In this document: positions 1-64,000 of the stretch, one piece after another | How positions within the stretch are numbered: the stretch's first letter is position 1 | Layout: every line of letters starts with the position of its first letter | Assembly (NCBI GenBank): GCA_018813765.1 | Contig: JAHJBC010000002.1 | Coordinates: 186,001-250,000, forward strand | From: Gammaproteobacteria bacterium | Lineage (GTDB): Bacteria; Pseudomonadota; Gammaproteobacteria; Burkholderiales; Gallionellaceae | Direction: 5' to 3' | Length of the DNA: 64,000 nt | Notes under the pieces: model-generated | The model's database searches: none | Told to the model about the DNA's origin: nothing | The model's input: only the letters and a program-made list of their open reading frames with translations | Position numbers and translations under genes: made by a program

Positions 1-1523
1 AAGAATTCGCGCACTGCTTCCAGTTTTTCGGGCGTCGGACCTTCGTGCACGCGGTACAGCACCGGATGCTCATGCTCTTTCAGGAAGGCCGCCGCACACA
101 CGTTGGCCGCCAGCATGCATTCCTCGATCAGCTTGTGCGCGTCGTTGCGGATGACCGGCACGATCTTCTCGATCTTGCCCTGGTCGTTGAAGATCATCTG
201 CGTCTCGACCGTCTCGAAGTCGATGGCGCCGCGCTTTTCGCGTGCGTGCAACAGGGTCTGGAACAGCTTGTACAGGTTGTTGATGTGCGGCAATACGGCA
301 GCGTATTCGCGCGCATTCTCGCCCTGCGGGTCCGCCAGCATGTCGGCCACCTTGGTATAGGTCAGGCGCGCATGCGAGAACATCACCGAGGGATAGAAAC
401 GGTGCTTCAAGATGTCGCCTTCTGCGCTGATCTGCATGTCGCATACCATGCACAGGCGTTCGACGTTGGGATTGAGCGAACACAGGCCGTTGGACAGCTC
501 CTCCGGCAGCATCGGGATCACGCGGCGCGGGAAATACACCGAGTTGCCGCGGTTGATCGCTTCCTTGTCCAGCGCGTCGCCCGCTTTAACATAAGCGCTC
601 ACGTCGGCGATGGCCACCACCAGGCGGAAGCCCTGGGCGTTCGGTTCGCAATACACGGCGTCGTCGAAGTCGCGCGCGGTCTCTCCGTCAATGGTCACCA
701 GCGGCAGTTTGGCCACGCTCTCGCGTCCGGCGTAGTCGGCGGGCTTCACTTCGGGCGAGAACGCCTTGGCCTGCTTTTCGGCGTCGTGCGGGAATTGGTT
801 GGGCAGATCATGCTTGCGCAGGGCGATCTCGATCTCCATGCCGGGATCGGCGTAGTTACCCAGCACCTCGACGATGCGGCCGATGGGTTGCGCATGCTTG
901 GACGGCTGCTGCATGATCTCCAGCATCACCACCTGTCCGGCTTTGGCCCCGCCGGAGGCGCCCGGCGCGACCAGAAAGTCCTGGCTGATGCGGCGATTCT
1001 CGGCCACCACGAACTGAATGCCGTGTTCCTCGTATAAACGGCCCACCACGCGGGTATTGGCCGGTTCCAGCACTTCGACGATCTTGGCCTCGCGCCGGCC
1101 GCGCCTGTCCTCGCCGCCGACACGCGCCATCACGGTGTCGCCGTGCAGCGCCTTGTGCATCTCCTTCTCGCTCAGCACCAGGTCGGGGCTGCCGTCCTCC
1201 GGGATCAGGAAACCGAAACCGTCCGGATGACCCTGCACCTTGCCCTTGACCAGGTCGAGCTTGTCCACCTGGCAGATGGCGCGCTTGCGGTTGCGCATGA
1301 TCTGGCCGTCGCGCTCCATGGCGCGCAGGCGGCGGTTGAACAGGTCCTCTTCATGGGCTTCAATCTGCAGCAGAGCGCACAACTCGTCCTGTTCCACCGG
1401 CACGCCCCGTTCGGCCAGCAGCTGCAGGACATACTCGCGGCTGGGCAGGGGGTGTTCGTATTGCTCGCGTTCCCGCTCCAGAAAGGGGTCGAGTTCGCGG
1501 ATATTTTTTTTCTTTTTCGTCAT
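1..1523 (-). CDS. rnr: Ribonuclease R, 3' end outside the window
   Basis: Processive 3'-to-5' exoribonuclease that degrades structured RNA in the cytoplasm. About 507 N-terminal residues are visible; the rest lies beyond the left edge. The protein opens with a lysine-rich stretch, then a winged-helix domain (about residues 25-85), OB-fold cold-shock domains, and the start of the RNB catalytic domain. The metal-binding motif IDGETARDFDDAVY is intact, with Asp279, Asp285, Asp287 and Asp288 matching the conserved aspartates of RNase II/R. The ATG at 1523 is the only sensible start, with AAAGGA about 10 nt upstream. It diverges from the tRNA-Leu gene and lies downstream of purA, as in many proteobacteria. 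The family call is secure. Confidence 0.96.
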   Translation of the reverse strand, partial: MTKKKKNIRELDPFLEREREQYEHPLPSREYVLQLLAERGVPVEQDELCALLQIEAHEEDLFNRRLRAMERDGQIMRNRKRAICQVDKLDLVKGKVQGHPDGFGFLIPEDGSPDLVLSEKEMHKALHGDTVMARVGGEDRRGRREAKIVEVLEPANTRVVGRLYEEHGIQFVVAENRRISQDFLVAPGASGGAKAGQVVMLEIMQQPSKHAQPIGRIVEVLGNYADPGMEIEIALRKHDLPNQFPHDAEKQAKAFSPEVKPADYAGRESVAKLPLVTIDGETARDFDDAVYCEPNAQGFRLVVAIADVSAYVKAGDALDKEAINRGNSVYFPRRVIPMLPEELSNGLCSLNPNVERLCMVCDMQISAEGDILKHRFYPSVMFSHARLTYTKVADMLADPQGENAREYAAVLPHINNLYKLFQTLLHAREKRGAIDFETVETQMIFNDQGKIEKIVPVIRNDAHKLIEECMLAANVCAAAFLKEHEHPVLYRVHEGPTPEKLEAVREF

Positions 1524-1568
1524 TGACACAAAATCCTTTAACAATTAAAGTGCGCACCCTCAAGCAAT

Positions 1569-1653
1569 GCCCAGATGGCGGAATTGGTAGACGCGCACGG
1601 TTCAGGTCCGTGTGCCGCAAGGTGTGGAGGTTCGAGTCCTCTTCTGGGCACCA
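1569..1653 (+). tRNA. tRNA-Leu (anticodon CAG)
   Basis: The acceptor arms GCCCAGA and TCTGGGC pair fully, followed by discriminator A and an encoded CCA end. The D arm (GGCGGAATTGGTAGACGC), a 7-nt anticodon loop TTCAGGT closed by CACGG/CCGTG, a short class II variable arm and the T arm GGTTCGAGTCC are all present. The anticodon CAG and the long variable region identify leucine. The gene is 85 nt and diverges from rnr. Confidence 0.97.
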
Positions 1654-1664
1654 GGTTCAAACAG

Positions 1665-1696
1665 AATGGTTCGCGCAAGCGGGCCATTTTTGTTTT
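1665..1696 (+). terminator. Rho-independent terminator after tRNA-Leu
   Basis: A 10-bp stem (AATGGTTCGC with GCGGGCCATT, two G-T pairs) closes a GCAA tetraloop and is followed by a T-rich tail. It begins 12 nt after the tRNA CCA end. Confidence 0.85.
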
Positions 1697-1771
1697 GTGC
1701 CCGGAGCCGGCGAAACAGCTGCGTGCTTCGCAGCAACAGGCCATTCCCGGCGGCACTATTTTCCTGCAAAT

Positions 1772-1801
1772 GAAAACACGCACCGCTTTGGCGATGCGTG
1801 T
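1772..1801 (-). terminator. Rho-independent terminator after purA
   Basis: Read on the minus strand, ACACGCATCGC and GCGGTGCGTGT form an 11-bp stem with a CAAA loop, followed by TTTTC. It lies about 25 nt past the purA stop codon and would end the hfq-to-purA transcript before the convergent tRNA gene. Confidence 0.75.
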
Positions 1802-1824
1802 CCGGTCTTTTCTTCAGTTTCACC

Positions 1825-4319
<2,495 letters not shown>

Positions 4320-4336
4320 CTAAAGGTATCCATCAT

Positions 4337-4522
4337 TCATTTGATCCAGTAAATCAGCAGCAACCCGGCCAGCATCAGCGTCAGCCCGATAAATCGGGCC
4401 TGTCCGTCATGAAACTGCGCTACCTTGCGCAGGGTGTCGCGCCATTCGGCTGGAAACAGGAAGGGCATGATCCCTTCCAGCACCAGCATCAAGCCCAATG
4501 CCGCCAGCCAGAAGTCGCTCAT
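4337..4522 (-). CDS. Small membrane protein of the DUF2065 (YjeT) family
   Basis: A 61-residue protein with two predicted membrane segments (about residues 5-23 and 42-60) separated by a short charged loop containing FPAEWRDTLRKVAQF. Sequence, length and position directly after hflC match the DUF2065/YjeT family, which often accompanies hflKC. Its function is not known. It is 6 nt from hflC and so almost certainly cotranscribed. Confidence 0.85.
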   Translation of the reverse strand: MSDFWLAALGLMLVLEGIMPFLFPAEWRDTLRKVAQFHDGQARFIGLTLMLAGLLLIYWIK

Positions 4523-4528
4523 GCGATC

Positions 4529-5407
4529 CTATTTTCCATCCCGGGTGGAGCTCTTCAGATACTTGAAGAACGGCGAATTCGCATCCAGCAGCATCACATC
4601 GCTCTTGTTCTTGAAGCCCTGCTTGTAGACATCCAGGCTGCGGTAGAAGGAGTAGAACTCCGGATTACGGCCGAACGCCTGGGCATAGATCGACGCCGCC
4701 CTGGCGTCGCCCTCGCCCTTGATCTTCTGCGCATCGCGATAGGCCTGCGCCAGGATCACTTCGCGCTGGCGGTCGGCATCGGCACGGATCTTCTCGCTTT
4801 CGGCATTACCCGTCGCACGCAGTTCGTTGGCGACGCGCTTGCGCTCCGCATCCATGCGGCTATAGACGGAACTGCTGATCTCGACCGGGAAGTCCACGCG
4901 TTTCAAACGCACGTCCACCACTTCCACGCCGATCTTGCGCGCGTCCACATCGGTCTTCTCCTGCACCACGCGCATCAGTTCGTCGCGCTTGCCGGACACC
5001 ACCTCATGGATGGTGAGCTTGCCGAATTCCTCGCGCATCGCCGAGTTGACCGTCTGCGTCAGACGGGTCTGCGCCCGCGCCTCGTCGCCGCCCACGCTGA
5101 TGTAATACTGCGTTACGTCGATGATGCGCCATTTGACGAAGGAATCCACCAGCATGTTCTTCTTCTCGGCCGTGATGATGCGCTCGGGTTCGGGCGAATC
5201 CAGTGTCAGGATGCGCGAATCGAAGAAGCGCACGTTCTGGATCAGCGGCAGCTTGAACTTGAGCCCCGGGGTGGTCTCGACGCGGATCACTTCGCTCAAC
5301 TGGAACACGATGGCGGTCTGGCGCTGATCGACCACGAAAATACTCATGCTGGCCAGAATCAGGACGACCACGCCCGCGATCAGGATGTTGCTTGTATTCG
5401 GTTTCAT
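4529..5407 (-). CDS. hflC: HflC, FtsH-protease modulator subunit
   Basis: Band-7/SPFH protein that assembles with HflK into a large periplasm-facing cage around the membrane protease FtsH. It has 292 residues: one N-terminal membrane anchor (about 9-26), an SPFH domain beginning near VDQRQTAIVFQL, then a long charged helical region rich in Ala, Glu, Arg and Lys. The ATG overlaps the hflK stop codon as TGATG, so the two are translationally coupled. Confidence 0.95.
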   Translation of the reverse strand: MKPNTSNILIAGVVVLILASMSIFVVDQRQTAIVFQLSEVIRVETTPGLKFKLPLIQNVRFFDSRILTLDSPEPERIITAEKKNMLVDSFVKWRIIDVTQYYISVGGDEARAQTRLTQTVNSAMREEFGKLTIHEVVSGKRDELMRVVQEKTDVDARKIGVEVVDVRLKRVDFPVEISSSVYSRMDAERKRVANELRATGNAESEKIRADADRQREVILAQAYRDAQKIKGEGDARAASIYAQAFGRNPEFYSFYRSLDVYKQGFKNKSDVMLLDANSPFFKYLKSSTRDGK

Positions 5408-6594
5408 CAGCGTGCCTCCCTGTCGCGGCCGAACAGCGGTTCGCGCACGCGCGCGGCCGCTTCGTTGGACGGCGACGATGTCAGTTGCTCCGTCGGCTTG
5501 TAGGCCGGCAATTCGGCTCCCGGATTGGTGCTCTGGATCAGCTTGTCCAGCGGCAGGTACAGCAGGTTGCCGCCGCCGCTCTTCTGGTCGAGCAATACCT
5601 TGCTGGTGCTGGTGAGGAGATGTTGCTTCATGTCCTGATACATGCGCTCGCGCGTCACCTGCGGCGCTTTCTCGTACTCCACCAGGATCTGCTTGAAGCG
5701 GCTGGCATCACCCTCGGCATTGGCGATCACGCTCTGCTTGTAACCGTCGGCCTCCTGCATCAGGCGCGCTGCCGCACCCTTGGCGCGCGGCACAACATCG
5801 TTGGCGTAGGCCTGGCCTTCGTTCTTCTGGCGCTCCCTGTCCTGTCCGGCCTTCACCGCATCGTCGAACGCGGCCTGCACCTGCTCGGGCGGTTGCGCAT
5901 TCTGCATGGTGACCTTGCTCACGACGATGCCAGCCTTGTAGCGGTCGAGTATGGCCTGGATCAGTTTGGTGGTCTCGGCCGCAATCTGCTCGCGCCCCTC
6001 ATACAGCACGAAGTCCATCTTGTTGCGTCCCACCACCTCGCGTATCGAGGTCTCCGCCGCCTGGCGCACGATCTCGCGATCGTCGGTCATGCGGTTGTAG
6101 AACAGGTATTCGGCGGGATCCTTGAGGAAATACTGCACCGCAAACTGGATGTCGATGATGTTCTCGTCATCGGTCAGCATCAGCGATTCTTTCAGCGCCT
6201 TGTTCTTGACGTTCTCGCGGTAGCCCACTTCGACGGTGCGCACCTGGCTCAGGTTGACCACTTCCACCGCCTCGACCGGATAAGGCAGGTGCCAGCGCGG
6301 ACCTTCACCGGTGACTTCCGACAGCTTGCCGAAACGCAGCACCACGCCGCGCTGGCTTGGGTCCACCAGATAGAAACCGCTGGCAATCCAGACCAATGCC
6401 ACGATCAGCACGATCAAGCCGATGCCGATGCCCCTGCCGCCGGAAACATTGCCGCTCCCGCCCTTGGGCGCGCCGCCACCGGACTTGCCGCCGAACAGCG
6501 ATTCGATCTTGCGATTCAGGTTGCGCATCACCTCTTCCAGATCGGGAGGGCCGCCACTATTCTTGCTGCCCCATTGCGGGTCGTTCAGTCCCAT
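5407..6594 (-). CDS. hflK: HflK, FtsH-protease modulator subunit
   Basis: Partner of HflC in the HflKC complex that modulates FtsH. The 395-residue protein has a Gly-rich cytoplasmic N-terminus (about residues 1-52), one membrane segment (about 55-77), an SPFH/band-7 domain starting at VDPSQRGVVLRFGK, and a long amphipathic helical region. The Gly-rich tract before the anchor is typical of HflK and separates it from HflC. It lies 21 nt after hflX and overlaps hflC by one base. Confidence 0.95.
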   Translation of the reverse strand: MGLNDPQWGSKNSGGPPDLEEVMRNLNRKIESLFGGKSGGGAPKGGSGNVSGGRGIGIGLIVLIVALVWIASGFYLVDPSQRGVVLRFGKLSEVTGEGPRWHLPYPVEAVEVVNLSQVRTVEVGYRENVKNKALKESLMLTDDENIIDIQFAVQYFLKDPAEYLFYNRMTDDREIVRQAAETSIREVVGRNKMDFVLYEGREQIAAETTKLIQAILDRYKAGIVVSKVTMQNAQPPEQVQAAFDDAVKAGQDRERQKNEGQAYANDVVPRAKGAAARLMQEADGYKQSVIANAEGDASRFKQILVEYEKAPQVTRERMYQDMKQHLLTSTSKVLLDQKSGGGNLLYLPLDKLIQSTNPGAELPAYKPTEQLTSSPSNEAAARVREPLFGRDREAR

Positions 6595-6615
6595 AGTTTG
6601 TACCTTTTGGTCAAC

Positions 6616-7758
6616 TTAATTCTCGTTCAGGGGATGCCATTCGTCCGCCTGCTTTTCCGGCATCGGCGCATCGCGCACCTCGACGAGCGCCGCACGCAAC
6701 TCCGCCAGGCCGATGCCTGTTCTGGCGCTCAAATGAATGCTGGCGATTTTACCATATTCGTCCCGCTTCACACCCGCTTCCAGCCTCTGCAGATCGATCT
6801 TGTTGTAGACCACGATCTGCGGGATATGCTGGGCGCCGATCTCGGCCAGCACCTTGTTCACTGCAGCCACCTGGTCGTGCCGTTCCGGGCTGTTCACATC
6901 CACCACATGCAGCAGCAGGTCGGCCTGCGCGGTCTCTTCCAGCGTGCTGCGGAATGCCGCCACCAGACCGTGCGGCAGATGGCGGATGAAGCCCACCGTG
7001 TCGGACAACACCACCTGGCACGGACTGTCGCCTTCCAGGAATATCTTGCGCGAAGTGGTGTCCAGCGTGGCGAACAACTGGTCGGCCGCGTAGACATTGG
7101 CATTGGTCAGCCGGTTGAACAGCGTGGATTTCCCGGCGTTGGTATAGCCGACGATGGAGACCGACATCACGTCGGAACGGTTGCGCGCCTTGCGCTGCAA
7201 CTCGCGGTGGCGCTTGAGCTGCTTCAGACGCTCCTTGAGCAGATGCATGCGCCGATCCAGCTTGCGCCGGTCCAGTTCCAGTTGCGTCTCGCCGGGGCCG
7301 CGCGCGCCGACGGCAAACTTCTGCTGCCCCATGTCCATGTTCATGCCGACCAGACGCGTGGAAAGGTATTTGAGCTGCGCCAGCTCGACCTGCACCTTGC
7401 CCTCGTGGCTCTGCGCCCGCAACGCGAAGATGTCCAGAATCAGCATGGTACGGTCGATGACGCGCGCATGAATCTTCGCGGCAAGGTTGCGCATCTGCGC
7501 GGGAGACAGGTCGTGATTGAAGATGACCAGCGGCGCTTCCAGTTCCTCGACCAGCGCAGCGATCTCGTCCACCTTGCCGCTGCCGGCAAAGGTCGACGCG
7601 TCCGGACGCTGCCGCCTGCCCTCGATCAGGGCGAGCGTGCGCACGCCGGCGCTTTCCGCCAGCAAGCGTAACTCTTCCAGGCTTTCTGCGTAATCGGGTG
7701 CGCCAAAATCGAGACTGACCAATATCGCCGTATTGGCAACAGTCGTTGATTCAGACAT
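6616..7758 (-). CDS. hflX: Ribosome-associated GTPase HflX
   Basis: A translation-factor-class GTPase that binds the 50S subunit and splits stalled ribosomes after stress. The 380-residue protein has the HflX N-terminal domain, the signature GPGETQLELDRR (about 154-165), a coiled coil, then the G domain with G1 GYTNAGKST (204-212), G3 DTVGF and G4 NKID. The ATG at 7758 overlaps the hfq stop as TGATG, which decides the start over the GTG one codon earlier. Confidence 0.95.
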   Translation of the reverse strand: MSESTTVANTAILVSLDFGAPDYAESLEELRLLAESAGVRTLALIEGRRQRPDASTFAGSGKVDEIAALVEELEAPLVIFNHDLSPAQMRNLAAKIHARVIDRTMLILDIFALRAQSHEGKVQVELAQLKYLSTRLVGMNMDMGQQKFAVGARGPGETQLELDRRKLDRRMHLLKERLKQLKRHRELQRKARNRSDVMSVSIVGYTNAGKSTLFNRLTNANVYAADQLFATLDTTSRKIFLEGDSPCQVVLSDTVGFIRHLPHGLVAAFRSTLEETAQADLLLHVVDVNSPERHDQVAAVNKVLAEIGAQHIPQIVVYNKIDLQRLEAGVKRDEYGKIASIHLSARTGIGLAELRAALVEVRDAPMPEKQADEWHPLNEN

Positions 7759-7988
7759 CACTCGGCATCGAAGGGGATGGTGACGGCGCGTGCAGGGACG
7801 ATGGTGGAGATGGCGTGCTTGTAGACCATCTGGGTGACGGTGTTCTTCAGCAGCACCACGTATTGATCGAACGACTCGACCTGGCCTTGCAGTTTGATGC
7901 CGTTGACCAGATAGATTGCGACCTGCACATGTTCCTTACGCAACGCGTTCAGGAACGGGTCTTGTAGTTGTTGCCCTTTTGCACTCAT
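7758..7988 (-). CDS. hfq: RNA chaperone Hfq
   Basis: Hexameric Sm-like protein that pairs small RNAs with mRNAs. The 76-residue sequence contains both Sm motifs: Sm1 with [22 protein letters not shown] and Sm2 with [10 protein letters not shown], plus the conserved N-terminal [11 protein letters not shown]. The C-terminal tail is very short ([10 protein letters not shown]), as is common in betaproteobacteria. It heads the hfq-hflX-hflK-hflC-DUF2065-hisZ-purA run. Confidence 0.98.
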
Positions 7989-8066
7989 GATGTCCGCTCT
8001 TGTAGTTTGAGGGCGGTCACTTTACTTTAATTTCACATTGAGCGAAAGAGCGAGATGCCGGTATGG

Positions 8067-8201
8067 TCAATTCTTGCGGCCCGAACCACGCCCGCCCTCC
8101 CGGATTGCAAGCTCCATAACTGCGGAGCCGTATATCGGCACAAACACAAAAACACCCACAGCAGAGAAACTACAAACAGCATTTATTAGCTGCACGTTCA
8201 C
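8067..8201 (-). CDS. Possible 44-residue membrane peptide upstream of hfq
   Basis: A GTG-initiated reading frame of 44 codons. Its product has a hydrophobic stretch (about residues 10-29) followed by a basic, Gly/Arg-rich tail ending GRGSGRKN, so it reads like a single-span membrane peptide. There is no well-spaced ribosome-binding site and I recognise no family. It lies in the 284-nt gap between hfq and the next gene, where nothing else is evident. Confidence 0.25.
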   Translation of the reverse strand: MNVQLINAVCSFSAVGVFVFVPIYGSAVMELAIREGGRGSGRKN

Positions 8202-8272
8202 TTCAAACAGGCAAGCAGTATCGCAACATAAAGACATGGGAATTAAGATTCATAAATTCCCGAGTGCCGGCA

Positions 8273-8959
8273 TCAATCTCTCACAAACCGAAACTCCATT
8301 GGCAACGCAGTCGATCTACCCATCAGAAAGCGGCCAATCTCGTCCAATATCCCGGTATGCAAGGCCTCGGGAGGGAACATGCCTTTTATCCCTCCAAACC
8401 CATCGAGATTATTGCTTTCCATTTCGACGATTCCGCTAGAGTAATTTCCACGGAATCGCAACCAGACGATAAATTCCGGCTCTAAATTCACTTGAAATGT
8501 TACTTTCTGAGTTCTGTTCCGCCAGAGGTCAATCATATCTTCTTTGGTTTTCAAACCAAATGCTTCAAGATCCTTTTTCAGCTCATTGAACAGTTCCCAA
8601 CGACGAGTAACGACCACAGACTCCGGAACGACAAGTCGAACCTGAAGGTAAACATAGTCCAGCAAGGCATCATCGGCAAGGCTTTGCTTACGAAACTCAG
8701 CCATGCCGCTTTTCCATTTCAAACTTGAGAACTGCGCCTTTCCATCCAGAGCATATACGCGCGGTATATCCGGTTCAATGGCATTAAGATGGTTAGCAAA
8801 TAAATTGAAAAACTTGAAGGTACGCTCAAGAGCAGCGTTCACATTTCGATTAATCGATTGCCTATCTTGCTGCTGGGTGCGTTTGGCCTCCAATTTCTGA
8901 GTAGCCTCACTCGCCAATTCGGAAAGAAAACCACTCATTTCGTTGCTCGATTGATTCAT
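8273..8959 (-). CDS. Uncharacterised protein inserted between der and hfq
   Basis: A 228-residue soluble protein of no family I recognise. The first 45 residues are charged and likely helical; no signal peptide or membrane segment is visible. A mixed alpha/beta region follows, with aromatic-rich stretches such as WRNRTQKVTFQV and FIVWLRFRGNYSSG. The DNA is visibly richer in A+T than the flanking housekeeping genes. Neighbours der and hfq are often close together in related genomes, so this looks like an acquired gene. Confidence 0.7.
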   Translation of the reverse strand: MNQSSNEMSGFLSELASEATQKLEAKRTQQQDRQSINRNVNAALERTFKFFNLFANHLNAIEPDIPRVYALDGKAQFSSLKWKSGMAEFRKQSLADDALLDYVYLQVRLVVPESVVVTRRWELFNELKKDLEAFGLKTKEDMIDLWRNRTQKVTFQVNLEPEFIVWLRFRGNYSSGIVEMESNNLDGFGGIKGMFPPEALHTGILDEIGRFLMGRSTALPMEFRFVRD

Positions 8960-9008
8960 GCGACTATCCTCACAATCCCTTTCGGCAAAATAATGGCATC
9001 AATTTGAT

Positions 9009-10403
9009 TCAACCGTACAGCTTGCGTCCCCGGATACGGGCGCGATGGGCTGCGCGCAGTTCGCTTTCGGTCATGACATGCTTCTTGTCGGCGAACGGGT
9101 TCTTGCCGGACTTGAATTCGATTCGCAGCGGCGTGCCTTGCAGCTTGAAGGCGTCGCAGAAGGTCCTTTCCAGATAGCGGCGATAGCTGTCCGGGATCTT
9201 GTCGAGCGCGCTGCCGTGGATGACGATGAGCGGCGGATTGCTGCCGCCCTGGTGGGCATAACGCATCTTGGGGCGGAAGGCGCCGCGCGGCGGTTGCTGC
9301 TTCTGTACCGCCTCTTCCAGCACGCGCGTGAGCTGCGGGGTGGGTAACTTGGCCATCGCTGCCGTGTAGGCCTGATTCACCGATTTCAGCAGTGCATCCA
9401 CACCCGTGCCGTTCAGCGCGGAGATGAAGTGGTGTTTGGCGAAGCCGAGGAAATGCAGCTTGCGCTCGATGTCGCACTTGGCGGTATCGCGCTTGTACTC
9501 GTCCAGACCGTCCCACTTGTTCACCGCCAGCACCAGGGCGCGCCCTGCTTGCAATACGAAGTCGGCCAGGTGGGCATCCTGCTCGGTGATCTGGTCGCGC
9601 GCGTCCACCACCAGCACCACCACGTTGGCATCCTCGATGGCCTGCAGCGTCTTCACCACGGAGAACTTCTCGATGGCCTCGTCGATCTTGCCGCGACGGC
9701 GCACACCGGCGGTGTCGATGATGGTGTATTGCTTGCCGCCGCGCTCGAAATCGATATAGATGGAATCGCGCGTGGTGCCCGGCTGGTCGAAGGCAATGAC
9801 GCGCTCTTCCCCCAGGATGGCATTGACCAGCGTTGATTTGCCCACATTGGGACGCCCGACGATGGCCAGCTTGGGATGATCGGATTTTTCCTCGACTTCG
9901 GGTTCCGAGGCGGGCAACTCATCCAGCGCCACTTCGATCATCTCCGCGACGTTGTCGCCATGCGCCGACGAGATCGGGATCGGCGTGCCGAGGCCGAGTT
10001 CGTGAAAATCGGCCGTGACGCGCTCGCTGCGCATGCCCTCGGCCTTGTTCACCAGCAACAGCACAGGACGTCCCGTCTTGCGTAGTTGCGTGGCGATGAT
10101 CTTGTCGTGCGGCGTCATCCCGTCGCGGCCGTCGACGATGAACAGCACCAGATCGGCCTCGTCCACCGCCTGGCGCGTCTGTTTGGCCATCTCGTGCAGG
10201 ATGCCTTCCTTGGCAACCGGTTCCAGGCCGCCGGTATCCACCACCAGATAGGGACGTTCGCCCACGCGCCCGCGACCGTAATGGCGGTCGCGCGTCAGGC
10301 CCGGCTGGTCGGCGACCAGCGCATCGCGACTGCGCGTGAGACGGTTGAACAACGTGGATTTGCCCACGTTGGGACGGCCGACGAGAACCAGGGTAGGCAG
10401 CAT
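9009..10403 (-). CDS. der: Tandem GTPase Der (EngA), ribosome assembly
   Basis: Essential GTPase for 50S ribosome maturation, with two consecutive G domains and a C-terminal KH-like domain. Both P-loops read GRPNVGKST (residues 9-17 and 183-191); DTGG and DTAG G3 motifs and NKAE/NKWD G4 motifs follow in order. Length is 464 residues. The start is taken at the ATG (10,403) just after the bamB stop; an in-frame TTG two codons earlier overlaps that stop. Confidence 0.96.
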
Positions 10404-10405
10404 AT

Positions 10406-11533
10406 TCAACGTACTGAGACGGAAAACAATTCGCCGCCGCTGGTCATCACCAGCGCGCCGTCACCCAGCGTCATCGGTGCGATGCGGATGGCAGTGCCGT
10501 CCGTGCCGCGTCTGGCCACGATGCTGCCATCCTCGCTCTTCAGCATGTGCAGATAACCCTCGAAGTCGCCCAGCAACAGGTGATCGCCCAGCGGATAGGG
10601 CGCGGTCGCAGCGCGCGCCAGCAGTTGGTCGTTCTTCCACAGGGAAGCGCCGCCCGCCACGTCCAGCGCCAGCACCTTGCTGTCGGTGTCGGTGAGATAC
10701 AGGGTCTTGCCGTAGAGGCTCAAGCCCTTGTCGCTGGATACGTCGCGCGTCCACAGCGCACCGCCCCGCGCCGGATCGAAACAGGCCAGCCGCCCCTGAA
10801 AGGCCACCGCACACACCCTCGAATTGTCCACTACCGGCAGGCTGGTGATATCGCTGATGCGCTCCAGTTCGGTGTTGCCGCGCGGCTGCGACACGGCGGA
10901 CTCCCACACGACCGCACCGTTCTTCAGGCTGATCGCGGCCAGCTTGCCTGCCGCGAATCCGGCATAGACCAGGCCGTTGCGTATCGCCACCCCGGCATGG
11001 CTGCGCACGATCAGCGTCGGCGTGGCACGCTCGTACAGCCACAGGCGGCTACCGTCCTTCGCACTCAGGCCGGTGATGCGCTGGTTGCCGGTGCGCACCA
11101 CCACCACGCCGTCGGCGATCTCGGGGGCGCTCAAGACGTCGCTGCGGACATCGACCTGCCATTTCAATTTGCCGTCGGACTCGTCGAACGCGGCGAGTTG
11201 ACCTTTCTCGCCGCCCACCAGCACCAGACCCTCGCCCGCACCCACGCCGCCGGTGATGGCGAACCCGCTGTCGATGCCCCACAGTTTCTTGCCGTTATTG
11301 CGGTCGAGGCGGTACAACCTTCCGGACGAATTCGCGGCAAACACCGCTTCGCGCGTCACCGCAGGGAATAGCACGCTCTGCCCGGCACCGCCGATATCTG
11401 CGCTCCAGCGCACATCGATCGTCGCCGACGGTTTCAGATCGAGCAGTTTGGCCGGCTCGATCCTGGGCTTGTCGCTGCTGCACGAGGCCAGCAGCAGGAG
11501 CGACAACGCAACGAAAATTCGTTTGATGTTCAT
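10406..11533 (-). CDS. bamB: Outer-membrane assembly lipoprotein BamB
   Basis: Scaffold lipoprotein of the BAM complex, which inserts beta-barrel proteins into the outer membrane. The 375-residue product has a lipoprotein signal with lipobox LLASC (lipidated Cys18) and then a PQQ-like eight-bladed propeller, with repeated Trp/Gly-containing strands such as [16 protein letters not shown]. Its ATG overlaps the stop of the upstream YfgM-like gene (ATGA) and der follows within 2 nt, so the three are coupled. Confidence 0.94.
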
Positions 11534-12165
11534 TTTCCGCCCAGCCCGTCTAGCTTCAACTGGATCAGGTTGCGATACGAGCTCTGCGCATCAGTCCGCT
11601 CCAAAGCCTGCTGATAGGCGGCACGCGCTTCGTCGATCTTGCCCTGCGCACTCAACACATCGCCTTTCAGATCGGCGTACAGCCCGGTGAATGACTCCGG
11701 ATGCGCGGCATCGAGCTGCTTGAGCGCTTCGTCGTAGTTCTTCTCGTCCAGCAACACGCTGGCCAGCTTGAGGCGGGCGGTATCCTGCAAGCCCTTTTCT
11801 TCCGCATGCTCGATCACCCATTGCAACTGCACCTTGGCACGTGCCGCATCGCGCGCCTGCAGGCTGGCCTGCGCCGCCAGCAACTGACCACGCGGTGCAT
11901 AGGCGCTGCCGCCATAACGGCTGACCAGTGCGTCTGCCGCATCGCCGATGCGCTTGGCATCGTTACTGGCGGCCTGTTTCTCCACTTCCGCATACAACTT
12001 CGCCGCCTCGGCCGACTGGTCGGCGCGGTAGTCCTTCCAGTACTGGATAGCTGCATAACCGAGCAAGCCAGCCACCACTGCGCCGGTCACCCATTTACCG
12101 TTCTCTTTCCACCAGGCTTTCAGCGCTTCAACCTGTTCCTGTTCCTGCAGATCCAATTCAGCCAT
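11530..12165 (-). CDS. YfgM-like tetratricopeptide membrane protein
   Basis: Matches the YfgM family, an ancillary subunit of the SecYEG translocon with a periplasmic TPR-like domain that helps hand over secreted proteins. It has 211 residues: a Glu/Gln-rich cytoplasmic N-terminus, one membrane segment (about 25-42, after the conserved WWKENGKW), then helical repeats. The ATG at 12,165 gives the family start MAELDLQEQEQ; longer in-frame starts run into hisS. The hisS-yfgM-bamB-der order is standard. Confidence 0.88.
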   Translation of the reverse strand: MAELDLQEQEQVEALKAWWKENGKWVTGAVVAGLLGYAAIQYWKDYRADQSAEAAKLYAEVEKQAASNDAKRIGDAADALVSRYGGSAYAPRGQLLAAQASLQARDAARAKVQLQWVIEHAEEKGLQDTARLKLASVLLDEKNYDEALKQLDAAHPESFTGLYADLKGDVLSAQGKIDEARAAYQQALERTDAQSSYRNLIQLKLDGLGGK

Positions 12166-12175
12166 TATCCATTCC

Positions 12176-13444
12176 TCACTTGATCGATTCGTGCAACTTC
12201 TGCTGCAAATCACGCATGTCGACGCGCTGCTGCTCGCCGCCGCGCAACGGTTTGAGCGTCACGGCGTTCGCCGCCGCCTCATCGTCGCCGATGATGATGG
12301 CATATTGCGCACCGCTGCCGTCAGCCTTCTTCATCTGCGACTTGAAACTGCCGCCGCCGCAGTGCAACAGCACGCGCAGCCCGCCGTCGCGCAACGTTTC
12401 TGCACAGCGCCAGGCCAGCACCTGCGCCGCCTCGCCCTGATGCACCACATAGACATCCAGCGGCTCCGGCGGAACCTGCCTGCCGTCTTCCAGCACCAGC
12501 GCCAGCAGCCGCTCCACCCCCATGGCGAAACCGCATGCCGGGGCAGACTTGCCGCCGATCTGGGCGATCAGCCCGTCGAAGCGTCCGCCCGCGCAGATGG
12601 TGCCCTGCGCCCCCAGGCGCGTGGTCACCCACTCGAACACCGTGCGGTTATAGTAATCCAGCCCGCGCACAAGACGCGGATTGATCTCGAACGCGATGTC
12701 GTGCTGCCTCAGGATCGCCTGCACCGCCTCGAAGTGCGCCAAGGCATCCGCTTCCAGTTCGTCCATCAGCCTGGGCGCGTTGCCGACCAGTTCCTGCATC
12801 GCCGGATTCTTGGTATCGAGGATGCGCAGAGGATTGCTGTACAGACGGCGCTGCGCGTCGGCATCCAGCGCATCCTTGTGCTGTTCGAAATACGCGATCA
12901 GCTTGTCGCGGTGGCGCTGGCGCGAATCCGTGTCACCCAGCGTGTTGATCTGCAATGATACGTCACTGATGCCCAGCTTCTTCCACAGCCGCGCGCACAT
13001 CACGATCTGCTCGGCGTCGATGTCCGGCCCGGCAAAGCCCAGCGCTTCCACGCCGAACTGGTGGAACTGGCGGTAGCGCCCCTTCTGCGGGCGCTCGTGG
13101 CGGAACATCGGCCCCGTGTACCACAGCCGCTGTGGCGCGTTATACAGCAGATTGTGCTGCAGCGCCGCACGCACACAGGAGGCAGTCCCCTCCGGACGCA
13201 GCGTGAGCTGGTCACCGTTGAGGCTGTCCTCGAAGCTGTACATCTCCTTCTCGACGATGTCGGTCACTTCGCCGATGGCGCGCTTGAACAACCCCGTCTG
13301 CTCCAGCAGTGGCATGCGGATGTTGCGGTAGCCGTAGGCTTCCAGCCACTCGCGCACCGTATCCTCGAACCACAGCCAAAGCCCGGTCTCGTCCGGCAGG
13401 ATATCGTTCATGCCTTTGACGGCTTGTAATGTCTCGTTGCTCAT
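12176..13444 (-). CDS. hisS: Histidyl-tRNA synthetase
   Basis: Class II aminoacyl-tRNA synthetase that charges tRNA-His. The 422-residue protein has the N-terminal [11 protein letters not shown], motif 2 [16 protein letters not shown], the histidine-specific [14 protein letters not shown] and AGGRFDGL, motif 3 [10 protein letters not shown] and a C-terminal anticodon-binding domain. It is full length, unlike the HisZ paralogue at 3165-4319. A palindromic repeat separates it from ispG. Confidence 0.97.
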
Positions 13445-13454
13445 AAATGCCCTG

Positions 13455-13525
13455 AGCTTGTAGCCTGTAGTCTGTAGCTTGTAGCAAATTCCCGGCTACG
13501 AGCTACAAGCTACCTGCTACAAGCT
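13455..13525. repeat. Imperfect inverted repeat built of GTAGC units
   Basis: AGCTTGTAGC at the left end and GCTACAAGCT at the right end are exact complements, and the interior repeats CTGTAGCTTGTAGC / GCTACGAGCTACA around a short AAATTCCCG loop. The element fills the hisS-ispG gap and overlaps the last codons of ispG, supplying its TAG stop (13,517-13,519). It could fold into a long hairpin in the transcript. Confidence 0.8.
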
Positions 13526-14752
13526 GCTTTTCCTCACATATTTCCGTGCTACGTAATCGTTCACTATCCGGGTGAATTCCTCGGCGATATTGTCGCCGCG
13601 CAGGGTAGTCACCTTCTCGCCGTCCACATACACCGGCGCGGCCGGACTTTCGCCCGTCCCCGGCAGACTGATGCCGATGTTCGCCATCTTGCTCTCGCCC
13701 GGGCCGTTGACGATGCAGCCCATCACCGCGACGGTCATCTCTTCCACACCTTCGTATTGCTCGCGCCATACCGGCATCTGCGCGCGCAGGTGGTTCTGGA
13801 TATGCTGCGCCAGTTCCTGGAACACCGTGCTGGTGGTACGTCCGCAACCCGGACAGGCGGTCACCATCGGCGTAAACGAGCGCAAGCCCATGGTCTGCAA
13901 TATCTCCTGCGCCACCACCACCTCTTCGGTACGTACGCCACCGGGTGCGGGAGTCAAAGAAACACGAATCGTGTCGCCTATGCCCTGCTGCAACAGCACC
14001 GCAAGCGCGGCAGTGGATGCGACGATCCCTTTCGAACCCATGCCGGCCTCGGTCAGGCCAAGATGCAAGGCATAATCGCAACGACTGGCCAGTTCCTGAT
14101 ACACCGCGACCAGATCCTGTACCTCGCTCACCTTGCACGACAACACGATGCGCTCGCGCGGCAGCCCCAGTTCCTCGGCACGTTTCGCGCTGTCCAGCGC
14201 GGACACGATCAGCGCCTCGCGCGTCACCTCGGCCACTTCCTTCGGCTGCGGCAGTTTCGCATTCTCGTCCATCATGCGCCCAACGATGTCCTGGTCCAGA
14301 CTTCCCCAGTTGACGCCGATGCGCACCGGCTTGTCATACTGTTTCGCCACCGCGATCATCATCGCGAACTGATCCTCGCCCTTGCGGTTCTTGCCGACGT
14401 TGCCGGGATTGATGCGGTATTTTGCCAGCGCCTGCGCGCATTCCGGATACTCGGTGAGCAGACGATGGCCGTTGTAGTGGAAATCGCCGATCAGCGGCAC
14501 TGCGCAACCCATGTCGTCCAGCATCTTGCGGATGCGCGGAACCTGCCCGGCCGCCTCGGAAGTATTCACCGTGATGCGCACCAGTTCGGAGCCGGCACGG
14601 GCCAGCTCATATACTTGGCGTGCTGTGCCTTCCGCATCGGCAGTGTCGGTATTGGTCATGGACTGCACCACGACAGGCGCACCGCCGCCAATGGCGATGC
14701 CACCGACAAGCACGCGCTGCGTCGGATGACGCGGGATGGCGGTATGGCTCAA
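13517..14752 (-). CDS. ispG: 4-hydroxy-3-methylbut-2-enyl-diphosphate synthase IspG
   Basis: FeS enzyme of the MEP isoprenoid pathway that converts methylerythritol cyclodiphosphate to HMBPP. The 411-residue protein contains the N-terminal [22 protein letters not shown] and the cluster ligands in TACPGCGRT and [11 protein letters not shown]. The start is a TTG 3 nt after the rodZ stop with GGAG upstream; the first internal Met would delete conserved residues. Its last residues, VRKSSL, and the stop are encoded in a repeat element, so the natural C-terminus may have been altered. Confidence 0.95.
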
Positions 14753-14755
14753 ACC

Positions 14756-15703
14756 TCACTCCACCTTGAAATGCGCGGCGCCCTTGCCGACATAAGTGGA
14801 AAGATCGATCTCCTTGCCCTTGTAATACAACTTCACCCTTTCCGGATGAGTGATGTTCATGTCATACGGCGCGCGATTCGGCCCGCCTATCCACTTTTCC
14901 GTACCGGCCGGGTTGGTCCGCGACAGCAGGATGACGCCGTTGACATCAATTACCTCCACCCAGGTATCGCCGGTAAACACGAAGTGCATGGGACGGCGCC
15001 TGAGTATCTCGATCGGGATCGCGGCGGGGGCTGAAGCCGCCGCGATCTGCGGCAACGGCGCCTGCGCGGGACGCTTAATTGCCTCTGTCTTCTGCGCAAC
15101 AGCTTCCTTGGCGGGCTCCTGCGACTTTACCTTTTCGACGACCTTGGCCGGTTCCGCCTTGCTTTCCGGCGCTGCCGCCTGTTCCGTTGCGGCAACTGCG
15201 GAAGCAGCAACTGCGGAAGCGGCCACTTCTGCAGCAGGCAGGGTCACAGCCTCGACGACCGGCTCCACCTGCACCTTGCCTTGTTCGGGCATCAGCAGGA
15301 ACAACGCCAGCACCAATGCCACGCCCATCGCCCCGGCCAGCCACATCATGTTGATGCGCCGCAACGCAAGCGGGTTGGGGAACGGCACATCTGCGGCCTT
15401 CGTCCTGGCGACCTCCTGTTTCGAGGGGTCTTCCGGCAAGGAGCCGATCAGCATTGCCTCGTCCAGTTGCAACACGCGCGCATAACTGCGCACGAAACCA
15501 CGCAGGAAAGTCGCCTGTGGCAAGTGGCCGAAATCGTTGGCTTCCAGCGCCTCGACTTGCTTGGGGGCGAATTTGACACGATTGGCGATGTCGGCCACGC
15601 TCAGGCCGGCCTGCTCGCGCGCGGCACGCAGCGTTGCACCCACATTCACCAGCTTGAGGGTCTTGTCACCCTCGTCGAGATTGTTCTGCGGAGTCTCCAT
15701 CAT
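14756..15703 (-). CDS. rodZ: RodZ-like cytoskeletal membrane protein
   Basis: Bitopic protein of the MreB elongation machinery. It has 315 residues: a cytoplasmic helix-turn-helix (about 22-85, LRAAREQAGLSVADIANRV), one membrane span (about 117-137), a long Ala/Pro/Glu/Lys-rich periplasmic linker (about 145-230) and a C-terminal DUF4115 domain with VEVIDVNG. Two ATG codons in tandem overlap the pilW stop; either could start it. The rlmN-pilW-rodZ-ispG-hisS order is conserved in proteobacteria. Confidence 0.9.
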   Translation of the reverse strand: MMETPQNNLDEGDKTLKLVNVGATLRAAREQAGLSVADIANRVKFAPKQVEALEANDFGHLPQATFLRGFVRSYARVLQLDEAMLIGSLPEDPSKQEVARTKAADVPFPNPLALRRINMMWLAGAMGVALVLALFLLMPEQGKVQVEPVVEAVTLPAAEVAASAVAASAVAATEQAAAPESKAEPAKVVEKVKSQEPAKEAVAQKTEAIKRPAQAPLPQIAAASAPAAIPIEILRRRPMHFVFTGDTWVEVIDVNGVILLSRTNPAGTEKWIGGPNRAPYDMNITHPERVKLYYKGKEIDLSTYVGKGAAHFKVE

Positions 15704-16464
15704 TCACCCTGGGTAAGGAGTTGTGTTTCGCGGGAATCGGGGAAGCGCTTGCGCAACTGCAGCGCATAGCTGGCTTCCGAGTTGCGGTCGCGCATCTTGC
15801 GTTCGATGCGCACTGCCAGCCACAGTTGCGGCGCGGTCAGCTCGGGGTTGGTCTGCGCGAATCTCAGCCACCAGGACTTCGCCCCGGCGTAGTCGCCGCT
15901 GTCGTAACTCCAATCCGCCATTCCGTACAATGCCTCCGGCATCCTTGGGCGCAGGATCAGCGCGCGCTGAAGATATTCCTCCACCTTGTTCATCATCCCC
16001 GCCTTCTTTGAACAAAGCCCGAGGTTCACATAAGCGATCTCCGGAGTGGCATACAGCGGATTCTTCAAAGCAGCATCGAATTCGCGGAGCGATTCCTGCG
16101 CTCGCCCCCGCTGGCACAGGAACCAGCCGAAATTGTTATGCGTCTCAGAACTCGCGCCATCCAGTTGCAGGCTATGGCGAAAATCCCCTTCCGCCAAAAT
16201 ATCCTCACGCAGCGCCATGCGTACCAGCGCGCGCACTGTGTAAGCTTGGGCAAAGTTGTCATCCGCCTGCAACGCCAGACCAACCTCCTGAAGCGATATG
16301 GCGTATTGCTTGCGCTCATAGTAGGAAGCAGCCAGTTGGGTATGTACCCGCGCACTGGCTTGTGCACGCGTCAAATCCTGTTGCGGCGTACCGCTCGAAC
16401 CTCCGCCCGAAGAAGCGCAACCCGCCAACAGGGACACCATCAAAACCAGCTTTAGTAGTTTCAT
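15700..16464 (-). CDS. pilW: Type IV pilus biogenesis/stability lipoprotein PilW (PilF)
   Basis: TPR lipoprotein that helps the secretin PilQ assemble in the outer membrane. The start at 16,464 gives a clean lipoprotein signal with lipobox LAGC (Cys16); a longer in-frame version lies inside rlmN. TPR repeats fill the rest (254 residues), for example [20 protein letters not shown] and [17 protein letters not shown]. The ATG overlaps the rlmN stop (ATGA). No other pilus genes are in the window. Confidence 0.9.
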
Positions 16465-17543
16465 TGACTCGCCTCCAGCAATCGATGTGTTCTTTTTGTC
16501 TTGTCCTGCACCTGCCCGGCCAATTGCCCGCATGCCGCCGCGATGTCGTCACCGCGCACCTTGCGAATAGTCGTCACGATGTCGGCCTGCATCAACACGT
16601 CGCGGAAACGCTTCACCGTCTCCATGTCCGAACGCTGATACGGCGCTTGCGGGAACGGGTTGAACGGGATCAGGTTGAACTTGCACGGCACATCATGCAC
16701 CAGGTTGATCAGCTCGCGCGCATGCTGCACGCTGTCATTCACACCGGCCAGCATGACATACTCGAAAGTGACGAAATCGCGCGGCGCCTTTTCCAGATAG
16801 CGTTGGCAGGCTGCCATCAGTTCCTTCAAGGGATATTTCTGGTTGATCGGCACCAGCACATTGCGCAACGCGTCGTTCGGCGCGTGCAGCGAGATCGCCA
16901 ATGCGACCGGGCATTCCTCGCGCAAGCGGTCCATCGCAGGCACCACGCCGGAAGTCGAAACCGTGACGCGGCGGCGCGACAGGCCGTAGGCGTTATCGTC
17001 AAGCATCAGACGCAGGGCGCTCACGGTGCTGTCGAAGTTCAGCAGCGGTTCGCCCATGCCCATCAGCACCACGTTGGTGACCGGCCAGTTGCCGTCGGCA
17101 TTTTTGCCAAGCTCGTGGTTCGCCCACCACACTTGGCCGATGATCTCGGCGGTGGAGAGGTTGCGGTTGAAACCCTGCTTGCCGGTGGAGCAGAACGCGC
17201 AATCCAGTGCGCATCCGGCCTGCGTCGACACGCACAAGGTGCCGCGGTCTTCTTCCGGGATGTACACGGTCTCCACCGCGTTACCGGTACCCACATCCAG
17301 CAGCCATTTGCGCGTACCGTCGAAGGCGGTCTCTGCGCGCACCACGGTCGGCGTCTTGATGCAGGCGGTCAGTTTGAGCTTTTCGCGAAGAGAAATCGCC
17401 AGATCGCTCATCGCATCGAAATCGGACTCCCCGGCCTTGTACATCCAGCGCAACACCTGCTTGGCGCGGAACGGCTTTTCGCCGTGCTCCGCAAACCAGG
17501 CAGTCAGTTGTTGCACATCAAAGTCGAGGAGGTTGGTTGTCAC
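16461..17543 (-). CDS. rlmN: Dual-specificity 23S rRNA/tRNA m2A methyltransferase RlmN
   Basis: Radical-SAM enzyme that methylates C2 of A2503 in 23S rRNA and A37 in some tRNAs. The 360-residue protein has the radical-SAM motif CALDCAFC, the preceding [10 protein letters not shown] with its accessory Cys, GMGEPLLNF for SAM binding, and the C-terminal [10 protein letters not shown], whose Cys carries the methyl in this family. All catalytic cysteines are intact. It follows ndk by 6 nt. Confidence 0.96.
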
Positions 17544-17549
17544 AACGCA

Positions 17550-17975
17550 TCAACGGGAGCAGATGTTCTTCGGTCCGAAGAAGTAATCGATCTCGATCTT
17601 GGCGTTCTCGGCGGAATCGGAACCGTGCACGGCGTTGGCGTCGATGCTGTCGGCGAAGTCGGCGCGGATGGTGCCCTTGTCGGCCTTCTTCGGGTCGGTC
17701 GCACCCATCAGGTCACGGTTCTTCTGCACGGCGTTGGAACCTTCCAGCACCTGGATCATGACCGGGCCGGAGATCATGAAATCGACCAGATCCTTGAAGA
17801 AGGGACGCGCCTTGTGCACGGCATAAAAACCTTCGGCTTCGGTGCGCGTCAGGTGGCGCATCTGGGCGGCGACGATCTTCAGGCCGTTGGTCTCGAAACG
17901 GGAATAAATCTTGCCGATGACGTTCTTCGCGACGGCGTCGGGTTTGATGATAGAAAGGGTACGTTCGGCAGCCAT
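17550..17975 (-). CDS. ndk: Nucleoside diphosphate kinase
   Basis: Balances nucleoside triphosphate pools by phosphate transfer through a histidine intermediate. The start at 17,975 ([15 protein letters not shown]) is supported by GGAGAG upstream and gives 141 residues, the normal length. The active-site His117 lies in NAVHGSDS, and ATP-binding residues such as KPDAVAKN are present. ndk-rlmN-pilW is a common betaproteobacterial order. Confidence 0.97.
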
Positions 17976-19369
17976 GCTTCTCTCCAAAAAGTTAAGGTAA
18001 ATCACAAAATTCAGGGGCCGCGATTCTAACAGGCTTTGGCGGCCCTGTCCCTTCCGGCAAAGCGATTCACGGGGCTGTCAGGCCCGCCATCAGGCCGCTC
18101 TCCCCGCTCCCGGCCTGGTATGTCGCTGCGACCGCCACACCGACCACACTCACCAGTTCGTCGCCGCAAAACAGCAGCGGAAGGCGCTCGCGCCACCAGG
18201 GCGGGACTTGTCGCTCCTGCAGCAGGTTCTTCAGGCTGCGCGTCGCTGCCGCCGGGTGAGGACGCAGGGTTTCGCCGCCGCAGCGCAGGCGCAGTGTGAC
18301 CGGAGCCTGCTGCAATTTGGCCAGGCTGATACCCTGCCCTTCAGCCCGGGTAAAGATCAGGTGCGCATTCAGCGCAGGCCATGCCAGATCGGCTTCGCCG
18401 TGCCATTGCAACACCCGCCCCCGATCGAATTCACCCAGGCCCGGCATGGCAAAGGCCTTGTCCTGATAGCGCCTGACTTCCCATCCGCCGAACTCGACAC
18501 ACACCGCCGCGTCCGCACGCGCCTCCAGCAACTGGCGCAGCATATCGTCCAGTTGTGCAGCCTGCGGCATGGGCGCGCCCTGCGTGTGCAGGAAATAGCG
18601 CAGCAGGTTCTTGGCGCGTTGCCGGGATAACCCGCGCAGGGCTTCAACCCGCAAAGTACCGGCATCCATGGCCAGAGCGCCATCCTGTCGCGCCAGTTCG
18701 TCGAGCAGTTCGCTTGCCTCGGCAAAATGCCGGGCACTGCGTGTCAGCGTGTCGCGATAGGCCGGAAAGCGCTGTTCCAGCAGCGGCAGCAGGCGATGAC
18801 GCAGGAAATTGCGCGGATAACTGTCGTCGGCATTGCTCTCGTCCTCGACCCAGCTCAACTGGTGCTGACGGGCATAGGCTTCGAGTTCTGAACGCGCCAC
18901 CTCCAGCAAGGGGCGGACAACACCCGGCTGCCCGCCCCTGATATACGGCATTCCGGCGACACCCTTGATGCCAGCACCGCGCAACAACTGCAACAACAGG
19001 GTCTCGGCCTGGTCGTCGGCATGATGGGCCAGCGCGACCAGATCGCAGTCCTGCCGGGCGAAAGCGGCATGGCGCAGCTTGCGCGCGGCCGCCTCGATGC
19101 CGTGTTCGTCGCGCAGTGGCGCGATATCCACTCGCTCGATATGCAGGGGGATGCCATAGCGCGCGCAGAGTTCGATACAAAAATCGGCCCAGGCATCGGC
19201 ATTTGGGCTGATGCCGTGATGTACATGCAGGGCGGAGAGGCGCCAGTCGAAGCGCGGCGCAAGGGTATGCAGCAGATGCAGCAGCACGACGGAGTCAACT
19301 CCGCCGCTCAGGCCAATGAGGATGCGGGAATGCCGGAGGAGAAGCGGAGCAGACTGCTCCGCAACAAGA

Positions 19370-20338
<969 letters not shown>

Positions 20339-20419
20339 CTGCATAAGATCCGGGTTGTCTGGTGGCGCATGATACAGGAAGCCGCCCCATGAATTAAGCC
20401 CCAAGTTTCAGCTTGCCGT

Positions 20420-21958
20420 TCAGCCAAGAGAAAAGAAGCGCTTGATGGTGGCCAGTATCTCGCTGCCCTGACTGGACAGATCCGGATAGGACCCGGTCGC
20501 GTCCAGATTCTGCAAAACGGCGTCCAGTTCGGCCTTGCGCGCGACCAGAATATGCAAGACCTCCTCGGCGATGCCTGGACGTGCCCGTAGCAGTTCCTCC
20601 ACCGCCTCCTTGTCGATGCGATAACACTCGACATCGGTCTTGGCGATGACCGAGGCCGAGCGCGGCGCACCGGTGAGCAGGCCCATCTCGCCGAAGAAAT
20701 CGCCGCGCCCCAGCGTGCGCACCGTGCGGCGCCTGCCGCTGGGGGTATCGACGTACACCTCGGCGTCGCCGGTGATGATGACGTACAGCCAGTACGACTT
20801 CACATCGCCCTGTCTGGCGATGATATTGCCCTTGGCGAAAGGGACATAGCGCAGGCGATCCGCCAGTTCGCGCAGTTCCACATCGGTCAGTTGCGAGAAC
20901 AGCTCCACCTTGCGCAAGGTCTTGATGCGCAGGGCGATCTCGCGCTGGCGCACCCCTTCCTCGTATTTCTCGTTCTCTTTGGTGATGTGAATGTTCCGCT
21001 CCTCCATCGCCAGCTTGATGCCCGCGCGCTGCAGGGCGGTCATGATGTGCCAGCGCAGCATGGCATCGGTGGGATCGTCCGGCGTCAGGTCGGTAAGCCA
21101 GTAGCGCAACGCATAACGCGCATAGCCCTTGATGTCCATGTCCATCAGGATGCAGTTGGGCGGCGGATTTTTCGCCACGTTGGCGATGTCGGTCTGCAGG
21201 ATGGAATCCTCCACCACGCTCACCACCCTGGTCGGCGGGACATCCAAGCCTACGCTGAACCACACCCAGCGCCGCCATTGCACCGGCTGGTCGGTGCGCC
21301 GCCCCAGCACCATGAATTTGTTCTTCATCAGCTGCGAGTTGGGGAACACCACCGTCTCCCAGTTGCGCGTCTCCACCAGCGTGGAGCGCCAGCGGATATC
21401 CACCACGCGGCCGGAGATGTCGTCCACCTTGATCCAGTCGCCGACCTCGATGGAATTGTCCAGTTGCAGCGCCAGCCCGCCGAGGATGTTGCCCAGCGTG
21501 TCCTGCATGGCAAACGCCACCACTGCCGTGATCATCGCCGACGTGGCAAGGATGCTGCCCAGATCGAGTCCGGCATAACGCAGCCGCACCATGAACCAGG
21601 CGATATAGGCGATGATGACGAAGATATCCTCGGTGATGCGCGGCGGGGTCAGCTTGATCGCGGGCAGCACGACGCGGAAGACCAGTTGCCCCCACAGGCG
21701 GATCACCGCGACGCCCGCACCGATGACGAACACCTCATGCGTCACGGCAGCAGCACGGGAGAAATCCAGCCCATGCAGCAGACCGGCGATGAATTGCCCG
21801 AACAGGCAGGCGAAGAAGAAACCGACCGTGTTGGTGAGACTGGCGCGTTCGTCGTGGCGGAAGTGGAACAGCATCGCCCAGATGGACACGACCATCAGCA
21901 CCAGCGGCAACGACTCGCCGCCCCAGAAGAACGCTATCGTTTTGTTCCAGAAGTCCAT
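20420..21958 (-). CDS. MscS-type mechanosensitive channel fused to a cyclic-nucleotide-binding domain
   Basis: A 512-residue inner-membrane protein. Four or five hydrophobic segments lead into an MscS core with the pore helix region TAVVAFAMQDTLGNILGGLAL and the following beta domain (DNSIEVGDWIKVDD). Residues about 365-480 form a cNMP-binding domain with a canonical phosphate-binding cassette, FGEMGLLTGAPRSASV, whose Glu and Arg are kept. Such proteins may be ion channels gated or tuned by cAMP or cGMP rather than by tension. It stands alone between accA and an RpfE-like gene. Confidence 0.88.
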   Translation of the reverse strand: MDFWNKTIAFFWGGESLPLVLMVVSIWAMLFHFRHDERASLTNTVGFFFACLFGQFIAGLLHGLDFSRAAAVTHEVFVIGAGVAVIRLWGQLVFRVVLPAIKLTPPRITEDIFVIIAYIAWFMVRLRYAGLDLGSILATSAMITAVVAFAMQDTLGNILGGLALQLDNSIEVGDWIKVDDISGRVVDIRWRSTLVETRNWETVVFPNSQLMKNKFMVLGRRTDQPVQWRRWVWFSVGLDVPPTRVVSVVEDSILQTDIANVAKNPPPNCILMDMDIKGYARYALRYWLTDLTPDDPTDAMLRWHIMTALQRAGIKLAMEERNIHITKENEKYEEGVRQREIALRIKTLRKVELFSQLTDVELRELADRLRYVPFAKGNIIARQGDVKSYWLYVIITGDAEVYVDTPSGRRRTVRTLGRGDFFGEMGLLTGAPRSASVIAKTDVECYRIDKEAVEELLRARPGIAEEVLHILVARKAELDAVLQNLDATGSYPDLSSQGSEILATIKRFFSLG

Positions 21959-21988
21959 GGTGACGCTCCGGTCATAGTCGCGTTCATT

Positions 21989-22978
21989 CTACACCGCGTA
22001 ATGCGGCAGGGAGCGCAATGGCCGCCACAATCTCCAGGTCGAAGCGCGGGTCAGTTCAAAGCGCCGCAAGCCGTTCTCGCCCGGCACCTCCAGCGTCAGC
22101 CGCTGCAAACGCCCGGCCCGCAATGCCTGCCACAACAGGGCGCAATCGCGGTCGAATCCCCGCATCGCCTCGCGCCAGGCGTGATAGTCGCCGCGCTGCT
22201 GCGCGTCACTCATCGCCTCGTTCAAACACAGCGCGTTCGCACTCTCGCCTTGCAACAGCTCCTGCATGCCGGCAGACAACGGCACCCCGGCCGCCTGCGC
22301 GAATGCATGGCCGATGGCGCTGTCACCACCAACGGCATCGAACGGGCTGCGCAACTCAACGGCATGCCCGCCGCCCCACCACCACAGACTGCCGACGATC
22401 AAATCGCCGCGCGCCTCCCGTGCCCGGTTCACCGGGTGGGCATACAACGCCATCTGCACTTCGGTGGAGATGCGCTGCCAACGCAAGGCGTCGGCACCCT
22501 GCGGCTGATGGAATTTCGCATCGCGCCAGGCCGCCCGCTTCAGCGGCGTGGTGACCAACTGCGGCGCGGCCTGCAACTGCACATACCAGCGCTGCGGATG
22601 CGGGGCATGGAACTTCATTTCCGGATCGGCAAAATGTTCGTTCAGAGAGGCGCACAAGGCGGCAGCCTCATCCCCGCCCAGTGCCACATCGGGGAACAGC
22701 AGCATCTCGGAACGCTGCAATTGCAGGTTCACCGGATCGGCGCACAGCCAGTAGCCATCGCCCGCATCCAGCCCGTCGGCCGCGGCGCGCACCGGTGCGA
22801 CCGCCCGCGCCCCGAAGCAGGCACACAACGAATCTTCCAGCGTGATGGCCGGCAAGGTCAACGCACTGGCGCGCGCCAGCAGCTTTTCCAGCGCGGGCAG
22901 ATGCAGGCCGGCGCACACTTCGGCGGCGATCTCTTGCGGGGGGAACAGGTCGGGGATGAGCAGATGCAGATGATCCAT
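21989..22978 (-). CDS. Conserved protein resembling the RpfE/phosphoglycerate-mutase-like family
   Basis: A 329-residue protein starting MDHLHLLIPDLFPPQ, which resembles betaproteobacterial proteins annotated as RpfE-type or apo-phosphoglycerate-mutase-like. Sequence blocks include LCADPVNLQLQRSEMLLF, LNEHFADPEMKFHAP and LWWWGGGHAVE. No signal peptide or membrane span is visible. The ATG at 22,978 is chosen; a GTG seven codons earlier is possible. The molecular role is unknown and the family name is from memory of similar sequences. Confidence 0.6.
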   Translation of the reverse strand: MDHLHLLIPDLFPPQEIAAEVCAGLHLPALEKLLARASALTLPAITLEDSLCACFGARAVAPVRAAADGLDAGDGYWLCADPVNLQLQRSEMLLFPDVALGGDEAAALCASLNEHFADPEMKFHAPHPQRWYVQLQAAPQLVTTPLKRAAWRDAKFHQPQGADALRWQRISTEVQMALYAHPVNRAREARGDLIVGSLWWWGGGHAVELRSPFDAVGGDSAIGHAFAQAAGVPLSAGMQELLQGESANALCLNEAMSDAQQRGDYHAWREAMRGFDRDCALLWQALRAGRLQRLTLEVPGENGLRRFELTRASTWRLWRPLRSLPHYAV

Positions 22979-23103
22979 GCGAAGAAGTTTAACAGACACG
23001 CGCGTCCCTCTTCATATCCTCATAATGATGCCAAGGCTCAGTCAGTTGCGGCTTTTCCGCTTCAAGCTTAAAGTGGCATCCAGTCAAGTTTAAGGAGCAA
23101 GCC

Positions 23104-23328
23104 ATGACCGCCGACACCATCGAAAAAGCCGCACTGCACCTGCCCGAAGAGCAACGCGCGCAACTGGCACACAAGCTGCTGCTCAGTCTTGACCCGCAAA
23201 GCGAATCAGACATTGCCGAAGAATGGCGCGGAGAAGCACAGCGTCGTGCCACAGACTTGGACAATGGCGCAGCAACACCGATCCCCGCAGAAGTTGTACG
23301 CGCCGCTGCCCAAGCCCTGTTGAAATGA
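23104..23328 (+). CDS. Antitoxin of the addiction-module component family
   Basis: A 74-residue protein that looks like the small antitoxins paired with RelE/ParE toxins (TIGR02574-like). The N-terminal part reads IEKAALHLPEEQRAQLAHKLLLSL, and the acidic segment SDIAEEWRGEAQRRATDLDNG is typical. It begins after a strong AAGGAG and its stop overlaps the toxin ATG (ATGA), the usual coupled arrangement. It would neutralise the toxin by direct binding. Confidence 0.85.
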   Translation: MTADTIEKAALHLPEEQRAQLAHKLLLSLDPQSESDIAEEWRGEAQRRATDLDNGAATPIPAEVVRAAAQALLK

Positions 23329-23630
23329 GCTATCAGTTTCACCCTGCTGCCGCGCGCGAACATCTGGATAGCATTGCCTTCTACGAAAGTCGTCTGCATG
23401 GATTGGGTGCAAACTACATCGCCGAATTCGAGGCGACCATGAAAAAAGTGTGCGCAGCCCCCAATAGTTTCTCAATCGAATGTCCGCCCGATATACACAA
23501 AGCCGTGATGAAGCGCTTCCCGTTCAATGTGCTGTTCCGCGAAACAGGCAAGGTCGTGCAAGTCCTGGCGGTTGCCCATCATCGGCGGCGTCCGGGATAT
23601 TGGTTGGGGCGGACTGTTGGCGGTCTGTGA
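23325..23630 (+). CDS. RelE/ParE-family toxin
   Basis: A 101-residue protein with the ParE/RelE fold pattern: MSYQFHPAAAREHLDSIAFYES, then FEATMKKVCAAPNSFSIE and the C-terminal strand pair PFNVLFRE and VLAVAHHRRRPGYW. The start at 23,325 overlaps the antitoxin stop; a longer in-frame version lies inside the antitoxin gene. The family contains both gyrase poisons (ParE) and ribosome-dependent RNases (RelE); the sequence alone does not decide. Confidence 0.87.
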   Translation: MSYQFHPAAAREHLDSIAFYESRLHGLGANYIAEFEATMKKVCAAPNSFSIECPPDIHKAVMKRFPFNVLFRETGKVVQVLAVAHHRRRPGYWLGRTVGGL

Positions 23631-23735
23631 TAATCAAATCGAACCTGATTTGGTTTTAACAGATCGGGAATGCGCAAATTTAAAGATGATTAATGAACGG
23701 CAATTTACCAGCACCACGCAGAATTTCCCCGGCCA

Positions 23736-25754
23736 CTAAAACGCTTGCCGCCAAGTCAAGGTAAGCTTGCGGCGTTCGCCCTGCCAAACGTAGTCAGCCG
23801 CGCTGAGGGCGCGGATATAGCGCTTGTCAAACAGATTGGCCAGGCCTATGGACCACTGTGCATCGGTGACTCCTGCGACAGTTCCAAAGACGTTCAAGTG
23901 CCAGACTGCCGCACCGGGTGCAAAGAATGATCCCGTGCTGTCGCCGGGGCGCGGTCCGGTGGCAATCATTTTCAAATCCACCGTTGTCCTGTCATATATG
24001 CGGGGCTGCCAGGTTGCGCCCAACGCGCCATAACGGTCTGCGATGCCTGGCAGGTACGAACCTTGTGTCGCGCTTGTGGCTGTGGTGGTGCGCGCATGTT
24101 GCAGCGTGCCTCCCGCATACAAGGTGACGTTCTCAAAACCTTGACGCGCCGTGAACTGCAAGCCGCTGGAGCGGGCAGCACCCACAGGAATAAGATAGTT
24201 CATATCGCTGGGATCGCGCCCCGCCAGATTCGACTGGCGAATGTCGTAAATGCTGGCCTGAAGCTTTTGGCGACCATGCTCGAACCCAACCCCCATTTCG
24301 ATCTCCCGCGCCTTCTTCGGAGGCAGAAAATCGCCCGACTTCATCATGCCGCGATTAGGTTCAAAGGAATTGCTCCATCCCACCCACAATCGCAGCGCCT
24401 CATCCACCTTGTGGCTCCCGGTGATGGCGTAGTTAGTCAGTGCATGCTTGGCTACGGGCACCATCGGTGCCGTGCTTGAACTGCTATCGATGTCAATGGT
24501 GTTATGCGTGACTGCTGCGTGAAGCTCCCACTGCGGCGTGAATACAATGCGGTCCGATGCAGACCAGGTGTTTTCGCGATAGCGTTCCTTGAGCAACCTC
24601 GGCGTCAGGCTGATTGCGGAGAAAGGCGTATTGAACTGCGGATCGTCCACGTCGATCACAAAAGCACCGATACTTTGCGGACCGGAAAAATCCAGCGTCT
24701 GGAGAGAATGCGCATAAGACAGCCGCGTATGGTGAGCAAGGCCGCCAAGATTCAATGCATTTTCCAGAGCCACGCCCCAATCGGTTTGACCATAACTCTC
24801 ATCGATATGCCTGGCGTAGCTGCTCAATGTGGTCGGGCTGGTAACTGTCCAGAACCCCAACAGATCTTCGTTGCGTTTGCCTGTTGCGCGCTGCGCATGA
24901 GTGTGCAAACTGGCGTTATCGCCCAAAGCCAAATCCCAGTAAGCGGCAATGCGGTTATTGCGCCGCGTGGCCTTGCTTTCAGACTCACTGACGTAGGCCC
25001 GGTCGTACCAGAATTGGTTGCCCGCATACGCCGTGCCGAACGAGAATGGAAGATGCGCCGTCTGCGATTCGATATCCAATCTGAAGCTCGACGAAGCAGA
25101 ACTGGCAACGCGAGAAGACAGCAGCACCGTGCTGTGCCGGTCCATCACACCTTCCACGGTTTTATCCCCCTCATGCTGGGCTGCTACCATGCGCAGTTGC
25201 AGCGCACCAAACTCTCGCTCGGCATCCAGAGTCAATCGCGCCAGACCGTTGCTGGCACCTCCCAAACTATAAGACAGGTGAGACCGACCGGTCGGCGCTT
25301 TGCTTTGGAAGAGTACCGATCCTGCCGGTGTACTGGCACCTGCCACTGCGGAATCTGTCATGCCGAGATAGCTGATGCGCTCTATAGTGACCGGATCGCG
25401 CACAAAACGGCGTCCCACATCGGGATGTCCATTAAGCAAAATCTTGCCGCTACTCAATCCCATGCCTGACTGCGGATTAACTGAAAAACCCCGCGCCTGC
25501 ACGGTGGTCGCCAAACCAAAGCTACCGCTGGCATCCCACCCGGCGAGACCTGCTTCAATCAGCACATCCTCAGGCTTTTGCTGGTTTCTGGCATCGGGCA
25601 GTGCGGTAAAACTGAAACCTTGGGCTGCGGGTGGCGTATCTGGACGACGCGCTTCCACCAGCACGGTATCCAGTTCTACTATCTCCTCATCAGCAAATGC
25701 GATGCCGCAAACGCATAAATACAACAGCAAACAACTGCCCCAGCTTTGGCTCAT
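23736..25754 (-). CDS. TonB-dependent outer-membrane receptor
   Basis: A 672-residue outer-membrane receptor. The start at 25,754 gives a signal peptide (to about residue 21, GIAFA); longer in-frame starts do not. The N-terminal plug contains VQARGFSVNPQSGMGLSSGKILLNGHPD, and a beta-barrel ending in Phe (TLTWRQAF) follows. The plug resembles siderophore receptors, but the ligand cannot be read from sequence. The upstream gene on the same strand, 142 nt away, may be its regulator. TonB/ExbBD are encoded at 42-44 kb. Confidence 0.87.
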   Translation of the reverse strand: MSQSWGSCLLLYLCVCGIAFADEEIVELDTVLVEARRPDTPPAAQGFSFTALPDARNQQKPEDVLIEAGLAGWDASGSFGLATTVQARGFSVNPQSGMGLSSGKILLNGHPDVGRRFVRDPVTIERISYLGMTDSAVAGASTPAGSVLFQSKAPTGRSHLSYSLGGASNGLARLTLDAEREFGALQLRMVAAQHEGDKTVEGVMDRHSTVLLSSRVASSASSSFRLDIESQTAHLPFSFGTAYAGNQFWYDRAYVSESESKATRRNNRIAAYWDLALGDNASLHTHAQRATGKRNEDLLGFWTVTSPTTLSSYARHIDESYGQTDWGVALENALNLGGLAHHTRLSYAHSLQTLDFSGPQSIGAFVIDVDDPQFNTPFSAISLTPRLLKERYRENTWSASDRIVFTPQWELHAAVTHNTIDIDSSSSTAPMVPVAKHALTNYAITGSHKVDEALRLWVGWSNSFEPNRGMMKSGDFLPPKKAREIEMGVGFEHGRQKLQASIYDIRQSNLAGRDPSDMNYLIPVGAARSSGLQFTARQGFENVTLYAGGTLQHARTTTATSATQGSYLPGIADRYGALGATWQPRIYDRTTVDLKMIATGPRPGDSTGSFFAPGAAVWHLNVFGTVAGVTDAQWSIGLANLFDKRYIRALSAADYVWQGERRKLTLTWRQAF

Positions 25755-25784
25755 TGCGCCCCCCTTTATTTCGACAAGCGCCCC

Positions 25785-25806
25785 GTCATTCCCGAACAGG
25801 GATGAC
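25785..25806. repeat. Short hairpin of the GTCATTCCC type
   Basis: GTCATTCCC-GAACA-GGGATGAC, an almost perfect inverted repeat in the leader of the TonB receptor gene. It resembles the element at 63,523-63,644 and may be a degenerate copy or a leader hairpin. Confidence 0.45.
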
Positions 25807-25896
25807 TTGGCTTCTCGACTTGCCATACTGGCAAACCAACGCGCAATTCATTGCGCTTATTATTTTCGATACGATGGTAGCGACACTGAGCGACGG

Positions 25897-27261
25897 TCAT
25901 GCCTCAGCCGCCATTGTGACCTTCGGCGGAGGCCTGCCAAACATGGTCTGCCACTCCTCTTTCAATTCGCGCACCAAATCATCCCGCCCCTGCTTGCCAA
26001 ACAAAGCAACAGCTTCAAAGAAAGCTTCCGTGGCTTCGGCTGGCGACGCTGCAATCCTGACCTGATGCCGCAGGCACTGCGCGATTTCCGGTTTGTTCCC
26101 GGTCCGTCTGGCTTGCGCCAGCGCTCTGGCAAGCAGCCCCTTGAGACCACCGGCAATTTCCATTTCGCAGCGCAGCAAATACGGCCATCGCCTCACCGAA
26201 TAGCCATGATCCAGAGCAACATCAATCAGGAGCAGGCTGGTGTAGATGGAATCATCGCCAATGCCCAGCTTGCGAAAAACCAGTATGTTGGCGGCCAGCC
26301 ACTGCAGCACCGTATCGGCGCAACGGTGGGGAATGATGCCGCGCTTGATACCGCGCAGCAGGTTATTGGCAAAGTTATAACACAGGCCGTCGAGCAGGCT
26401 ATTGTCGCCGTGCGAGAGAAAAACAGACCCCATCGCCTCGGCGAGAGCAGAAAACACCTCAAAAAGAAAAGCCGGAGCGTCGCTATCTTGTGCACCCAGA
26501 AATTTTCGACCCAAAACCAGCGCGTTCATATTGAGCCAATAAGGGTGGCGCAGCATCGACGAGTCCGGCGGTGCGCAAAGCAAACTTTCCGCTTCGACAT
26601 AGCGTGCCTGGTCGTAGTGCAGCTTGGTGCAAACCAAATGAGCTGCCGTTGCTGCTGCCGGATGGGCATGACCGTGCCGAACGGCAGTGCTGGCACGGCG
26701 TAACCAGTAAGTTGCTTCGCGATAACGAGACTCCCTGCCCAACATAAAGGCACGGCGGATATAAACCACGCTCGCCGTCCATGCCGGAAGGGTCTTGCAG
26801 GCTTCCGCCGCCGCATCCAAATGCTCCAACGCCCCTCCTTCGCCAGAGAGATTCCCGTTGTGCAATGCCACTGCTGAAAGCATCAAAGCGACAAACCATG
26901 CAACCCAGTCATCGTTTTGATAATCCCCCAAGGTTGTGCCTGCAATTGGCGTGTATAGGGGGGCGGCGGCAGGAGCGGCTTGCAAGGTGGGGCATTGCTC
27001 GCCGGTGATAATAATGGCCTCGGGCTTGACCGCCAGTTGGTAACGACCGCGCGTTTTCGTTTCATAGCGCACCAACTGCAAGTCACTCGATTCGAGCAGG
27101 TTGATAAATCTCGCCAACTGGCTTGGATGCGTCCCCGGCATGCAAACTTCAATACCTGCCATATCCACCCAGCCTGGATATGCATCCCGCAGCATTTGCA
27201 GAAAGACGAACAGCCCGCGACTGCGGAAGGTGTGGATGTGATTGCGGTAGTGCAGGTTCAT
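25897..27261 (-). CDS. Possible regulator: winged-helix-like N-terminus with TPR-like body
   Basis: A 454-residue soluble protein I cannot assign to a named family. Residues about 15-90 look like a DNA-binding winged helix (LQMLRDAYPGWVDMAGIEV, then PSQLARFINLLESSD and the strand RYQLAVKPEAIIITGE). The rest is Ala/Leu-rich helical repeats resembling the activator domains of BTAD- or MalT-type regulators. It precedes a TonB receptor gene in the same direction, so a role in its control is a reasonable inference only. An enzyme or scaffold role is not excluded. Confidence 0.5.
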   Translation of the reverse strand: MNLHYRNHIHTFRSRGLFVFLQMLRDAYPGWVDMAGIEVCMPGTHPSQLARFINLLESSDLQLVRYETKTRGRYQLAVKPEAIIITGEQCPTLQAAPAAAPLYTPIAGTTLGDYQNDDWVAWFVALMLSAVALHNGNLSGEGGALEHLDAAAEACKTLPAWTASVVYIRRAFMLGRESRYREATYWLRRASTAVRHGHAHPAAATAAHLVCTKLHYDQARYVEAESLLCAPPDSSMLRHPYWLNMNALVLGRKFLGAQDSDAPAFLFEVFSALAEAMGSVFLSHGDNSLLDGLCYNFANNLLRGIKRGIIPHRCADTVLQWLAANILVFRKLGIGDDSIYTSLLLIDVALDHGYSVRRWPYLLRCEMEIAGGLKGLLARALAQARRTGNKPEIAQCLRHQVRIAASPAEATEAFFEAVALFGKQGRDDLVRELKEEWQTMFGRPPPKVTMAAEA

Positions 27262-27629
27262 CGGGTAGCAAGCGATATCTCGAAAGCAAACATCCGAAAG
27301 TAAACGCGCAACTTGACCTTTAGTGCCTTGACTTCCGCCATGCCGATTCCCTCCCAGAAACCCTATTTAGCTTAAGTGTATAGGCATCGGGTAATCAATA
27401 CCAGACATATGAGAATGCCCGTTGAGCCGGGACGCTTGTGTTGGCGCGCTTTAATCAGTTTTGCTCTTCATGGCGGCAACCACATAACCGGCGCCAAAGT
27501 GTGACAAGTGTGATCCAAAAAAGGATTGGGATGCGGCTTAGTATTCGGCGCGTTAGAAAAATTTTCCGCTGCAAAAGCTCACAGCACACAGGAATACCTG
27601 CGATAGATAACGTACAAACGGAGTCCAAA
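27262..27629. other. Intergenic region without a recognised gene
   Basis: These 368 nt separate the divergent winged-helix gene and the repeat-bearing lipoprotein gene. I see no convincing coding frame. A GGAG at 27,620 serves the TTG start of the next gene. The region probably holds both divergent promoters, but no -35/-10 pair stands out. Confidence 0.5.
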
Positions 27630-29627
27630 TTGAAGACCGTTAAATTGCTTTTGGTAATGCTTTTCAGTATTGGTGTGTCTGCATGCGGTGGCGGTGGTGG
27701 AGACCCGCCCCCGACTCCGACCACAACGCACACCATCTCCGGCACCGCCAGCGCAGGTGCAACCCTCAACCTGAGTGGAAGCGCCATCGCAAACACGACG
27801 GCAGCCGCCGATGGCACATACAGTTTCAACAATCTGGCAAACGGCAGCTACACCATCACACCGACACTCCTGGGGTCTACATTTACTCCGACGAGCCAAG
27901 CGGTAACAGTGAGTGGTGCCAACGTCTCGGTGCCCGCGTTCACTGCCGTTGCAAATCCCGCTCCGACATACAGCATCTCTGGTGCAGTGTCGGGCTTGGG
28001 CGCTGGTGTGACTGTTGGTTTGAGTTCTGGTGGTGCGTCTACTATCACGGATGCCAGTGGTGGTTTTACCTTCGCTGGCCTCGCCAATGGTAGTTACACT
28101 CTTACGCCCATGCATCCCGGTTACACATTTGCTCCGGCAAATGCTCTGGTCGTGGTGAGTGGTGCCGACGTCTCAGTGCCTACATTTACCGCCGTTGCAA
28201 ATCCCGCTCCGACATACACCATCTCCGGCACCGCCAGTGCAGGTGCAACCCTCAACCTGAGTGGAAGCGCCATCGCAAACACGACGGCAGCCGCCGATGG
28301 CACATACAGTTTCAACAATCTGGCAAACGGCAGCTACACCATCACACCGACACTCCTGAGGTCTACATTTACTCCGACGAGCCAAGCGGTAACAGTGAGT
28401 GGTGCCAACGTCTCGGTGCCCGCGTTCACTGCCGTTGCAAATCCCGCTCCGACATACAGCATCTCTGGTGCAGTGTCGGGTGAGGTTCTCGGCGGTGTCA
28501 CGATGACTGTGACTCCTGGTGGTGCAACCACGACGACAGATGCGAGTGGTAATTACATTTTGTCGGGCCTTGTGGATGGTAGCTACACAGTTACACCGTC
28601 CCTCACAGGTCAGACGTTCACCCCCGCCAGTATTTCAACATTGGTGAGCGGTGCGAATGTAACCGGTATGGACTTCGTGGAAGTGGTGCCGATGGCGACA
28701 TCGGGGAAGTTTCTGTTCCCCTGTTACGACCCCTCCCGCCCGTTTTCAAATGACGACGGTTGGGTCTGCTCCTTTGACCTCGCTTCGGGGTTACTGATCA
28801 GACATTGGGGCGGTGAGCAAATATTGTTCGGCTGGCACTATCCCTCTGTTTATCCGGACAAGATTATCCCGTCACGGGTGGGAGGGAATATCGTCTTTAA
28901 TGGTTTCAACGTGCCCTGTCTCATGATCGCATCGATGACAACGATGTCACCGACGTGTGCCATCCCCCCGGCTTCCAATGTGGCATTCAGGGGCAATCCG
29001 GACCTTTCCGTGAACGGCGACATTGTCCTGTTTGCTCAAGGGTTCGATAGCCTTACGGTCCCGTATCAGCAACACATCGAGATGTTTTTGACCGATGGCA
29101 CTGGCCTCAATGCAATCGAGGTTACCAACAGTGCGACTGACATCGATTCGTCTCCTGTGTTTGCGACACCTACCAACCAGAACAGTGTCTCAACAGACAT
29201 CCTGTTTTTGCGGAACGGCGTCGATATGATGAAGCTGACGGTTAACATCACCGGAGTAGCTCCTGTCAGTCCAGCAACGGTCTTCGAGAGCAATGTCGTC
29301 GGTGGATTCCGCTCTTTGTCGGTGAACGCAACGTTTACCGAAGTCGCTTTTATGAAGGTTGCCGATGGTGAAATATTCATCTTCAAGAAGGCGATTGATG
29401 GAAGCACAGCTGCAGTACAGCTGAGGAAAGGGACTGATCCCTTCTGGACAACAGACGGCACGGACAGAATCTTGTTCACGTCGAATGGTGCCCGGTGGTC
29501 GATGTCCCCGGATGGTAAGGATTTGAAACAAATTCCATACCCATCGACTCTCTCGACTGCAGTGAGTAGCTCAGCATGTGGCGGCCTCTGTTTGGGGAGC
29601 ATTGTTTCTTTTCCCGCAGGGTTCTAA
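27630..29627 (+). CDS. Lipoprotein with four carboxypeptidase-regulatory-like repeats and a beta-propeller-like C-terminus
   Basis: A 665-residue predicted lipoprotein. The TTG at 27,630 has GGAG 6 nt upstream and gives a signal ending in lipobox VSAC followed by a Gly run; the ATG-free upstream extension does not look like protein. Residues about 34-350 are four beta-sandwich repeats (TISGTASAG..., YSISGAVSG...) each ending in DGTYSF or DASGNY plus GSYTITP. The remainder has TolB-like motifs (FWTTDGTDRILFTSNGARWSMSPDG). Repeats one and three are nearly identical in DNA. Likely surface-exposed; function unknown. Confidence 0.75.
   Translation: MKTVKLLLVMLFSIGVSACGGGGGDPPPTPTTTHTISGTASAGATLNLSGSAIANTTAAADGTYSFNNLANGSYTITPTLLGSTFTPTSQAVTVSGANVSVPAFTAVANPAPTYSISGAVSGLGAGVTVGLSSGGASTITDASGGFTFAGLANGSYTLTPMHPGYTFAPANALVVVSGADVSVPTFTAVANPAPTYTISGTASAGATLNLSGSAIANTTAAADGTYSFNNLANGSYTITPTLLRSTFTPTSQAVTVSGANVSVPAFTAVANPAPTYSISGAVSGEVLGGVTMTVTPGGATTTTDASGNYILSGLVDGSYTVTPSLTGQTFTPASISTLVSGANVTGMDFVEVVPMATSGKFLFPCYDPSRPFSNDDGWVCSFDLASGLLIRHWGGEQILFGWHYPSVYPDKIIPSRVGGNIVFNGFNVPCLMIASMTTMSPTCAIPPASNVAFRGNPDLSVNGDIVLFAQGFDSLTVPYQQHIEMFLTDGTGLNAIEVTNSATDIDSSPVFATPTNQNSVSTDILFLRNGVDMMKLTVNITGVAPVSPATVFESNVVGGFRSLSVNATFTEVAFMKVADGEIFIFKKAIDGSTAAVQLRKGTDPFWTTDGTDRILFTSNGARWSMSPDGKDLKQIPYPSTLSTAVSSSACGGLCLGSIVSFPAGF
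27731..27994 (+). repeat. Direct repeat, copy 1 (264 bp, in frame)
   Basis: By eye this copy differs from the one at 28,217-28,480 at only two bases. The offset is 486 nt (162 codons), so the duplication preserves the reading frame. Confidence 0.92.
28217..28480 (+). repeat. Direct repeat, copy 2 (264 bp, in frame)
   Basis: Second copy of the internal duplication. The near-identity at DNA level indicates a recent duplication or ongoing gene conversion between repeat domains of the lipoprotein. Confidence 0.92.
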
Positions 29628-29677
29628 GCGGATTGCTTGATCGATGGGATTGATGATGGGGTCGATTGATTGATGGT

Positions 29678-29704
29678 GATTGATGGGGTCAGACTCCATC
29701 GATC
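29678..29704. repeat. Inverted repeat GATTGATGG / CCATCGATC, left of a lipoprotein gene
   Basis: Nine-bp arms (one G-T pair) around the loop GGTCAGACT. A close copy lies on the other side of the lipoprotein gene, at 30,534-30,562. Confidence 0.75.
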
Positions 29705-29814
29705 CATGGCCCATTGTCATTCTGAAAGAGAGATTTTGGAGAAAGAAGAATACCCCAACGATTGCTTGCTAGAAGCTACGTTGGTTTCAGGAAACCTAAC
29801 TTAAGGAGCCAGTC

Positions 29815-30504
29815 ATGTTCAGAAGTAGCGTCGCCGTTTTGCTTTCGATTATCGTAATGCTGTCCGGATGCGGGGGAGGTGGGAGCTCATCGTCCGGCCC
29901 GGTAGCTTCCACATTGGCGTTCCCGCTACAAAGTGCAGTGAGGACATTCTTTGCAAATGGGACTGGGTTATCTCAGTCATTTAGCGTTTCGGGCAGTTGC
30001 ACAGAGGCCGGGACTGATTCCATTACGGCTGCGACGACATCTACGACTTTTGAAGGATCGCCAGCGCTTTCCGCCACACAATCGACAACGTTTACCTCCT
30101 CGAATTGTCGGTCGGTTCCTGTCACATATAACAGCACAATGTATCTCGACAGCAATTTTGATGAACTCGGTTCAAGCAGCTCTGGTTATTACAGAGTATT
30201 TCAGACTACACCAACCCATCCGGTTTCAGTTCACGTTGGAGATACTGGCACCTACGGCACAGCTGACTATTATTCGGACAGTACGAAAGCGACAAGCACG
30301 GGATATGCTCTATATAGCTATATCATTGAACCTGATACTGCGACGACCATCGTTTTCAACCGGATACAAAGGTTCTACAACATGAGCGGGACGTTGCAGA
30401 GTACTCGTCAATCGAGATTCAGAGTAACGTCAATCGGGGAAGTCACACTCATATCAGCAGATGAAGTAGCCGGGAGCTATCACTGGGTCTATACATATCA
30501 TTAA
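29815..30504 (+). CDS. Small predicted lipoprotein of unknown function
   Basis: A 229-residue protein with a lipoprotein signal, lipobox LSGC followed by GGGGSSSS. The mature part is rich in Ser, Thr and Tyr and contains two cysteines (GSCTEAG and SSNCRSV) that could form a disulfide. Predominantly beta character; no family recognised. It starts after a good AAGGAG. A+T-richer than the core genes and bracketed by two copies of an inverted repeat, which suggests it came in as a unit. Confidence 0.7.
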   Translation: MFRSSVAVLLSIIVMLSGCGGGGSSSSGPVASTLAFPLQSAVRTFFANGTGLSQSFSVSGSCTEAGTDSITAATTSTTFEGSPALSATQSTTFTSSNCRSVPVTYNSTMYLDSNFDELGSSSSGYYRVFQTTPTHPVSVHVGDTGTYGTADYYSDSTKATSTGYALYSYIIEPDTATTIVFNRIQRFYNMSGTLQSTRQSRFRVTSIGEVTLISADEVAGSYHWVYTYH

Positions 30505-30533
30505 CGTTGATCGTATCAGGGGTCGTGAAAGCA

Positions 30534-30562
30534 GGATCGATGGGGTTAGACTCCATCGATCC
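30534..30562. repeat. Inverted repeat GGATCGATGG / CCATCGATCC, right of a lipoprotein gene
   Basis: Perfect 10-bp arms around the loop GGTTAGACT. It matches the element at 29,678-29,704 with one loop difference (GGTCAGACT). Confidence 0.8.
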
Positions 30563-30617
30563 GCCCACGGGAAAGTCTGATTCGCCTGTTGGACGACGAA
30601 AAGCAGTGTGAAGGCTA

Positions 30618-31205
30618 ATGCTCAAACTATTTGCAGTATTGATCGTCTACTTGTTTATCTTGCCGACGTTGGCGAGCGCACAGTCTGGCGGTCAACTGCG
30701 CTCAACTGTTGATCTTGTTGTGATCCATACAATCGGCGGCCCTTCATGTCAGGACTCAAAAGTCGTCTTTCCGATCATTGCAGGTGACGCGAAGCGGTGG
30801 CTGACCTATTTTGAGGATCACGAGACCATTGGTATCCACTATGTGATCGGGCGCAATGGTGAGTCGATGGCGGGCATCCCAGAAAACGAAATCGCATATC
30901 ATGCTTATGGTAACAACCAGACATCCATTGGCATTGAACTTGTAAACAATGGAGATGGTAGCGATCCGTTCCCCCCTGAACAAATTAGTGCCCTTGTTAA
31001 ACTGCTACGCGAACTTTGTAGCAGGTATGGGCTTTCTGTGGATAAGATCAAGGGGCATGAGGAAATAGACAAACGGATGTTTCAATGCGGTTCCTCCTCT
31101 TTCAAGGAGAAAGTTGATCCAGGTTTGGCGTTCCCATGGCATGAAATACGTGAAGCACTCTCACCCCTCTCCCCTGCCAAGCTCACAAATCGTAACCAAA
31201 GGTAG
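30618..31205 (+). CDS. Secreted N-acetylmuramoyl-L-alanine amidase (Amidase_2 fold)
   Basis: Predicted zinc amidase that cuts the bond between muramic acid and the peptide stem. It has 195 residues: a signal peptide (about 1-21), then VVIHT with His37, HYVIGRNG with His74, IGIELVN with Glu107, and GHEEID (His147) followed by KVDPG (Asp167). His37, His147 and Asp167 fit the zinc ligands of AmpD-type enzymes and Glu107 the catalytic residue. It is periplasmic or secreted. Its neighbours give no hint whether it serves recycling or attack on other cells. Confidence 0.85.
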   Translation: MLKLFAVLIVYLFILPTLASAQSGGQLRSTVDLVVIHTIGGPSCQDSKVVFPIIAGDAKRWLTYFEDHETIGIHYVIGRNGESMAGIPENEIAYHAYGNNQTSIGIELVNNGDGSDPFPPEQISALVKLLRELCSRYGLSVDKIKGHEEIDKRMFQCGSSSFKEKVDPGLAFPWHEIREALSPLSPAKLTNRNQR

Positions 31206-31309
31206 AGAGTCGCATAGTTTTCTCCCTTCCAAGTTGGACCGAAGATATTCGATGCCAGCCTTGCGATTCCGTTGTACGTACCATCACCATTCAGCGCAAT
31301 GCGCTTCGC

Positions 31310-31334
31310 CCTTCGACAAGCTCAGGACAGGCTT
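31310..31334. repeat. Widespread CCCTTCGACAAGCTCAGGAC-type repeat
   Basis: A short sequence of a kind found between genes in many proteobacterial genomes, in the 229-nt gap before lolC. It can form a small hairpin and may act as a terminator for the amidase gene. Confidence 0.5.
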
Positions 31335-31434
31335 ATTGACGCCCTACCCATGTAAGCTAATGGCAGCAGTTTCGCATCCCCTCTTGGCGAGTCTTGTGGC
31401 ACACTAGCGCCCGTCAATATTCCGAGCTGCCACC

Positions 31435-32679
31435 TTGCAACCTTACGAACTTTTCATCGGCCTGCGTTACACCCGCGCCAAGCGCCGCAACCACTTCATC
31501 TCCTTCATCTCGCTGATTTCCATGCTGGGCATCGGCCTGGGCGTGATGGCGCTGATCGTGGTGTTATCGGTGATGAACGGTTTCCAGAAAGAGGTGCGCG
31601 CGCGCATCCTCGGCGTCACGCCGCACCTGCAGGTGATCGGCGGTCCGGGCGGGTTGGCCGGATGGGGCGGGACGATGGAGACCGTGGTGGCGCATCCCGG
31701 CATTCGCGCCGTCGCGCCCTACGTCAACGGCCAGGGCATGCTGTCGCTGAACGAGAGCGTCGAGGGCGTGATGGTGCGCGGCATCCTGCCGGATGCGGAA
31801 CAGCGCCTGACCGCCATCGGCGACAAGATGAAGGACGGCTCGCTGGACGACCTCAAGGCTGGCGGGTTCGGCATCGTGCTCGGCGTCGACCTGGCGCGCG
31901 CGATGGGCGCGCGTGTCGGCGACGCGGTGCTGCTGATCACGCCGCAGGGACAGATCACCCCGGCCGGCATGCTGCCGCGCTTGAAACAATTCAAAGTGGT
32001 CGGCATCTTCGAGATCGGCATGTCACCCTACGACAACTCGCTGGCGCTGATCCATCTCAACGATGCACAGAAACTTTACCGGCTGGGCGAATCGGTCAGC
32101 GGCATCAGCGGTAACCTGCACGATCTCAACCTCGCGCCGCAGGTTGCCTTCGAGCTGCAAGACAAGCTGCCCCTCGATACCTATGTCACCGACTGGACGC
32201 GCCAGAACGCCAATTATTTTGCCGTGGTGGCGATGGAGAAGAAGATGATGTTCATCATCCTCTCGCTCATCGTGCTGGTCGCCGCGTTCAACATCGTCTC
32301 CACGCTGGTCATGGCCGTCACCGACAAGCAGGCCGACATCGCCATCCTGCGCACCTTGGGCGCGTCGCCCAAAAGCATCATGCAGATATTCATGGTGCAG
32401 GGCATGCTGATTGGATTGATCGGCATGGGAACGGGCGTCATCGGCGGCATCCTGCTCGCGATCAACATCGATAGCGTCGTTGCCGCCGTCGAGCAACTGT
32501 TCGGCATGCAGTTCCTGTCCAAGGAGTTCTATTACATCGACCGCTTCCCGTCCGACCTGCACCAGGCCGACGTACTGGTGGTCGCGGGCATGTCCTTCTT
32601 CATCAGTCTGGTGGCCACGCTGTATCCGAGCTGGAGAGCGTCGAAGATACAGCCGGCGGAGGCATTGCGCTATGAGTAA
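31435..32679 (+). CDS. lolC: Lipoprotein-releasing ABC transporter permease LolC/LolE
   Basis: Inner-membrane permease of the Lol system, which extracts outer-membrane lipoproteins and passes them to LolA. The 414-residue protein starts at a TTG with the family sequence [31 protein letters not shown], has one N-terminal and three C-terminal membrane segments with a large periplasmic domain between, and ends in [18 protein letters not shown]. LolD follows with an 8-nt overlap. Betaproteobacteria may use one permease for both roles, so LolC and LolE cannot be told apart here. Confidence 0.93.
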
Positions 32680-33385
32680 GCAGGAATCCGGATTCGGGAT
32701 TCAGGATTCAGGAATGGTTATTTCCTGCCGCGATTTGCGCAAGACCTATGCGCAGGGCGACCTCAATGTGCCGGTGCTCAACGGCGTGAATTTCGACGTG
32801 GCGCGCGGCGAGCGCGTTGCCATCGTCGGCGCTTCCGGTTCGGGCAAGAGCACGCTGCTGCACCTGCTCGGCGGGCTGGACAGCATCAGCGGCGGCAGCG
32901 TAAGCATATTGGGTCAGGACGTGACGAAGATGAACGAGACGCAGCGCGGCGAACTGCGCAACCGCTCGCTCGGTTTCGTCTATCAGTTCCACCACCTGCT
33001 GCCGGAATTCACCGCGCTGGAAAACGTCGCCATGCCCTTGTTGATCCGCGGCATGAAGAAACAGGAAGCGCATCCGCAGGCCGCCGCCATGCTGGAACAG
33101 GTGGGACTGGCGCAGCGCGTGCGCCACCTGCCCGCCGAGCTCTCCGGCGGCGAACGCCAGCGCGTCGCCGTGGCGCGTGCCTTGGTCACCCAGCCCGCCT
33201 GCGTGCTGGCCGACGAGCCCACCGGCAACCTGGATCGCGCCTCGGCCTCGGCCCTGTTCGACCTGATGCAGTCGCTCAACGCCAGGCTCAACACCAGCTT
33301 CATCATCGTCACCCACGACCTCGAACTGGCCGGAAGGATGCAGAGACAATTGCGCCTGGTGGATGGCACGCTGCATCCGGCCTGA
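32672..33385 (+). CDS. lolD: Lipoprotein-releasing ABC transporter ATPase LolD
   Basis: ATPase of the Lol complex. Walker [10 protein letters not shown], signature LSGGERQR, Walker B with ADEPTGNLD and the H-loop IIVTHDLE are intact. From the ATG at 32,672 it has 237 residues; the first 14 ([10 protein letters not shown]) are encoded by a repetitive GGATTCGGGATTCAGGATT tract and are not typical of LolD. An alternative ATG at 32,714 ([12 protein letters not shown]) would give the usual N-terminus. Confidence 0.94.
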
Positions 33386-33477
33386 TTTGGGAGCTCCCAG
33401 TTCGCATCCTTCCGTTCATCACTCTGTAACAAGCCGTATATATCCTGCAGGTCATTCCAACCACCGGAGTGACCAAC

Positions 33478-33987
33478 ATGATCCCCCTTCCATCCCACAC
33501 GCTGCCGCGCACCGAGTTCCCGCTCGCCGAGGGCAGCATGCAAGCCTTCGAACATCTGCTCGACTTCCGCACCTTCACCTCGCTGCGCCGCATGGTGGGC
33601 TACCAGCAAAGCAAACCCCTGATCAAGCGCTGCGACTTCATCAAGCAGGTCACGCTGTATCTGCCGGAGGTCGCCGCCCGCATCGAAGAAAGCGACTTCG
33701 GCGTCGTGCATCTGGAAGTCGGCGCATTGAAGCTGGCCACGCAGGACGCCTTCGCCCGCAGCGATTTCGCCGCCGTGCGCAAACAACTGCATCTGGTCGC
33801 CGACCTGTTCGACCGCGCCGATGACGAGCTGTACGAGGCCATCCGCGTTTCCTGGCTGGAAGCCCTGTTTCTGGGCGAGACCTCGGCGGCGCACATCGCT
33901 GCGCGCGGCATGTTGTCGAAACCGATGGAGAATGTGTTGCGCCAGTCCGAGTTGCGCCTGGAAAAACAGCGCAGCGCCGCAAAATAA
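33478..33987 (+). CDS. Uncharacterised soluble protein
   Basis: A 169-residue, largely helical protein without signal peptide or membrane segment. Conspicuous stretches are FEHLLDFRTFTSLRRMVGYQQ and FAAVRKQLHLVADLFDRADDELYEAIRVSWLEALF. The ATG at 33,478 has GGAG 8 nt upstream; a GTG three codons earlier is possible. I do not recognise the family. It stands alone between lolD and a terminator. Confidence 0.65.
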   Translation: MIPLPSHTLPRTEFPLAEGSMQAFEHLLDFRTFTSLRRMVGYQQSKPLIKRCDFIKQVTLYLPEVAARIEESDFGVVHLEVGALKLATQDAFARSDFAAVRKQLHLVADLFDRADDELYEAIRVSWLEALFLGETSAAHIAARGMLSKPMENVLRQSELRLEKQRSAAK

Positions 33988-33990
33988 AAA

Positions 33991-34027
33991 CGCCCCGGCA
34001 CTTACGTACCGGGGCGTGTGTTTGTGT
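33991..34027 (+). terminator. Rho-independent terminator
   Basis: CGCCCCGG and CCGGGGCG form a perfect 8-bp GC-rich stem around a 10-nt loop, followed by a T-rich tract. It begins 4 nt after the stop of the preceding plus-strand gene. Confidence 0.85.
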
Positions 34028-34033
34028 TGAAGT

Positions 34034-34144
34034 TTAGATGGATGAGCTGACGGATGTGAGCGTCGGCAACGCAACGATGAGCGCGAACACACTGGCGATC
34101 AACCAGCGAACTATCTTGGCCACTTCTTCATATGCTTTTTTCAT
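34034..34144 (-). CDS. 36-residue membrane peptide
   Basis: A small reading frame starting MKKAYEEVAKIVRWLIAS with a hydrophobic helix (about residues 14-28) and a short Ser-rich tail. AGAGGT sits 5 nt before the ATG, which supports translation. It lies downstream of the DUF2062 gene on the same strand, 85 nt away. No family is recognised; a role as a small membrane protein is only suggested by its composition. Confidence 0.5.
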   Translation of the reverse strand: MKKAYEEVAKIVRWLIASVFALIVALPTLTSVSSSI

Positions 34145-34229
34145 CTGACACCTCTCTTGGTTAACTCGATATCCGGCTTGTCGCTGCCGGACGCGAGATC
34201 AGATGCAAATAGTTGAGGAAAGTTCCGGG

Positions 34230-34757
34230 TTATCTGGCATGGCGTTTGCTCCATTTCCACACCACAACCCCACGCCAGACAAGGCGAACTGCAATATATC
34301 CCGCGATCGCCAAGCCGATCGCCAGTATCGGCAAACCGATCAATAACGGTTTGCCCAGCGTCATCAGCCATCCCCACACTTCGCCGAACCATTCCAGCCA
34401 GTGCACCTCCGGGAACTCGGGCACGCTCGTCGCATTCGATGTGCCGCTTACCACCAAGCCGATCTTATAGGCCAGCAGATAGAGCGGTACGATGGTGAAC
34501 GGATTGGTATAAAAAGTGGTGAAAGCGGCGACCGGCAGGTTGACGCGGAACAGGATGGCCAGCAACGCGGCGGAGATCATCTGCAGCGGCCCCGGGATCA
34601 TTCCGCAGAACAAGCCTATCGCCACACCACCCGCCACCGAGCGGCGATGCAGATGCCACAGGTTGGGATGATGCAGCAGGTGCTGGATCGGACGCAGCCA
34701 TTCATGACGGCGGATGCTGTCGTGATCCGGCAATAGCTTTCGGAATATTTCGCGCAT
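34230..34757 (-). CDS. DUF2062 family membrane protein
   Basis: A 175-residue inner-membrane protein with the DUF2062 signature: LWHLHRRSVAGGVAIGLFCGMIPGPLQM, then ALLAILFRVNLPVAAFTTFYTNPFT. Three or four membrane spans are visible, with a basic C-terminus (WKWSKRHAR). The family is widespread and uncharacterised. It diverges from comEC with only 11 nt between start codons, as in many related genomes. Confidence 0.88.
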   Translation of the reverse strand: MREIFRKLLPDHDSIRRHEWLRPIQHLLHHPNLWHLHRRSVAGGVAIGLFCGMIPGPLQMISAALLAILFRVNLPVAAFTTFYTNPFTIVPLYLLAYKIGLVVSGTSNATSVPEFPEVHWLEWFGEVWGWLMTLGKPLLIGLPILAIGLAIAGYIAVRLVWRGVVVWKWSKRHAR

Positions 34758-34768
34758 GGCTGGATTCT

Positions 34769-37150
34769 ATGGTTTTGCGGTACGCTACGCACATGGTTTC
34801 GTTCGCGATCCTCTTCTCGCTCGGCGTGTGGTATCTGCAGCAGCAAGCCGCGTTGCCCGCGCTCCCCTTCTACTGGCCCCTTCCCGTTCTGGCCCTGCTG
34901 CTGCCGCGGGCAAGGGCAAGGATATTCGTCCTCGCCCGCCATGCGCTGCTGCTGGCTTGCGCGGCATGGCTGGGATTCGCGTATGCAGCCTGGATCGCGC
35001 ATGACCGCCTGTCCGATGCACTGCCCGATGAATGGCAGGGCAGGGACATCGTGGTCAACGGCATCGTGGCGGAGATGCCGCGGCTGCACGAACGCGGCCT
35101 GCGTTTCGCTTTCGATGTGGAGAGCGTGGCGACGCCCGGCGCGCATGTGCCGCACCGCATCCTGCTCGCCACCTACAATGATAAAGACAGCACGCCGCTG
35201 CAACCGGGCGCCGGTCAGCGCTGGCAGTTCACCGTGCGCCTGAAGCAACCGCACGGCAGCAGCAACCCGCACGGGCACGATTTCGAGGCATGGACGCTGG
35301 AACGCGACATCCGCGCGGTCGGCTATGTGTACGGCAAGGGCGACAACTTCAGCCTCGCCGAGCAGACCGTCAGCCCGGCCTATCTGGTGCAGCATCTGCG
35401 CGAGACGGTGCGCACGCATTTCAACCGGACGCTGGGCGAGGCGCCCTACCGCGGCATCCTCACCGCGCTGGCGATAGGCGACCAGTCCGCCATCGCGCAG
35501 TCGGAATGGCAGTTGTTCACACGCACCGGCGTCAACCACCTGATGAGCATCTCGGGTCTGCATATCACCCTGCTTGCGGGCATGATCTTCTCCGCCGTCT
35601 ACTGGCTGTGGCAGTGCAGCATGCGGCTGACGTTGCGCTTCCCCGCGCGCAAGGCCGCCGCGCTGGCCGGCCTCGTTGCCGCGCTGTTCTACACGCTGGT
35701 GTCGGGTTACGAGATCCCGGCCCAGCGCACGCTCTACATGGTGGCGACCTTCACCGCGATGCTGATGCTGTCGCGCAACGTCGCGCCGTCGCAGATGCTG
35801 GCGGCCGCGCTGATGGTGGTGCTGCTGGCCGACCCATGGGCGGTGCTATCGCCCGGCTTCTGGCTGTCGTTCGGCGCGGTCGCGCTGATCTTTTACGTAA
35901 CGGCCAACCGCCTGCATACGCAGCATTGGCTGAAAGAGTACGGCAAGGTGCAGTGGGCGATGACGATAGGCCTGATCCCGCCGCTGCTGGCCCTGTTCCA
36001 GCAACTCTCGCTGGTCGCGCCAATCGCCAACGCTTTCGCCATCCCGCTGGTGAGCCTGGTGGTGGTGCCGCTGACCCTGCTCGGCACGCTGCCGCCGTTC
36101 GAGTGGATGCTCTTCATCGCCCAGCAGGCGATGACCTTGTGCATGTGGATGCTGGGGATGCTGGACGATCTGCCCATGGTCGTATGGGTGCAGCATGCGC
36201 CGCCTGCATGGACCATCGCCGCGGGCATCCTCGGGGCCGCGTGGATACTGGCGCCGCGCGGCTTCCCGCTGCGCGCGCTCGGCGTGCTGTTGCTGCTGCC
36301 GATGTTCCTGCTGTCCCCGCCCGCACCCGCAACGGGTTCCGCGCGCATCACCGTGTTCGACGTCGGGCAGGGATTGGCGGTCGCGGTGCAGACCGCCAAC
36401 CACACGCTGCTCTATGACAGCGGCCCGGATTTTTCCGGCGAGGCGGACAGCGGCAACCGCATCCTGCTCCCTGCCCTGCGCGGTATGGGCATCCTGCAGT
36501 TGGACAAGCTGGTGCTGTCGCACGACGACATCGACCACATCGGCGGAACGGCTTCCGTCCTGCAGGGCATGCCGGTGATCGACGTGCTCTCGTCGCTGGC
36601 GGACGATCATCCGGCATTGCTACTAGCCGCGCACAGGGAACGCTGCCGCGACGGGCAGTCGTGGGAGTGGGACGGCGTGCGCTTCGAGATACTGCATCCC
36701 GGCAGCGATGCCGGGCCGAAGATGTCCAAACATGACAACGAGCAGAGTTGTGTGCTGCGCATCGCCAGCGGACGGCACAGCGTGCTGCTCACCGGCGATA
36801 TCGAGAGACTGTCCGAGCGGCGCCTGCTCGCGCTGCATGCGGACAAGCTGCCCGCCACGCTGCTGGTCGCACCGCATCACGGCAGCAAGAGCTCATCCTC
36901 GCAAACGCTTGTGGAAACGGTGCAGCCGCGTCATGTGGTGTTCACGGCGGGATACCGCAATCGTTTCGGGCATCCGCGCGAGGAAATTCTGGAACGTTAC
37001 CGCAAGGCGGGCAGCGAGATACTGCGTTCGGACCGGGACGGCGCGATCGGCATCGTCATGGATGAACAGGGGCTCTCGCTGGAAAGTCACCGCCAGGCGC
37101 GCAAGCGCTACTGGCAGCACACCCTCAAGTCAGACGCGGCGGGTTCCTGA
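34769..37150 (+). CDS. comEC: DNA internalisation competence protein ComEC
   Basis: Inner-membrane channel for single-stranded DNA in natural transformation. The 793-residue protein has an N-terminal DUF4131/OB-like region, the polytopic Competence domain (GVNHLMSISGLHITLLAG, SGYEIPAQRTLYM), and a C-terminal metallo-beta-lactamase domain with LSHDDIDHIGG and VAPHHGSKSSSS, whose metal-binding residues are intact. Its 3' end overlaps the convergent GGDEF-EAL gene by 26 nt. The gene looks functional. Confidence 0.93.
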   Translation: MVLRYATHMVSFAILFSLGVWYLQQQAALPALPFYWPLPVLALLLPRARARIFVLARHALLLACAAWLGFAYAAWIAHDRLSDALPDEWQGRDIVVNGIVAEMPRLHERGLRFAFDVESVATPGAHVPHRILLATYNDKDSTPLQPGAGQRWQFTVRLKQPHGSSNPHGHDFEAWTLERDIRAVGYVYGKGDNFSLAEQTVSPAYLVQHLRETVRTHFNRTLGEAPYRGILTALAIGDQSAIAQSEWQLFTRTGVNHLMSISGLHITLLAGMIFSAVYWLWQCSMRLTLRFPARKAAALAGLVAALFYTLVSGYEIPAQRTLYMVATFTAMLMLSRNVAPSQMLAAALMVVLLADPWAVLSPGFWLSFGAVALIFYVTANRLHTQHWLKEYGKVQWAMTIGLIPPLLALFQQLSLVAPIANAFAIPLVSLVVVPLTLLGTLPPFEWMLFIAQQAMTLCMWMLGMLDDLPMVVWVQHAPPAWTIAAGILGAAWILAPRGFPLRALGVLLLLPMFLLSPPAPATGSARITVFDVGQGLAVAVQTANHTLLYDSGPDFSGEADSGNRILLPALRGMGILQLDKLVLSHDDIDHIGGTASVLQGMPVIDVLSSLADDHPALLLAAHRERCRDGQSWEWDGVRFEILHPGSDAGPKMSKHDNEQSCVLRIASGRHSVLLTGDIERLSERRLLALHADKLPATLLVAPHHGSKSSSSQTLVETVQPRHVVFTAGYRNRFGHPREEILERYRKAGSEILRSDRDGAIGIVMDEQGLSLESHRQARKRYWQHTLKSDAAGS

Positions 37151-40043
37151 CGAATTCGACGATGTCTGCGGCCGGCATCGGCCGCGCATAGAAATAGCCC
37201 TGGATCTCGTCGCTGCCGCGGATGCGCAGGAAATCGAGCTGCTCCTGCGTCTCCACCCCCTCGGCGATGACGCGCAGGTTGAGGCGGTGGCCCAGGCTGA
37301 TGATGGAGCGGATGATGGCGGCATCGCTCTCGTCGGTCTCGATGTCGCGCGTGAACGACTGGTCGATCTTGAGCTTGTCCACCGGCAGCTTCTTCAGATA
37401 ATTGAGGCTGGAGAAACCCGTACCGAAATCGTCGATGGACAACTGCACGCCGAGTTCGTGCATCTCGTCGAGGAAGCGCATCGCCGCCTGGTTATCGCCC
37501 ATCATGATGCCCTCGGTAATCTCCAGTTCGAGGTAATGCGGTTCCAATCTGCATTCGGCCAGCACCTTCTTCACCAGCTCGCCAATCGTCGGCTGGCGCA
37601 ACTGGCGCATGGACAGGTTGACCGCGATGCTGAATCCGGTCAGCCCGACATCCCGCCAGCTCGCGCGCTGCGCGCAGGCGGTGCGCAACACCCACTCGCC
37701 GATGGCGACGATCTGCCCGGTCTCTTCGGCGATGGAGATGAATTCGCCCGGCGACACGAATCCCTTCTCCGGATGCTTCCAGCGCACCAGCGCTTCCACC
37801 CCGCAGATCGCCCCGGATGTCAGGTCGGCCTGCGGCTGGTAGACCAGTTCGAACTGCCCCTGCTCCAGCGCCACGCGCAGGTCCTTTTCCATGGAGAACA
37901 GCATGTCGACGCGGAAGTTCATCTCCGGCGCGAAGAACTGGAAGTTGTCGCGTCCCTGTTCCTTGGCGTGATACATCGCCATGTCGGCGCTGCGGATAAG
38001 TGTGTCGGCATCCTCCGTGTGGTCCGGATAGATGCTGATGCCGATGCTGGCGCGCGTGGCGATGACCTGGCCGTCCAGATCGTATGGCGTGGACAGCGCC
38101 TGCAACAGTTTTTTCGCCACCACCGCAGCGGAATCCTCGCCAGTTTCGCGCAGCAGCACGATGAACTCGTCGCCGCCGAGTCGCGCCACCGTGTCGCCCT
38201 CGCGCACGCATTCCTGGATGCGCAGCGCGACCGACTGCAACAGGCGGTCGCCGACCGAATGCCCCATCGAGTCGTTGATGTATTTGAAACGGTCGAGATC
38301 GAGAAACAGCAGGGCGAACTGCTGCTTGTCGCGGTGCGAGACGGCGATCATCTGTCCCAGCCGGTCGCGCAACAGACTGCGGTTGGGCAGGCCGGTGAGT
38401 ACGTCGTAATAGGCGAGAAAATGGATGTTGCGCTCAGCCTCGTTGCGCTCGGTGATGTCGCGCGAAATGGAGACATAGTTCACCACATCGCCGCGTTCGT
38501 CGCGCACCGCCGTGATCGACATCCACTTTGGATAGATGCGTCCGCTCTTGTGCTTGTCCCAAATCTCGCCCTGCCAGTAACCGTGGCTGCCGAGATCATC
38601 CCACATGGCGCGATAGAATTCGTCATCGTGCCTGCCCGAGGCAAGCATCCTGGGATTCCGGCCCATCACCTCCTCGGAACCGTAGCCCGTCATCTCGACG
38701 AAGGCATGGTTGATGGCCACGACACTGGATTGCGCATCCGTGATCAGGATGGCCTCGCCACTGCTCTCGAACACCCTGGCCGCCAGCCGCAGCGCCGCCT
38801 CTTCCTGCTTGCTGCGCGTGATGTCGCGCACGGTACCGATGGCATACACGGCATTGCCCTTCGCATCGAAGTCCAGGTCGGCCTGCTCGCGCACCCATTT
38901 GACCTGGTCGTCCACCAGAATGCGATGCTCGATGTCGTACGGCTGGCGCCGCAACGCCTGCTGCCATGCCTGGCTGACCATCTGGCGATCGTCCGGATGC
39001 ACACGTGCGATGAAGGTCTCGTAGTCCATCGGCATGCCAATCTTCATGCCGAAGATGCGATAGGCCTCACCCGACCATTGCAGGTCGTTCTTCACCATAT
39101 CCAGGTGCCAGCTGCCGATGCCGCCGATCTCCTGCGCGCGCGTGAGGTTGTCCTCGCTCATATGCAGGGCGAGTTCGCTGCGGCTGCGCTGCGCGTTCAG
39201 CACCGCCACGCTGAACGCGGTCAGCCCGAACAGCAGGTTGTACAGCCACACGTAATTGACCAGCGCATCCATGTTGTCGGCACTCATGTTTTCCACCGCC
39301 AGCAAACCGAGTACCGAACTCAGGAAGATCAGCAGCAACGCACCGCCGACACAGCGCAAGTCGAAATTGAGCGCGATCCAGATCAGCAGCGGGAACAGCA
39401 GGCCGAATTCAAGCAATCGGTCGGGCAGGTCGAAGTACAGCACCGTTCCCACTATGACCAGCACCGCAGCCACCAGCAGCCCCCTGCGGACACGCTCCCT
39501 GCTCCACACGATGGACTCGCCGCGCAGCCATGCCAGGATCAACGTGGTGAACAGGGCGATGCCCAGCGCATCTCCCATCCACCAATATCGCAGGGTATGC
39601 AAATAATCGCCCCAGCCCCCGCCGAACGCCTGCATTAACCACCATGCCCCGTTGGCTGCGGCCAGCAGCGGGCTGAGCAGTACGCCGTACAGGAACAGCG
39701 CGCCGATGTCGCGCAGGGAACGCAAGCGCACATCGAACGTTGAACAGCGGCGCAACAGGTAATAGCCCAGCAAACCTCCCAGCGCATTGCCGCAGGAGAT
39801 GCCGACCACGCTGGCCAGCGGCAACCCGGTCGCCAGATTGGCGAAGAATTCGCCGATGAAGATGGCGGGAAAGACGCGCCAGCCGAAGATCAGCAGCGAA
39901 GCCAGCGCGATGCCGGAAGGCGGCCAGAACAGGGTGACGGTGTTGTGAAGCAGTGCCAGGGCCAGCCCCAGCTTGGCCGCGAGGAAATAGACCACACTGA
40001 GCGCTGCGATACGCATCAAGTCGGTGCGGTCAAAGCCGAACAT
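37125..40043 (-). CDS. MASE1-PAS-PAS-GGDEF-EAL membrane signalling protein
   Basis: A 972-residue cyclic-di-GMP enzyme. An N-terminal MASE1 sensory region with about eight membrane spans is followed by two PAS domains (about 310-410 and 430-550), a GGDEF domain with intact LGGDEF and an upstream RxxD inhibitory site (REGD), and an EAL domain with EALVRW, ELEITEG, DDFGTGFSSL and EGVE. Both catalytic centres look active, so it could make or break c-di-GMP. The ATG at 40,043 has GAGGAG 7-8 nt upstream, better than the two earlier starts. The signal is unknown. Confidence 0.93.
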   Translation of the reverse strand: MFGFDRTDLMRIAALSVVYFLAAKLGLALALLHNTVTLFWPPSGIALASLLIFGWRVFPAIFIGEFFANLATGLPLASVVGISCGNALGGLLGYYLLRRCSTFDVRLRSLRDIGALFLYGVLLSPLLAAANGAWWLMQAFGGGWGDYLHTLRYWWMGDALGIALFTTLILAWLRGESIVWSRERVRRGLLVAAVLVIVGTVLYFDLPDRLLEFGLLFPLLIWIALNFDLRCVGGALLLIFLSSVLGLLAVENMSADNMDALVNYVWLYNLLFGLTAFSVAVLNAQRSRSELALHMSEDNLTRAQEIGGIGSWHLDMVKNDLQWSGEAYRIFGMKIGMPMDYETFIARVHPDDRQMVSQAWQQALRRQPYDIEHRILVDDQVKWVREQADLDFDAKGNAVYAIGTVRDITRSKQEEAALRLAARVFESSGEAILITDAQSSVVAINHAFVEMTGYGSEEVMGRNPRMLASGRHDDEFYRAMWDDLGSHGYWQGEIWDKHKSGRIYPKWMSITAVRDERGDVVNYVSISRDITERNEAERNIHFLAYYDVLTGLPNRSLLRDRLGQMIAVSHRDKQQFALLFLDLDRFKYINDSMGHSVGDRLLQSVALRIQECVREGDTVARLGGDEFIVLLRETGEDSAAVVAKKLLQALSTPYDLDGQVIATRASIGISIYPDHTEDADTLIRSADMAMYHAKEQGRDNFQFFAPEMNFRVDMLFSMEKDLRVALEQGQFELVYQPQADLTSGAICGVEALVRWKHPEKGFVSPGEFISIAEETGQIVAIGEWVLRTACAQRASWRDVGLTGFSIAVNLSMRQLRQPTIGELVKKVLAECRLEPHYLELEITEGIMMGDNQAAMRFLDEMHELGVQLSIDDFGTGFSSLNYLKKLPVDKLKIDQSFTRDIETDESDAAIIRSIISLGHRLNLRVIAEGVETQEQLDFLRIRGSDEIQGYFYARPMPAADIVEFVRNPPRLT

Positions 40044-40175
40044 CGCGAGTCTCCTCATTGTGGATGGGCCGAATTTGTCACTGCAACACACCCGCTCGAC
40101 CGGGCGGGTAAACGGGAAAAAGACCGGCGGAATTATATACGAGCTTTTTGCTCAACCCTTCTTCCATTCTGCACA

Positions 40176-40202
40176 AAAAAGGCACGCATAGCGTGCCTTT
40201 TT
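40176..40202. terminator. Bidirectional rho-independent terminator
   Basis: AAAAAGGCACGC and GCGTGCCTTTTT are exact complements around an ATA loop. It lies 18 nt past the stop of the copper-storage-like gene on the minus strand. Confidence 0.9.
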
Positions 40203-40220
40203 GCCGACCGTCGCCGCCTT

Positions 40221-40664
40221 TCAGGCGGCGATCTTCTTGCACTCCTCGTAGCAAGCCGCACAGGCCTCCTTGCAGGCCTTGCACTCGGCATGCTTCTCGG
40301 TCTTCTTGCATTCCTCCTCACAGTCCTTGCACACATCCATCGCGGCACGGGCCAACTTGGGCAGGTGTTTGGAGTTGGAAGCCGCCAGCTTGGCCAGCGC
40401 GGCGCAAACCGCAGCCACTTGGTTGGACGACTGCGCGCAGGCTGCCATGGTCTGGTCGCCCTGGCCCAGCAGGTCCAGGCAATGTTGCAGGCACAGGTTG
40501 GCCTTGGTCACGCAATCGGTCGCGGCCGCGATGAGCTTGTCGTTGCGCGAGGACATCGCATGATGGTCATGCATGGAATGGTCGTGTTCGGCGGCAAAGG
40601 CGCGGCCTGCTGTGGCGATGGCGGCCAGCGCGGCAGCGCCGGTCAAGAGTTCTCTGCGGTTCAT
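40221..40664 (-). CDS. Tat-exported Cys-rich four-helix protein (Csp1-like copper storage)
   Basis: A 147-residue protein starting MNRRELLTGAAALAA, a twin-arginine signal peptide. The mature part has a His/Met-rich start (HDHSMHDHHAM) and 13 cysteines spaced along helices (for example CKDCEEECKK and CKACKEACAACYEECKK), the pattern of Csp1-type four-helix bundles that hold many Cu(I) ions. Tat export fits Csp1. The ATG at 40,664 is fixed by the signal peptide. A copper role is from the family; no copper pump or regulator is adjacent. Confidence 0.82.
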   Translation of the reverse strand: MNRRELLTGAAALAAIATAGRAFAAEHDHSMHDHHAMSSRNDKLIAAATDCVTKANLCLQHCLDLLGQGDQTMAACAQSSNQVAAVCAALAKLAASNSKHLPKLARAAMDVCKDCEEECKKTEKHAECKACKEACAACYEECKKIAA

Positions 40665-40771
40665 CTGGGTCTCCTCGGTTATCGGTTTTGAATATGCGTC
40701 ACAGGACAGCGGCAACATTGTACGGGTTTGGCTGCGAATGGTTTGAGCCAGTCGCCCCGGGGCGTGAAAAA

Positions 40772-41929
40772 TCACGGAGTGAGGCTGTAGCCATACCACT
40801 TTTGCCAGGTCGTCAGCGCCGGTCGCGCCGCCACCGTGCCGTCATAGAGACCGGTATCGCGCCAGATCTGCGCGATAGGATCCTGCCCCAGCGCGTTGGT
40901 CCATAGATCGACAAAATCCACGACGGAAAACCAGATCACGAATTTGGCATCCATTGCCTGCGCCTGACTGCTCAACGCCTGCACATAGGCTGCTTGATTG
41001 TCGGCAGTTGCCGACACATTCACACTCAGGGACGGAATCACCAGATTCTCGGCAATCCACCCCGTCTCTGCCACGGCAACGGGTTTGCTGCCCGCGATAG
41101 TCTGCAACTGCGACAGCCAGTTGGCAGGCAGATTGGCCGGATCGCCCGCATTGGCATGGCCAAAGAAGGCGTAAGGGTAGACGCTGGCGCCGACCACATC
41201 CACGTAACCGACGAGGGATGGCAGATACGTCTCCAGCAACTGCGCCTCTGGCGTGCCGGGATATTTCAGCCCTACACTGACCATCAGCTTGAGATTGGGG
41301 AACGATGTCTTGAGCGCAGGAGCAACCACGGCGACAAAAGACAGGTAATCGGAGTATCGACTACCGCCATCCTTGGCATCATTGAGGATCAGCTCGCTCG
41401 CCTCGATGCCCAGATTGAAATATTCCGGATTGAAACGGGTGATCAGATCGGTGGCGAAATTGATATAGGCGGTCTGCACTTCGGTCGAAGTGAAACCATA
41501 ACCATTCCACGGCGCAGGCAGCGGCTGCCCGGAGCCGCTGTTGTTCCAGTAGTCCGCCATGCCGGTACGCGCCGTATTCAGCGGGCTGATCGCCAGATAG
41601 ACCTTCTTGCCTGCCGCAGTGTTGCTCACACGCGCAGCTATCTCGGATTCAACAGCGCTCGGATATGGCGTACCGTCCAGCGCCTCCTGCCAGGGAATGC
41701 CGCTATCGAGGTGGTGGGCGACGATATCGCCGTTGGCGTTGATCTTGGCATAGGTGTCGTTCACCGCTGCCACCGTTGCGGCGTAAGGCCACGGGGTGAA
41801 GCCCATGGCGAATGAACGAGTTGAGGGAATAGATTGAGTGGGACTACCGCCACCGCCGCAGGCGGCAAGTAACAGCGACAGACAAAGCAATACTGTTCGC
41901 GCAAATCTTTTTCGTTGCATCCTGGTCAT
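40772..41929 (-). CDS. Lipoprotein with a glycoside-hydrolase-like TIM barrel
   Basis: A 385-residue predicted lipoprotein (lipobox LAAC followed by GGGG). The mature part resembles clan GH-A enzymes: FNLGIEASELI offers a candidate acid/base Glu after strand 4, and VAVAETGW a candidate nucleophile Glu after strand 7, with GASVYPYAFFG between. I cannot name the GH family; GH53-like endo-galactanases are one option. Two in-frame ATGs (41,929 and 41,920) are possible starts. It is followed by the copper-storage-like gene 107 nt later. Confidence 0.65.
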   Translation of the reverse strand: MTRMQRKRFARTVLLCLSLLLAACGGGGSPTQSIPSTRSFAMGFTPWPYAATVAAVNDTYAKINANGDIVAHHLDSGIPWQEALDGTPYPSAVESEIAARVSNTAAGKKVYLAISPLNTARTGMADYWNNSGSGQPLPAPWNGYGFTSTEVQTAYINFATDLITRFNPEYFNLGIEASELILNDAKDGGSRYSDYLSFVAVVAPALKTSFPNLKLMVSVGLKYPGTPEAQLLETYLPSLVGYVDVVGASVYPYAFFGHANAGDPANLPANWLSQLQTIAGSKPVAVAETGWIAENLVIPSLSVNVSATADNQAAYVQALSSQAQAMDAKFVIWFSVVDFVDLWTNALGQDPIAQIWRDTGLYDGTVAARPALTTWQKWYGYSLTP

Positions 41930-42087
41930 GCTCCTTGCGGCCGCCGACCCGATGCCGGGGCCTTCTGATCGTGATGGTATCGTGGGAACAAGCTGTTACC
42001 GCCATACTGCCGTTGCCAGCATAAGGGAGCAGAGTGATTTCTTCCAGCCTCATCCGAAGCTGTCCATCCATCAGCGAGCCCGGTACG

Positions 42088-42498
42088 TCATTTTGCCAAC
42101 GTCATGAACGACAGCTTGCTCACCCCGGCTTTCTGCGCGATGGCCATCAGTTGCGCGACGCGGCCATAGTTCACCGCATCGTCGGCTTCGATCTGCAACT
42201 GGAACTGCGGATCGGCGGCGCGCTGGCGCAGAGTCTCGGCCAGCGCTTCGTCGCTCACATGCATGCGGTCCATCTCGATGTTGCCCTGCGCATCCACCAC
42301 CAGGCTGACCTTTTGCGGCTTGTCCTCACTTTGCACCGAGTCGGTCTTGGGCAGGTTGATCTTGAGCGACTGCGGCGCCAGCAGCGGTGCGGTGATGATG
42401 AACACCACCAGCAGCACCAGCATCACGTCGACCAGCGGCGTGACGTTGATCTCGCTCATCATGCTGCCTTCTTCAGAAGAATTGTTCCCGAAGCTCAT
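42088..42498 (-). CDS. exbD: Energy-transduction protein ExbD
   Basis: Works with ExbB and TonB to pass proton-motive force to outer-membrane receptors. The 136-residue protein has a single membrane span with the conserved Asp24 in VTPLVDVMLVLLVVF and a periplasmic domain ending SKLSFMTLAK. It is 7 nt after exbB and last in the TBDR-tonB-exbB-exbD operon. Confidence 0.95.
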   Translation of the reverse strand: MSFGNNSSEEGSMMSEINVTPLVDVMLVLLVVFIITAPLLAPQSLKINLPKTDSVQSEDKPQKVSLVVDAQGNIEMDRMHVSDEALAETLRQRAADPQFQLQIEADDAVNYGRVAQLMAIAQKAGVSKLSFMTLAK

Positions 42499-42505
42499 GG
42501 TCGCC

Positions 42506-43162
42506 TCACAGTTTGTAATCGTGCTTCTGCGCCAGACGCATGAAGTCGTGGGCGAAGTTCTCCAGGTCGGTCACGTGCACTTTCAGGCGACGCAGGAAGA
42601 AGTTGTAGGCCAGCACCGCAGGCAGCGCCGTGGCGATGCCGATGGCGGTGGCGATCAGCGCCTCGCCGATGGGACCGGCCACCACATCCAGCGAAGCCGA
42701 GCCGGTACTGCCGATATCCTGCAGCGCATGCATGATGCCCCAAACCGTGCCGAACAGGCCGACGAAGGGCGAGGTGGAACCGATGGTCGCCAGTTCGGCC
42801 AGGCCGCGCTCATGATAGCGTTGGATATTCTGCAACTGCTGGCGCAGCATACGTTCGAGCACATCGTGCGGAGCGCCGGAATGCTTGAGGTCCTGCTGCG
42901 CCTCGTTCAAAGTCTTCAACTCGGCGAAGCCGGCCTGCGCCAGACGCGCGATGTCGCCTTCGCTGTTCTTCGTCACCTCGGCGGCCTTGCTCCATTCCTG
43001 TGCCGACCAGAAACCGTCGGTGAAGGCGAGGTCGTGCTTGCGCGATTGCCATTGCTTCCACAGCTTGAACAGTGCGATCGACCAGGTGGCGATGGACAAT
43101 ACGATCAGCAACACCAGCGTCAGAAATACGATAGGCGAGTTGATGGAAAGGAATTCGTTCAT
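42506..43162 (-). CDS. exbB: Energy-transduction protein ExbB
   Basis: Proton-channel subunit of the TonB complex (MotA/TolQ/ExbB family). Its 218 residues contain three membrane spans and the conserved ELATIGSTSPFVGLFGTVWGIM and IGEALIATAIGIATALPAVLAYN stretches. The ATG overlaps the tonB stop by 4 nt. The downstream exbD and upstream tonB make the assignment to TonB rather than Tol secure. Confidence 0.95.
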   Translation of the reverse strand: MNEFLSINSPIVFLTLVLLIVLSIATWSIALFKLWKQWQSRKHDLAFTDGFWSAQEWSKAAEVTKNSEGDIARLAQAGFAELKTLNEAQQDLKHSGAPHDVLERMLRQQLQNIQRYHERGLAELATIGSTSPFVGLFGTVWGIMHALQDIGSTGSASLDVVAGPIGEALIATAIGIATALPAVLAYNFFLRRLKVHVTDLENFAHDFMRLAQKHDYKL

Positions 43163-43800
43163 GCTTCGTCACCTTCTAAGGAAAATTTGATCGGCACCAG
43201 GAACCATTGCGTGACGGGCTGCCCGAAACGGCGCGCGGGCGAGAAGCGCCATGTCTTCACCGTCTGTATCGCGGCATTGTCGAGAATGTCATAGCCGCAG
43301 CTCTGGTGCAGTTGCACTTCCCCGGCCTTGCCCTCGGCCAGCACCTCCACGTTCAGCACCACCTTGCCGTGATAACCCATGCGCCTTGCCACCATGGGGT
43401 ACGGCGGGCGCGGGTTGTTGAGGTAATCGGCGCGGTAATCCGGCTCGGCATCCAGCACGATGGGCGACGGCGGCGTGGCTTCCTGCTGCACGGGCTGCAC
43501 CTCTTCCTGCTTGGCCGGTTCTTCGGCCGGCAACGGCTCGGGCTCGCGCGGCTTGGGTTTGGCTTGCGGCGTGATGTCGGCCTGCTGCATCTGCATGTTG
43601 GCGAACGAGATCGACATCTCGTTGACCAGCACGGCCGGGGATTCCGGTTGCAGCCAATACGAGGCAAACAGCAGGGCATGCAGCATCACGACCAGCGCGA
43701 CCACGCTGATACGCTCGTGCAAAGGAGAACGCTCCGGCTGGGATGAATAGGCGTACGACATCGCCATGAACGGGTTGAATGTGAATTCGATGGCAGACAT
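43159..43800 (-). CDS. tonB: TonB energy transducer
   Basis: Spans the periplasm to energise outer-membrane receptors. The 213-residue protein has an N-terminal membrane anchor (about residues 33-50, VVALVVMLHALLFASYW), a Pro/Glu/Lys-rich linker (about 75-115), and a TonB C-terminal domain with YPMVARRMGYHGKVVLNVEV and WRFSPAR. The start at 43,800 lies one nucleotide past the receptor stop; a Met 11 codons later is an alternative. Confidence 0.92.
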   Translation of the reverse strand: MSAIEFTFNPFMAMSYAYSSQPERSPLHERISVVALVVMLHALLFASYWLQPESPAVLVNEMSISFANMQMQQADITPQAKPKPREPEPLPAEEPAKQEEVQPVQQEATPPSPIVLDAEPDYRADYLNNPRPPYPMVARRMGYHGKVVLNVEVLAEGKAGEVQLHQSCGYDILDNAAIQTVKTWRFSPARRFGQPVTQWFLVPIKFSLEGDEA

Positions 43801-43801
43801 G

Positions 43802-45922
43802 CTACCAGCGCCCTTCCAAAGTCGCCACGAGCGAGCGGTATCCGTGCTCCACTGCATTCAATTGCCAGGTGTCGCCGCCGCTCATGTAGCGCGTACTGCG
43901 CTCGGTATCGGTCGCCAGCAGGTTCTGTCCGCTGACGCGCAGCTTGAATTTGGGATTAAACCTGTACAACCAGAATGCATCCACTGTCGTTCTGGCTTTG
44001 GTATAACCATATTTCTCGCCGGGAATATCGGTCACGCTGCGCCCGGACAGTTGCAACGTGATGCCGTAGCTGGATTGCAAACTTGGCAAAGTCTCATCCA
44101 GCCCAGCAGAAAATACATACTTGGGCGTGTCTTGCGCCATGCGTGTGATGCCGAGGCGCTCATCTTTCACCTGCGCATGCGGCAGCGTCAGGTGAGACTT
44201 CAGTGTCGCCCCTTTCCAGCCAAAGTTGTCGGTGCGGATTTTGCCATCCAGTTCGAAGCCCCAATGCATCGCACTACCTTCATTCTGCGGCCTGTCCACC
44301 CAGCGGGTGCCTTCCTGCTGCACGCGGCGCTCGGTGAAATCCCGCGTGGAGCGCACATACAGATTCGCCCCCAGCACGCCCGCCTCGGCATCGAGGTAGC
44401 GCTCCATCACGGCTTCGAAATTAATGCTGCGTTCGGGCAACAGGTTCGGATTCCCCCGCACATCTGCTTCCACGGGAGTATTGGTACCGACGCTGAGCGT
44501 CGCCGCATTGCTGATCTCGCCCAGTTTGGGCATCTTCAAGCCGGCCCCCAGCGACGAGCGCATCACCCATTTATCCGCCGGCTCCATGCGAATGGCCAAA
44601 GAAGGCATCACTTGCCCGCGTTGCTGCGATGCGCCCGAAGAATCCAGGGTAATGGTTTCACCGCGCAAACCGTAGGTCAGCGTCGTTTTGGGTTGCAGCA
44701 CCCAGTCGTCCTGTATCCAGGCAATGCTTTGCTTCTCATGCGCCGCGTATGAAGCTGCGCTGCCAGAAAAACTCTGGTCTTGAGCAAGACGCAGATTGAT
44801 ATATTCCAGACCCACTGCCACGAGATGTTCTGCGCCCAGCGGCTTATCCAGCCGGAAAGCGAAGTTGGATTCGATTTCCCGGCTCTCGTTATGGTCGGTC
44901 GAATTGGTCAAGCCGGTGCGGACGGTATCCGTTGTGTTCTTCCTGTTGCTGACAGAGGCCCGGCTGGTCAGCTTTGAATCGCCGACATGCTTTTCACCGT
45001 CGACCCGCAAACGGGTCATCCGCACCAGACCGTTCACGGTGCTTACGCGCACGCCGTTGTCGGCCGGTATGGCGGAACCCGACAATGTCGTCTCGCCGCT
45101 TGAATCTTGCGGGTTGAAAAAATACATCGGCGCAACCGTCAGGCTGTCGTTGCCATCCTTCCAGGTCATGCGCGGCGTGAGCGTGTGATGCCCCATCTTT
45201 CTCGTGCCGCGTTCGCTCTCATAGGTATGCGATGTGTTGTCCTGCTTTTCGGCGTTATTGGAGATGGGGAAATTGTTCCACATCAACCCGATCGGCAATG
45301 ACCAGGCAAAACCGCCTTCCCCCCCGGTCTTCGTCAATGCAAGCTGGCTGAACGACTCCGAACCCTTCCTTCCGATTCCGACCCTGATCTCCGTCGAGCT
45401 CTTGGGCAGGGCTTTCTTCATGATCAAGTTCACCGTAACCGAAGCAGCCCCGCCAAACTCTGCCGAAGAGCCGCGGATAATTTCCACACGCTCCAGTTCC
45501 CCGGAAGGCAACCGTCCAACGATCCCCACCATCGAACCGCCGCCAGCCGAGCGCTCGCCGTCGATCAGGACCTGCACGGAATCGCGCGACATGCCGCGCG
45601 TGCGATGCCCCATGCCGCCGCTGCCCAACTCGACACCCGGTAATTTGCCCAATACCTCGCCGACGGTCATCACGCCGAGGTTTTCGATGTCTTTGCGATT
45701 CAGAATGACCTTTTGCGTCGTGGCATCGCGACGCTCAGCCACATCCGACATTTGTCCCGTGACCGTAATTTCTTTCAGCGAAGCCGGTTCTTCCGCCCAG
45801 GCAGAAAAGCTGACTGACAGTCCCGCCACGAGCAGGGTGACTAGCGTTTGAGCGCGGTTTGCACATCGACGTAACGTATGGAATTCAAAGGGGTATGCCA
45901 AAACAGGCCGGCTTGATTGCAT
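43802..45922 (-). CDS. TonB-dependent receptor heading the tonB-exbB-exbD operon
   Basis: A 706-residue outer-membrane receptor with a long signal region ending SFSAWA, a TonB box-like EITVTGQMSD, and a plug with GEVLGKLPGVELGSGGMGHRTRG and VQVLIDGERSAGGG. The barrel ends in Trp (LEGRW). The ATG overlaps the stop of a 21-codon upstream frame (TGATG) and has GGAG 5 nt before it. A shared palindrome lies in its promoter. Its position directly before tonB-exbB-exbD suggests a dedicated energising set. Ligand unknown. Confidence 0.9.
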   Translation of the reverse strand: MQSSRPVLAYPFEFHTLRRCANRAQTLVTLLVAGLSVSFSAWAEEPASLKEITVTGQMSDVAERRDATTQKVILNRKDIENLGVMTVGEVLGKLPGVELGSGGMGHRTRGMSRDSVQVLIDGERSAGGGSMVGIVGRLPSGELERVEIIRGSSAEFGGAASVTVNLIMKKALPKSSTEIRVGIGRKGSESFSQLALTKTGGEGGFAWSLPIGLMWNNFPISNNAEKQDNTSHTYESERGTRKMGHHTLTPRMTWKDGNDSLTVAPMYFFNPQDSSGETTLSGSAIPADNGVRVSTVNGLVRMTRLRVDGEKHVGDSKLTSRASVSNRKNTTDTVRTGLTNSTDHNESREIESNFAFRLDKPLGAEHLVAVGLEYINLRLAQDQSFSGSAASYAAHEKQSIAWIQDDWVLQPKTTLTYGLRGETITLDSSGASQQRGQVMPSLAIRMEPADKWVMRSSLGAGLKMPKLGEISNAATLSVGTNTPVEADVRGNPNLLPERSINFEAVMERYLDAEAGVLGANLYVRSTRDFTERRVQQEGTRWVDRPQNEGSAMHWGFELDGKIRTDNFGWKGATLKSHLTLPHAQVKDERLGITRMAQDTPKYVFSAGLDETLPSLQSSYGITLQLSGRSVTDIPGEKYGYTKARTTVDAFWLYRFNPKFKLRVSGQNLLATDTERSTRYMSGGDTWQLNAVEHGYRSLVATLEGRW

Positions 45923-45987
45923 CACGACTCCAGAATGAAATTCTTATTGAAGAACCGGGAAATGCAATGAATGGATTCGATTGGCAT
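45922..45987 (-). CDS. Possible 21-residue leader peptide coupled to the receptor gene
   Basis: ATG at 45,987 follows the strong ribosome-binding site GGAGGG at a 4-5 nt spacing. The frame runs 21 codons and its TGA overlaps the receptor ATG as TGATG, so translation of one would feed the other. The peptide (MPIESIHC... ending FILES) has one cysteine and no clear attenuation run. It may be a translational control element rather than a functional peptide. Confidence 0.45.
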   Translation of the reverse strand: MPIESIHCISRFFNKNFILES

Positions 45988-46003
45988 AACTCCCTCCTGA
46001 TTT

Positions 46004-46047
46004 ATTATGACAAAAATAACCATTATTCCCCTGCGGCATTTCGCCGC
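46004..46047 (-). promoter_or_regulatory. Promoter with regulon palindrome (site C), receptor-tonB operon
   Basis: On the minus strand: palindrome GCGGCGAAATGCCGC (46,033-46,047), abutting a poor -35 AGGGGA (46,027-46,032), 17 nt, then -10 CATAAT (46,004-46,009). It fits the arrangement at the three other sites in this locus, with a single copy of the palindrome. Confidence 0.6.
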
Positions 46048-46052
46048 ATCTC

Positions 46053-46736
46053 TCACCATCTGGCCAGATTGCTGATCCCTACCGCGACCAGCAACAATGC
46101 ACTGGCACGCTCAATCCTGGGACGCCAATTCTGCAATTGCTCGCGCAATTGGGTACCCAAATATGCCATGCCGATACCATAGGCTATCGCGGGGATCACG
46201 ATTGCGCCCAAGCCAAAACTCAGGCCAAGTAACAGTCCGCCTGCCGCGCTGCCGGTCATCGATGCCGAGAACAGCACGATTCCCAAAGGGGCGCAGGGAC
46301 TCAGCGTCATGCCGATACCCATGAGGAACAGGCCGCCGGGCAGCAGCGTGCGCGAACTTTCTTTCCTGTCCATGCGCTGCAACGGCACGCTCTGCAAATT
46401 CGATGAGGAACACACCTTTTCCTGCTTGCGCAGCAACAAAGCCCCCCCCATCATCAGCACGGCACAGCCGACCACGATATGTATGCTGTCAGTGGTGATC
46501 GTATCCTTGACGTAATGCCCCGCCATGCCGACTGTCGCACCGAAAGCGCTGTACGCAGTCAGGCGGCCCAGAGACAAGGGCAGAATGATCTTCCAGGATT
46601 TCTTGATGCCGCCGTCGCTGGCCAAGAACACCGGCCCGAGGAATGGCAGGCAACTGATGAGGCAAGGGCCCATGCCATAAGCAAAGCCCAGTGTGGCCGC
46701 CATCGGAGCGCCCACCACCATGTCGATATCGATCAC
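46053..46736 (-). CDS. DsbD/TauE-SafE-like polytopic membrane protein
   Basis: A 227-residue inner-membrane protein with about six spans in two halves. The first half begins with GMGPCLISCLPFLGPVFLA and the second with GIGMTLSPCAPLGIVLF; the paired cysteines resemble DsbD/CcdA-type thiol-electron carriers more than plain anion exporters. In context with FeS proteins, it could move reducing equivalents or a sulfur species across the membrane. Its ATG overlaps the preceding activator gene region by 4 nt. The exact subfamily is uncertain. Confidence 0.75.
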   Translation of the reverse strand: MIDIDMVVGAPMAATLGFAYGMGPCLISCLPFLGPVFLASDGGIKKSWKIILPLSLGRLTAYSAFGATVGMAGHYVKDTITTDSIHIVVGCAVLMMGGALLLRKQEKVCSSSNLQSVPLQRMDRKESSRTLLPGGLFLMGIGMTLSPCAPLGIVLFSASMTGSAAGGLLLGLSFGLGAIVIPAIAYGIGMAYLGTQLREQLQNWRPRIERASALLLVAVGISNLARW

Positions 46737-47548
46737 GCCGGCTCCAGACGCTGCTCGTCCAGATATTCGCTGCGCGCAAGCATCGCGGCACCGAACGCGG
46801 TGGTGGTCTGCGGATGCTCTGGCACCACGAGTTCGCGCCCGAGCTCGTCCTGTATTGCCGCGACCAGCCCCTTATTCAAGGCCGGGCCGCCGTCGAAATA
46901 AACGCGATCTTCGATACCGACACGTTTGGCCAACCGCACCGTGCGCGAGGCGATTGAGTAATGGATGCCGGCAATGATCTCCGCCTTGCCGTGTCCCTTG
47001 GCCAGCAGACCGATGATCTCCGACTCGGCGAACACGGTGCAGGTGCTGTTGATGGTGAGCGGCGCACCGCTGCCCTGAAAATGGCAATCGCCCAACTCTT
47101 CCAGATCAAGCTCCAGATTGCGTGCCGCCACATCCAGAAAGCGACCGGTACCCGCCGCACATTTGTCGTTCATCGCAAAGTTGACGACATGGCCGTTGCT
47201 GTCGATCTGGATCGCCTTGGAATCCTGACCGCCGATATTGATGATGGTGCGCACCCCGCCATAAGCCTTGCCCGCCTCGAATGCGCCGATGGCATTGGCG
47301 GTGATCTCGCTGATGGAGTCGTCGGCTTCCTTGAACAGCTTGCGCCCGTAACCGGTGGCGATCAGGTAACGCACATCTTCGCGCTTCAACCCAAGTTTGC
47401 TCAACAGATTGCTCAGTGCCTCGGTCGAGTTCTTGTGGAAGAGACTGCCGGAAGGCGTGACATGCACCCCGGCGATGCTGCCCTGTTCATCTACCACTGC
47501 AACCTTGATGGCGGTGGAACCTACGTCTATGCCTGCAAAATAATTCAT
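46733..47548 (-). CDS. ATP-dependent activator of the BadF/HgdC family
   Basis: Homodimeric ASKHA-fold FeS ATPase that injects low-potential electrons into a dehydratase-type partner. The 271-residue protein has the phosphate-binding GIDVGST (residues 6-12), NIGGQDSKAIQ, and cluster cysteines Cys130 (MNDKCAAGTGRF) and Cys170 (TINSTCTVF), matching the HgdC spacing. The start at 47,548 removes a repeat-derived extension. The dehydratase-like partner lies 145 nt upstream, separated by a palindromic repeat. Confidence 0.9.
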   Translation of the reverse strand: MNYFAGIDVGSTAIKVAVVDEQGSIAGVHVTPSGSLFHKNSTEALSNLLSKLGLKREDVRYLIATGYGRKLFKEADDSISEITANAIGAFEAGKAYGGVRTIINIGGQDSKAIQIDSNGHVVNFAMNDKCAAGTGRFLDVAARNLELDLEELGDCHFQGSGAPLTINSTCTVFAESEIIGLLAKGHGKAEIIAGIHYSIASRTVRLAKRVGIEDRVYFDGGPALNKGLVAAIQDELGRELVVPEHPQTTTAFGAAMLARSEYLDEQRLEPA

Positions 47549-47571
47549 TTCAACCTTTCGGACTGCTTGTC

Positions 47572-47687
47572 TCCCTTCTCCCGCAAGCGGGAGAAGGGTT
47601 GGGGATGAGGGTCTGTGCGTACCGTCCAAACTGGCTTCAATCTGCCGCCCCTCACCCCAACCCCTCTCCCGCCTGCAGGAGAGGGGC
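47572..47687. repeat. Pair of inverted CTCTCCC/GGGGTTGGGG palindromic repeats
   Basis: CTCCCTTCTCCCGCAAGCGGGAGAAGGGTTGGGGATGAGGG (start 47,573) and, in inverse orientation, CCCCTCACCCCAACCCCTCTCCCGCCTGCAGGAGAGGGG (start 47,648). Each has its own hairpin. The pair fills the gap between the dehydratase-like gene and its activator and could terminate or stabilise the transcript there. Related copies occur inside mutL. Confidence 0.8.
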
Positions 47688-47693
47688 TATTGG

Positions 47694-48980
47694 TTACGCG
47701 CGATGCTTCTTCCTGTTTTTCAACGATTCCAAAAACGCCTCAATCCGCGTGGACAACTGGCCTTTATCATCCAGACTGTAATCGGTTTCGATATACAGCA
47801 TCGGGATGCCCGCCTTGTTGAACTCCTCCGCCACGCTGCGATACTCCATCTCGTACACCTGGCATCCGGCGAAAGCCTGGTACACCACGCCGTCCGCGTT
47901 GAAGTCCTTCACCAGATCGAGCAGACGCCGCCTGCGGTCGTCGTTGCGCGTGAAGATCGGGCAGGTGCAGGGTTTTAGATACTTGTCGGCCAGGCTATCG
48001 ACCATATCGTTCACCATCCACTCGTCCACTGCCGTCATGTCGTACAGCATGCGGTTGGCCGAACAGGTCTCGTCCGTCACCACCACGCCGCCTGCCTCTT
48101 CGATCAACAAGGGCAGCTTGAGGTTGGGGAAGATGGGGGGCGAACCGGTGAACAGCACGCGCGGCGCCTTGCTTTGCACGGCCTTGAAACCGGACTGGTC
48201 GCGCTGCGCCAGTTCTTCGTTCAGCTTCTCCACCGCATCCGTCCAGCGCTCGATGTCGTCGAAGAAATAGGCATTGGTCACCAGGAATGCATCCTTGCCC
48301 AGAATCAGCGAAGGCGATTTGCGCCGGAAGTTATGTAGCTTGCGAAACGCCGCCTGCGCGCGGCTGGTCTTGGCCATCGCCGCCTGCAGGTTCTTGCGCG
48401 TCAGCTTCTTGCCTGTCAGCTCGCGCAGCCGCGCCGTGAACTGGCGCACCGAACGCTGCCAGTACACGCGCGAGGCTTCGCTTTCCTTGACGTTGGGAAA
48501 TTCGAGGTCGTACACGGCATAGCCCATGTCCTCGATCATCACGCTGGATTTCTTCTTCTGATCGCAGGTGGTCGGATTCACGACCAGATCCGGTTTGCCG
48601 ATCCTGGGAATCACATTGTCCGAATTCAGCATACCCAGCGTGGCCTTCACCAGCGAGCAGGATTTGGCCGGCATAAAATCCGCGCCCTTCTGGTCGTAGT
48701 GATAGGAACCGTTGCACAAGCGCATCGGCGTCGCACCGAAAGCATAGATCAGCTCTTCCGGCGCCTGGATGCAAGTGGTGCCGACCAGCATGCCCTCGTG
48801 CTTCACTTCGTCGCCGTGGCAATACACACGACGGAACAGGTCGTAGAAATACGCCATGGATTGCGGATTGTCGGGAAAATCGTCCACGATGTGATCCAGC
48901 ATGTTCTCCGCTTCGCCTGCCTGGCGCGACAAATGATACGGCGCCGACTGGATCGGTATCACTTTGGCGTCATTTTCCAT
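47694..48980 (-). CDS. 2-hydroxyacyl-CoA-dehydratase-family FeS protein (double-cubane-like)
   Basis: A 428-residue HgdB-family protein. Conserved cysteines include Cys70 (GTTCIQAPEE), Cys89 (RLCNGS), Cys108 (KSCSLVKA) and Cys139 (PTTCDQKKK), with more in DETCSANR, CTCPIF and AGCQVYE. It is a single subunit: no second dehydratase subunit, CoA-transferase or CoA ligase is nearby. That fits the double-cubane cluster proteins, which with an HgdC-like ATPase reduce small molecules at very low potential, better than true acyl-CoA dehydratases. The start at 48,980 lies inside the upstream gene. The substrate is unknown. Confidence 0.82.
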   Translation of the reverse strand: MENDAKVIPIQSAPYHLSRQAGEAENMLDHIVDDFPDNPQSMAYFYDLFRRVYCHGDEVKHEGMLVGTTCIQAPEELIYAFGATPMRLCNGSYHYDQKGADFMPAKSCSLVKATLGMLNSDNVIPRIGKPDLVVNPTTCDQKKKSSVMIEDMGYAVYDLEFPNVKESEASRVYWQRSVRQFTARLRELTGKKLTRKNLQAAMAKTSRAQAAFRKLHNFRRKSPSLILGKDAFLVTNAYFFDDIERWTDAVEKLNEELAQRDQSGFKAVQSKAPRVLFTGSPPIFPNLKLPLLIEEAGGVVVTDETCSANRMLYDMTAVDEWMVNDMVDSLADKYLKPCTCPIFTRNDDRRRRLLDLVKDFNADGVVYQAFAGCQVYEMEYRSVAEEFNKAGIPMLYIETDYSLDDKGQLSTRIEAFLESLKNRKKHRA

Positions 48981-49968
48981 GATGTATTCCTTTACCCATA
49001 CGTTTGATGAAGCCCGCTTCGGTTGACTCGAAGATGGGGATGCCCGCAAAGGTGGCTTTCAACGCCCCCGTTTCCGGACAAGACGCCACACACTTCAGAC
49101 ACATGGTGCAGTCGTCGGTCATGATGTTCGTGTTCTTGATGTCGTCGGCGATCTCCTTGATCTCCATATCGCACACGTTGTAGCAATCGCCGCAGCGCGT
49201 GCATTTGCTGCCGTCTTTTTTCAGCTTCAGCAGCGCGGGCTTGGAGATCAGGTAATGCAGCGCGCTCATCGGGCAGAAGAAACAGAAGAAACGTTTCTTG
49301 ACGAACGAGCCCACCAGAAACAACGCCGTGATCGAAATACCCAGCGCCGTCATGACCAGCGCTGCCTTGCTGGAAAAGTCGATGGTGAACTGGGAGAAGT
49401 CGCCCGTGAACATCGGCAGGATCATGCGCGCCGGACAGATCAGGCAAAACGGAGGGCTCATGCTGTGCGAGAACAACCCGCCGCCTATGCCCAGCGGGAT
49501 CAGGATCATCAGCGCCAGCAGCAGATACTTTATCTTGGTCAACTGCGCGAACTGCCCTTGGCTATAGGTCGAATAGCGGATGCCGAGGCGGCGACGCAGC
49601 GAAGTCAGCCAGTCCTGCACCGTGCCCAGCGGACACACAAAGCCGCACCAACCCTTATTGAGAACAATGAACCACAATGCAAAGACCAAAAGACCGGTAA
49701 GGACAGCAATACCCGCATAACTGAACAGCCTGGCCCAAGGCAAGCTCAGTTGGTGTTGCAAGGGCAACAGATAACAGACACCCGCACGCCCCTCCTGGTT
49801 GTAGCCGCAGGTGAAGAACGGCAGGCGCGAGCCCAGGTCTATGGCGAGGTAACCGCCATAGACGAACAGGACAAAGGCCGCGAGCTGAAACCAGAAACGA
49901 AAGCGATTGAAATGGACATGATTGACGGCATCACGCAACGCCTGCAGACGTGAACTACTTGCCTTCAT
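48970..49968 (-). CDS. NapH/CcoG-type membrane polyferredoxin
   Basis: A 332-residue inner-membrane protein with about five spans and several FeS motifs: CGFVCPLGTVQDW and CLICPAR in the membrane part, CFFCPMSALH, and two C-terminal [4Fe-4S] sets, CTRCGDCYNVCD and CTMCLKCVASCP. NapH-like proteins pass electrons from the quinol pool to cytoplasmic or periplasmic acceptors. It overlaps both neighbours by 11-14 nt, so it is likely the electron donor to the activator/double-cubane pair; that link is an inference from order. Confidence 0.88.
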   Translation of the reverse strand: MKASSSRLQALRDAVNHVHFNRFRFWFQLAAFVLFVYGGYLAIDLGSRLPFFTCGYNQEGRAGVCYLLPLQHQLSLPWARLFSYAGIAVLTGLLVFALWFIVLNKGWCGFVCPLGTVQDWLTSLRRRLGIRYSTYSQGQFAQLTKIKYLLLALMILIPLGIGGGLFSHSMSPPFCLICPARMILPMFTGDFSQFTIDFSSKAALVMTALGISITALFLVGSFVKKRFFCFFCPMSALHYLISKPALLKLKKDGSKCTRCGDCYNVCDMEIKEIADDIKNTNIMTDDCTMCLKCVASCPETGALKATFAGIPIFESTEAGFIKRMGKGIHHGK

Positions 49969-51220
49969 GGAAGCGCTCCTCCTGATACGGCTTGACCCGG
50001 CGGCGACGGTAGAGATAGACCGCCACACCGCAGAACAGCAGGATGGCCATGCCTACGCCGAGAGCCCAGGCATAGGAAAGATAATCGGTCGGAGAAGGGT
50101 AGTAATTGCCCGACAAGGACGCCTGGTAGCGCACGTTGCTGTAAGGCTTGTCCTGATATTTTCCGGTCTCGGCCACATTGGCTTCCGCGATCAGCAGATA
50201 AGTGGCCTTGAAGCGTTTCTCGAAATCATTCCATGGCGGAAAGTAATCGCGCACGATCTGGAAACTGACCCGCCCCATCTCGTCGCTGACTTCTTCCTTG
50301 CTCCAACCTTGGTGGCTGATCATGCGCACGCGCGCGCCCTGCAGCGGCAGCCCCTTCCTCAGCACGAGGAATGCTTGCTCCTCGCCCGACTTCAGTTGGA
50401 AGAATTTCCTCTCGTCCGGCTTGCGCTCGCGCACGATCTCCATCTGAGCCGATTCGGAATAGCGCGTCGCCAGAAGACCCTTGGCTGCCTCCTCCTCATC
50501 GCCGCCATGCCCGAAGTTGGCAACCTCGGCTTTGGCGACATTGACGTTCAGCGTATCGCCCTGCAGTTTGCGGCTGGTCAGGTACAGGCGATAGAAACCC
50601 TGTACCGGCATTTCAAATGACAAGCCTTTGCGGTCGTCATTCGCGGACGGTAAAGGCTCACCCTCGGGCTTGCCATCGGGCGTGACGAGCAAGGTTTCCA
50701 CTTGCGCATCGGTATCTTCCTGTGCAAATCCGGAGCGTTGCGGATCATTACCTGCACGCAGCCACAGGCGTTTGACGGCAGGCTTGCCCCATCCCCCTCC
50801 GCCCATGTCCATGCCAGCCATGCCGCCCATCCCGCTGCGTCCACCGCGTGCGCTGTCGCCGCGCATCGGCGGAGTATCGGATAGCCACAGCGCCACGCCA
50901 CTACGCATCCCCATGCCGATGGGGCGACCTTTTTTTGCAGTCGCTTCCTTGGGCTTGCCTTGCGGCTTGGGCATCATCGCCGACATATCGTGGGATGACA
51001 TGTCATGCATCGACATATCGTGCACAACCGCCGGGGCCGCGACCTGCGTATTCTCGCCCGTTGCTGCATCGCGTTTGGCGCGCCATTCGGCTATCTGCGC
51101 CTCGCTGGGTCGACCACCGCCTGACCCATAACGCTTCTCGGGGGCAGGAGCGTCCTCGCAATAACCGCTGCCCGACAGGGTTGCCAACAGGGCGAATACG
51201 CAAAGATATAGTTTTGACAT
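49955..51220 (-). CDS. Met/His-rich DUF4198-like membrane-anchored periplasmic protein
   Basis: A 421-residue protein with a signal peptide (to about residue 21, SGSGYC), then a Met/His-rich tract (HDMSMHDMSSHDMSAMM; later MGMRSG and GMGGMAGMDMGGGG), a beta-sandwich resembling the DUF4198/NikK family (GLPLQGARVRMISHQGW, DEMGRVSFQI), and a C-terminal membrane helix (about 387-406) with a basic tail. Met/His tracts of this kind bind copper or other soft metals. It follows the receptor gene by 20 nt. Metal choice cannot be read from sequence. Confidence 0.78.
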   Translation of the reverse strand: MSKLYLCVFALLATLSGSGYCEDAPAPEKRYGSGGGRPSEAQIAEWRAKRDAATGENTQVAAPAVVHDMSMHDMSSHDMSAMMPKPQGKPKEATAKKGRPIGMGMRSGVALWLSDTPPMRGDSARGGRSGMGGMAGMDMGGGGWGKPAVKRLWLRAGNDPQRSGFAQEDTDAQVETLLVTPDGKPEGEPLPSANDDRKGLSFEMPVQGFYRLYLTSRKLQGDTLNVNVAKAEVANFGHGGDEEEAAKGLLATRYSESAQMEIVRERKPDERKFFQLKSGEEQAFLVLRKGLPLQGARVRMISHQGWSKEEVSDEMGRVSFQIVRDYFPPWNDFEKRFKATYLLIAEANVAETGKYQDKPYSNVRYQASLSGNYYPSPTDYLSYAWALGVGMAILLFCGVAVYLYRRRRVKPYQEERFHEGK

Positions 51221-51240
51221 TGTTGGCCTTATCACGTTGC

Positions 51241-53646
51241 TTAAAACACCATGCTCAAACCGGCAGTCCAGACTCGTCCTGGGTTGACCGTAATGGAGGG
51301 ATCTTCCTGGTCATAGACTTGATCTCCGTTGCTGTCCCGGATTCCGCGTATGGTGCTGTAGTAATAGCGGTTGAATATGTTGTCGATACGTGCAAAGGCT
51401 GAGAATTTCATGCCACTTTCGCGCTTGACCTCATAGGTCATCATCAGGTTGTATACGCTGCGTCCGCCCACCCATACGACGTTCATTTCATCCGCGAAGA
51501 TGCCGCTCTGCGCATTCAATTCCGTGGTTACTGTCCAGTGCTCTGCGGGACGATAACGCACATTCAGGTTGACCTTGTGCTTGGGGGTGCGGGGAACGAC
51601 ATTGCCGGTGTTATTGACTTCCACCAAGTGGTAAGTGGAAGGGAACGAGTATTGCTCCCCCAACCCCAGCCAGTAATGGTCGTAGCGGGTGAAGCGTGCA
51701 TCCAGCCAGGTGTAGGCGAAATCGGCAGACAGGGCATCGCGGCTATCTGTCTTGATGCCGGCTTCCAGGCCGCGATTGCGCACTCCACCGATGTTCTGGT
51801 ACTGCTCCAGTCCGTTCGTCGCAGTCGCACCCTCCGTAGTCGTATATTGACCACCGGTATTCAGGATGAAGTCGTTGCGGTCGATCTGAAACACTGCGAC
51901 ATCCATATCCAGCGTTGTGCCCAACAACTCGCGTTTGCCGCGCAAACCGATCTCCTTGTTCCAGGATTTCTCTGGCTTCAGGTCGGGATTGCCGGCAACC
52001 ACACTGGTTGGAGAGATGGTAGTGCCATACATCTGAGAGGCAGTCGGCGTACGGAAACCGTTGGAGATATTGCTGTAGATCTCGCTCGACTCCCCAACTG
52101 CGTAGTTCAGCCCAATGCGTTCCGACAACACATTAAAAGTCTTGCTGGCCGAAGCGAGCGTCGGCGCAGTGACCGGGAGATTATTGGTATATCCATTCTT
52201 GATGTTGTCATATCGACCGTTGAGCGTCAGCGCCAGCGGTTGGCTGAGCTGCCATTTCGCCTCGCCATACACCGCCCTGGTATCGTTGGTAATGACAGTA
52301 TCGCTCGATACAGTACCGGCCAGCTTCAGCGGGTTGCTTACCCCGATCGGCGAGCTGCGTGAAGAGTAATTCACCAGATAGGTAGACACACCGTGATCCT
52401 CGAACTTCTGCAAGTCCAATCCCGCCATCAGGCCGACTTCTTCGCCGCCCTTGCGCCATTCGGATTTCAAGCCCCGCTGGGTTTGCTTCGTATCTTGTCC
52501 TGACGCATAAACATCCCGCATCTCGGACATATCGCCAAGCAGGTTCCCCGCACTGTCTCGAAGGTAACCGCTCGGCCCTTGCCAGCCATAGGTGTGATCC
52601 TTGTATTGATAGGTCATCAGCATCAGGTTCGTGTTATCCCCAAGATCTTTGGAATAGGTCAGGTTCAGCTTGTTCAGCTCCACATCGTAGTTCCTGGCGT
52701 AATCCTTGCCACCGGATGTCGCGCTTCGCGGATCGATCAGTGCATTGGTCACCCCTGTCACTGTGCCGTGGCTATCCTTCTCGCGATGCGAATCCTCGAA
52801 GCCAAACGCGATGTCGCTGCTCTCATCAACGAGATATTGCAACTTGCCGTCCACATAACGGCGCGACCATGCTCCTTGATCGTAGAAATCGTCGGACATC
52901 GCCTTGCTGACCTGGATATGCCCCACCCATTCGTTCTTGGCAAATCCGGCACGCGCCAATCCCTTGCGGTAGTTGAAGCTCCCGGTCTCGACGCTGGTGG
53001 TATACCCGGCCATCTTGGCGCCGCGTTTGGTAGTGATGATCACTGCGCCGGAAAGCGCATCTTCGCCGAACAGGTAGGACGCGCCACCTTTGATGACTTT
53101 GATCGAATCGATATTGTCGAGGTCGATGTTGACGCGACCGGTACGCTCAACCACTGGCACACCGTCGATGATGATTGCAACGCCAGGCTTCTCGCCCATG
53201 AAGCGTTGCGCCTCTACACCGCGCAACATGATCTTCACCGAGTCACCGCTCTGCACTTCGGCAGTCACACCAGGAATGGATTCCAGAACATCGACGATGT
53301 TCTTGCCGTGTTCTTCATCCACCTTCTTGCCGCTGATATTCGAAATATTGCTTGCCTCGCCTCGCTTCGATTCGAAACGGTCGTCAATCGTGGTGGAGGT
53401 AACAACCACTTCTCCCAGCATTTTCTTTGTCTCTCCGCCCTTGCCTGCCTCTGCTGCCGGCGATGCTGTTTGGGCGGGTGCAGTTGTACCGGCCGAAGTT
53501 TCTGCCGCTGGTACAGCCGGTTGGGAATTGGTTGAGGGTTCGGTCGCAGGCGGTACTGCTTGAGTATCTTCAGCGTAGCTGGATTGGACAAACAACATGG
53601 ACAACACGAGCGACAGTGCGCTCATGGCTGTGAGTTTCTTGTTCAT
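51241..53646 (-). CDS. TonB-dependent receptor heading the double-cubane operon
   Basis: An 801-residue outer-membrane receptor starting MNKKLTAMSALSLVLSML with a signal peptide ending SSYA, a Pro/Ala/Thr-rich segment (about 30-70), a plug (GKNIVDVLESIPGVTAEVQSGD, then IIIDGVPVVERTG) and a barrel ending in Phe (TAGLSMVF). GGGGAG before the ATG fixes the start. Downstream genes on the same strand lie within 20 nt or overlap. The leader resembles that of the next receptor, indicating duplication of the promoter region. Confidence 0.9.
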   Translation of the reverse strand: MNKKLTAMSALSLVLSMLFVQSSYAEDTQAVPPATEPSTNSQPAVPAAETSAGTTAPAQTASPAAEAGKGGETKKMLGEVVVTSTTIDDRFESKRGEASNISNISGKKVDEEHGKNIVDVLESIPGVTAEVQSGDSVKIMLRGVEAQRFMGEKPGVAIIIDGVPVVERTGRVNIDLDNIDSIKVIKGGASYLFGEDALSGAVIITTKRGAKMAGYTTSVETGSFNYRKGLARAGFAKNEWVGHIQVSKAMSDDFYDQGAWSRRYVDGKLQYLVDESSDIAFGFEDSHREKDSHGTVTGVTNALIDPRSATSGGKDYARNYDVELNKLNLTYSKDLGDNTNLMLMTYQYKDHTYGWQGPSGYLRDSAGNLLGDMSEMRDVYASGQDTKQTQRGLKSEWRKGGEEVGLMAGLDLQKFEDHGVSTYLVNYSSRSSPIGVSNPLKLAGTVSSDTVITNDTRAVYGEAKWQLSQPLALTLNGRYDNIKNGYTNNLPVTAPTLASASKTFNVLSERIGLNYAVGESSEIYSNISNGFRTPTASQMYGTTISPTSVVAGNPDLKPEKSWNKEIGLRGKRELLGTTLDMDVAVFQIDRNDFILNTGGQYTTTEGATATNGLEQYQNIGGVRNRGLEAGIKTDSRDALSADFAYTWLDARFTRYDHYWLGLGEQYSFPSTYHLVEVNNTGNVVPRTPKHKVNLNVRYRPAEHWTVTTELNAQSGIFADEMNVVWVGGRSVYNLMMTYEVKRESGMKFSAFARIDNIFNRYYYSTIRGIRDSNGDQVYDQEDPSITVNPGRVWTAGLSMVF

Positions 53647-53686
53647 AACGCTCCCCAAAATATTTGTTTTTGATAAACCGGGGCGA

Positions 53687-53746
53687 ATACTAAAGACCTC
53701 TCGCAAGCATGGAAATGTGACATATTGTCGCGCGACAAAATGTCGC
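53687..53746 (-). promoter_or_regulatory. Promoter with two tandem regulon palindromes (site A)
   Basis: On the minus strand: GCGACATTTTGTCGC (53,732-53,746) directly followed by GCGACAATATGTCAC (53,717-53,731), one base, a weak -35 TTTCCA (53,710-53,715), 17 nt, and -10 TAGTAT (53,687-53,692). A further half-site GCGACATTC lies at 53,760 on the plus strand. The geometry suggests an activator that contacts RNA polymerase at the -35. Confidence 0.7.
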
Positions 53747-53864
53747 ACCCTCATAAGGGGCGACATTCTGAGTAAATTGCCATGAAGTTTATTAAATGTG
53801 GGCGCAACACAATGTGCCCCGTGCTGATTGCGAGATACCGATTTGTATTCGCCCTTTGTGTCAA

Positions 53865-56009
53865 TCAAAAATTGTATGCAACGCCGGCACGCATGATCCG
53901 CGCCGTATATCCCGAGCTGTAGGTACTGACGCCCGCATCAGTTGTACTCTGGCGATCCGCGTACTTCGTATTCAACAAATTCAGTACGTGGAACCATGCT
54001 TCCCACTCCTTGCCGCCATAGCTGGCACGCAAGTTGTAGAGATCGGGGCGCGCGTAGGTATACTGGTTATTGCTGCTGGAGTAATAGGAACTGGTGTAGT
54101 CCCCTTCCAATTCAACCTTCAACTTTTCAACCGGCTTGACCGCCACGCGCAAGTTAACGTGATGTTTCGGGGTGTAATTGCGGCTCAGTCCGGAGTAGTC
54201 GACTGCCGATGTGACGTAGTTGTCGTACGCATATAGGCTGTAGGTATGCGCCATCGCCAGACTCAGTGCGTGGTTGACCTTGTATCCCATTGTTGTCTCC
54301 ACCCCGCTGGCATGTGCGCTGGCCGCATTCTCGTTCCTGGTGGTACAAACCTCGGTTGCACTGCAAGTCTGCGACACGATCAGATTCTTGAATCGTGTCT
54401 GGTAATAGTCGGTATCAAAGCTCAGGCCAAAATCTGTTTGCCCGCGAATACCGATCTGTTTCGTCAATGAAGTTTCCGGCAACAGATCCATATTGGTGGG
54501 GACATAGGTGTTCCTGCCAGTCGGCTTGGTTGCCGGAGGCGGGGTATTGGAACCCAGCAGCGTACTTATAGAAGGCGCCAGAAACCCTTCCCCGATGTCC
54601 GCCCACAGGATGGTGCTGGCATTCAGTTCGTAAGTAACGCCAGCCTTTTTAGTCGTGCGGTTCCAGGTTTTGCTGCCGTCTTTTGTATCGGTGATTTGAT
54701 CGTCAATGGTGTACTTGATATTGTCGTTGCGGGCGCCGATTGCAAAACGCAGGGGCTGCAACGGCGAAAACTCGTATTGCAGGAATGGCGACCGATGCCG
54801 CTCCATCGTTATCGAATCGCCGGTCAACGCACCGCGTACAAAATCAAAGTCTGTACTTATGTCCGCATAGCTCTTGGTCTGGCTGTCCGTCGTCATGTTG
54901 TCGATGCCGCCAGTAATGGCCGATTTGGCCAGCTCGAAGCTGTGTTTATAAAGCAACTGGATATTATTCTCGGTTGCCGTGTTGTCGCTGAGCTTACCCG
55001 TGGCACCTCCACCGTAACTCGGGGTCTTTGCAGTGGAATCCGTCTTGCGCGACTGCGCATAGACGTTCAACTCGCCGTTATCACCGAATAGCCTGCGGTA
55101 TTGCAGGGATGGCGTCGTATATTCGACATCCGTGCGGTAATACGTATTCGGCGCTGCCTGCCGCCAATCCTGATCGAACTCCTCCTGCGTCAGCGAACCC
55201 GAATCCTGATAATCGTCGTGCAGGTACTCGAGGCGAAAACTCAGCTTGGCCACATCTTCGGGAAATACCACCCATTTCGTGCTGAAGGAATCTTTCTTTT
55301 CTGCCGTATGAACGCGCCAGCCTTGGGTATCCTGCCTGTTGGCATTGACGAAGTAGCCCAGTTTGTTCGAAATCGGCCCGGCACTCGTCACCCCCGCCCG
55401 ATAACCACCGTCGCCCATCAGCTCGTAGGTCGCTTCGTTCTCGCTGGTGTTGGGCGGATTGCGTGTGATCACATTGATCGTGCCGCCGATCGCATTGCTG
55501 CTGTTCAGCACCGAACCCGGTCCGCGAATGAATTCGATGCGCTCGATATCGCCCGTATTGGACTGATCGACAAAACCATATGTACCAGTATTTCGTGTGC
55601 GCATACCATCGGTACGGTTGTCAGTGTAATTCTTGCCCCCATCCGCAAAACGCATATTGCGACTCATACTGACGCCCGGAACGCGTCTCATGATTTCGTT
55701 CAACGTCGACACAGACCGCACCTGTTCAAGTTCCTTGCGATCAACCACGGTACCCGCCAGCGGTGTTTCCTTGGTCAACATGCCGAGCTCGGTGCGCTGC
55801 TGCACCGGCCTTTCCCTGTCCGCCGTTACAACCATTTCCTTTAGCAGCCGGGCTTTTTCGTCTTCAGCCTGGCTTTCAGTCTGCACTGGCAGATTGCTTG
55901 CAGGTTGAACTGCCGATGCTGGCAACGCATCCTCCGCAATGGCCTGATTGAAGAATGACATGTACATCACGAGCGGCAATGCGCTCATGGCAACGAGTTT
56001 CTTTTTCAT
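53865..56009 (-). CDS. TonB-dependent receptor with siderophore-receptor-like plug
   Basis: A 714-residue outer-membrane receptor starting MKKKLVAMSALPLVMYMS, whose signal peptide closely resembles that of the neighbouring receptor. The plug has VSTLNEIMRRVPGVSMSRN, GDIERIEFIRGPGSVLNSSNAIGG and INVITRNPP; the barrel ends in Phe (RAGVAYNF). Plug motifs are of the siderophore-receptor type. Transcribed from its own promoter (site B), divergently from the cytochrome b561 gene. Ligand unknown. Confidence 0.9.
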   Translation of the reverse strand: MKKKLVAMSALPLVMYMSFFNQAIAEDALPASAVQPASNLPVQTESQAEDEKARLLKEMVVTADRERPVQQRTELGMLTKETPLAGTVVDRKELEQVRSVSTLNEIMRRVPGVSMSRNMRFADGGKNYTDNRTDGMRTRNTGTYGFVDQSNTGDIERIEFIRGPGSVLNSSNAIGGTINVITRNPPNTSENEATYELMGDGGYRAGVTSAGPISNKLGYFVNANRQDTQGWRVHTAEKKDSFSTKWVVFPEDVAKLSFRLEYLHDDYQDSGSLTQEEFDQDWRQAAPNTYYRTDVEYTTPSLQYRRLFGDNGELNVYAQSRKTDSTAKTPSYGGGATGKLSDNTATENNIQLLYKHSFELAKSAITGGIDNMTTDSQTKSYADISTDFDFVRGALTGDSITMERHRSPFLQYEFSPLQPLRFAIGARNDNIKYTIDDQITDTKDGSKTWNRTTKKAGVTYELNASTILWADIGEGFLAPSISTLLGSNTPPPATKPTGRNTYVPTNMDLLPETSLTKQIGIRGQTDFGLSFDTDYYQTRFKNLIVSQTCSATEVCTTRNENAASAHASGVETTMGYKVNHALSLAMAHTYSLYAYDNYVTSAVDYSGLSRNYTPKHHVNLRVAVKPVEKLKVELEGDYTSSYYSSSNNQYTYARPDLYNLRASYGGKEWEAWFHVLNLLNTKYADRQSTTDAGVSTYSSGYTARIMRAGVAYNF

Positions 56010-56047
56010 ACGCTCCCCTGTGTTTCGAGTTGGAAAAACCGGAGCGA

Positions 56048-56107
56048 ATACTAAAGACCTGCCATCATCAGGGGAATGCGTCATATTGCCGCGCGGCAAT
56101 TTGCCGC
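56048..56107 (-). promoter_or_regulatory. Promoter with two tandem regulon palindromes (site B)
   Basis: On the minus strand: GCGGCAAATTGCCGC (56,093-56,107), GCGGCAATATGACGC (56,078-56,092), one base, a poor -35 TTCCCC (56,071-56,076), 17 nt, -10 TAGTAT (56,048-56,053). Position by position it matches site A. It lies between divergent receptor and cytochrome b561 genes and could serve both. Confidence 0.7.
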
Positions 56108-56183
56108 ACCTCTGCGCAGTCAACAAATGCAGCGGTTTTGCTACCATGCGCGCACGTAATCGAATGACAAGCAAGGGATCTGC

Positions 56184-56858
56184 ATGATGAAGAAAGACAA
56201 GCCCGAATCACTTCAGGTATGGGACCTGCCCACCCGCCTCTTCCACTGGACGCTGCTTGGGTTGGTCGTCGCGTGCTGGTGGACAGCGACAGAGGATGGC
56301 GACATCGACTGGCACATGCGCTGCGGCTATGCGGTGCTGGCGCTGTTGCTGTTCCGGCTGGCTTGGGGTGTGTTGGGCAGTACGACGGCACGCTTTGCCA
56401 GCTTTGTCGCCTCGCCGCGCTTGGTGTTCGAATACTTGGCTAACGCACGCAAGAATGACATCACGCACATCGGCCACAACCCTGCGGGCGGCTGGATGGT
56501 GCTGGTGCTATTGGCGATGTTGCTGGCGATCTCGCTCACCGGCCTGTTCGCCAACGACGACATCATGAGCGAAGGCCCGCTGGCGCATCGCGTCAGCAAG
56601 GGAATGAGCGACCTGGCGACCGCCTGGCACGAGCACGGATTCCATGCGCTGCTCGCGCTGGTCGCGCTGCATGTCGCAGCCATCGTGTTCTACCTGGTGG
56701 TGAAAAGAGACAATCTGGTGCGTCCCATGCTGACCGGCGTCAAACATTTGCCGCAGGCCGGGAACGTTCCACAACTGCACATGCGCAGCATCTGGCTCGC
56801 ACTGGCGATAATGGGTGGTGCTGCAGGGACAGTCTGGCTGCTGACGAAGTTCGCCTGA
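56184..56858 (+). CDS. Cytochrome b561-type di-heme membrane protein
   Basis: A 224-residue inner-membrane protein of the bacterial cytochrome b561/HydC type with about four to five spans. Candidate heme ligands are His21 (PTRLFHWTLL), His44 (DWHMRCGY) and the histidines of EHGFHALLALVALHVAA. It would pass electrons between quinones and periplasmic c-type cytochromes. It converges with a cytochrome c' gene 18 nt away and diverges from a TonB receptor; a role in the same regulon is inferred. Confidence 0.88.
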   Translation: MMKKDKPESLQVWDLPTRLFHWTLLGLVVACWWTATEDGDIDWHMRCGYAVLALLLFRLAWGVLGSTTARFASFVASPRLVFEYLANARKNDITHIGHNPAGGWMVLVLLAMLLAISLTGLFANDDIMSEGPLAHRVSKGMSDLATAWHEHGFHALLALVALHVAAIVFYLVVKRDNLVRPMLTGVKHLPQAGNVPQLHMRSIWLALAIMGGAAGTVWLLTKFA

Positions 56859-56876
56859 CAGCCAGACCGGAGGGAA

Positions 56877-57341
56877 TCAATCGGACTTGGTCTTGAACTC
56901 TTCGTGGCAGGCCTTGCAGGTCTTCCGCACCTTGCCGAACTGTTCATTCAACGCGTCCAGGTTGCCGCCCTTGGAAAGCTCCGCCAACTTGGCTGTCTCG
57001 CTCTCCATCGCGTCGTTTGCTTCCTTGAACTTGTCGGCCTTGCTCCACACATCCGGCTTGGCCTTGGTCTCACCCTTGTCCGAACCGGGGATGAATGCAT
57101 CCTTCGGCAGCTTGCTCAAAAAGGCCAGCGTCTCGGCATTGCGCTGGAACTGCGCCTTGTCGAACGGCATGTCACCTTTGAGCATGCGCCCCATCGGCCC
57201 CATGTACCAGGTCAGCATGGTAAATCCGCTCTTGCGCACCTTGATGGCGAAATCCTCGCGCGACATCTCGGCCTGGGCGACGCTCACATAACCCGCCAGC
57301 AAAGCGACGGACAACACGACCTGCGACATTCTCTTCAACAT
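56877..57341 (-). CDS. Cytochrome c' (periplasmic, c-type heme)
   Basis: A 154-residue protein with a signal peptide (to about residue 24, VSVAQA) and a C-terminal heme site CKACH, the hallmark of the four-helix cytochrome c'/c556 class. GAGGAG lies 5 nt before the ATG. Cytochromes c' bind NO or transfer electrons. Its promoter carries the regulon palindrome (site D), linking it to the receptors. Confidence 0.9.
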   Translation of the reverse strand: MLKRMSQVVLSVALLAGYVSVAQAEMSREDFAIKVRKSGFTMLTWYMGPMGRMLKGDMPFDKAQFQRNAETLAFLSKLPKDAFIPGSDKGETKAKPDVWSKADKFKEANDAMESETAKLAELSKGGNLDALNEQFGKVRKTCKACHEEFKTKSD

Positions 57342-57375
57342 ATTTACTCCTCAGTAGTGATGAAAAACCGCGAAG

Positions 57376-57419
57376 ATTCTACGGCAACGACATATTGGTC
57401 TGGTGCGTCAAAATGTCGC
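57376..57419 (-). promoter_or_regulatory. Promoter with regulon palindrome (site D), cytochrome c' gene
   Basis: On the minus strand: GCGACATTTTGACGC (57,405-57,419) abuts a poor -35 ACCAGA (57,399-57,404), then 17 nt and -10 TAGAAT (57,376-57,381). The 19 bases GGGTGCGACATTTTGACGC differ from site A at one position. The site also overlaps the expected -35 region of the divergent mutL promoter. Confidence 0.65.
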
Positions 57420-57432
57420 ACCCGCCATCCGC

Positions 57433-57438
57433 TATAAT
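57433..57438 (+). promoter_or_regulatory. -10 element of a probable leaderless mutL transcript
   Basis: TATAAT lies 7 nt before the mutL ATG, so the expected transcription start coincides with the start codon. No ribosome-binding site is seen. The -35 is poor and inside operator site D. Confidence 0.6.
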
Positions 57439-57445
57439 CCGCGTC

Positions 57446-59338
57446 ATGTCGTCCATCCAGCTCCTTCCCGACCTCCTCATCAACCAGATCGCCGCCGGCG
57501 AAGTCATCGAACGCCCCGCTTCGGCGCTGAAGGAATTATTGGAAAACAGCCTGGATGCCGGTGCGGCCGAGATCGCCGTGCAGCTGGAAGGCGGCGGCAT
57601 CAAGCGTCTGGTGGTGCGCGACAATGGCGGCGGCATCAACAAGGAACAACTACCGCTGGCGCTGATGCGCCATGCCACCAGCAAGATCGCGTCTTTGGAA
57701 GATTTGCAGAAGGTCGCCAGCATGGGCTTCCGCGGCGAGGCATTGGCCAGCATGGCTGCCGTGGCTCAGCTTGCACTGACCAGCCGCACGGCCGATACCG
57801 AACATGCCTGGAAGGTGGAGGCGCTGGACGGCGCACAAAGCGAACCCGCCCCCGCTGCCCACCCCCAAGGCACCAGCATCGAGATGCGCGAGTTGTATTT
57901 CAACACCCCGGCTCGGCGCAAATTCCTGAAGTCAGAGTCAACCGAATACGCCTGGTGCGAAGAAGTGTTCAAGCGCATCGCGCTGTCGCGCCCCGATGTG
58001 GCATTCTCGTTGCAGCGGGATGGGAAGAGCATCTGGCAACTCGCCGCCACTCGCTCCCCTCGCCCGCTTGCGGGAGAGGGGCTGGGGGAGAGGGTAGCCG
58101 CCATCCTCGGCCCCGAATTCGGCCAGCACGCCGTCACCGTCGAACGCCAGATCGGCGCATTGCACCTCTACGGCATCGCCGCCCTCCCTGCCTACTCCCG
58201 CTCCACCCGCGACGAACAATACTTCTTCGTCAACGGCCGCTTCGTGCGCGACAAGGTGCTGATGCACGCCGTACGCCAGGCCTACCAAGACATCCTGCAC
58301 CACCAGCGCCATCCGGCTTTTGTCTTGTTCCTCGACATGCCGCCGGAACAGGTGGACGTGAACGTACATCCCGCCAAGAGCGAAGTGCGCTTCCGCGAAA
58401 GCCAGGGCATCCACCAGTTCGTATTCCATGCTTTGCAGGATGCGCTGGGGGCGACGATGGGAGCCAGCCAATCTAGCCCCTCGCCCTCTGGGAGAGGGGT
58501 TGGGGTGAGGGAAAGCGCCGAGAGCGATTCGGCTACTTTTCGCCAGCAAGCTGGCTCCTACGCGGGCACCCAACAAAACATCCCGTTCAACGCCGCCCAA
58601 CCCCAAGCCGCCTACAAACTATGGGAAGAATCCTCTGCGATTCGCGAACAGGAAGCCAACACCGTAGGATGGGTGGAGCGCAGCGATACCCATCAATCTT
58701 CATCGCAAGCAAACGATGGGTATCGCGATGCTCCACCCATCCTACAAAACACCGAACACCCGCTGGGTTTCGCCCTCGGCCAACTCTCCGGCATCTACAT
58801 CCTCTCCCAGAACCAGCAAGGCCTCATCGTAGTTGACATGCACGCCGCCCACGAACGCATCGTGTACGAACGACTGAAGACCGCCTTCGACGCGCAGCAG
58901 ATGCCCACCCAGCCCCTGCTCATCCCCGTCACCTTCGCCGCCGAAGCGCTCGACATCGCCACCGCCGAAGAAGAACAAGAAGCGCTTAATCAGCTGGGCT
59001 TCGACATCGCCCCCCTCTCCACCAACACCCTTGCCGTGCGCGCCATGCCTGCCATGCTCAAGCAATCACACGCCGAAACCGCCGCGCGCGAAGTGCTGCA
59101 CGAACTGCGCGACTTCGGCGCCAGCCGCGCCCTCACTGAACGCCGCAATTCACTGCTCGCCACCCTAGCCTGCCACTCCGCCGTGCGCGCCAACCAGCAA
59201 CTCAGCATCCCCGAGATGAACGCCATCCTGCGCGAGATGGAACATACCGAACGCGCCGACCAGTGCAACCATGGAAGGCCGACCTGGTTCCAGGTGACGC
59301 TGGCGGAACTGGATGCGATGTTTATGAGGGGTAAATGA
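57446..59338 (+). CDS. mutL: DNA mismatch repair protein MutL
   Basis: ATPase that links MutS mismatch recognition to strand removal. The 630-residue protein has the GHKL ATPase motifs ELLENSLDAGA, DNGGGI and GFRGEALASM, and a C-terminal domain with DMHAAHERIVYE (about residue 464, fitting the DxHAx2Ex4E endonuclease motif), ACHSAVRANQ and CNHGRPTW. So it is probably a nicking MutL. Four palindromic repeats are embedded in frame: residues about 203-217 (within the ATPase domain), 344-356, 360-374 and 407-434 (linker). None breaks the frame. Confidence 0.94.
   Translation: MSSIQLLPDLLINQIAAGEVIERPASALKELLENSLDAGAAEIAVQLEGGGIKRLVVRDNGGGINKEQLPLALMRHATSKIASLEDLQKVASMGFRGEALASMAAVAQLALTSRTADTEHAWKVEALDGAQSEPAPAAHPQGTSIEMRELYFNTPARRKFLKSESTEYAWCEEVFKRIALSRPDVAFSLQRDGKSIWQLAATRSPRPLAGEGLGERVAAILGPEFGQHAVTVERQIGALHLYGIAALPAYSRSTRDEQYFFVNGRFVRDKVLMHAVRQAYQDILHHQRHPAFVLFLDMPPEQVDVNVHPAKSEVRFRESQGIHQFVFHALQDALGATMGASQSSPSPSGRGVGVRESAESDSATFRQQAGSYAGTQQNIPFNAAQPQAAYKLWEESSAIREQEANTVGWVERSDTHQSSSQANDGYRDAPPILQNTEHPLGFALGQLSGIYILSQNQQGLIVVDMHAAHERIVYERLKTAFDAQQMPTQPLLIPVTFAAEALDIATAEEEQEALNQLGFDIAPLSTNTLAVRAMPAMLKQSHAETAAREVLHELRDFGASRALTERRNSLLATLACHSAVRANQQLSIPEMNAILREMEHTERADQCNHGRPTWFQVTLAELDAMFMRGK
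58053..58094 (+). repeat. CCCCTC...GGGAGAGGGG repeat inside the mutL ATPase domain
   Basis: Palindrome CTCGCCCGCTTGCGGGAGAGG with the GGGGCTGGGGGAGAGGG tail seen also at 47.6 kb. It encodes about 14 residues (SPRPLAGEGLGE) absent from typical MutL proteins at this place. Confidence 0.8.
58476..58512 (+). repeat. Second CCCCTC...GAGGGG repeat, in the mutL linker
   Basis: CCCCTCGCCCTCTGGGAGAGGGGTTGGGGTGAGGG (start 58,477). Same family as the elements at 47.6 kb and 58,053; encodes SPSPSGRGVGVRE. Confidence 0.8.
58525..58566 (+). repeat. REP-like CGCCAGCAAGCTGGCTCCTAC element in the mutL linker
   Basis: CGCCAGCAAGCTGGC is an inverted repeat; the whole resembles the GTAGGAGCCAGCTTGCTGGCG type of repeat common in gammaproteobacterial and other genomes. 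Encodes FRQQAGSYAG. Confidence 0.75.
58664..58745 (+). repeat. GTAGGATGGGTGGAGC inverted-repeat element in the mutL linker
   Basis: GTAGGATGGGTGGAGC at the left and GCTCCACCCATCCTAC at the right are exact complements; inner parts (CGATACCCATC / GATGGGTATCG) also pair. It encodes VGWVERSDTHQSS and YRDAPPIL, peptides typical of translated copies of this repeat. Confidence 0.85.
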
Positions 59339-59347
59339 CATCCAACC

Positions 59348-59383
59348 TACCCAAATTGGGTAGCTGCATGCCCAATTTAGGTA
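59348..59383. promoter_or_regulatory. Operator pair for the HigBA-like module
   Basis: TACCCAAATTGGGTA (59,348-59,362) is a palindrome; CCCAATTTAGGTA (59,371-59,383) is a copy in inverse orientation with one change. Placed just upstream of the toxin-antitoxin promoter, this is a likely binding site for the XRE antitoxin. Confidence 0.6.
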
Positions 59384-59399
59384 TGGTCCGCCGGTAACA

Positions 59400-59427
59400 T
59401 TGCCGAATATTCCCATATAGGTATAAT
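59400..59427 (+). promoter_or_regulatory. Promoter of the HigBA-like module, leaderless start
   Basis: -35 TTGCCG (59,400-59,405), 16 nt, -10 TATAAT (59,422-59,427). The toxin ATG at 59,434 is where transcription should start; there is no ribosome-binding site. Confidence 0.65.
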
Positions 59428-59433
59428 CCGCCC

Positions 59434-59799
59434 ATGAGTACGCAGCCAGTCAAACCGTTGGAATGGGTGGCATCCTCAAAAAAGGATTTGCTGTCCATGC
59501 CGCCCGAAGTCATCGACGTGTTCGGATATGCGCTCCACTTGGCACAGCATGGCAGCAAGCATCTACAGGCCAAGCCGCTCAAAGGCTTCGGTTCGGCTGG
59601 CGTACTGGAAATAGTTGAAGACGACGACGGCAACACCTACCGCGCGGTTTATACCGTGCGCTTCGGCAACGCGATCTATGTGCTGCACTGCTTCCAGAAA
59701 AAGTCGCACAAAGGCATTGCCACTCCGAAACAAGACCTTGACCTGATACACGCCCGCCTGAAGCTGGCGCAACAACATGCAGAAGGAGAGTCGAAATGA
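59434..59799 (+). CDS. HigB/Gp49-like toxin
   Basis: A 121-residue protein of the phage-derived Gp49-like/HigB branch of RelE toxins: WVASSKKDLLSMPPEVIDVFGYAL, then HLQAKPLKGFGSAGVLEIVED and YRAVYTVRFGNAIYVLHCFQKKSHKGI. Such toxins cut mRNA on the ribosome. The stop overlaps the antitoxin ATG (ATGA). The toxin-first order is typical of HigBA. Confidence 0.87.
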   Translation: MSTQPVKPLEWVASSKKDLLSMPPEVIDVFGYALHLAQHGSKHLQAKPLKGFGSAGVLEIVEDDDGNTYRAVYTVRFGNAIYVLHCFQKKSHKGIATPKQDLDLIHARLKLAQQHAEGESK

Positions 59800-60116
59800 A
59801 AACCATAGTGCGCGGCAGCACCAATGTTTACGCCGATCTCGGCCTGGACAACGCCAAAGAAATGCTGGTCAAGGCGCAACTCGCCACAGAGATAAACGAC
59901 ATCATCAAGTGCCGCAAATTGACGCAAGTGCAGGCAGCCGAACTGCTCGGCATCACCCAGCCCAAACTGTCCGGCATGCTGCGCGGACAATTCCGCGGCA
60001 TCTCCGAATCCAAGATGCTGGAGTGCCTCACCCGACTGGGCCGCGACATCGAGATCGTCGTCAAATCCACCCCGCGCTCACGCGCGGAAGGGCATGTGAA
60101 GGTGGTCTTTGCATAA
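59796..60116 (+). CDS. XRE-family HigA-like antitoxin
   Basis: A 106-residue protein with a helix-turn-helix at about residues 42-80 (LTQVQAAELLGITQPKLSGMLRG) and the family stretch SESKMLECLTRLGRDIEIVVK. It should neutralise the overlapping toxin and repress the module through the palindromes at 59,348-59,383. Confidence 0.88.
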   Translation: MKTIVRGSTNVYADLGLDNAKEMLVKAQLATEINDIIKCRKLTQVQAAELLGITQPKLSGMLRGQFRGISESKMLECLTRLGRDIEIVVKSTPRSRAEGHVKVVFA

Positions 60117-60209
60117 GAGGGCGAGCCTGCCAACTGCCCGGTTTAATCAAACAACTCTTCCACGCTTGCCGATATAATCCGCCCAACCAACGCGACAATC
60201 CATAGAGAA

Positions 60210-60500
60210 ATGCGCCCTTCACTCGCCCTTCAAGCACACCGCCAAGCGATCCGCGAGATCGCCTGGCGCCATCGTGTACGCAACGTGCGCGTGTTCGGCT
60301 CAACCTTGCATGGCAGCGACGCAGAAGACAGCGACCTTGATTTGCTGGTCGAGCCGACAGCGGAAACCACGCTGATGGACATCGCAAAGATCCAGATCGA
60401 AGTAGCTCAACTACTCCATGTCGGCGTGGACGTGCTGACCCCTAATGCACTACCCGACAAGTTCCGCGCACAAGTCATGGCGGAAGCCGTTGCCGTATGA
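60210..60500 (+). CDS. Orphan MNT-type nucleotidyltransferase
   Basis: A 96-residue minimal nucleotidyltransferase with GSTLHGSDAEDSDLDLLVE, containing the GS and DxD catalytic motif. MNT proteins of this kind AMPylate and neutralise HEPN toxins. No HEPN gene is next to it: upstream is the HigA-like gene, downstream a perfect palindrome that contains its stop codon. TATAAT lies at 60,173-60,178, about 30 nt before the ATG. Confidence 0.83.
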   Translation: MRPSLALQAHRQAIREIAWRHRVRNVRVFGSTLHGSDAEDSDLDLLVEPTAETTLMDIAKIQIEVAQLLHVGVDVLTPNALPDKFRAQVMAEAVAV

Positions 60501-60550
60501 GCTATGTAGGGTGCAATTGCGCACCACGTATTGCACCCTACATAGCTCAT
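60497..60550. repeat. Perfect 21-bp inverted repeat overlapping the MNT stop codon
   Basis: ATGAGCTATGTAGGGTGCAAT (from 60,497) and its exact complement ending at 60,550 enclose a 12-nt loop. The left arm holds the TGA of the upstream gene. Long enough to fold strongly in RNA; may act as a terminator or mRNA-stabilising hairpin. Confidence 0.9.
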
Positions 60551-60586
60551 AAATGATGATTCATTTCTTGAAAAGGAAAATTCTTA

Positions 60587-62203
60587 ATGGCTCTCTTGAA
60601 ATACGTATTGTTGCTTTCATTTTCATTAAGCTTTACAGCCGGTACCGCCAAAGCTGCGGAGAACAATTCAACCATTTCCCCTACCTCCGCCACAACTAGA
60701 CAGCCGCAAATAGAACGCAAAGTTACAGAGCAATTCATAAGCAACATCTTCCACGGAAGAGTAAGCGAATTTACAGTCAGTTCAGATAGCAAACATCTGA
60801 CTTATCTAGCTTGGGCAAACGGCAAGCCTGACTTTTCCTCGAAAGAGGGCGATGAATTCTCAGGAAAAGTTGTGGTTATATTGGACGGAATGAAGAGCAC
60901 CAATCAGCACATTTGGGACTCCGAAATCAAATCTGTTAGTGCACTAACTCTCAGCCCGAATGGCAAACGGTTGGCATATATAGCTAGGGATGTGAAGAAA
61001 GGTTTTAGTCTCTTTGTAGATGGTAGTAAAAAACATTACGACAGAGACGAATCTGAAGTAACAGAACTCCAATTCACTCCAGATAGCAAATCATTCGTTT
61101 ATGTTGAATCAAATGTTTCAGCAAATGATCCATTTTCATACGTTGTTGTTGATGGAAAGAGACTCAATCCATTTCCAAGAATCAGTAATATTAAGCTCAG
61201 CCCAAACAGTAATCGAATTGCCTACAAGGTAACAACCAATAGATCATCAAAGCAATTCGCGATGATTGATAATCAAGAGGGTAAACATTTCGACTCCATC
61301 GATTTTCAACATTTTACTTTTAGTCCAGACAGCAGGAAGTTGGCATATTTTGCAGGAAACAATAAAAAGGCTTTCGTTGTTGTCGACAAGAAGGAGGGAA
61401 AGCCTTACCCAGGCTTTGCGGGAGATCTTATTTTCAGCCCTGACAGCCAACACCTACTTTACGTAGCCCAATTTGCGCAGCGACAATGGTCTGTAGTCAT
61501 TGATGAGAAAGAAGGCAAGGTCTATGACGCATGGGCGATACGAAACCCAGTATTTAGCCCAGATAGTAAACATGTAGCATATGTCGTAGCCAGCCAGCCA
61601 GATGGCGGTGGTGACTATTTTGTCGTCCTCGATGGACAAGAAGGTAAACGTTATAACGCGAAAAATTATAACGCAAAGAAAATACACTTGGACTATGTTG
61701 TCTTTAGTCCTGACGGCAATCATATAGCCTACCCCGTCAGATTAGGCGGTTACGGTAGTGACTGGATTGTTGTTTGTGATAGCAAAGAAAGCAGGCGCTA
61801 TCAAGGAGTAGGCTTGTTGGCTTTCAGTCCAGATGGTTCTCGGCTTGCTTATGTTGCTGAAAAAGACTTCAAAAGTTTTGTTGTTGTTAATGAGATTGAA
61901 GATGAACATTTCGACAACATTAAAAGCCTAACTTTTAGCCCAGACGGAAAATTTATCGTTTACGCTGCATATAGCAAAGAAATTAATAAGTGGTTCATAG
62001 TAGTAAATGGCCAAAAAAGCCAACCGTATGATTTCGTTATGCTCCAATACGCTCAAGCAGGAGAGGGCGAAGAATATACAAAAGGCGGCAGCTTAGCATT
62101 CGACTCACCTGATAAGTTCCATTTTCTTGCTGTCAAAAACCAGCAGATATTTTTGGTAGAAGAAGACATGACTTCGATGGGTAATAACAATACTGTCAAA
62201 TAG
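60587..62203 (+). CDS. Secreted TolB-like beta-propeller protein
   Basis: A 538-residue protein with a signal peptide (to about residue 23, GTAKA) and about nine PD40/TolB-like repeats, seen as recurring LSPNGKRLAYIA, FSPDSRKLAYFA, FSPDGNHIAYPV and SFVVVNEIE strands. Predicted periplasmic or surface propeller; ligand unknown. Markedly A+T-rich compared with mutL and the MFS gene on either side, so probably acquired. Confidence 0.75.
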   Translation: MALLKYVLLLSFSLSFTAGTAKAAENNSTISPTSATTRQPQIERKVTEQFISNIFHGRVSEFTVSSDSKHLTYLAWANGKPDFSSKEGDEFSGKVVVILDGMKSTNQHIWDSEIKSVSALTLSPNGKRLAYIARDVKKGFSLFVDGSKKHYDRDESEVTELQFTPDSKSFVYVESNVSANDPFSYVVVDGKRLNPFPRISNIKLSPNSNRIAYKVTTNRSSKQFAMIDNQEGKHFDSIDFQHFTFSPDSRKLAYFAGNNKKAFVVVDKKEGKPYPGFAGDLIFSPDSQHLLYVAQFAQRQWSVVIDEKEGKVYDAWAIRNPVFSPDSKHVAYVVASQPDGGGDYFVVLDGQEGKRYNAKNYNAKKIHLDYVVFSPDGNHIAYPVRLGGYGSDWIVVCDSKESRRYQGVGLLAFSPDGSRLAYVAEKDFKSFVVVNEIEDEHFDNIKSLTFSPDGKFIVYAAYSKEINKWFIVVNGQKSQPYDFVMLQYAQAGEGEEYTKGGSLAFDSPDKFHFLAVKNQQIFLVEEDMTSMGNNNTVK

Positions 62204-62231
62204 CAGCCCATAGCGCCGCTATTGCTGAGAC

Positions 62232-63512
62232 ATGAAAACTCAAGCAACCTTCTTTTCTGCAACCCGGATTGCCTTCGCCAGTTTCATTGGCACTGCCATC
62301 GAGTTCTACGATTTCTACATCTACGGCCTCGCGGTGGCGATGGTGATCGGCCCGATATTTTTTCCCAACAGCGATCCGGCAGTGCAGGCGTTGAACGCCT
62401 TTCTCACTTTCGGCATCGCCTTCCTCGCGCGCCCGTTCGGCGCGCTGCTGTTCGGCCATTTCGGCGACCGCATCGGGCGCAAGACGACGTTGGTGGCATC
62501 GCTGCTGGTAATGGGTATTTCCACCACACTGATTGGCGTGTTGCCGAGTTACGAGATGGTTGGCTGGGTGGCGCCTGCGCTGCTGTGCCTGCTGCGCTTC
62601 GGCCAGGGCTTCGGCCTCGGCGGCGAATGGGGCGGCGCGGCTTTGCTGGCGGCGGAATATGCACCCAAGGGTAAACGCGGCTGGTTCGGGATGTTTCCGC
62701 AGCTTGGGCCTCCCGTTGGTTTCCTTTTCGCGGTGGGTAGCTTTTTGCTGCTGGCGAATATGCTCGACGATGCGGCGTTCCGCGACTGGGGCTGGCGCAT
62801 TCCCTTCCTCGCCAGCGCGGTGCTGGTGGTGATCGGCCTATATGTGCGCTTGAAGCTGGAGGAGACGCCGGTGTTCACCCAGGCGTTAAAGACGCATGCA
62901 CCGGCAAAGTTGCCGCTAGTACAACTCTTCGCCCACCACGCCAAACCGCTGGTGCTTGGCGCGCTGTTGATGGTGGTGTGTTACGCGCTGTTCTATCTCA
63001 CCACGGTATTCTCGCTTTCCTACGGCGTCAGCAAGCTCGGCATCGCGCGCCCGGACTTCCTCGGCATGCTGTGCATCGCGGTGCTCTTCATGGCTGCCGC
63101 CACGCCGCTCGCTGCCTGGGCAGGCGACCGTTTTGGCCGCCGGCCGGTGTTGATCGTCGCGGGTATTGCCGCACTGTTGTCTGGCTTCTTGATGGAGCCA
63201 ATGTTGAACAGCGGCTCGACCGTGCAGATCACCGCCTTCCTCTCGCTCGAACTGTTCCTGATGGGCGCGACCTTTGCACCTATGGGTGCGCTGCTGCCGG
63301 AGTTGTTCCCGACTGCGGTGCGCTATACCGGCGCGGGCGCTGCCTACAATCTGGGCGGCATCCTCGGCGCATCGCTGGCACCTTATATCGCGCAACAACT
63401 GGTGCAGCATGGTGGATTGAGTTGGGTGGGCGGGTATATCTCGGTGGCGGCGGCGATCAGTGTAACAGCGGCGCTGCTGGTGCATGAGACGCGAGACAGG
63501 GAGTTGGAGTGA
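62232..63512 (+). CDS. MFS transporter, metabolite:H+ symporter (MHS) type
   Basis: A 426-residue inner-membrane protein with 12 predicted spans. The start ASFIGTAIEFYDFYIYGLA and the loop 2-3 motif GHFGDRIGRKTTL match the MHS subgroup (ShiA, ProP, citrate and alpha-ketoglutarate carriers); GDRFGRRPVL is the second-half copy. Substrate probably an organic acid or osmolyte; not decidable from sequence. Lies between the A+T-rich propeller gene and miaA. Confidence 0.88.
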   Translation: MKTQATFFSATRIAFASFIGTAIEFYDFYIYGLAVAMVIGPIFFPNSDPAVQALNAFLTFGIAFLARPFGALLFGHFGDRIGRKTTLVASLLVMGISTTLIGVLPSYEMVGWVAPALLCLLRFGQGFGLGGEWGGAALLAAEYAPKGKRGWFGMFPQLGPPVGFLFAVGSFLLLANMLDDAAFRDWGWRIPFLASAVLVVIGLYVRLKLEETPVFTQALKTHAPAKLPLVQLFAHHAKPLVLGALLMVVCYALFYLTTVFSLSYGVSKLGIARPDFLGMLCIAVLFMAAATPLAAWAGDRFGRRPVLIVAGIAALLSGFLMEPMLNSGSTVQITAFLSLELFLMGATFAPMGALLPELFPTAVRYTGAGAAYNLGGILGASLAPYIAQQLVQHGGLSWVGGYISVAAAISVTAALLVHETRDRELE

Positions 63513-63522
63513 CACGACATTC

Positions 63523-63644
63523 CCGTCATTCCCGCGCAGGCGGGAATCCAGCAATACAAGTGGCCGCGCAGCGACAAAGCCTGTGGTCCCGCTGCGCGGG
63601 TGTTGATGTTTTGATCTGGATTCCCGCCTGCGCGGGAATGACGG
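63523..63644. repeat. MITE-like element with 29-bp perfect terminal inverted repeats
   Basis: The left arm 63,523-63,551 (CCGTCATTCCCGCGCAGG...) and right arm 63,616-63,644 are exact complements. Each contains ATTCCC-N8-GGGAAT, the pattern of neisserial dRS3 repeats. Inside, CCGCGCAGCG and CGCTGCGCGG form a second nested pair. No transposase is encoded. Confidence 0.85.
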
Positions 63645-63653
63645 TGTAATTAC

Positions 63654-64000
63654 GTGAGCAGTTTACCTCCCGCCATCTTCCTCATGGGCCCCACCGCTTC
63701 CGGCAAGACTGGTGTGGCGGTGGAGCTGGCACAGCATCTTCCCGTTGAACTCATCAGCGTCGATTCCGCGCTGGTGTTCCGCGACATGGACATCGGCACG
63801 GCAAAGCCGGATGCGGCCACGCTGGCGAAAGCGCCGCATCACCTGATCGACATCATCAGTCCGACCGAAGCCTATTCAGCCGCAGCCTTTCGTCATGATG
63901 CACTGCGCCTGATGGCGGACATCACCGCGCGCGGCAAGGTGCCGCTGCTGGTGGGCGGCACGATGCTGTATTTCAAGGCGCTGCGCGAAGGCCTGAGCCC
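63654..64000 (+). CDS. miaA: tRNA dimethylallyltransferase, 3' end outside the window
   Basis: Adds dimethylallyl to A37 of tRNAs that read UNN codons. About 115 N-terminal residues are visible: the P-loop GPTASGKT (residues 12-19), [22 protein letters not shown] and [12 protein letters not shown] are family hallmarks. The start is a GTG at 63,654, 9 nt after the MITE-like element; no ATG fits before the P-loop. Confidence 0.93.

Follow-up and report, generated by a model that had tools for sequence, protein, structure and literature searches.

A conserved cassette of TonB-dependent receptors and a predicted double-cubane cluster protein, with a possible role in copper acquisition

Gene content and layout of the locus

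The window (the whole stretch of DNA that was analyzed, 64,000 nucleotides) carries at 42088-57341 a gene order that is real and recurs elsewhere. All of the genes named in an earlier sequence-only reading are on the minus strand, and their families and order were given correctly; two TonB receptors had been counted, while there are three (A, B and C). The right edge of the interval is a separate unit, a cytochrome c' gene (56877-57341, minus strand; Pfam PF01322, 131.3 bits), and a pattern scan found an operator-like palindrome with one mismatch before it (57405-57419). A cytochrome b561 gene on the plus strand (56184-56858) lies between the cytochrome c' gene and the gene for TonB-dependent receptor A (P0007; 53865-56009, minus strand), in which the barrel and plug domains were recognized by Pfam. 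Putative double palindromic operators are located upstream of receptor A (56078-56107) and of receptor B (53717-53746). Receptor B (P0006; 51241-53646, minus strand, Pfam) is the lead gene of an operon named here after its double-cubane cluster protein (DCCP). Directly after it comes the gene of a DUF4198-fold protein that is rich in Met and His and C-terminally membrane-anchored (P0001; 49955-51220), followed by genes for a NapH-like membrane polyferredoxin (P0003; 48970-49968, profile matches), the DCCP (P0002; 47694-48980), an HgdC/BadF-type ATPase activase (P0004; 46733-47548) and a DsbD_2-type membrane protein (P0005; 46053-46736; PF13386, 81.2 bits), all on the minus strand. The overlapping or closely spaced genes described earlier are borne out by the coordinates, with overlaps of 14 bp (DUF4198-like/NapH-like), 11 bp (NapH-like/DCCP) and 4 bp (HgdC/DsbD-type) and a single gap (47549-47693), which contains an inverted repeat with arms of 32 nt. 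An RNA-family scan of the window returned a tRNA only and no riboswitch.

Another operator-like palindrome, with one mismatch (46033-46047), precedes receptor C (P0008; 43802-45925, Pfam), which is followed by tonB (43159-43857, PF03544), exbB (42506-43162, PF01618) and exbD (42088-42498, PF02472), again all on the minus strand. Just outside the interval and 1.4 kb past exbD there is a minus-strand gene for a Csp1-family copper storage protein (40221-40664; TIGR04401, 152.2 bits against a cut-off of 100; PDB 5fjd, E 4.5e-24). It is an ordinary member of its family, notable by position alone, with a TAT_signal score of 14.8 bits (cut-off 22.7), and it belongs with the picture of the cassette.

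Identity and conservation of the DCCP block

Judged from its sequence, the HgdB-like gene product is a single-subunit double-cubane protein. It exceeds the cut-off of the curated NCBIfam model NF040772 (367.7 against 350 bits), and its six predicted cysteine ligands of an [8Fe-9S] cluster, C71, C109, C140, C307, C341 and C374 (P0002 numbering, start Met counted as residue 2) are invariant across 13 aligned sequences and align with BzdN Cys36/73/100/263/293/327. The nearest solved proteins are 7yyl and 6eno, at approximately 31-32% identity; its predicted structure has a low pLDDT of 64. The adjoining HgdC gene passes the cut-off of the acyl-CoA dehydratase activase model TIGR00241 (234.7 against 125.4 bits), in agreement with the double-cubane-type reductase with activator proposed before. 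An acyl-CoA dehydratase or benzoyl-CoA reductase, each a heterodimer with its own second HGD-D subunit gene, was rejected, since the DCCP gene gives the only PF06050 (HGD-D) match in the whole genome and its best model is that of DCCPs. Known DCCPs reduce acetylene, azide and hydrazine, and passages of PMC11971306 state their biological function as unknown. The protein shares with the DCCP:DCCP-R systems (6eno, 7yyl; NF040772) the same fold, the six cysteines, the single HGD-D gene and an HgdC-type partner but, unlike them, is encoded in one operon together with a TonB receptor and a polyferredoxin.

The NapH-like protein is below the cut-off of the NapH model TIGR02163 (81.1 against 213.05 bits) and has no Pfam match to a FixG C-terminal domain. 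The Met/His-rich DUF4198-like protein, as it was first described, does not reach the gathering cut-off of PF10670 (19.1 against 34 bits), but in fold the AlphaFold2 model of this protein resembles Zcp (9mhm, E 2.7e-9), which is copper-, zinc- or cobalt-bound, and a nickel-bound DUF4198 protein (9gcb). The DUF4198-like protein is presumably periplasmic. PDB sequence searches with these two proteins gave no useful match. The DsbD_2-type protein has CxxxC and PC motifs, and cysteine conservation was seen across 50 aligned homologues.

Peptide patterns derived from this DCCP clade were used to collect 70 named loci, whose record titles span many phyla; carriers of the cassette include the isolates Parasulfuritortus cantonensis LSR1 and Desulfurivibrio sp. 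AMeS2. Using simple longest-ORF calls, and counting as evaluable those loci where the contig extends far enough to show the partner gene, the DUF4198-like/NapH-like/DCCP/HgdC block is intact at every evaluable locus. The DCCP is accompanied by the DUF4198-like gene in 65/65, the NapH-like gene in 69/69 and HgdC in 68/68; a DsbD-type gene comes next after the block in 57/64, and a TonB receptor is close by in 55/63. The arrangement is therefore not due to chance, and because the loci were found with clade-derived patterns, the co-occurrence is a measure for this clade and not for all DCCPs. Two outcomes would speak against the system proposed from the sequence, a failure of its genes to co-occur in other genomes and a distant second HGD-D subunit or a grouping with acyl-CoA dehydratases; the gene-neighbourhood comparison shows co-occurrence within the clade and no second subunit was found in the genome, so both objections fail. 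Literature searches found no published description of this gene combination.

A shared palindrome and copper-related genes

The upstream regions of the receptors carry the palindrome TGCGRCAWWWTGYCGCA, a putative operator. Two exact sites and four with one mismatch were found in four upstream regions of the window. Among the 70 loci there are 19 exact sites in 13 loci, with none for three control patterns, and 57/70 loci lack the exact operator. Elsewhere in the same genome, a single exact operator lies 207 bp upstream of a match to the TonB-copper receptor model (TIGR01778, 762.9 bits), a group that goes by the names OprC/NosA. Of 11 other genomes with such a receptor and a listed site, 6 have doubled operators 189-249 bp upstream of the receptor. 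The operator thus precedes the TonB-copper receptor in 7/12 evaluable genomes of the bacterial family, its own genome being included through one exact site and not a doubled one; the count took 30 of the 34 receptor rows (G148, G084, G093 and the below-cut-off G038 omitted), and G001, G022, G037, G050, G091 and G109, which have a receptor and sites whose places are unlisted, stand outside it. The receptors of the window share the operator with these proteins but, unlike them, score no match to TIGR01778 at E 0.001. The top scores of receptor B are with siderophore and hemin models, below cut-off. An assignment of the receptor ligand from solved structures was discarded, as the matches were weak and mixed (PQQ, heme, B12 and siderophore receptors).

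Of the 29 genomes that have both a doubled operator and Csp1, 13 have the two no more than 8 kb apart, where random placement expects 0.36 (47 listed genomes plus that of the window, over-cut-off Csp1 rows only, 8 kb limit set post hoc). Csp1 is also within 8 kb of the DCCP gene in 3 of 7 family genomes having both. A tie between the two in gene presence was tried and found not telling (Csp1 in 7/12 DCCP genomes, against 60/138 others), so that proximity alone is informative. In the named flanks Csp1 appears in just 2/70 loci. Some operator sites lie upstream of genes without known copper roles. Copper is the metal indicated by the palindrome and the other genes that it precedes.

The family scan of the flanks covered 121 proteins, 117 hand-picked from the nearest 148 of 438 flanking ORFs plus four noticed beforehand (two NapH/DsbD stretches of L051, and the Csp1 of L051 and of L052). 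Among 25 of the 183 families listed for them, NosL and SCO1 have two members each. The identified NosL member is in L115 (24.1 bits, cut-off 24), where ABC ATPase and ABC-2 permease genes also follow the cassette; SCO1 was found in L063 (143 bits), with a tblastn match in L087. A nos gene set suspected in L114 was rejected: NosL was not recognized there by Pfam, and there are only ABC ATPase/ABC-2 permease genes, 3.5-6 kb off on the opposite strand. Small cysteine proteins with RPP/KPP ends, which resemble the copper-sensing CruR leader, are encoded near the receptors on the cassette strand in 4/70 loci, a count made without a chance control and exclusive of a protein of this kind on the other strand in L064. 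In 24 cassette genomes, hand-chosen and without a baseline, COX1 was detected in 20 and NosZ in 10; four have neither, and a fifth has only a COX1 piece below cut-off. The COX1 profile (PF00115) also captures NO reductases. Other neighbours are ZnuA and Fur-family genes at L062 and CobN-like genes, with ExbB-like and DUF2149 genes, beside six loci (L083 profile-scanned, the others assigned by BLAST).

Eight genomes without a DCCP, found among 28 stretches taken around operator sites or Csp1, have a shorter arrangement, in which palindromes 136-198 bp upstream of a receptor B homologue (49-66% identity) are followed by NapH-like and DsbD_2 genes. All 16 cysteines of the NapH-like protein are common to these homologues. 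Since the operator, the receptor gene and the NapH-like and DsbD genes persist in these relatives, DCCP and HgdC are an addition to the system rather than its core. The pair has the look of an ATP-driven source of reductant that was joined to TonB uptake of the copper type.

A possible role in metal acquisition

We give even chances to the view that the cassette serves TonB-dependent copper acquisition, with an added ATP-driven double-cubane reductase module. The first proposal, that the receptors import a compound or metal complex which the chain then reduces, fits as regards a metal complex; copper would be a refinement, and the DCCP and HgdC are to be seen as additions and not as its core. 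A copper chelate would enter the periplasm through receptors A-C, powered by the dedicated TonB-ExbB-ExbD, and the metal may be handed to the membrane-anchored DUF4198-fold protein. The NapH-like polyferredoxin, with the topology expected of it, would take up electrons from [4Fe-4S] clusters on the cytoplasmic side, pass them through the membrane via its CxxxCP/CxxCP motifs and reduce the metal or chelate held in the periplasm. HgdC would use ATP to charge the DCCP, and electrons of very low potential could then flow from the DCCP, in the simplest case to the NapH-like protein, given the overlap of the two genes. Passage of metal or of thiol electrons through the inner membrane may be the task of the Cys-rich DsbD-type protein, and an exported Csp1 would store copper. 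Copper is favoured by the operator shared with TonB-copper receptors and clustered with Csp1, the Csp1 gene beside the cassette, the DCCP-less short form, the Zcp match and the CruR-like small proteins. The absence of a TIGR01778 match, the 57/70 loci without an exact operator, the operator sites before genes of no known copper role, the missing tie in gene presence between Csp1 and the DCCP, the rarity of Csp1 in the named flanks, the cassette genomes with neither COX1 nor NosZ, the ZnuA/Fur genes at L062, the six CobN-like loci and the low pLDDT of the DCCP model count against this reading.

CcoG is a polyferredoxin with a C-terminal FixG-type domain. It has been described as a Cu(II) reducer in the cytoplasm (PMC13038864) and, like the NapH-like protein, is a membrane protein tied to copper reduction; unlike CcoG, the NapH-like protein lacks a match to the FixG C-terminal domain and sits with a TonB receptor. 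By description, the cassette also resembles CrtA-CrpH of Bordetella. According to portions of PMC12914433, the CrtA copper receptor imports chelated copper; there and in parts of PMC13038864, the authors suggest that a neighbouring membrane protein reduces periplasmic copper, and some operons of this type include exbBD/tonB. Receptors of the CrtA family are marked by conserved residues at the ligand site, an essential His among them. The reductase of that system is a PepSY_TM protein, unlike the NapH-like polyferredoxin, and the terms polyferredoxin, 4Fe-4S, DUF4198 and NapH do not occur in the main text of PMC13038864.

Cu(II) reduction does not require a very low potential, which leaves the use of a DCCP unexplained. 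It is conceivable, at rather poor odds, that HgdC and the DCCP drive the NapH-like protein as an ATP-powered transmembrane metal reductase, whose electrons reach the periplasm and free tightly bound copper brought by the TonB receptors; such complexes may be, for example, with sulfide, a thiolate or a chalkophore. A role with a different metal, such as zinc, nickel or cobalt, or with a metallotetrapyrrole such as heme is unlikely; the copper genes would then be mere neighbours. The metals bound by Zcp and by the second DUF4198 match, the genes beside L062, the six CobN-like loci and the scores of receptor B would suit this, but the operator stands before TonB-copper receptors in 7/12 genomes and clusters with Csp1. 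Dechelation of heme or tetrapyrrole as in HmuS was suggested by the CobN, ExbB-like and DUF2149 genes, but no CobN-type chelatase was found in the cassette's own genome; it is kept here as part of this alternative.

We consider it quite unlikely that the DCCP acts on an organic ligand, an imported copper-binding small molecule that would be reduced in the cytoplasm to release copper. One example would be an isonitrile chalkophore, similar to the small molecules with triple bonds that DCCPs reduce. The known DCCP substrates (passages of PMC11971306), the import of chelated copper by CrtA (portions of PMC12914433) and the receptors with their dedicated TonB-ExbBD, which suggest a chelate, argue for such a ligand; however, the conserved block has no inner-membrane importer for it, the only possible one, the DsbD-type protein, was not found in 7/64 evaluable loci, and the NapH-like protein is left unexplained. 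Least likely is a cassette for cuproenzyme maturation (N2O reductase, heme-copper oxidases) and not bulk uptake, in which the DCCP keeps a chaperone or copper site reduced, as the NosL and ABC genes of L115, SCO1 in L063 and L087 and the COX1 and NosZ counts could suggest, whereas few loci have such genes nearby, four genomes have neither COX1 nor NosZ, and up to three receptors with TonB-ExbBD favour uptake.

The widely shared block ties one DCCP clade to TonB-dependent, probably copper, uptake, and makes the role of a DCCP directly testable. The cassette further suggests that ATP is invested by some bacteria in low-potential electrons with which a metal is acquired or processed. If the transmembrane reductase is real, a stand-alone DCCP would for the first time have a physiological role, and metal acquisition would be powered in a new way. 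Bacteria of the Sideroxydans/Gallionella type are iron oxidisers, and the operator TGCGRCAWWWTGYCGCA helps to read off more of their regulon.

A double-cubane protein within a conserved gene block

The minus strand of the window carries, in transcription order, genes for a cytochrome c' (57341-56877), TonB receptors A (56009-53865) and B (53646-51241), a DUF4198-like Met/His-rich protein (51220-49955), a NapH-like polyferredoxin (49968-48970), an HgdB-like protein (48980-47694), an HgdC-type ATPase (47548-46733), a DsbD_2-type membrane protein (46736-46053), TonB receptor C (45925-43802), tonB, exbB and exbD (43857-42088), an ORF without Pfam match (41929-40772) and a Csp1-family copper storage protein (40664-40221). 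This confirms the gene order of the sequence-only reading and extends it by Csp1 and one further receptor, making three. A REP-like repeat (47573-47686), whose 32-nt inverted arms each form a hairpin, occupies the gap between the HgdB-like and HgdC genes. Elsewhere in the window, a Gp49 (PF05973) gene and a short ORF without Pfam match (59434-60205), possibly a HigBA-type toxin-antitoxin pair, are followed downstream by a low-GC PD40/WD40-repeat gene (60587-62203).

The HgdB-like protein is a double-cubane cluster protein (DCCP), as had been proposed. It scored 367.7 bits in a profile search (NCBIfam DCCP cut-off 350), and its best solved sequence relatives are 7yyl (E 4.9e-71) and 6eno (E 1.4e-70); the latter was also the first match of its AlphaFold2 model, which is of low confidence (pLDDT 64; E 2.3e-21). 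Six cysteines, invariant in 13 aligned sequences, align with the ligands of the BzdN [8Fe-9S] cluster, Cys36/73/100/263/293/327 (given in a passage of PMC11971306). The genome (3.14 Mb, 99.76% complete) has a single HGD-D match, and therefore no second subunit was found in it. According to PMC11971306, acetylene, hydrazine or azide can be reduced by archetypal DCCPs, whose biological function that paper describes as unknown.

DCCP is present in 12 of 150 genomes of the same family. At class level it was matched in 15 of 369 genomes, sharply split between this clade (5 genomes, ≥59% identity) and distant proteins (10 genomes, ≤25%). A scan of named genomes gave 70 DCCP loci, nearly all metagenome-assembled, with record titles naming Sideroxydans, Gallionella, Thiobacillus, Sulfurisoma, Dechloromonas and Methylococcales among the beta- and gammaproteobacteria, and also Nitrospirota, Desulfobacterales, Desulfocapsa, Desulfurivibrio, Spirochaetia, Lutibacter and other Bacteroidetes, Nitrospinia, Krumholzibacteriia and others. 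Counting only loci whose contig reaches far enough, the DUF4198-like (65/65), NapH-like (69/69) and HgdC (68/68) genes were always present, the DsbD_2 gene was found in 57 of 64 (not in 7) and a nearby TonB receptor in 55 of 63 (not in 8); ExbB/ExbD/TonB genes occur in 33 of the 70. The expected co-occurrence of HgdB-like, HgdC, NapH-like and DUF4198-like genes with receptors is therefore borne out within this DCCP clade, which supplied the scan patterns and to which the counts apply. One genome (L032 and L048) has a second DUF4198-like/NapH-like/receptor set without its own DCCP directly upstream of the cassette (L048:432-5064). No description of a DCCP/TonB receptor/polyferredoxin system was found in the literature searched (open-access papers, titles, abstract beginnings and passages), nor any open-access paper joining double-cubane, copper and TonB.

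The partner proteins look like metal-handling proteins. The DUF4198-like protein combines a Met/His-rich stretch with a C-terminal membrane anchor, and lacks the HxCxxGH motif of many homologues; its model (pLDDT 79) matches Zcp with Cu, Zn or Co bound and a Ni-bound DUF4198 protein. The NapH-like protein has 16 cysteines present in all 66 aligned sequences: eight in two [4Fe-4S] motifs, others in CxxxCP and CxxCP motifs, and an outer pair (topology judged by eye). Among 50 aligned DsbD_2 homologues, CxxxC is found in all and a PC motif in 49.

The operator and the case for copper

A palindromic operator points to copper. Receptors A and B each have it in doubled form upstream, and receptor C and the cytochrome c' gene each follow copies with one mismatch; of 25 genomic sites at ≤1 mismatch, 6 lie within this 15 kb (control pattern, 15 genome-wide). 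The exact palindrome has 19 copies in 13 of the 70 loci, including Candidatus Desulfobia (L097) and a deltaproteobacterium (L117), and is absent from 57; three control patterns gave 0 in 1.07 Mb. Allowing one mismatch, 64 of 150 family genomes have the doubled site (control 0 among the rows listed). In 13 of the 29 listed genomes that have both, this site is no more than 8 kb from a Csp1 gene scoring above cut-off (expected 0.36). Sites were found 189-249 bp upstream of a TonB-copper receptor match (TIGR01778) in 7 of the 12 genomes with such a receptor and a listed site (doubled site, 6/11; the window's genome is counted by a single exact site); the L202 receptor, checked singly, scored 746.2 bits (cut-off 472.45). 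The operator also precedes operons that pair a receptor with PepSY_TM in this genome (L135) and L207, with L208 looking alike, reminiscent of the copper-regulated Bordetella crtA-crpH operon (PMC12914433, PMC13038864).

Further copies precede other genes. On C10 of this genome (L135:5559-9407), an exact copy is followed by genes for a small protein, an FtsX-type permease, an ABC ATPase, a membrane protein with an HPHHHCPFC stretch and a thioredoxin-like lipoprotein, possibly another copper transporter; in L063, a copy stands ahead of SCO1 and similar genes. In L199 (4762-8860), L200, L201 and L210, copies precede proteins of ~550-580 residues, with a TonB receptor downstream in three of the four; the two L199 proteins scanned weakly matched cytochrome c and/or beta-propeller domains.

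Further copper signs come from the 70 loci. Small Cys proteins ending in RPP/KPP lie near receptors on the cassette strand in 4 (counted without a chance control); their layout resembles that of the copper-sensing leader CruR (CXXC, C-terminal RAPP). As a side observation, the Lutibacter stretch L109:4660-17533 encodes three near-identical 125-residue proteins with a CNGKC motif and C-terminal KPPQ/KPPR; at least two precede TonB receptors, and they resemble translational leader proteins. A NosL match at its cut-off and ABC transporter genes lie immediately downstream of the L115 cassette, and SCO1 behind the operator copy in L063 is another such sign. In L108, a Lutibacter-type locus, TIGR01778 is the best model for a second receptor, although the score (129.7 bits) stays below the cut-off of 472.45. 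Among 24 selected cassette genomes (counted without a baseline), 20 have COX1-type oxidases (19 over cut-off), 10 have NosZ and 4 have neither.

Several observations count against copper or leave the metal uncertain. Receptors A-C do not match the TonB-copper receptor model, the presence of Csp1 does not track that of DCCP (7/12 DCCP genomes vs 60/138 others), some operator sites precede genes without known copper role, and Cu(II) reduction by itself requires no DCCP. ZnuA and Fur-family genes neighbour L062, and a CobN-like chelatase lies beside the cassette in six loci (L064, L065, L081, L082, L083 and L085). Most of these six also have ExbB-like and DUF2149 genes, an HmuSTU-like set, and four have titles naming methanotroph groups. 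The operator's regulator could respond to some signal that varies in parallel with the need for copper.

A short form without DCCP

Eight DCCP-less family genomes (L185, L187, L192, L193, L194, L195, L203 and L211) have a short form, in which palindromes lie 136-198 bp upstream of a gene homologous to receptor B (49-66% identity), followed by NapH-like and DsbD_2 genes. Four of them also showed a DUF4198-like gene, and seven have ExbB/ExbD or Csp1 genes nearby; for L211, the stretch covered contains neither. The G142 genome combines a DCCP cassette with a second NapH-like/DsbD_2/Csp1 set 5-8 kb downstream. Nine short-form NapH-like proteins have all 16 cysteines in common with the one in the window.

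The short form explains the architecture of the cassette. DCCP may hand electrons over directly to the NapH-like protein, which would fit the overlap of their genes. Read most simply, the receptor, metal binder, polyferredoxin and DsbD protein would make up a metal uptake unit able to function without DCCP, to which HgdC and DCCP add an ATP-driven source of low-potential electrons.
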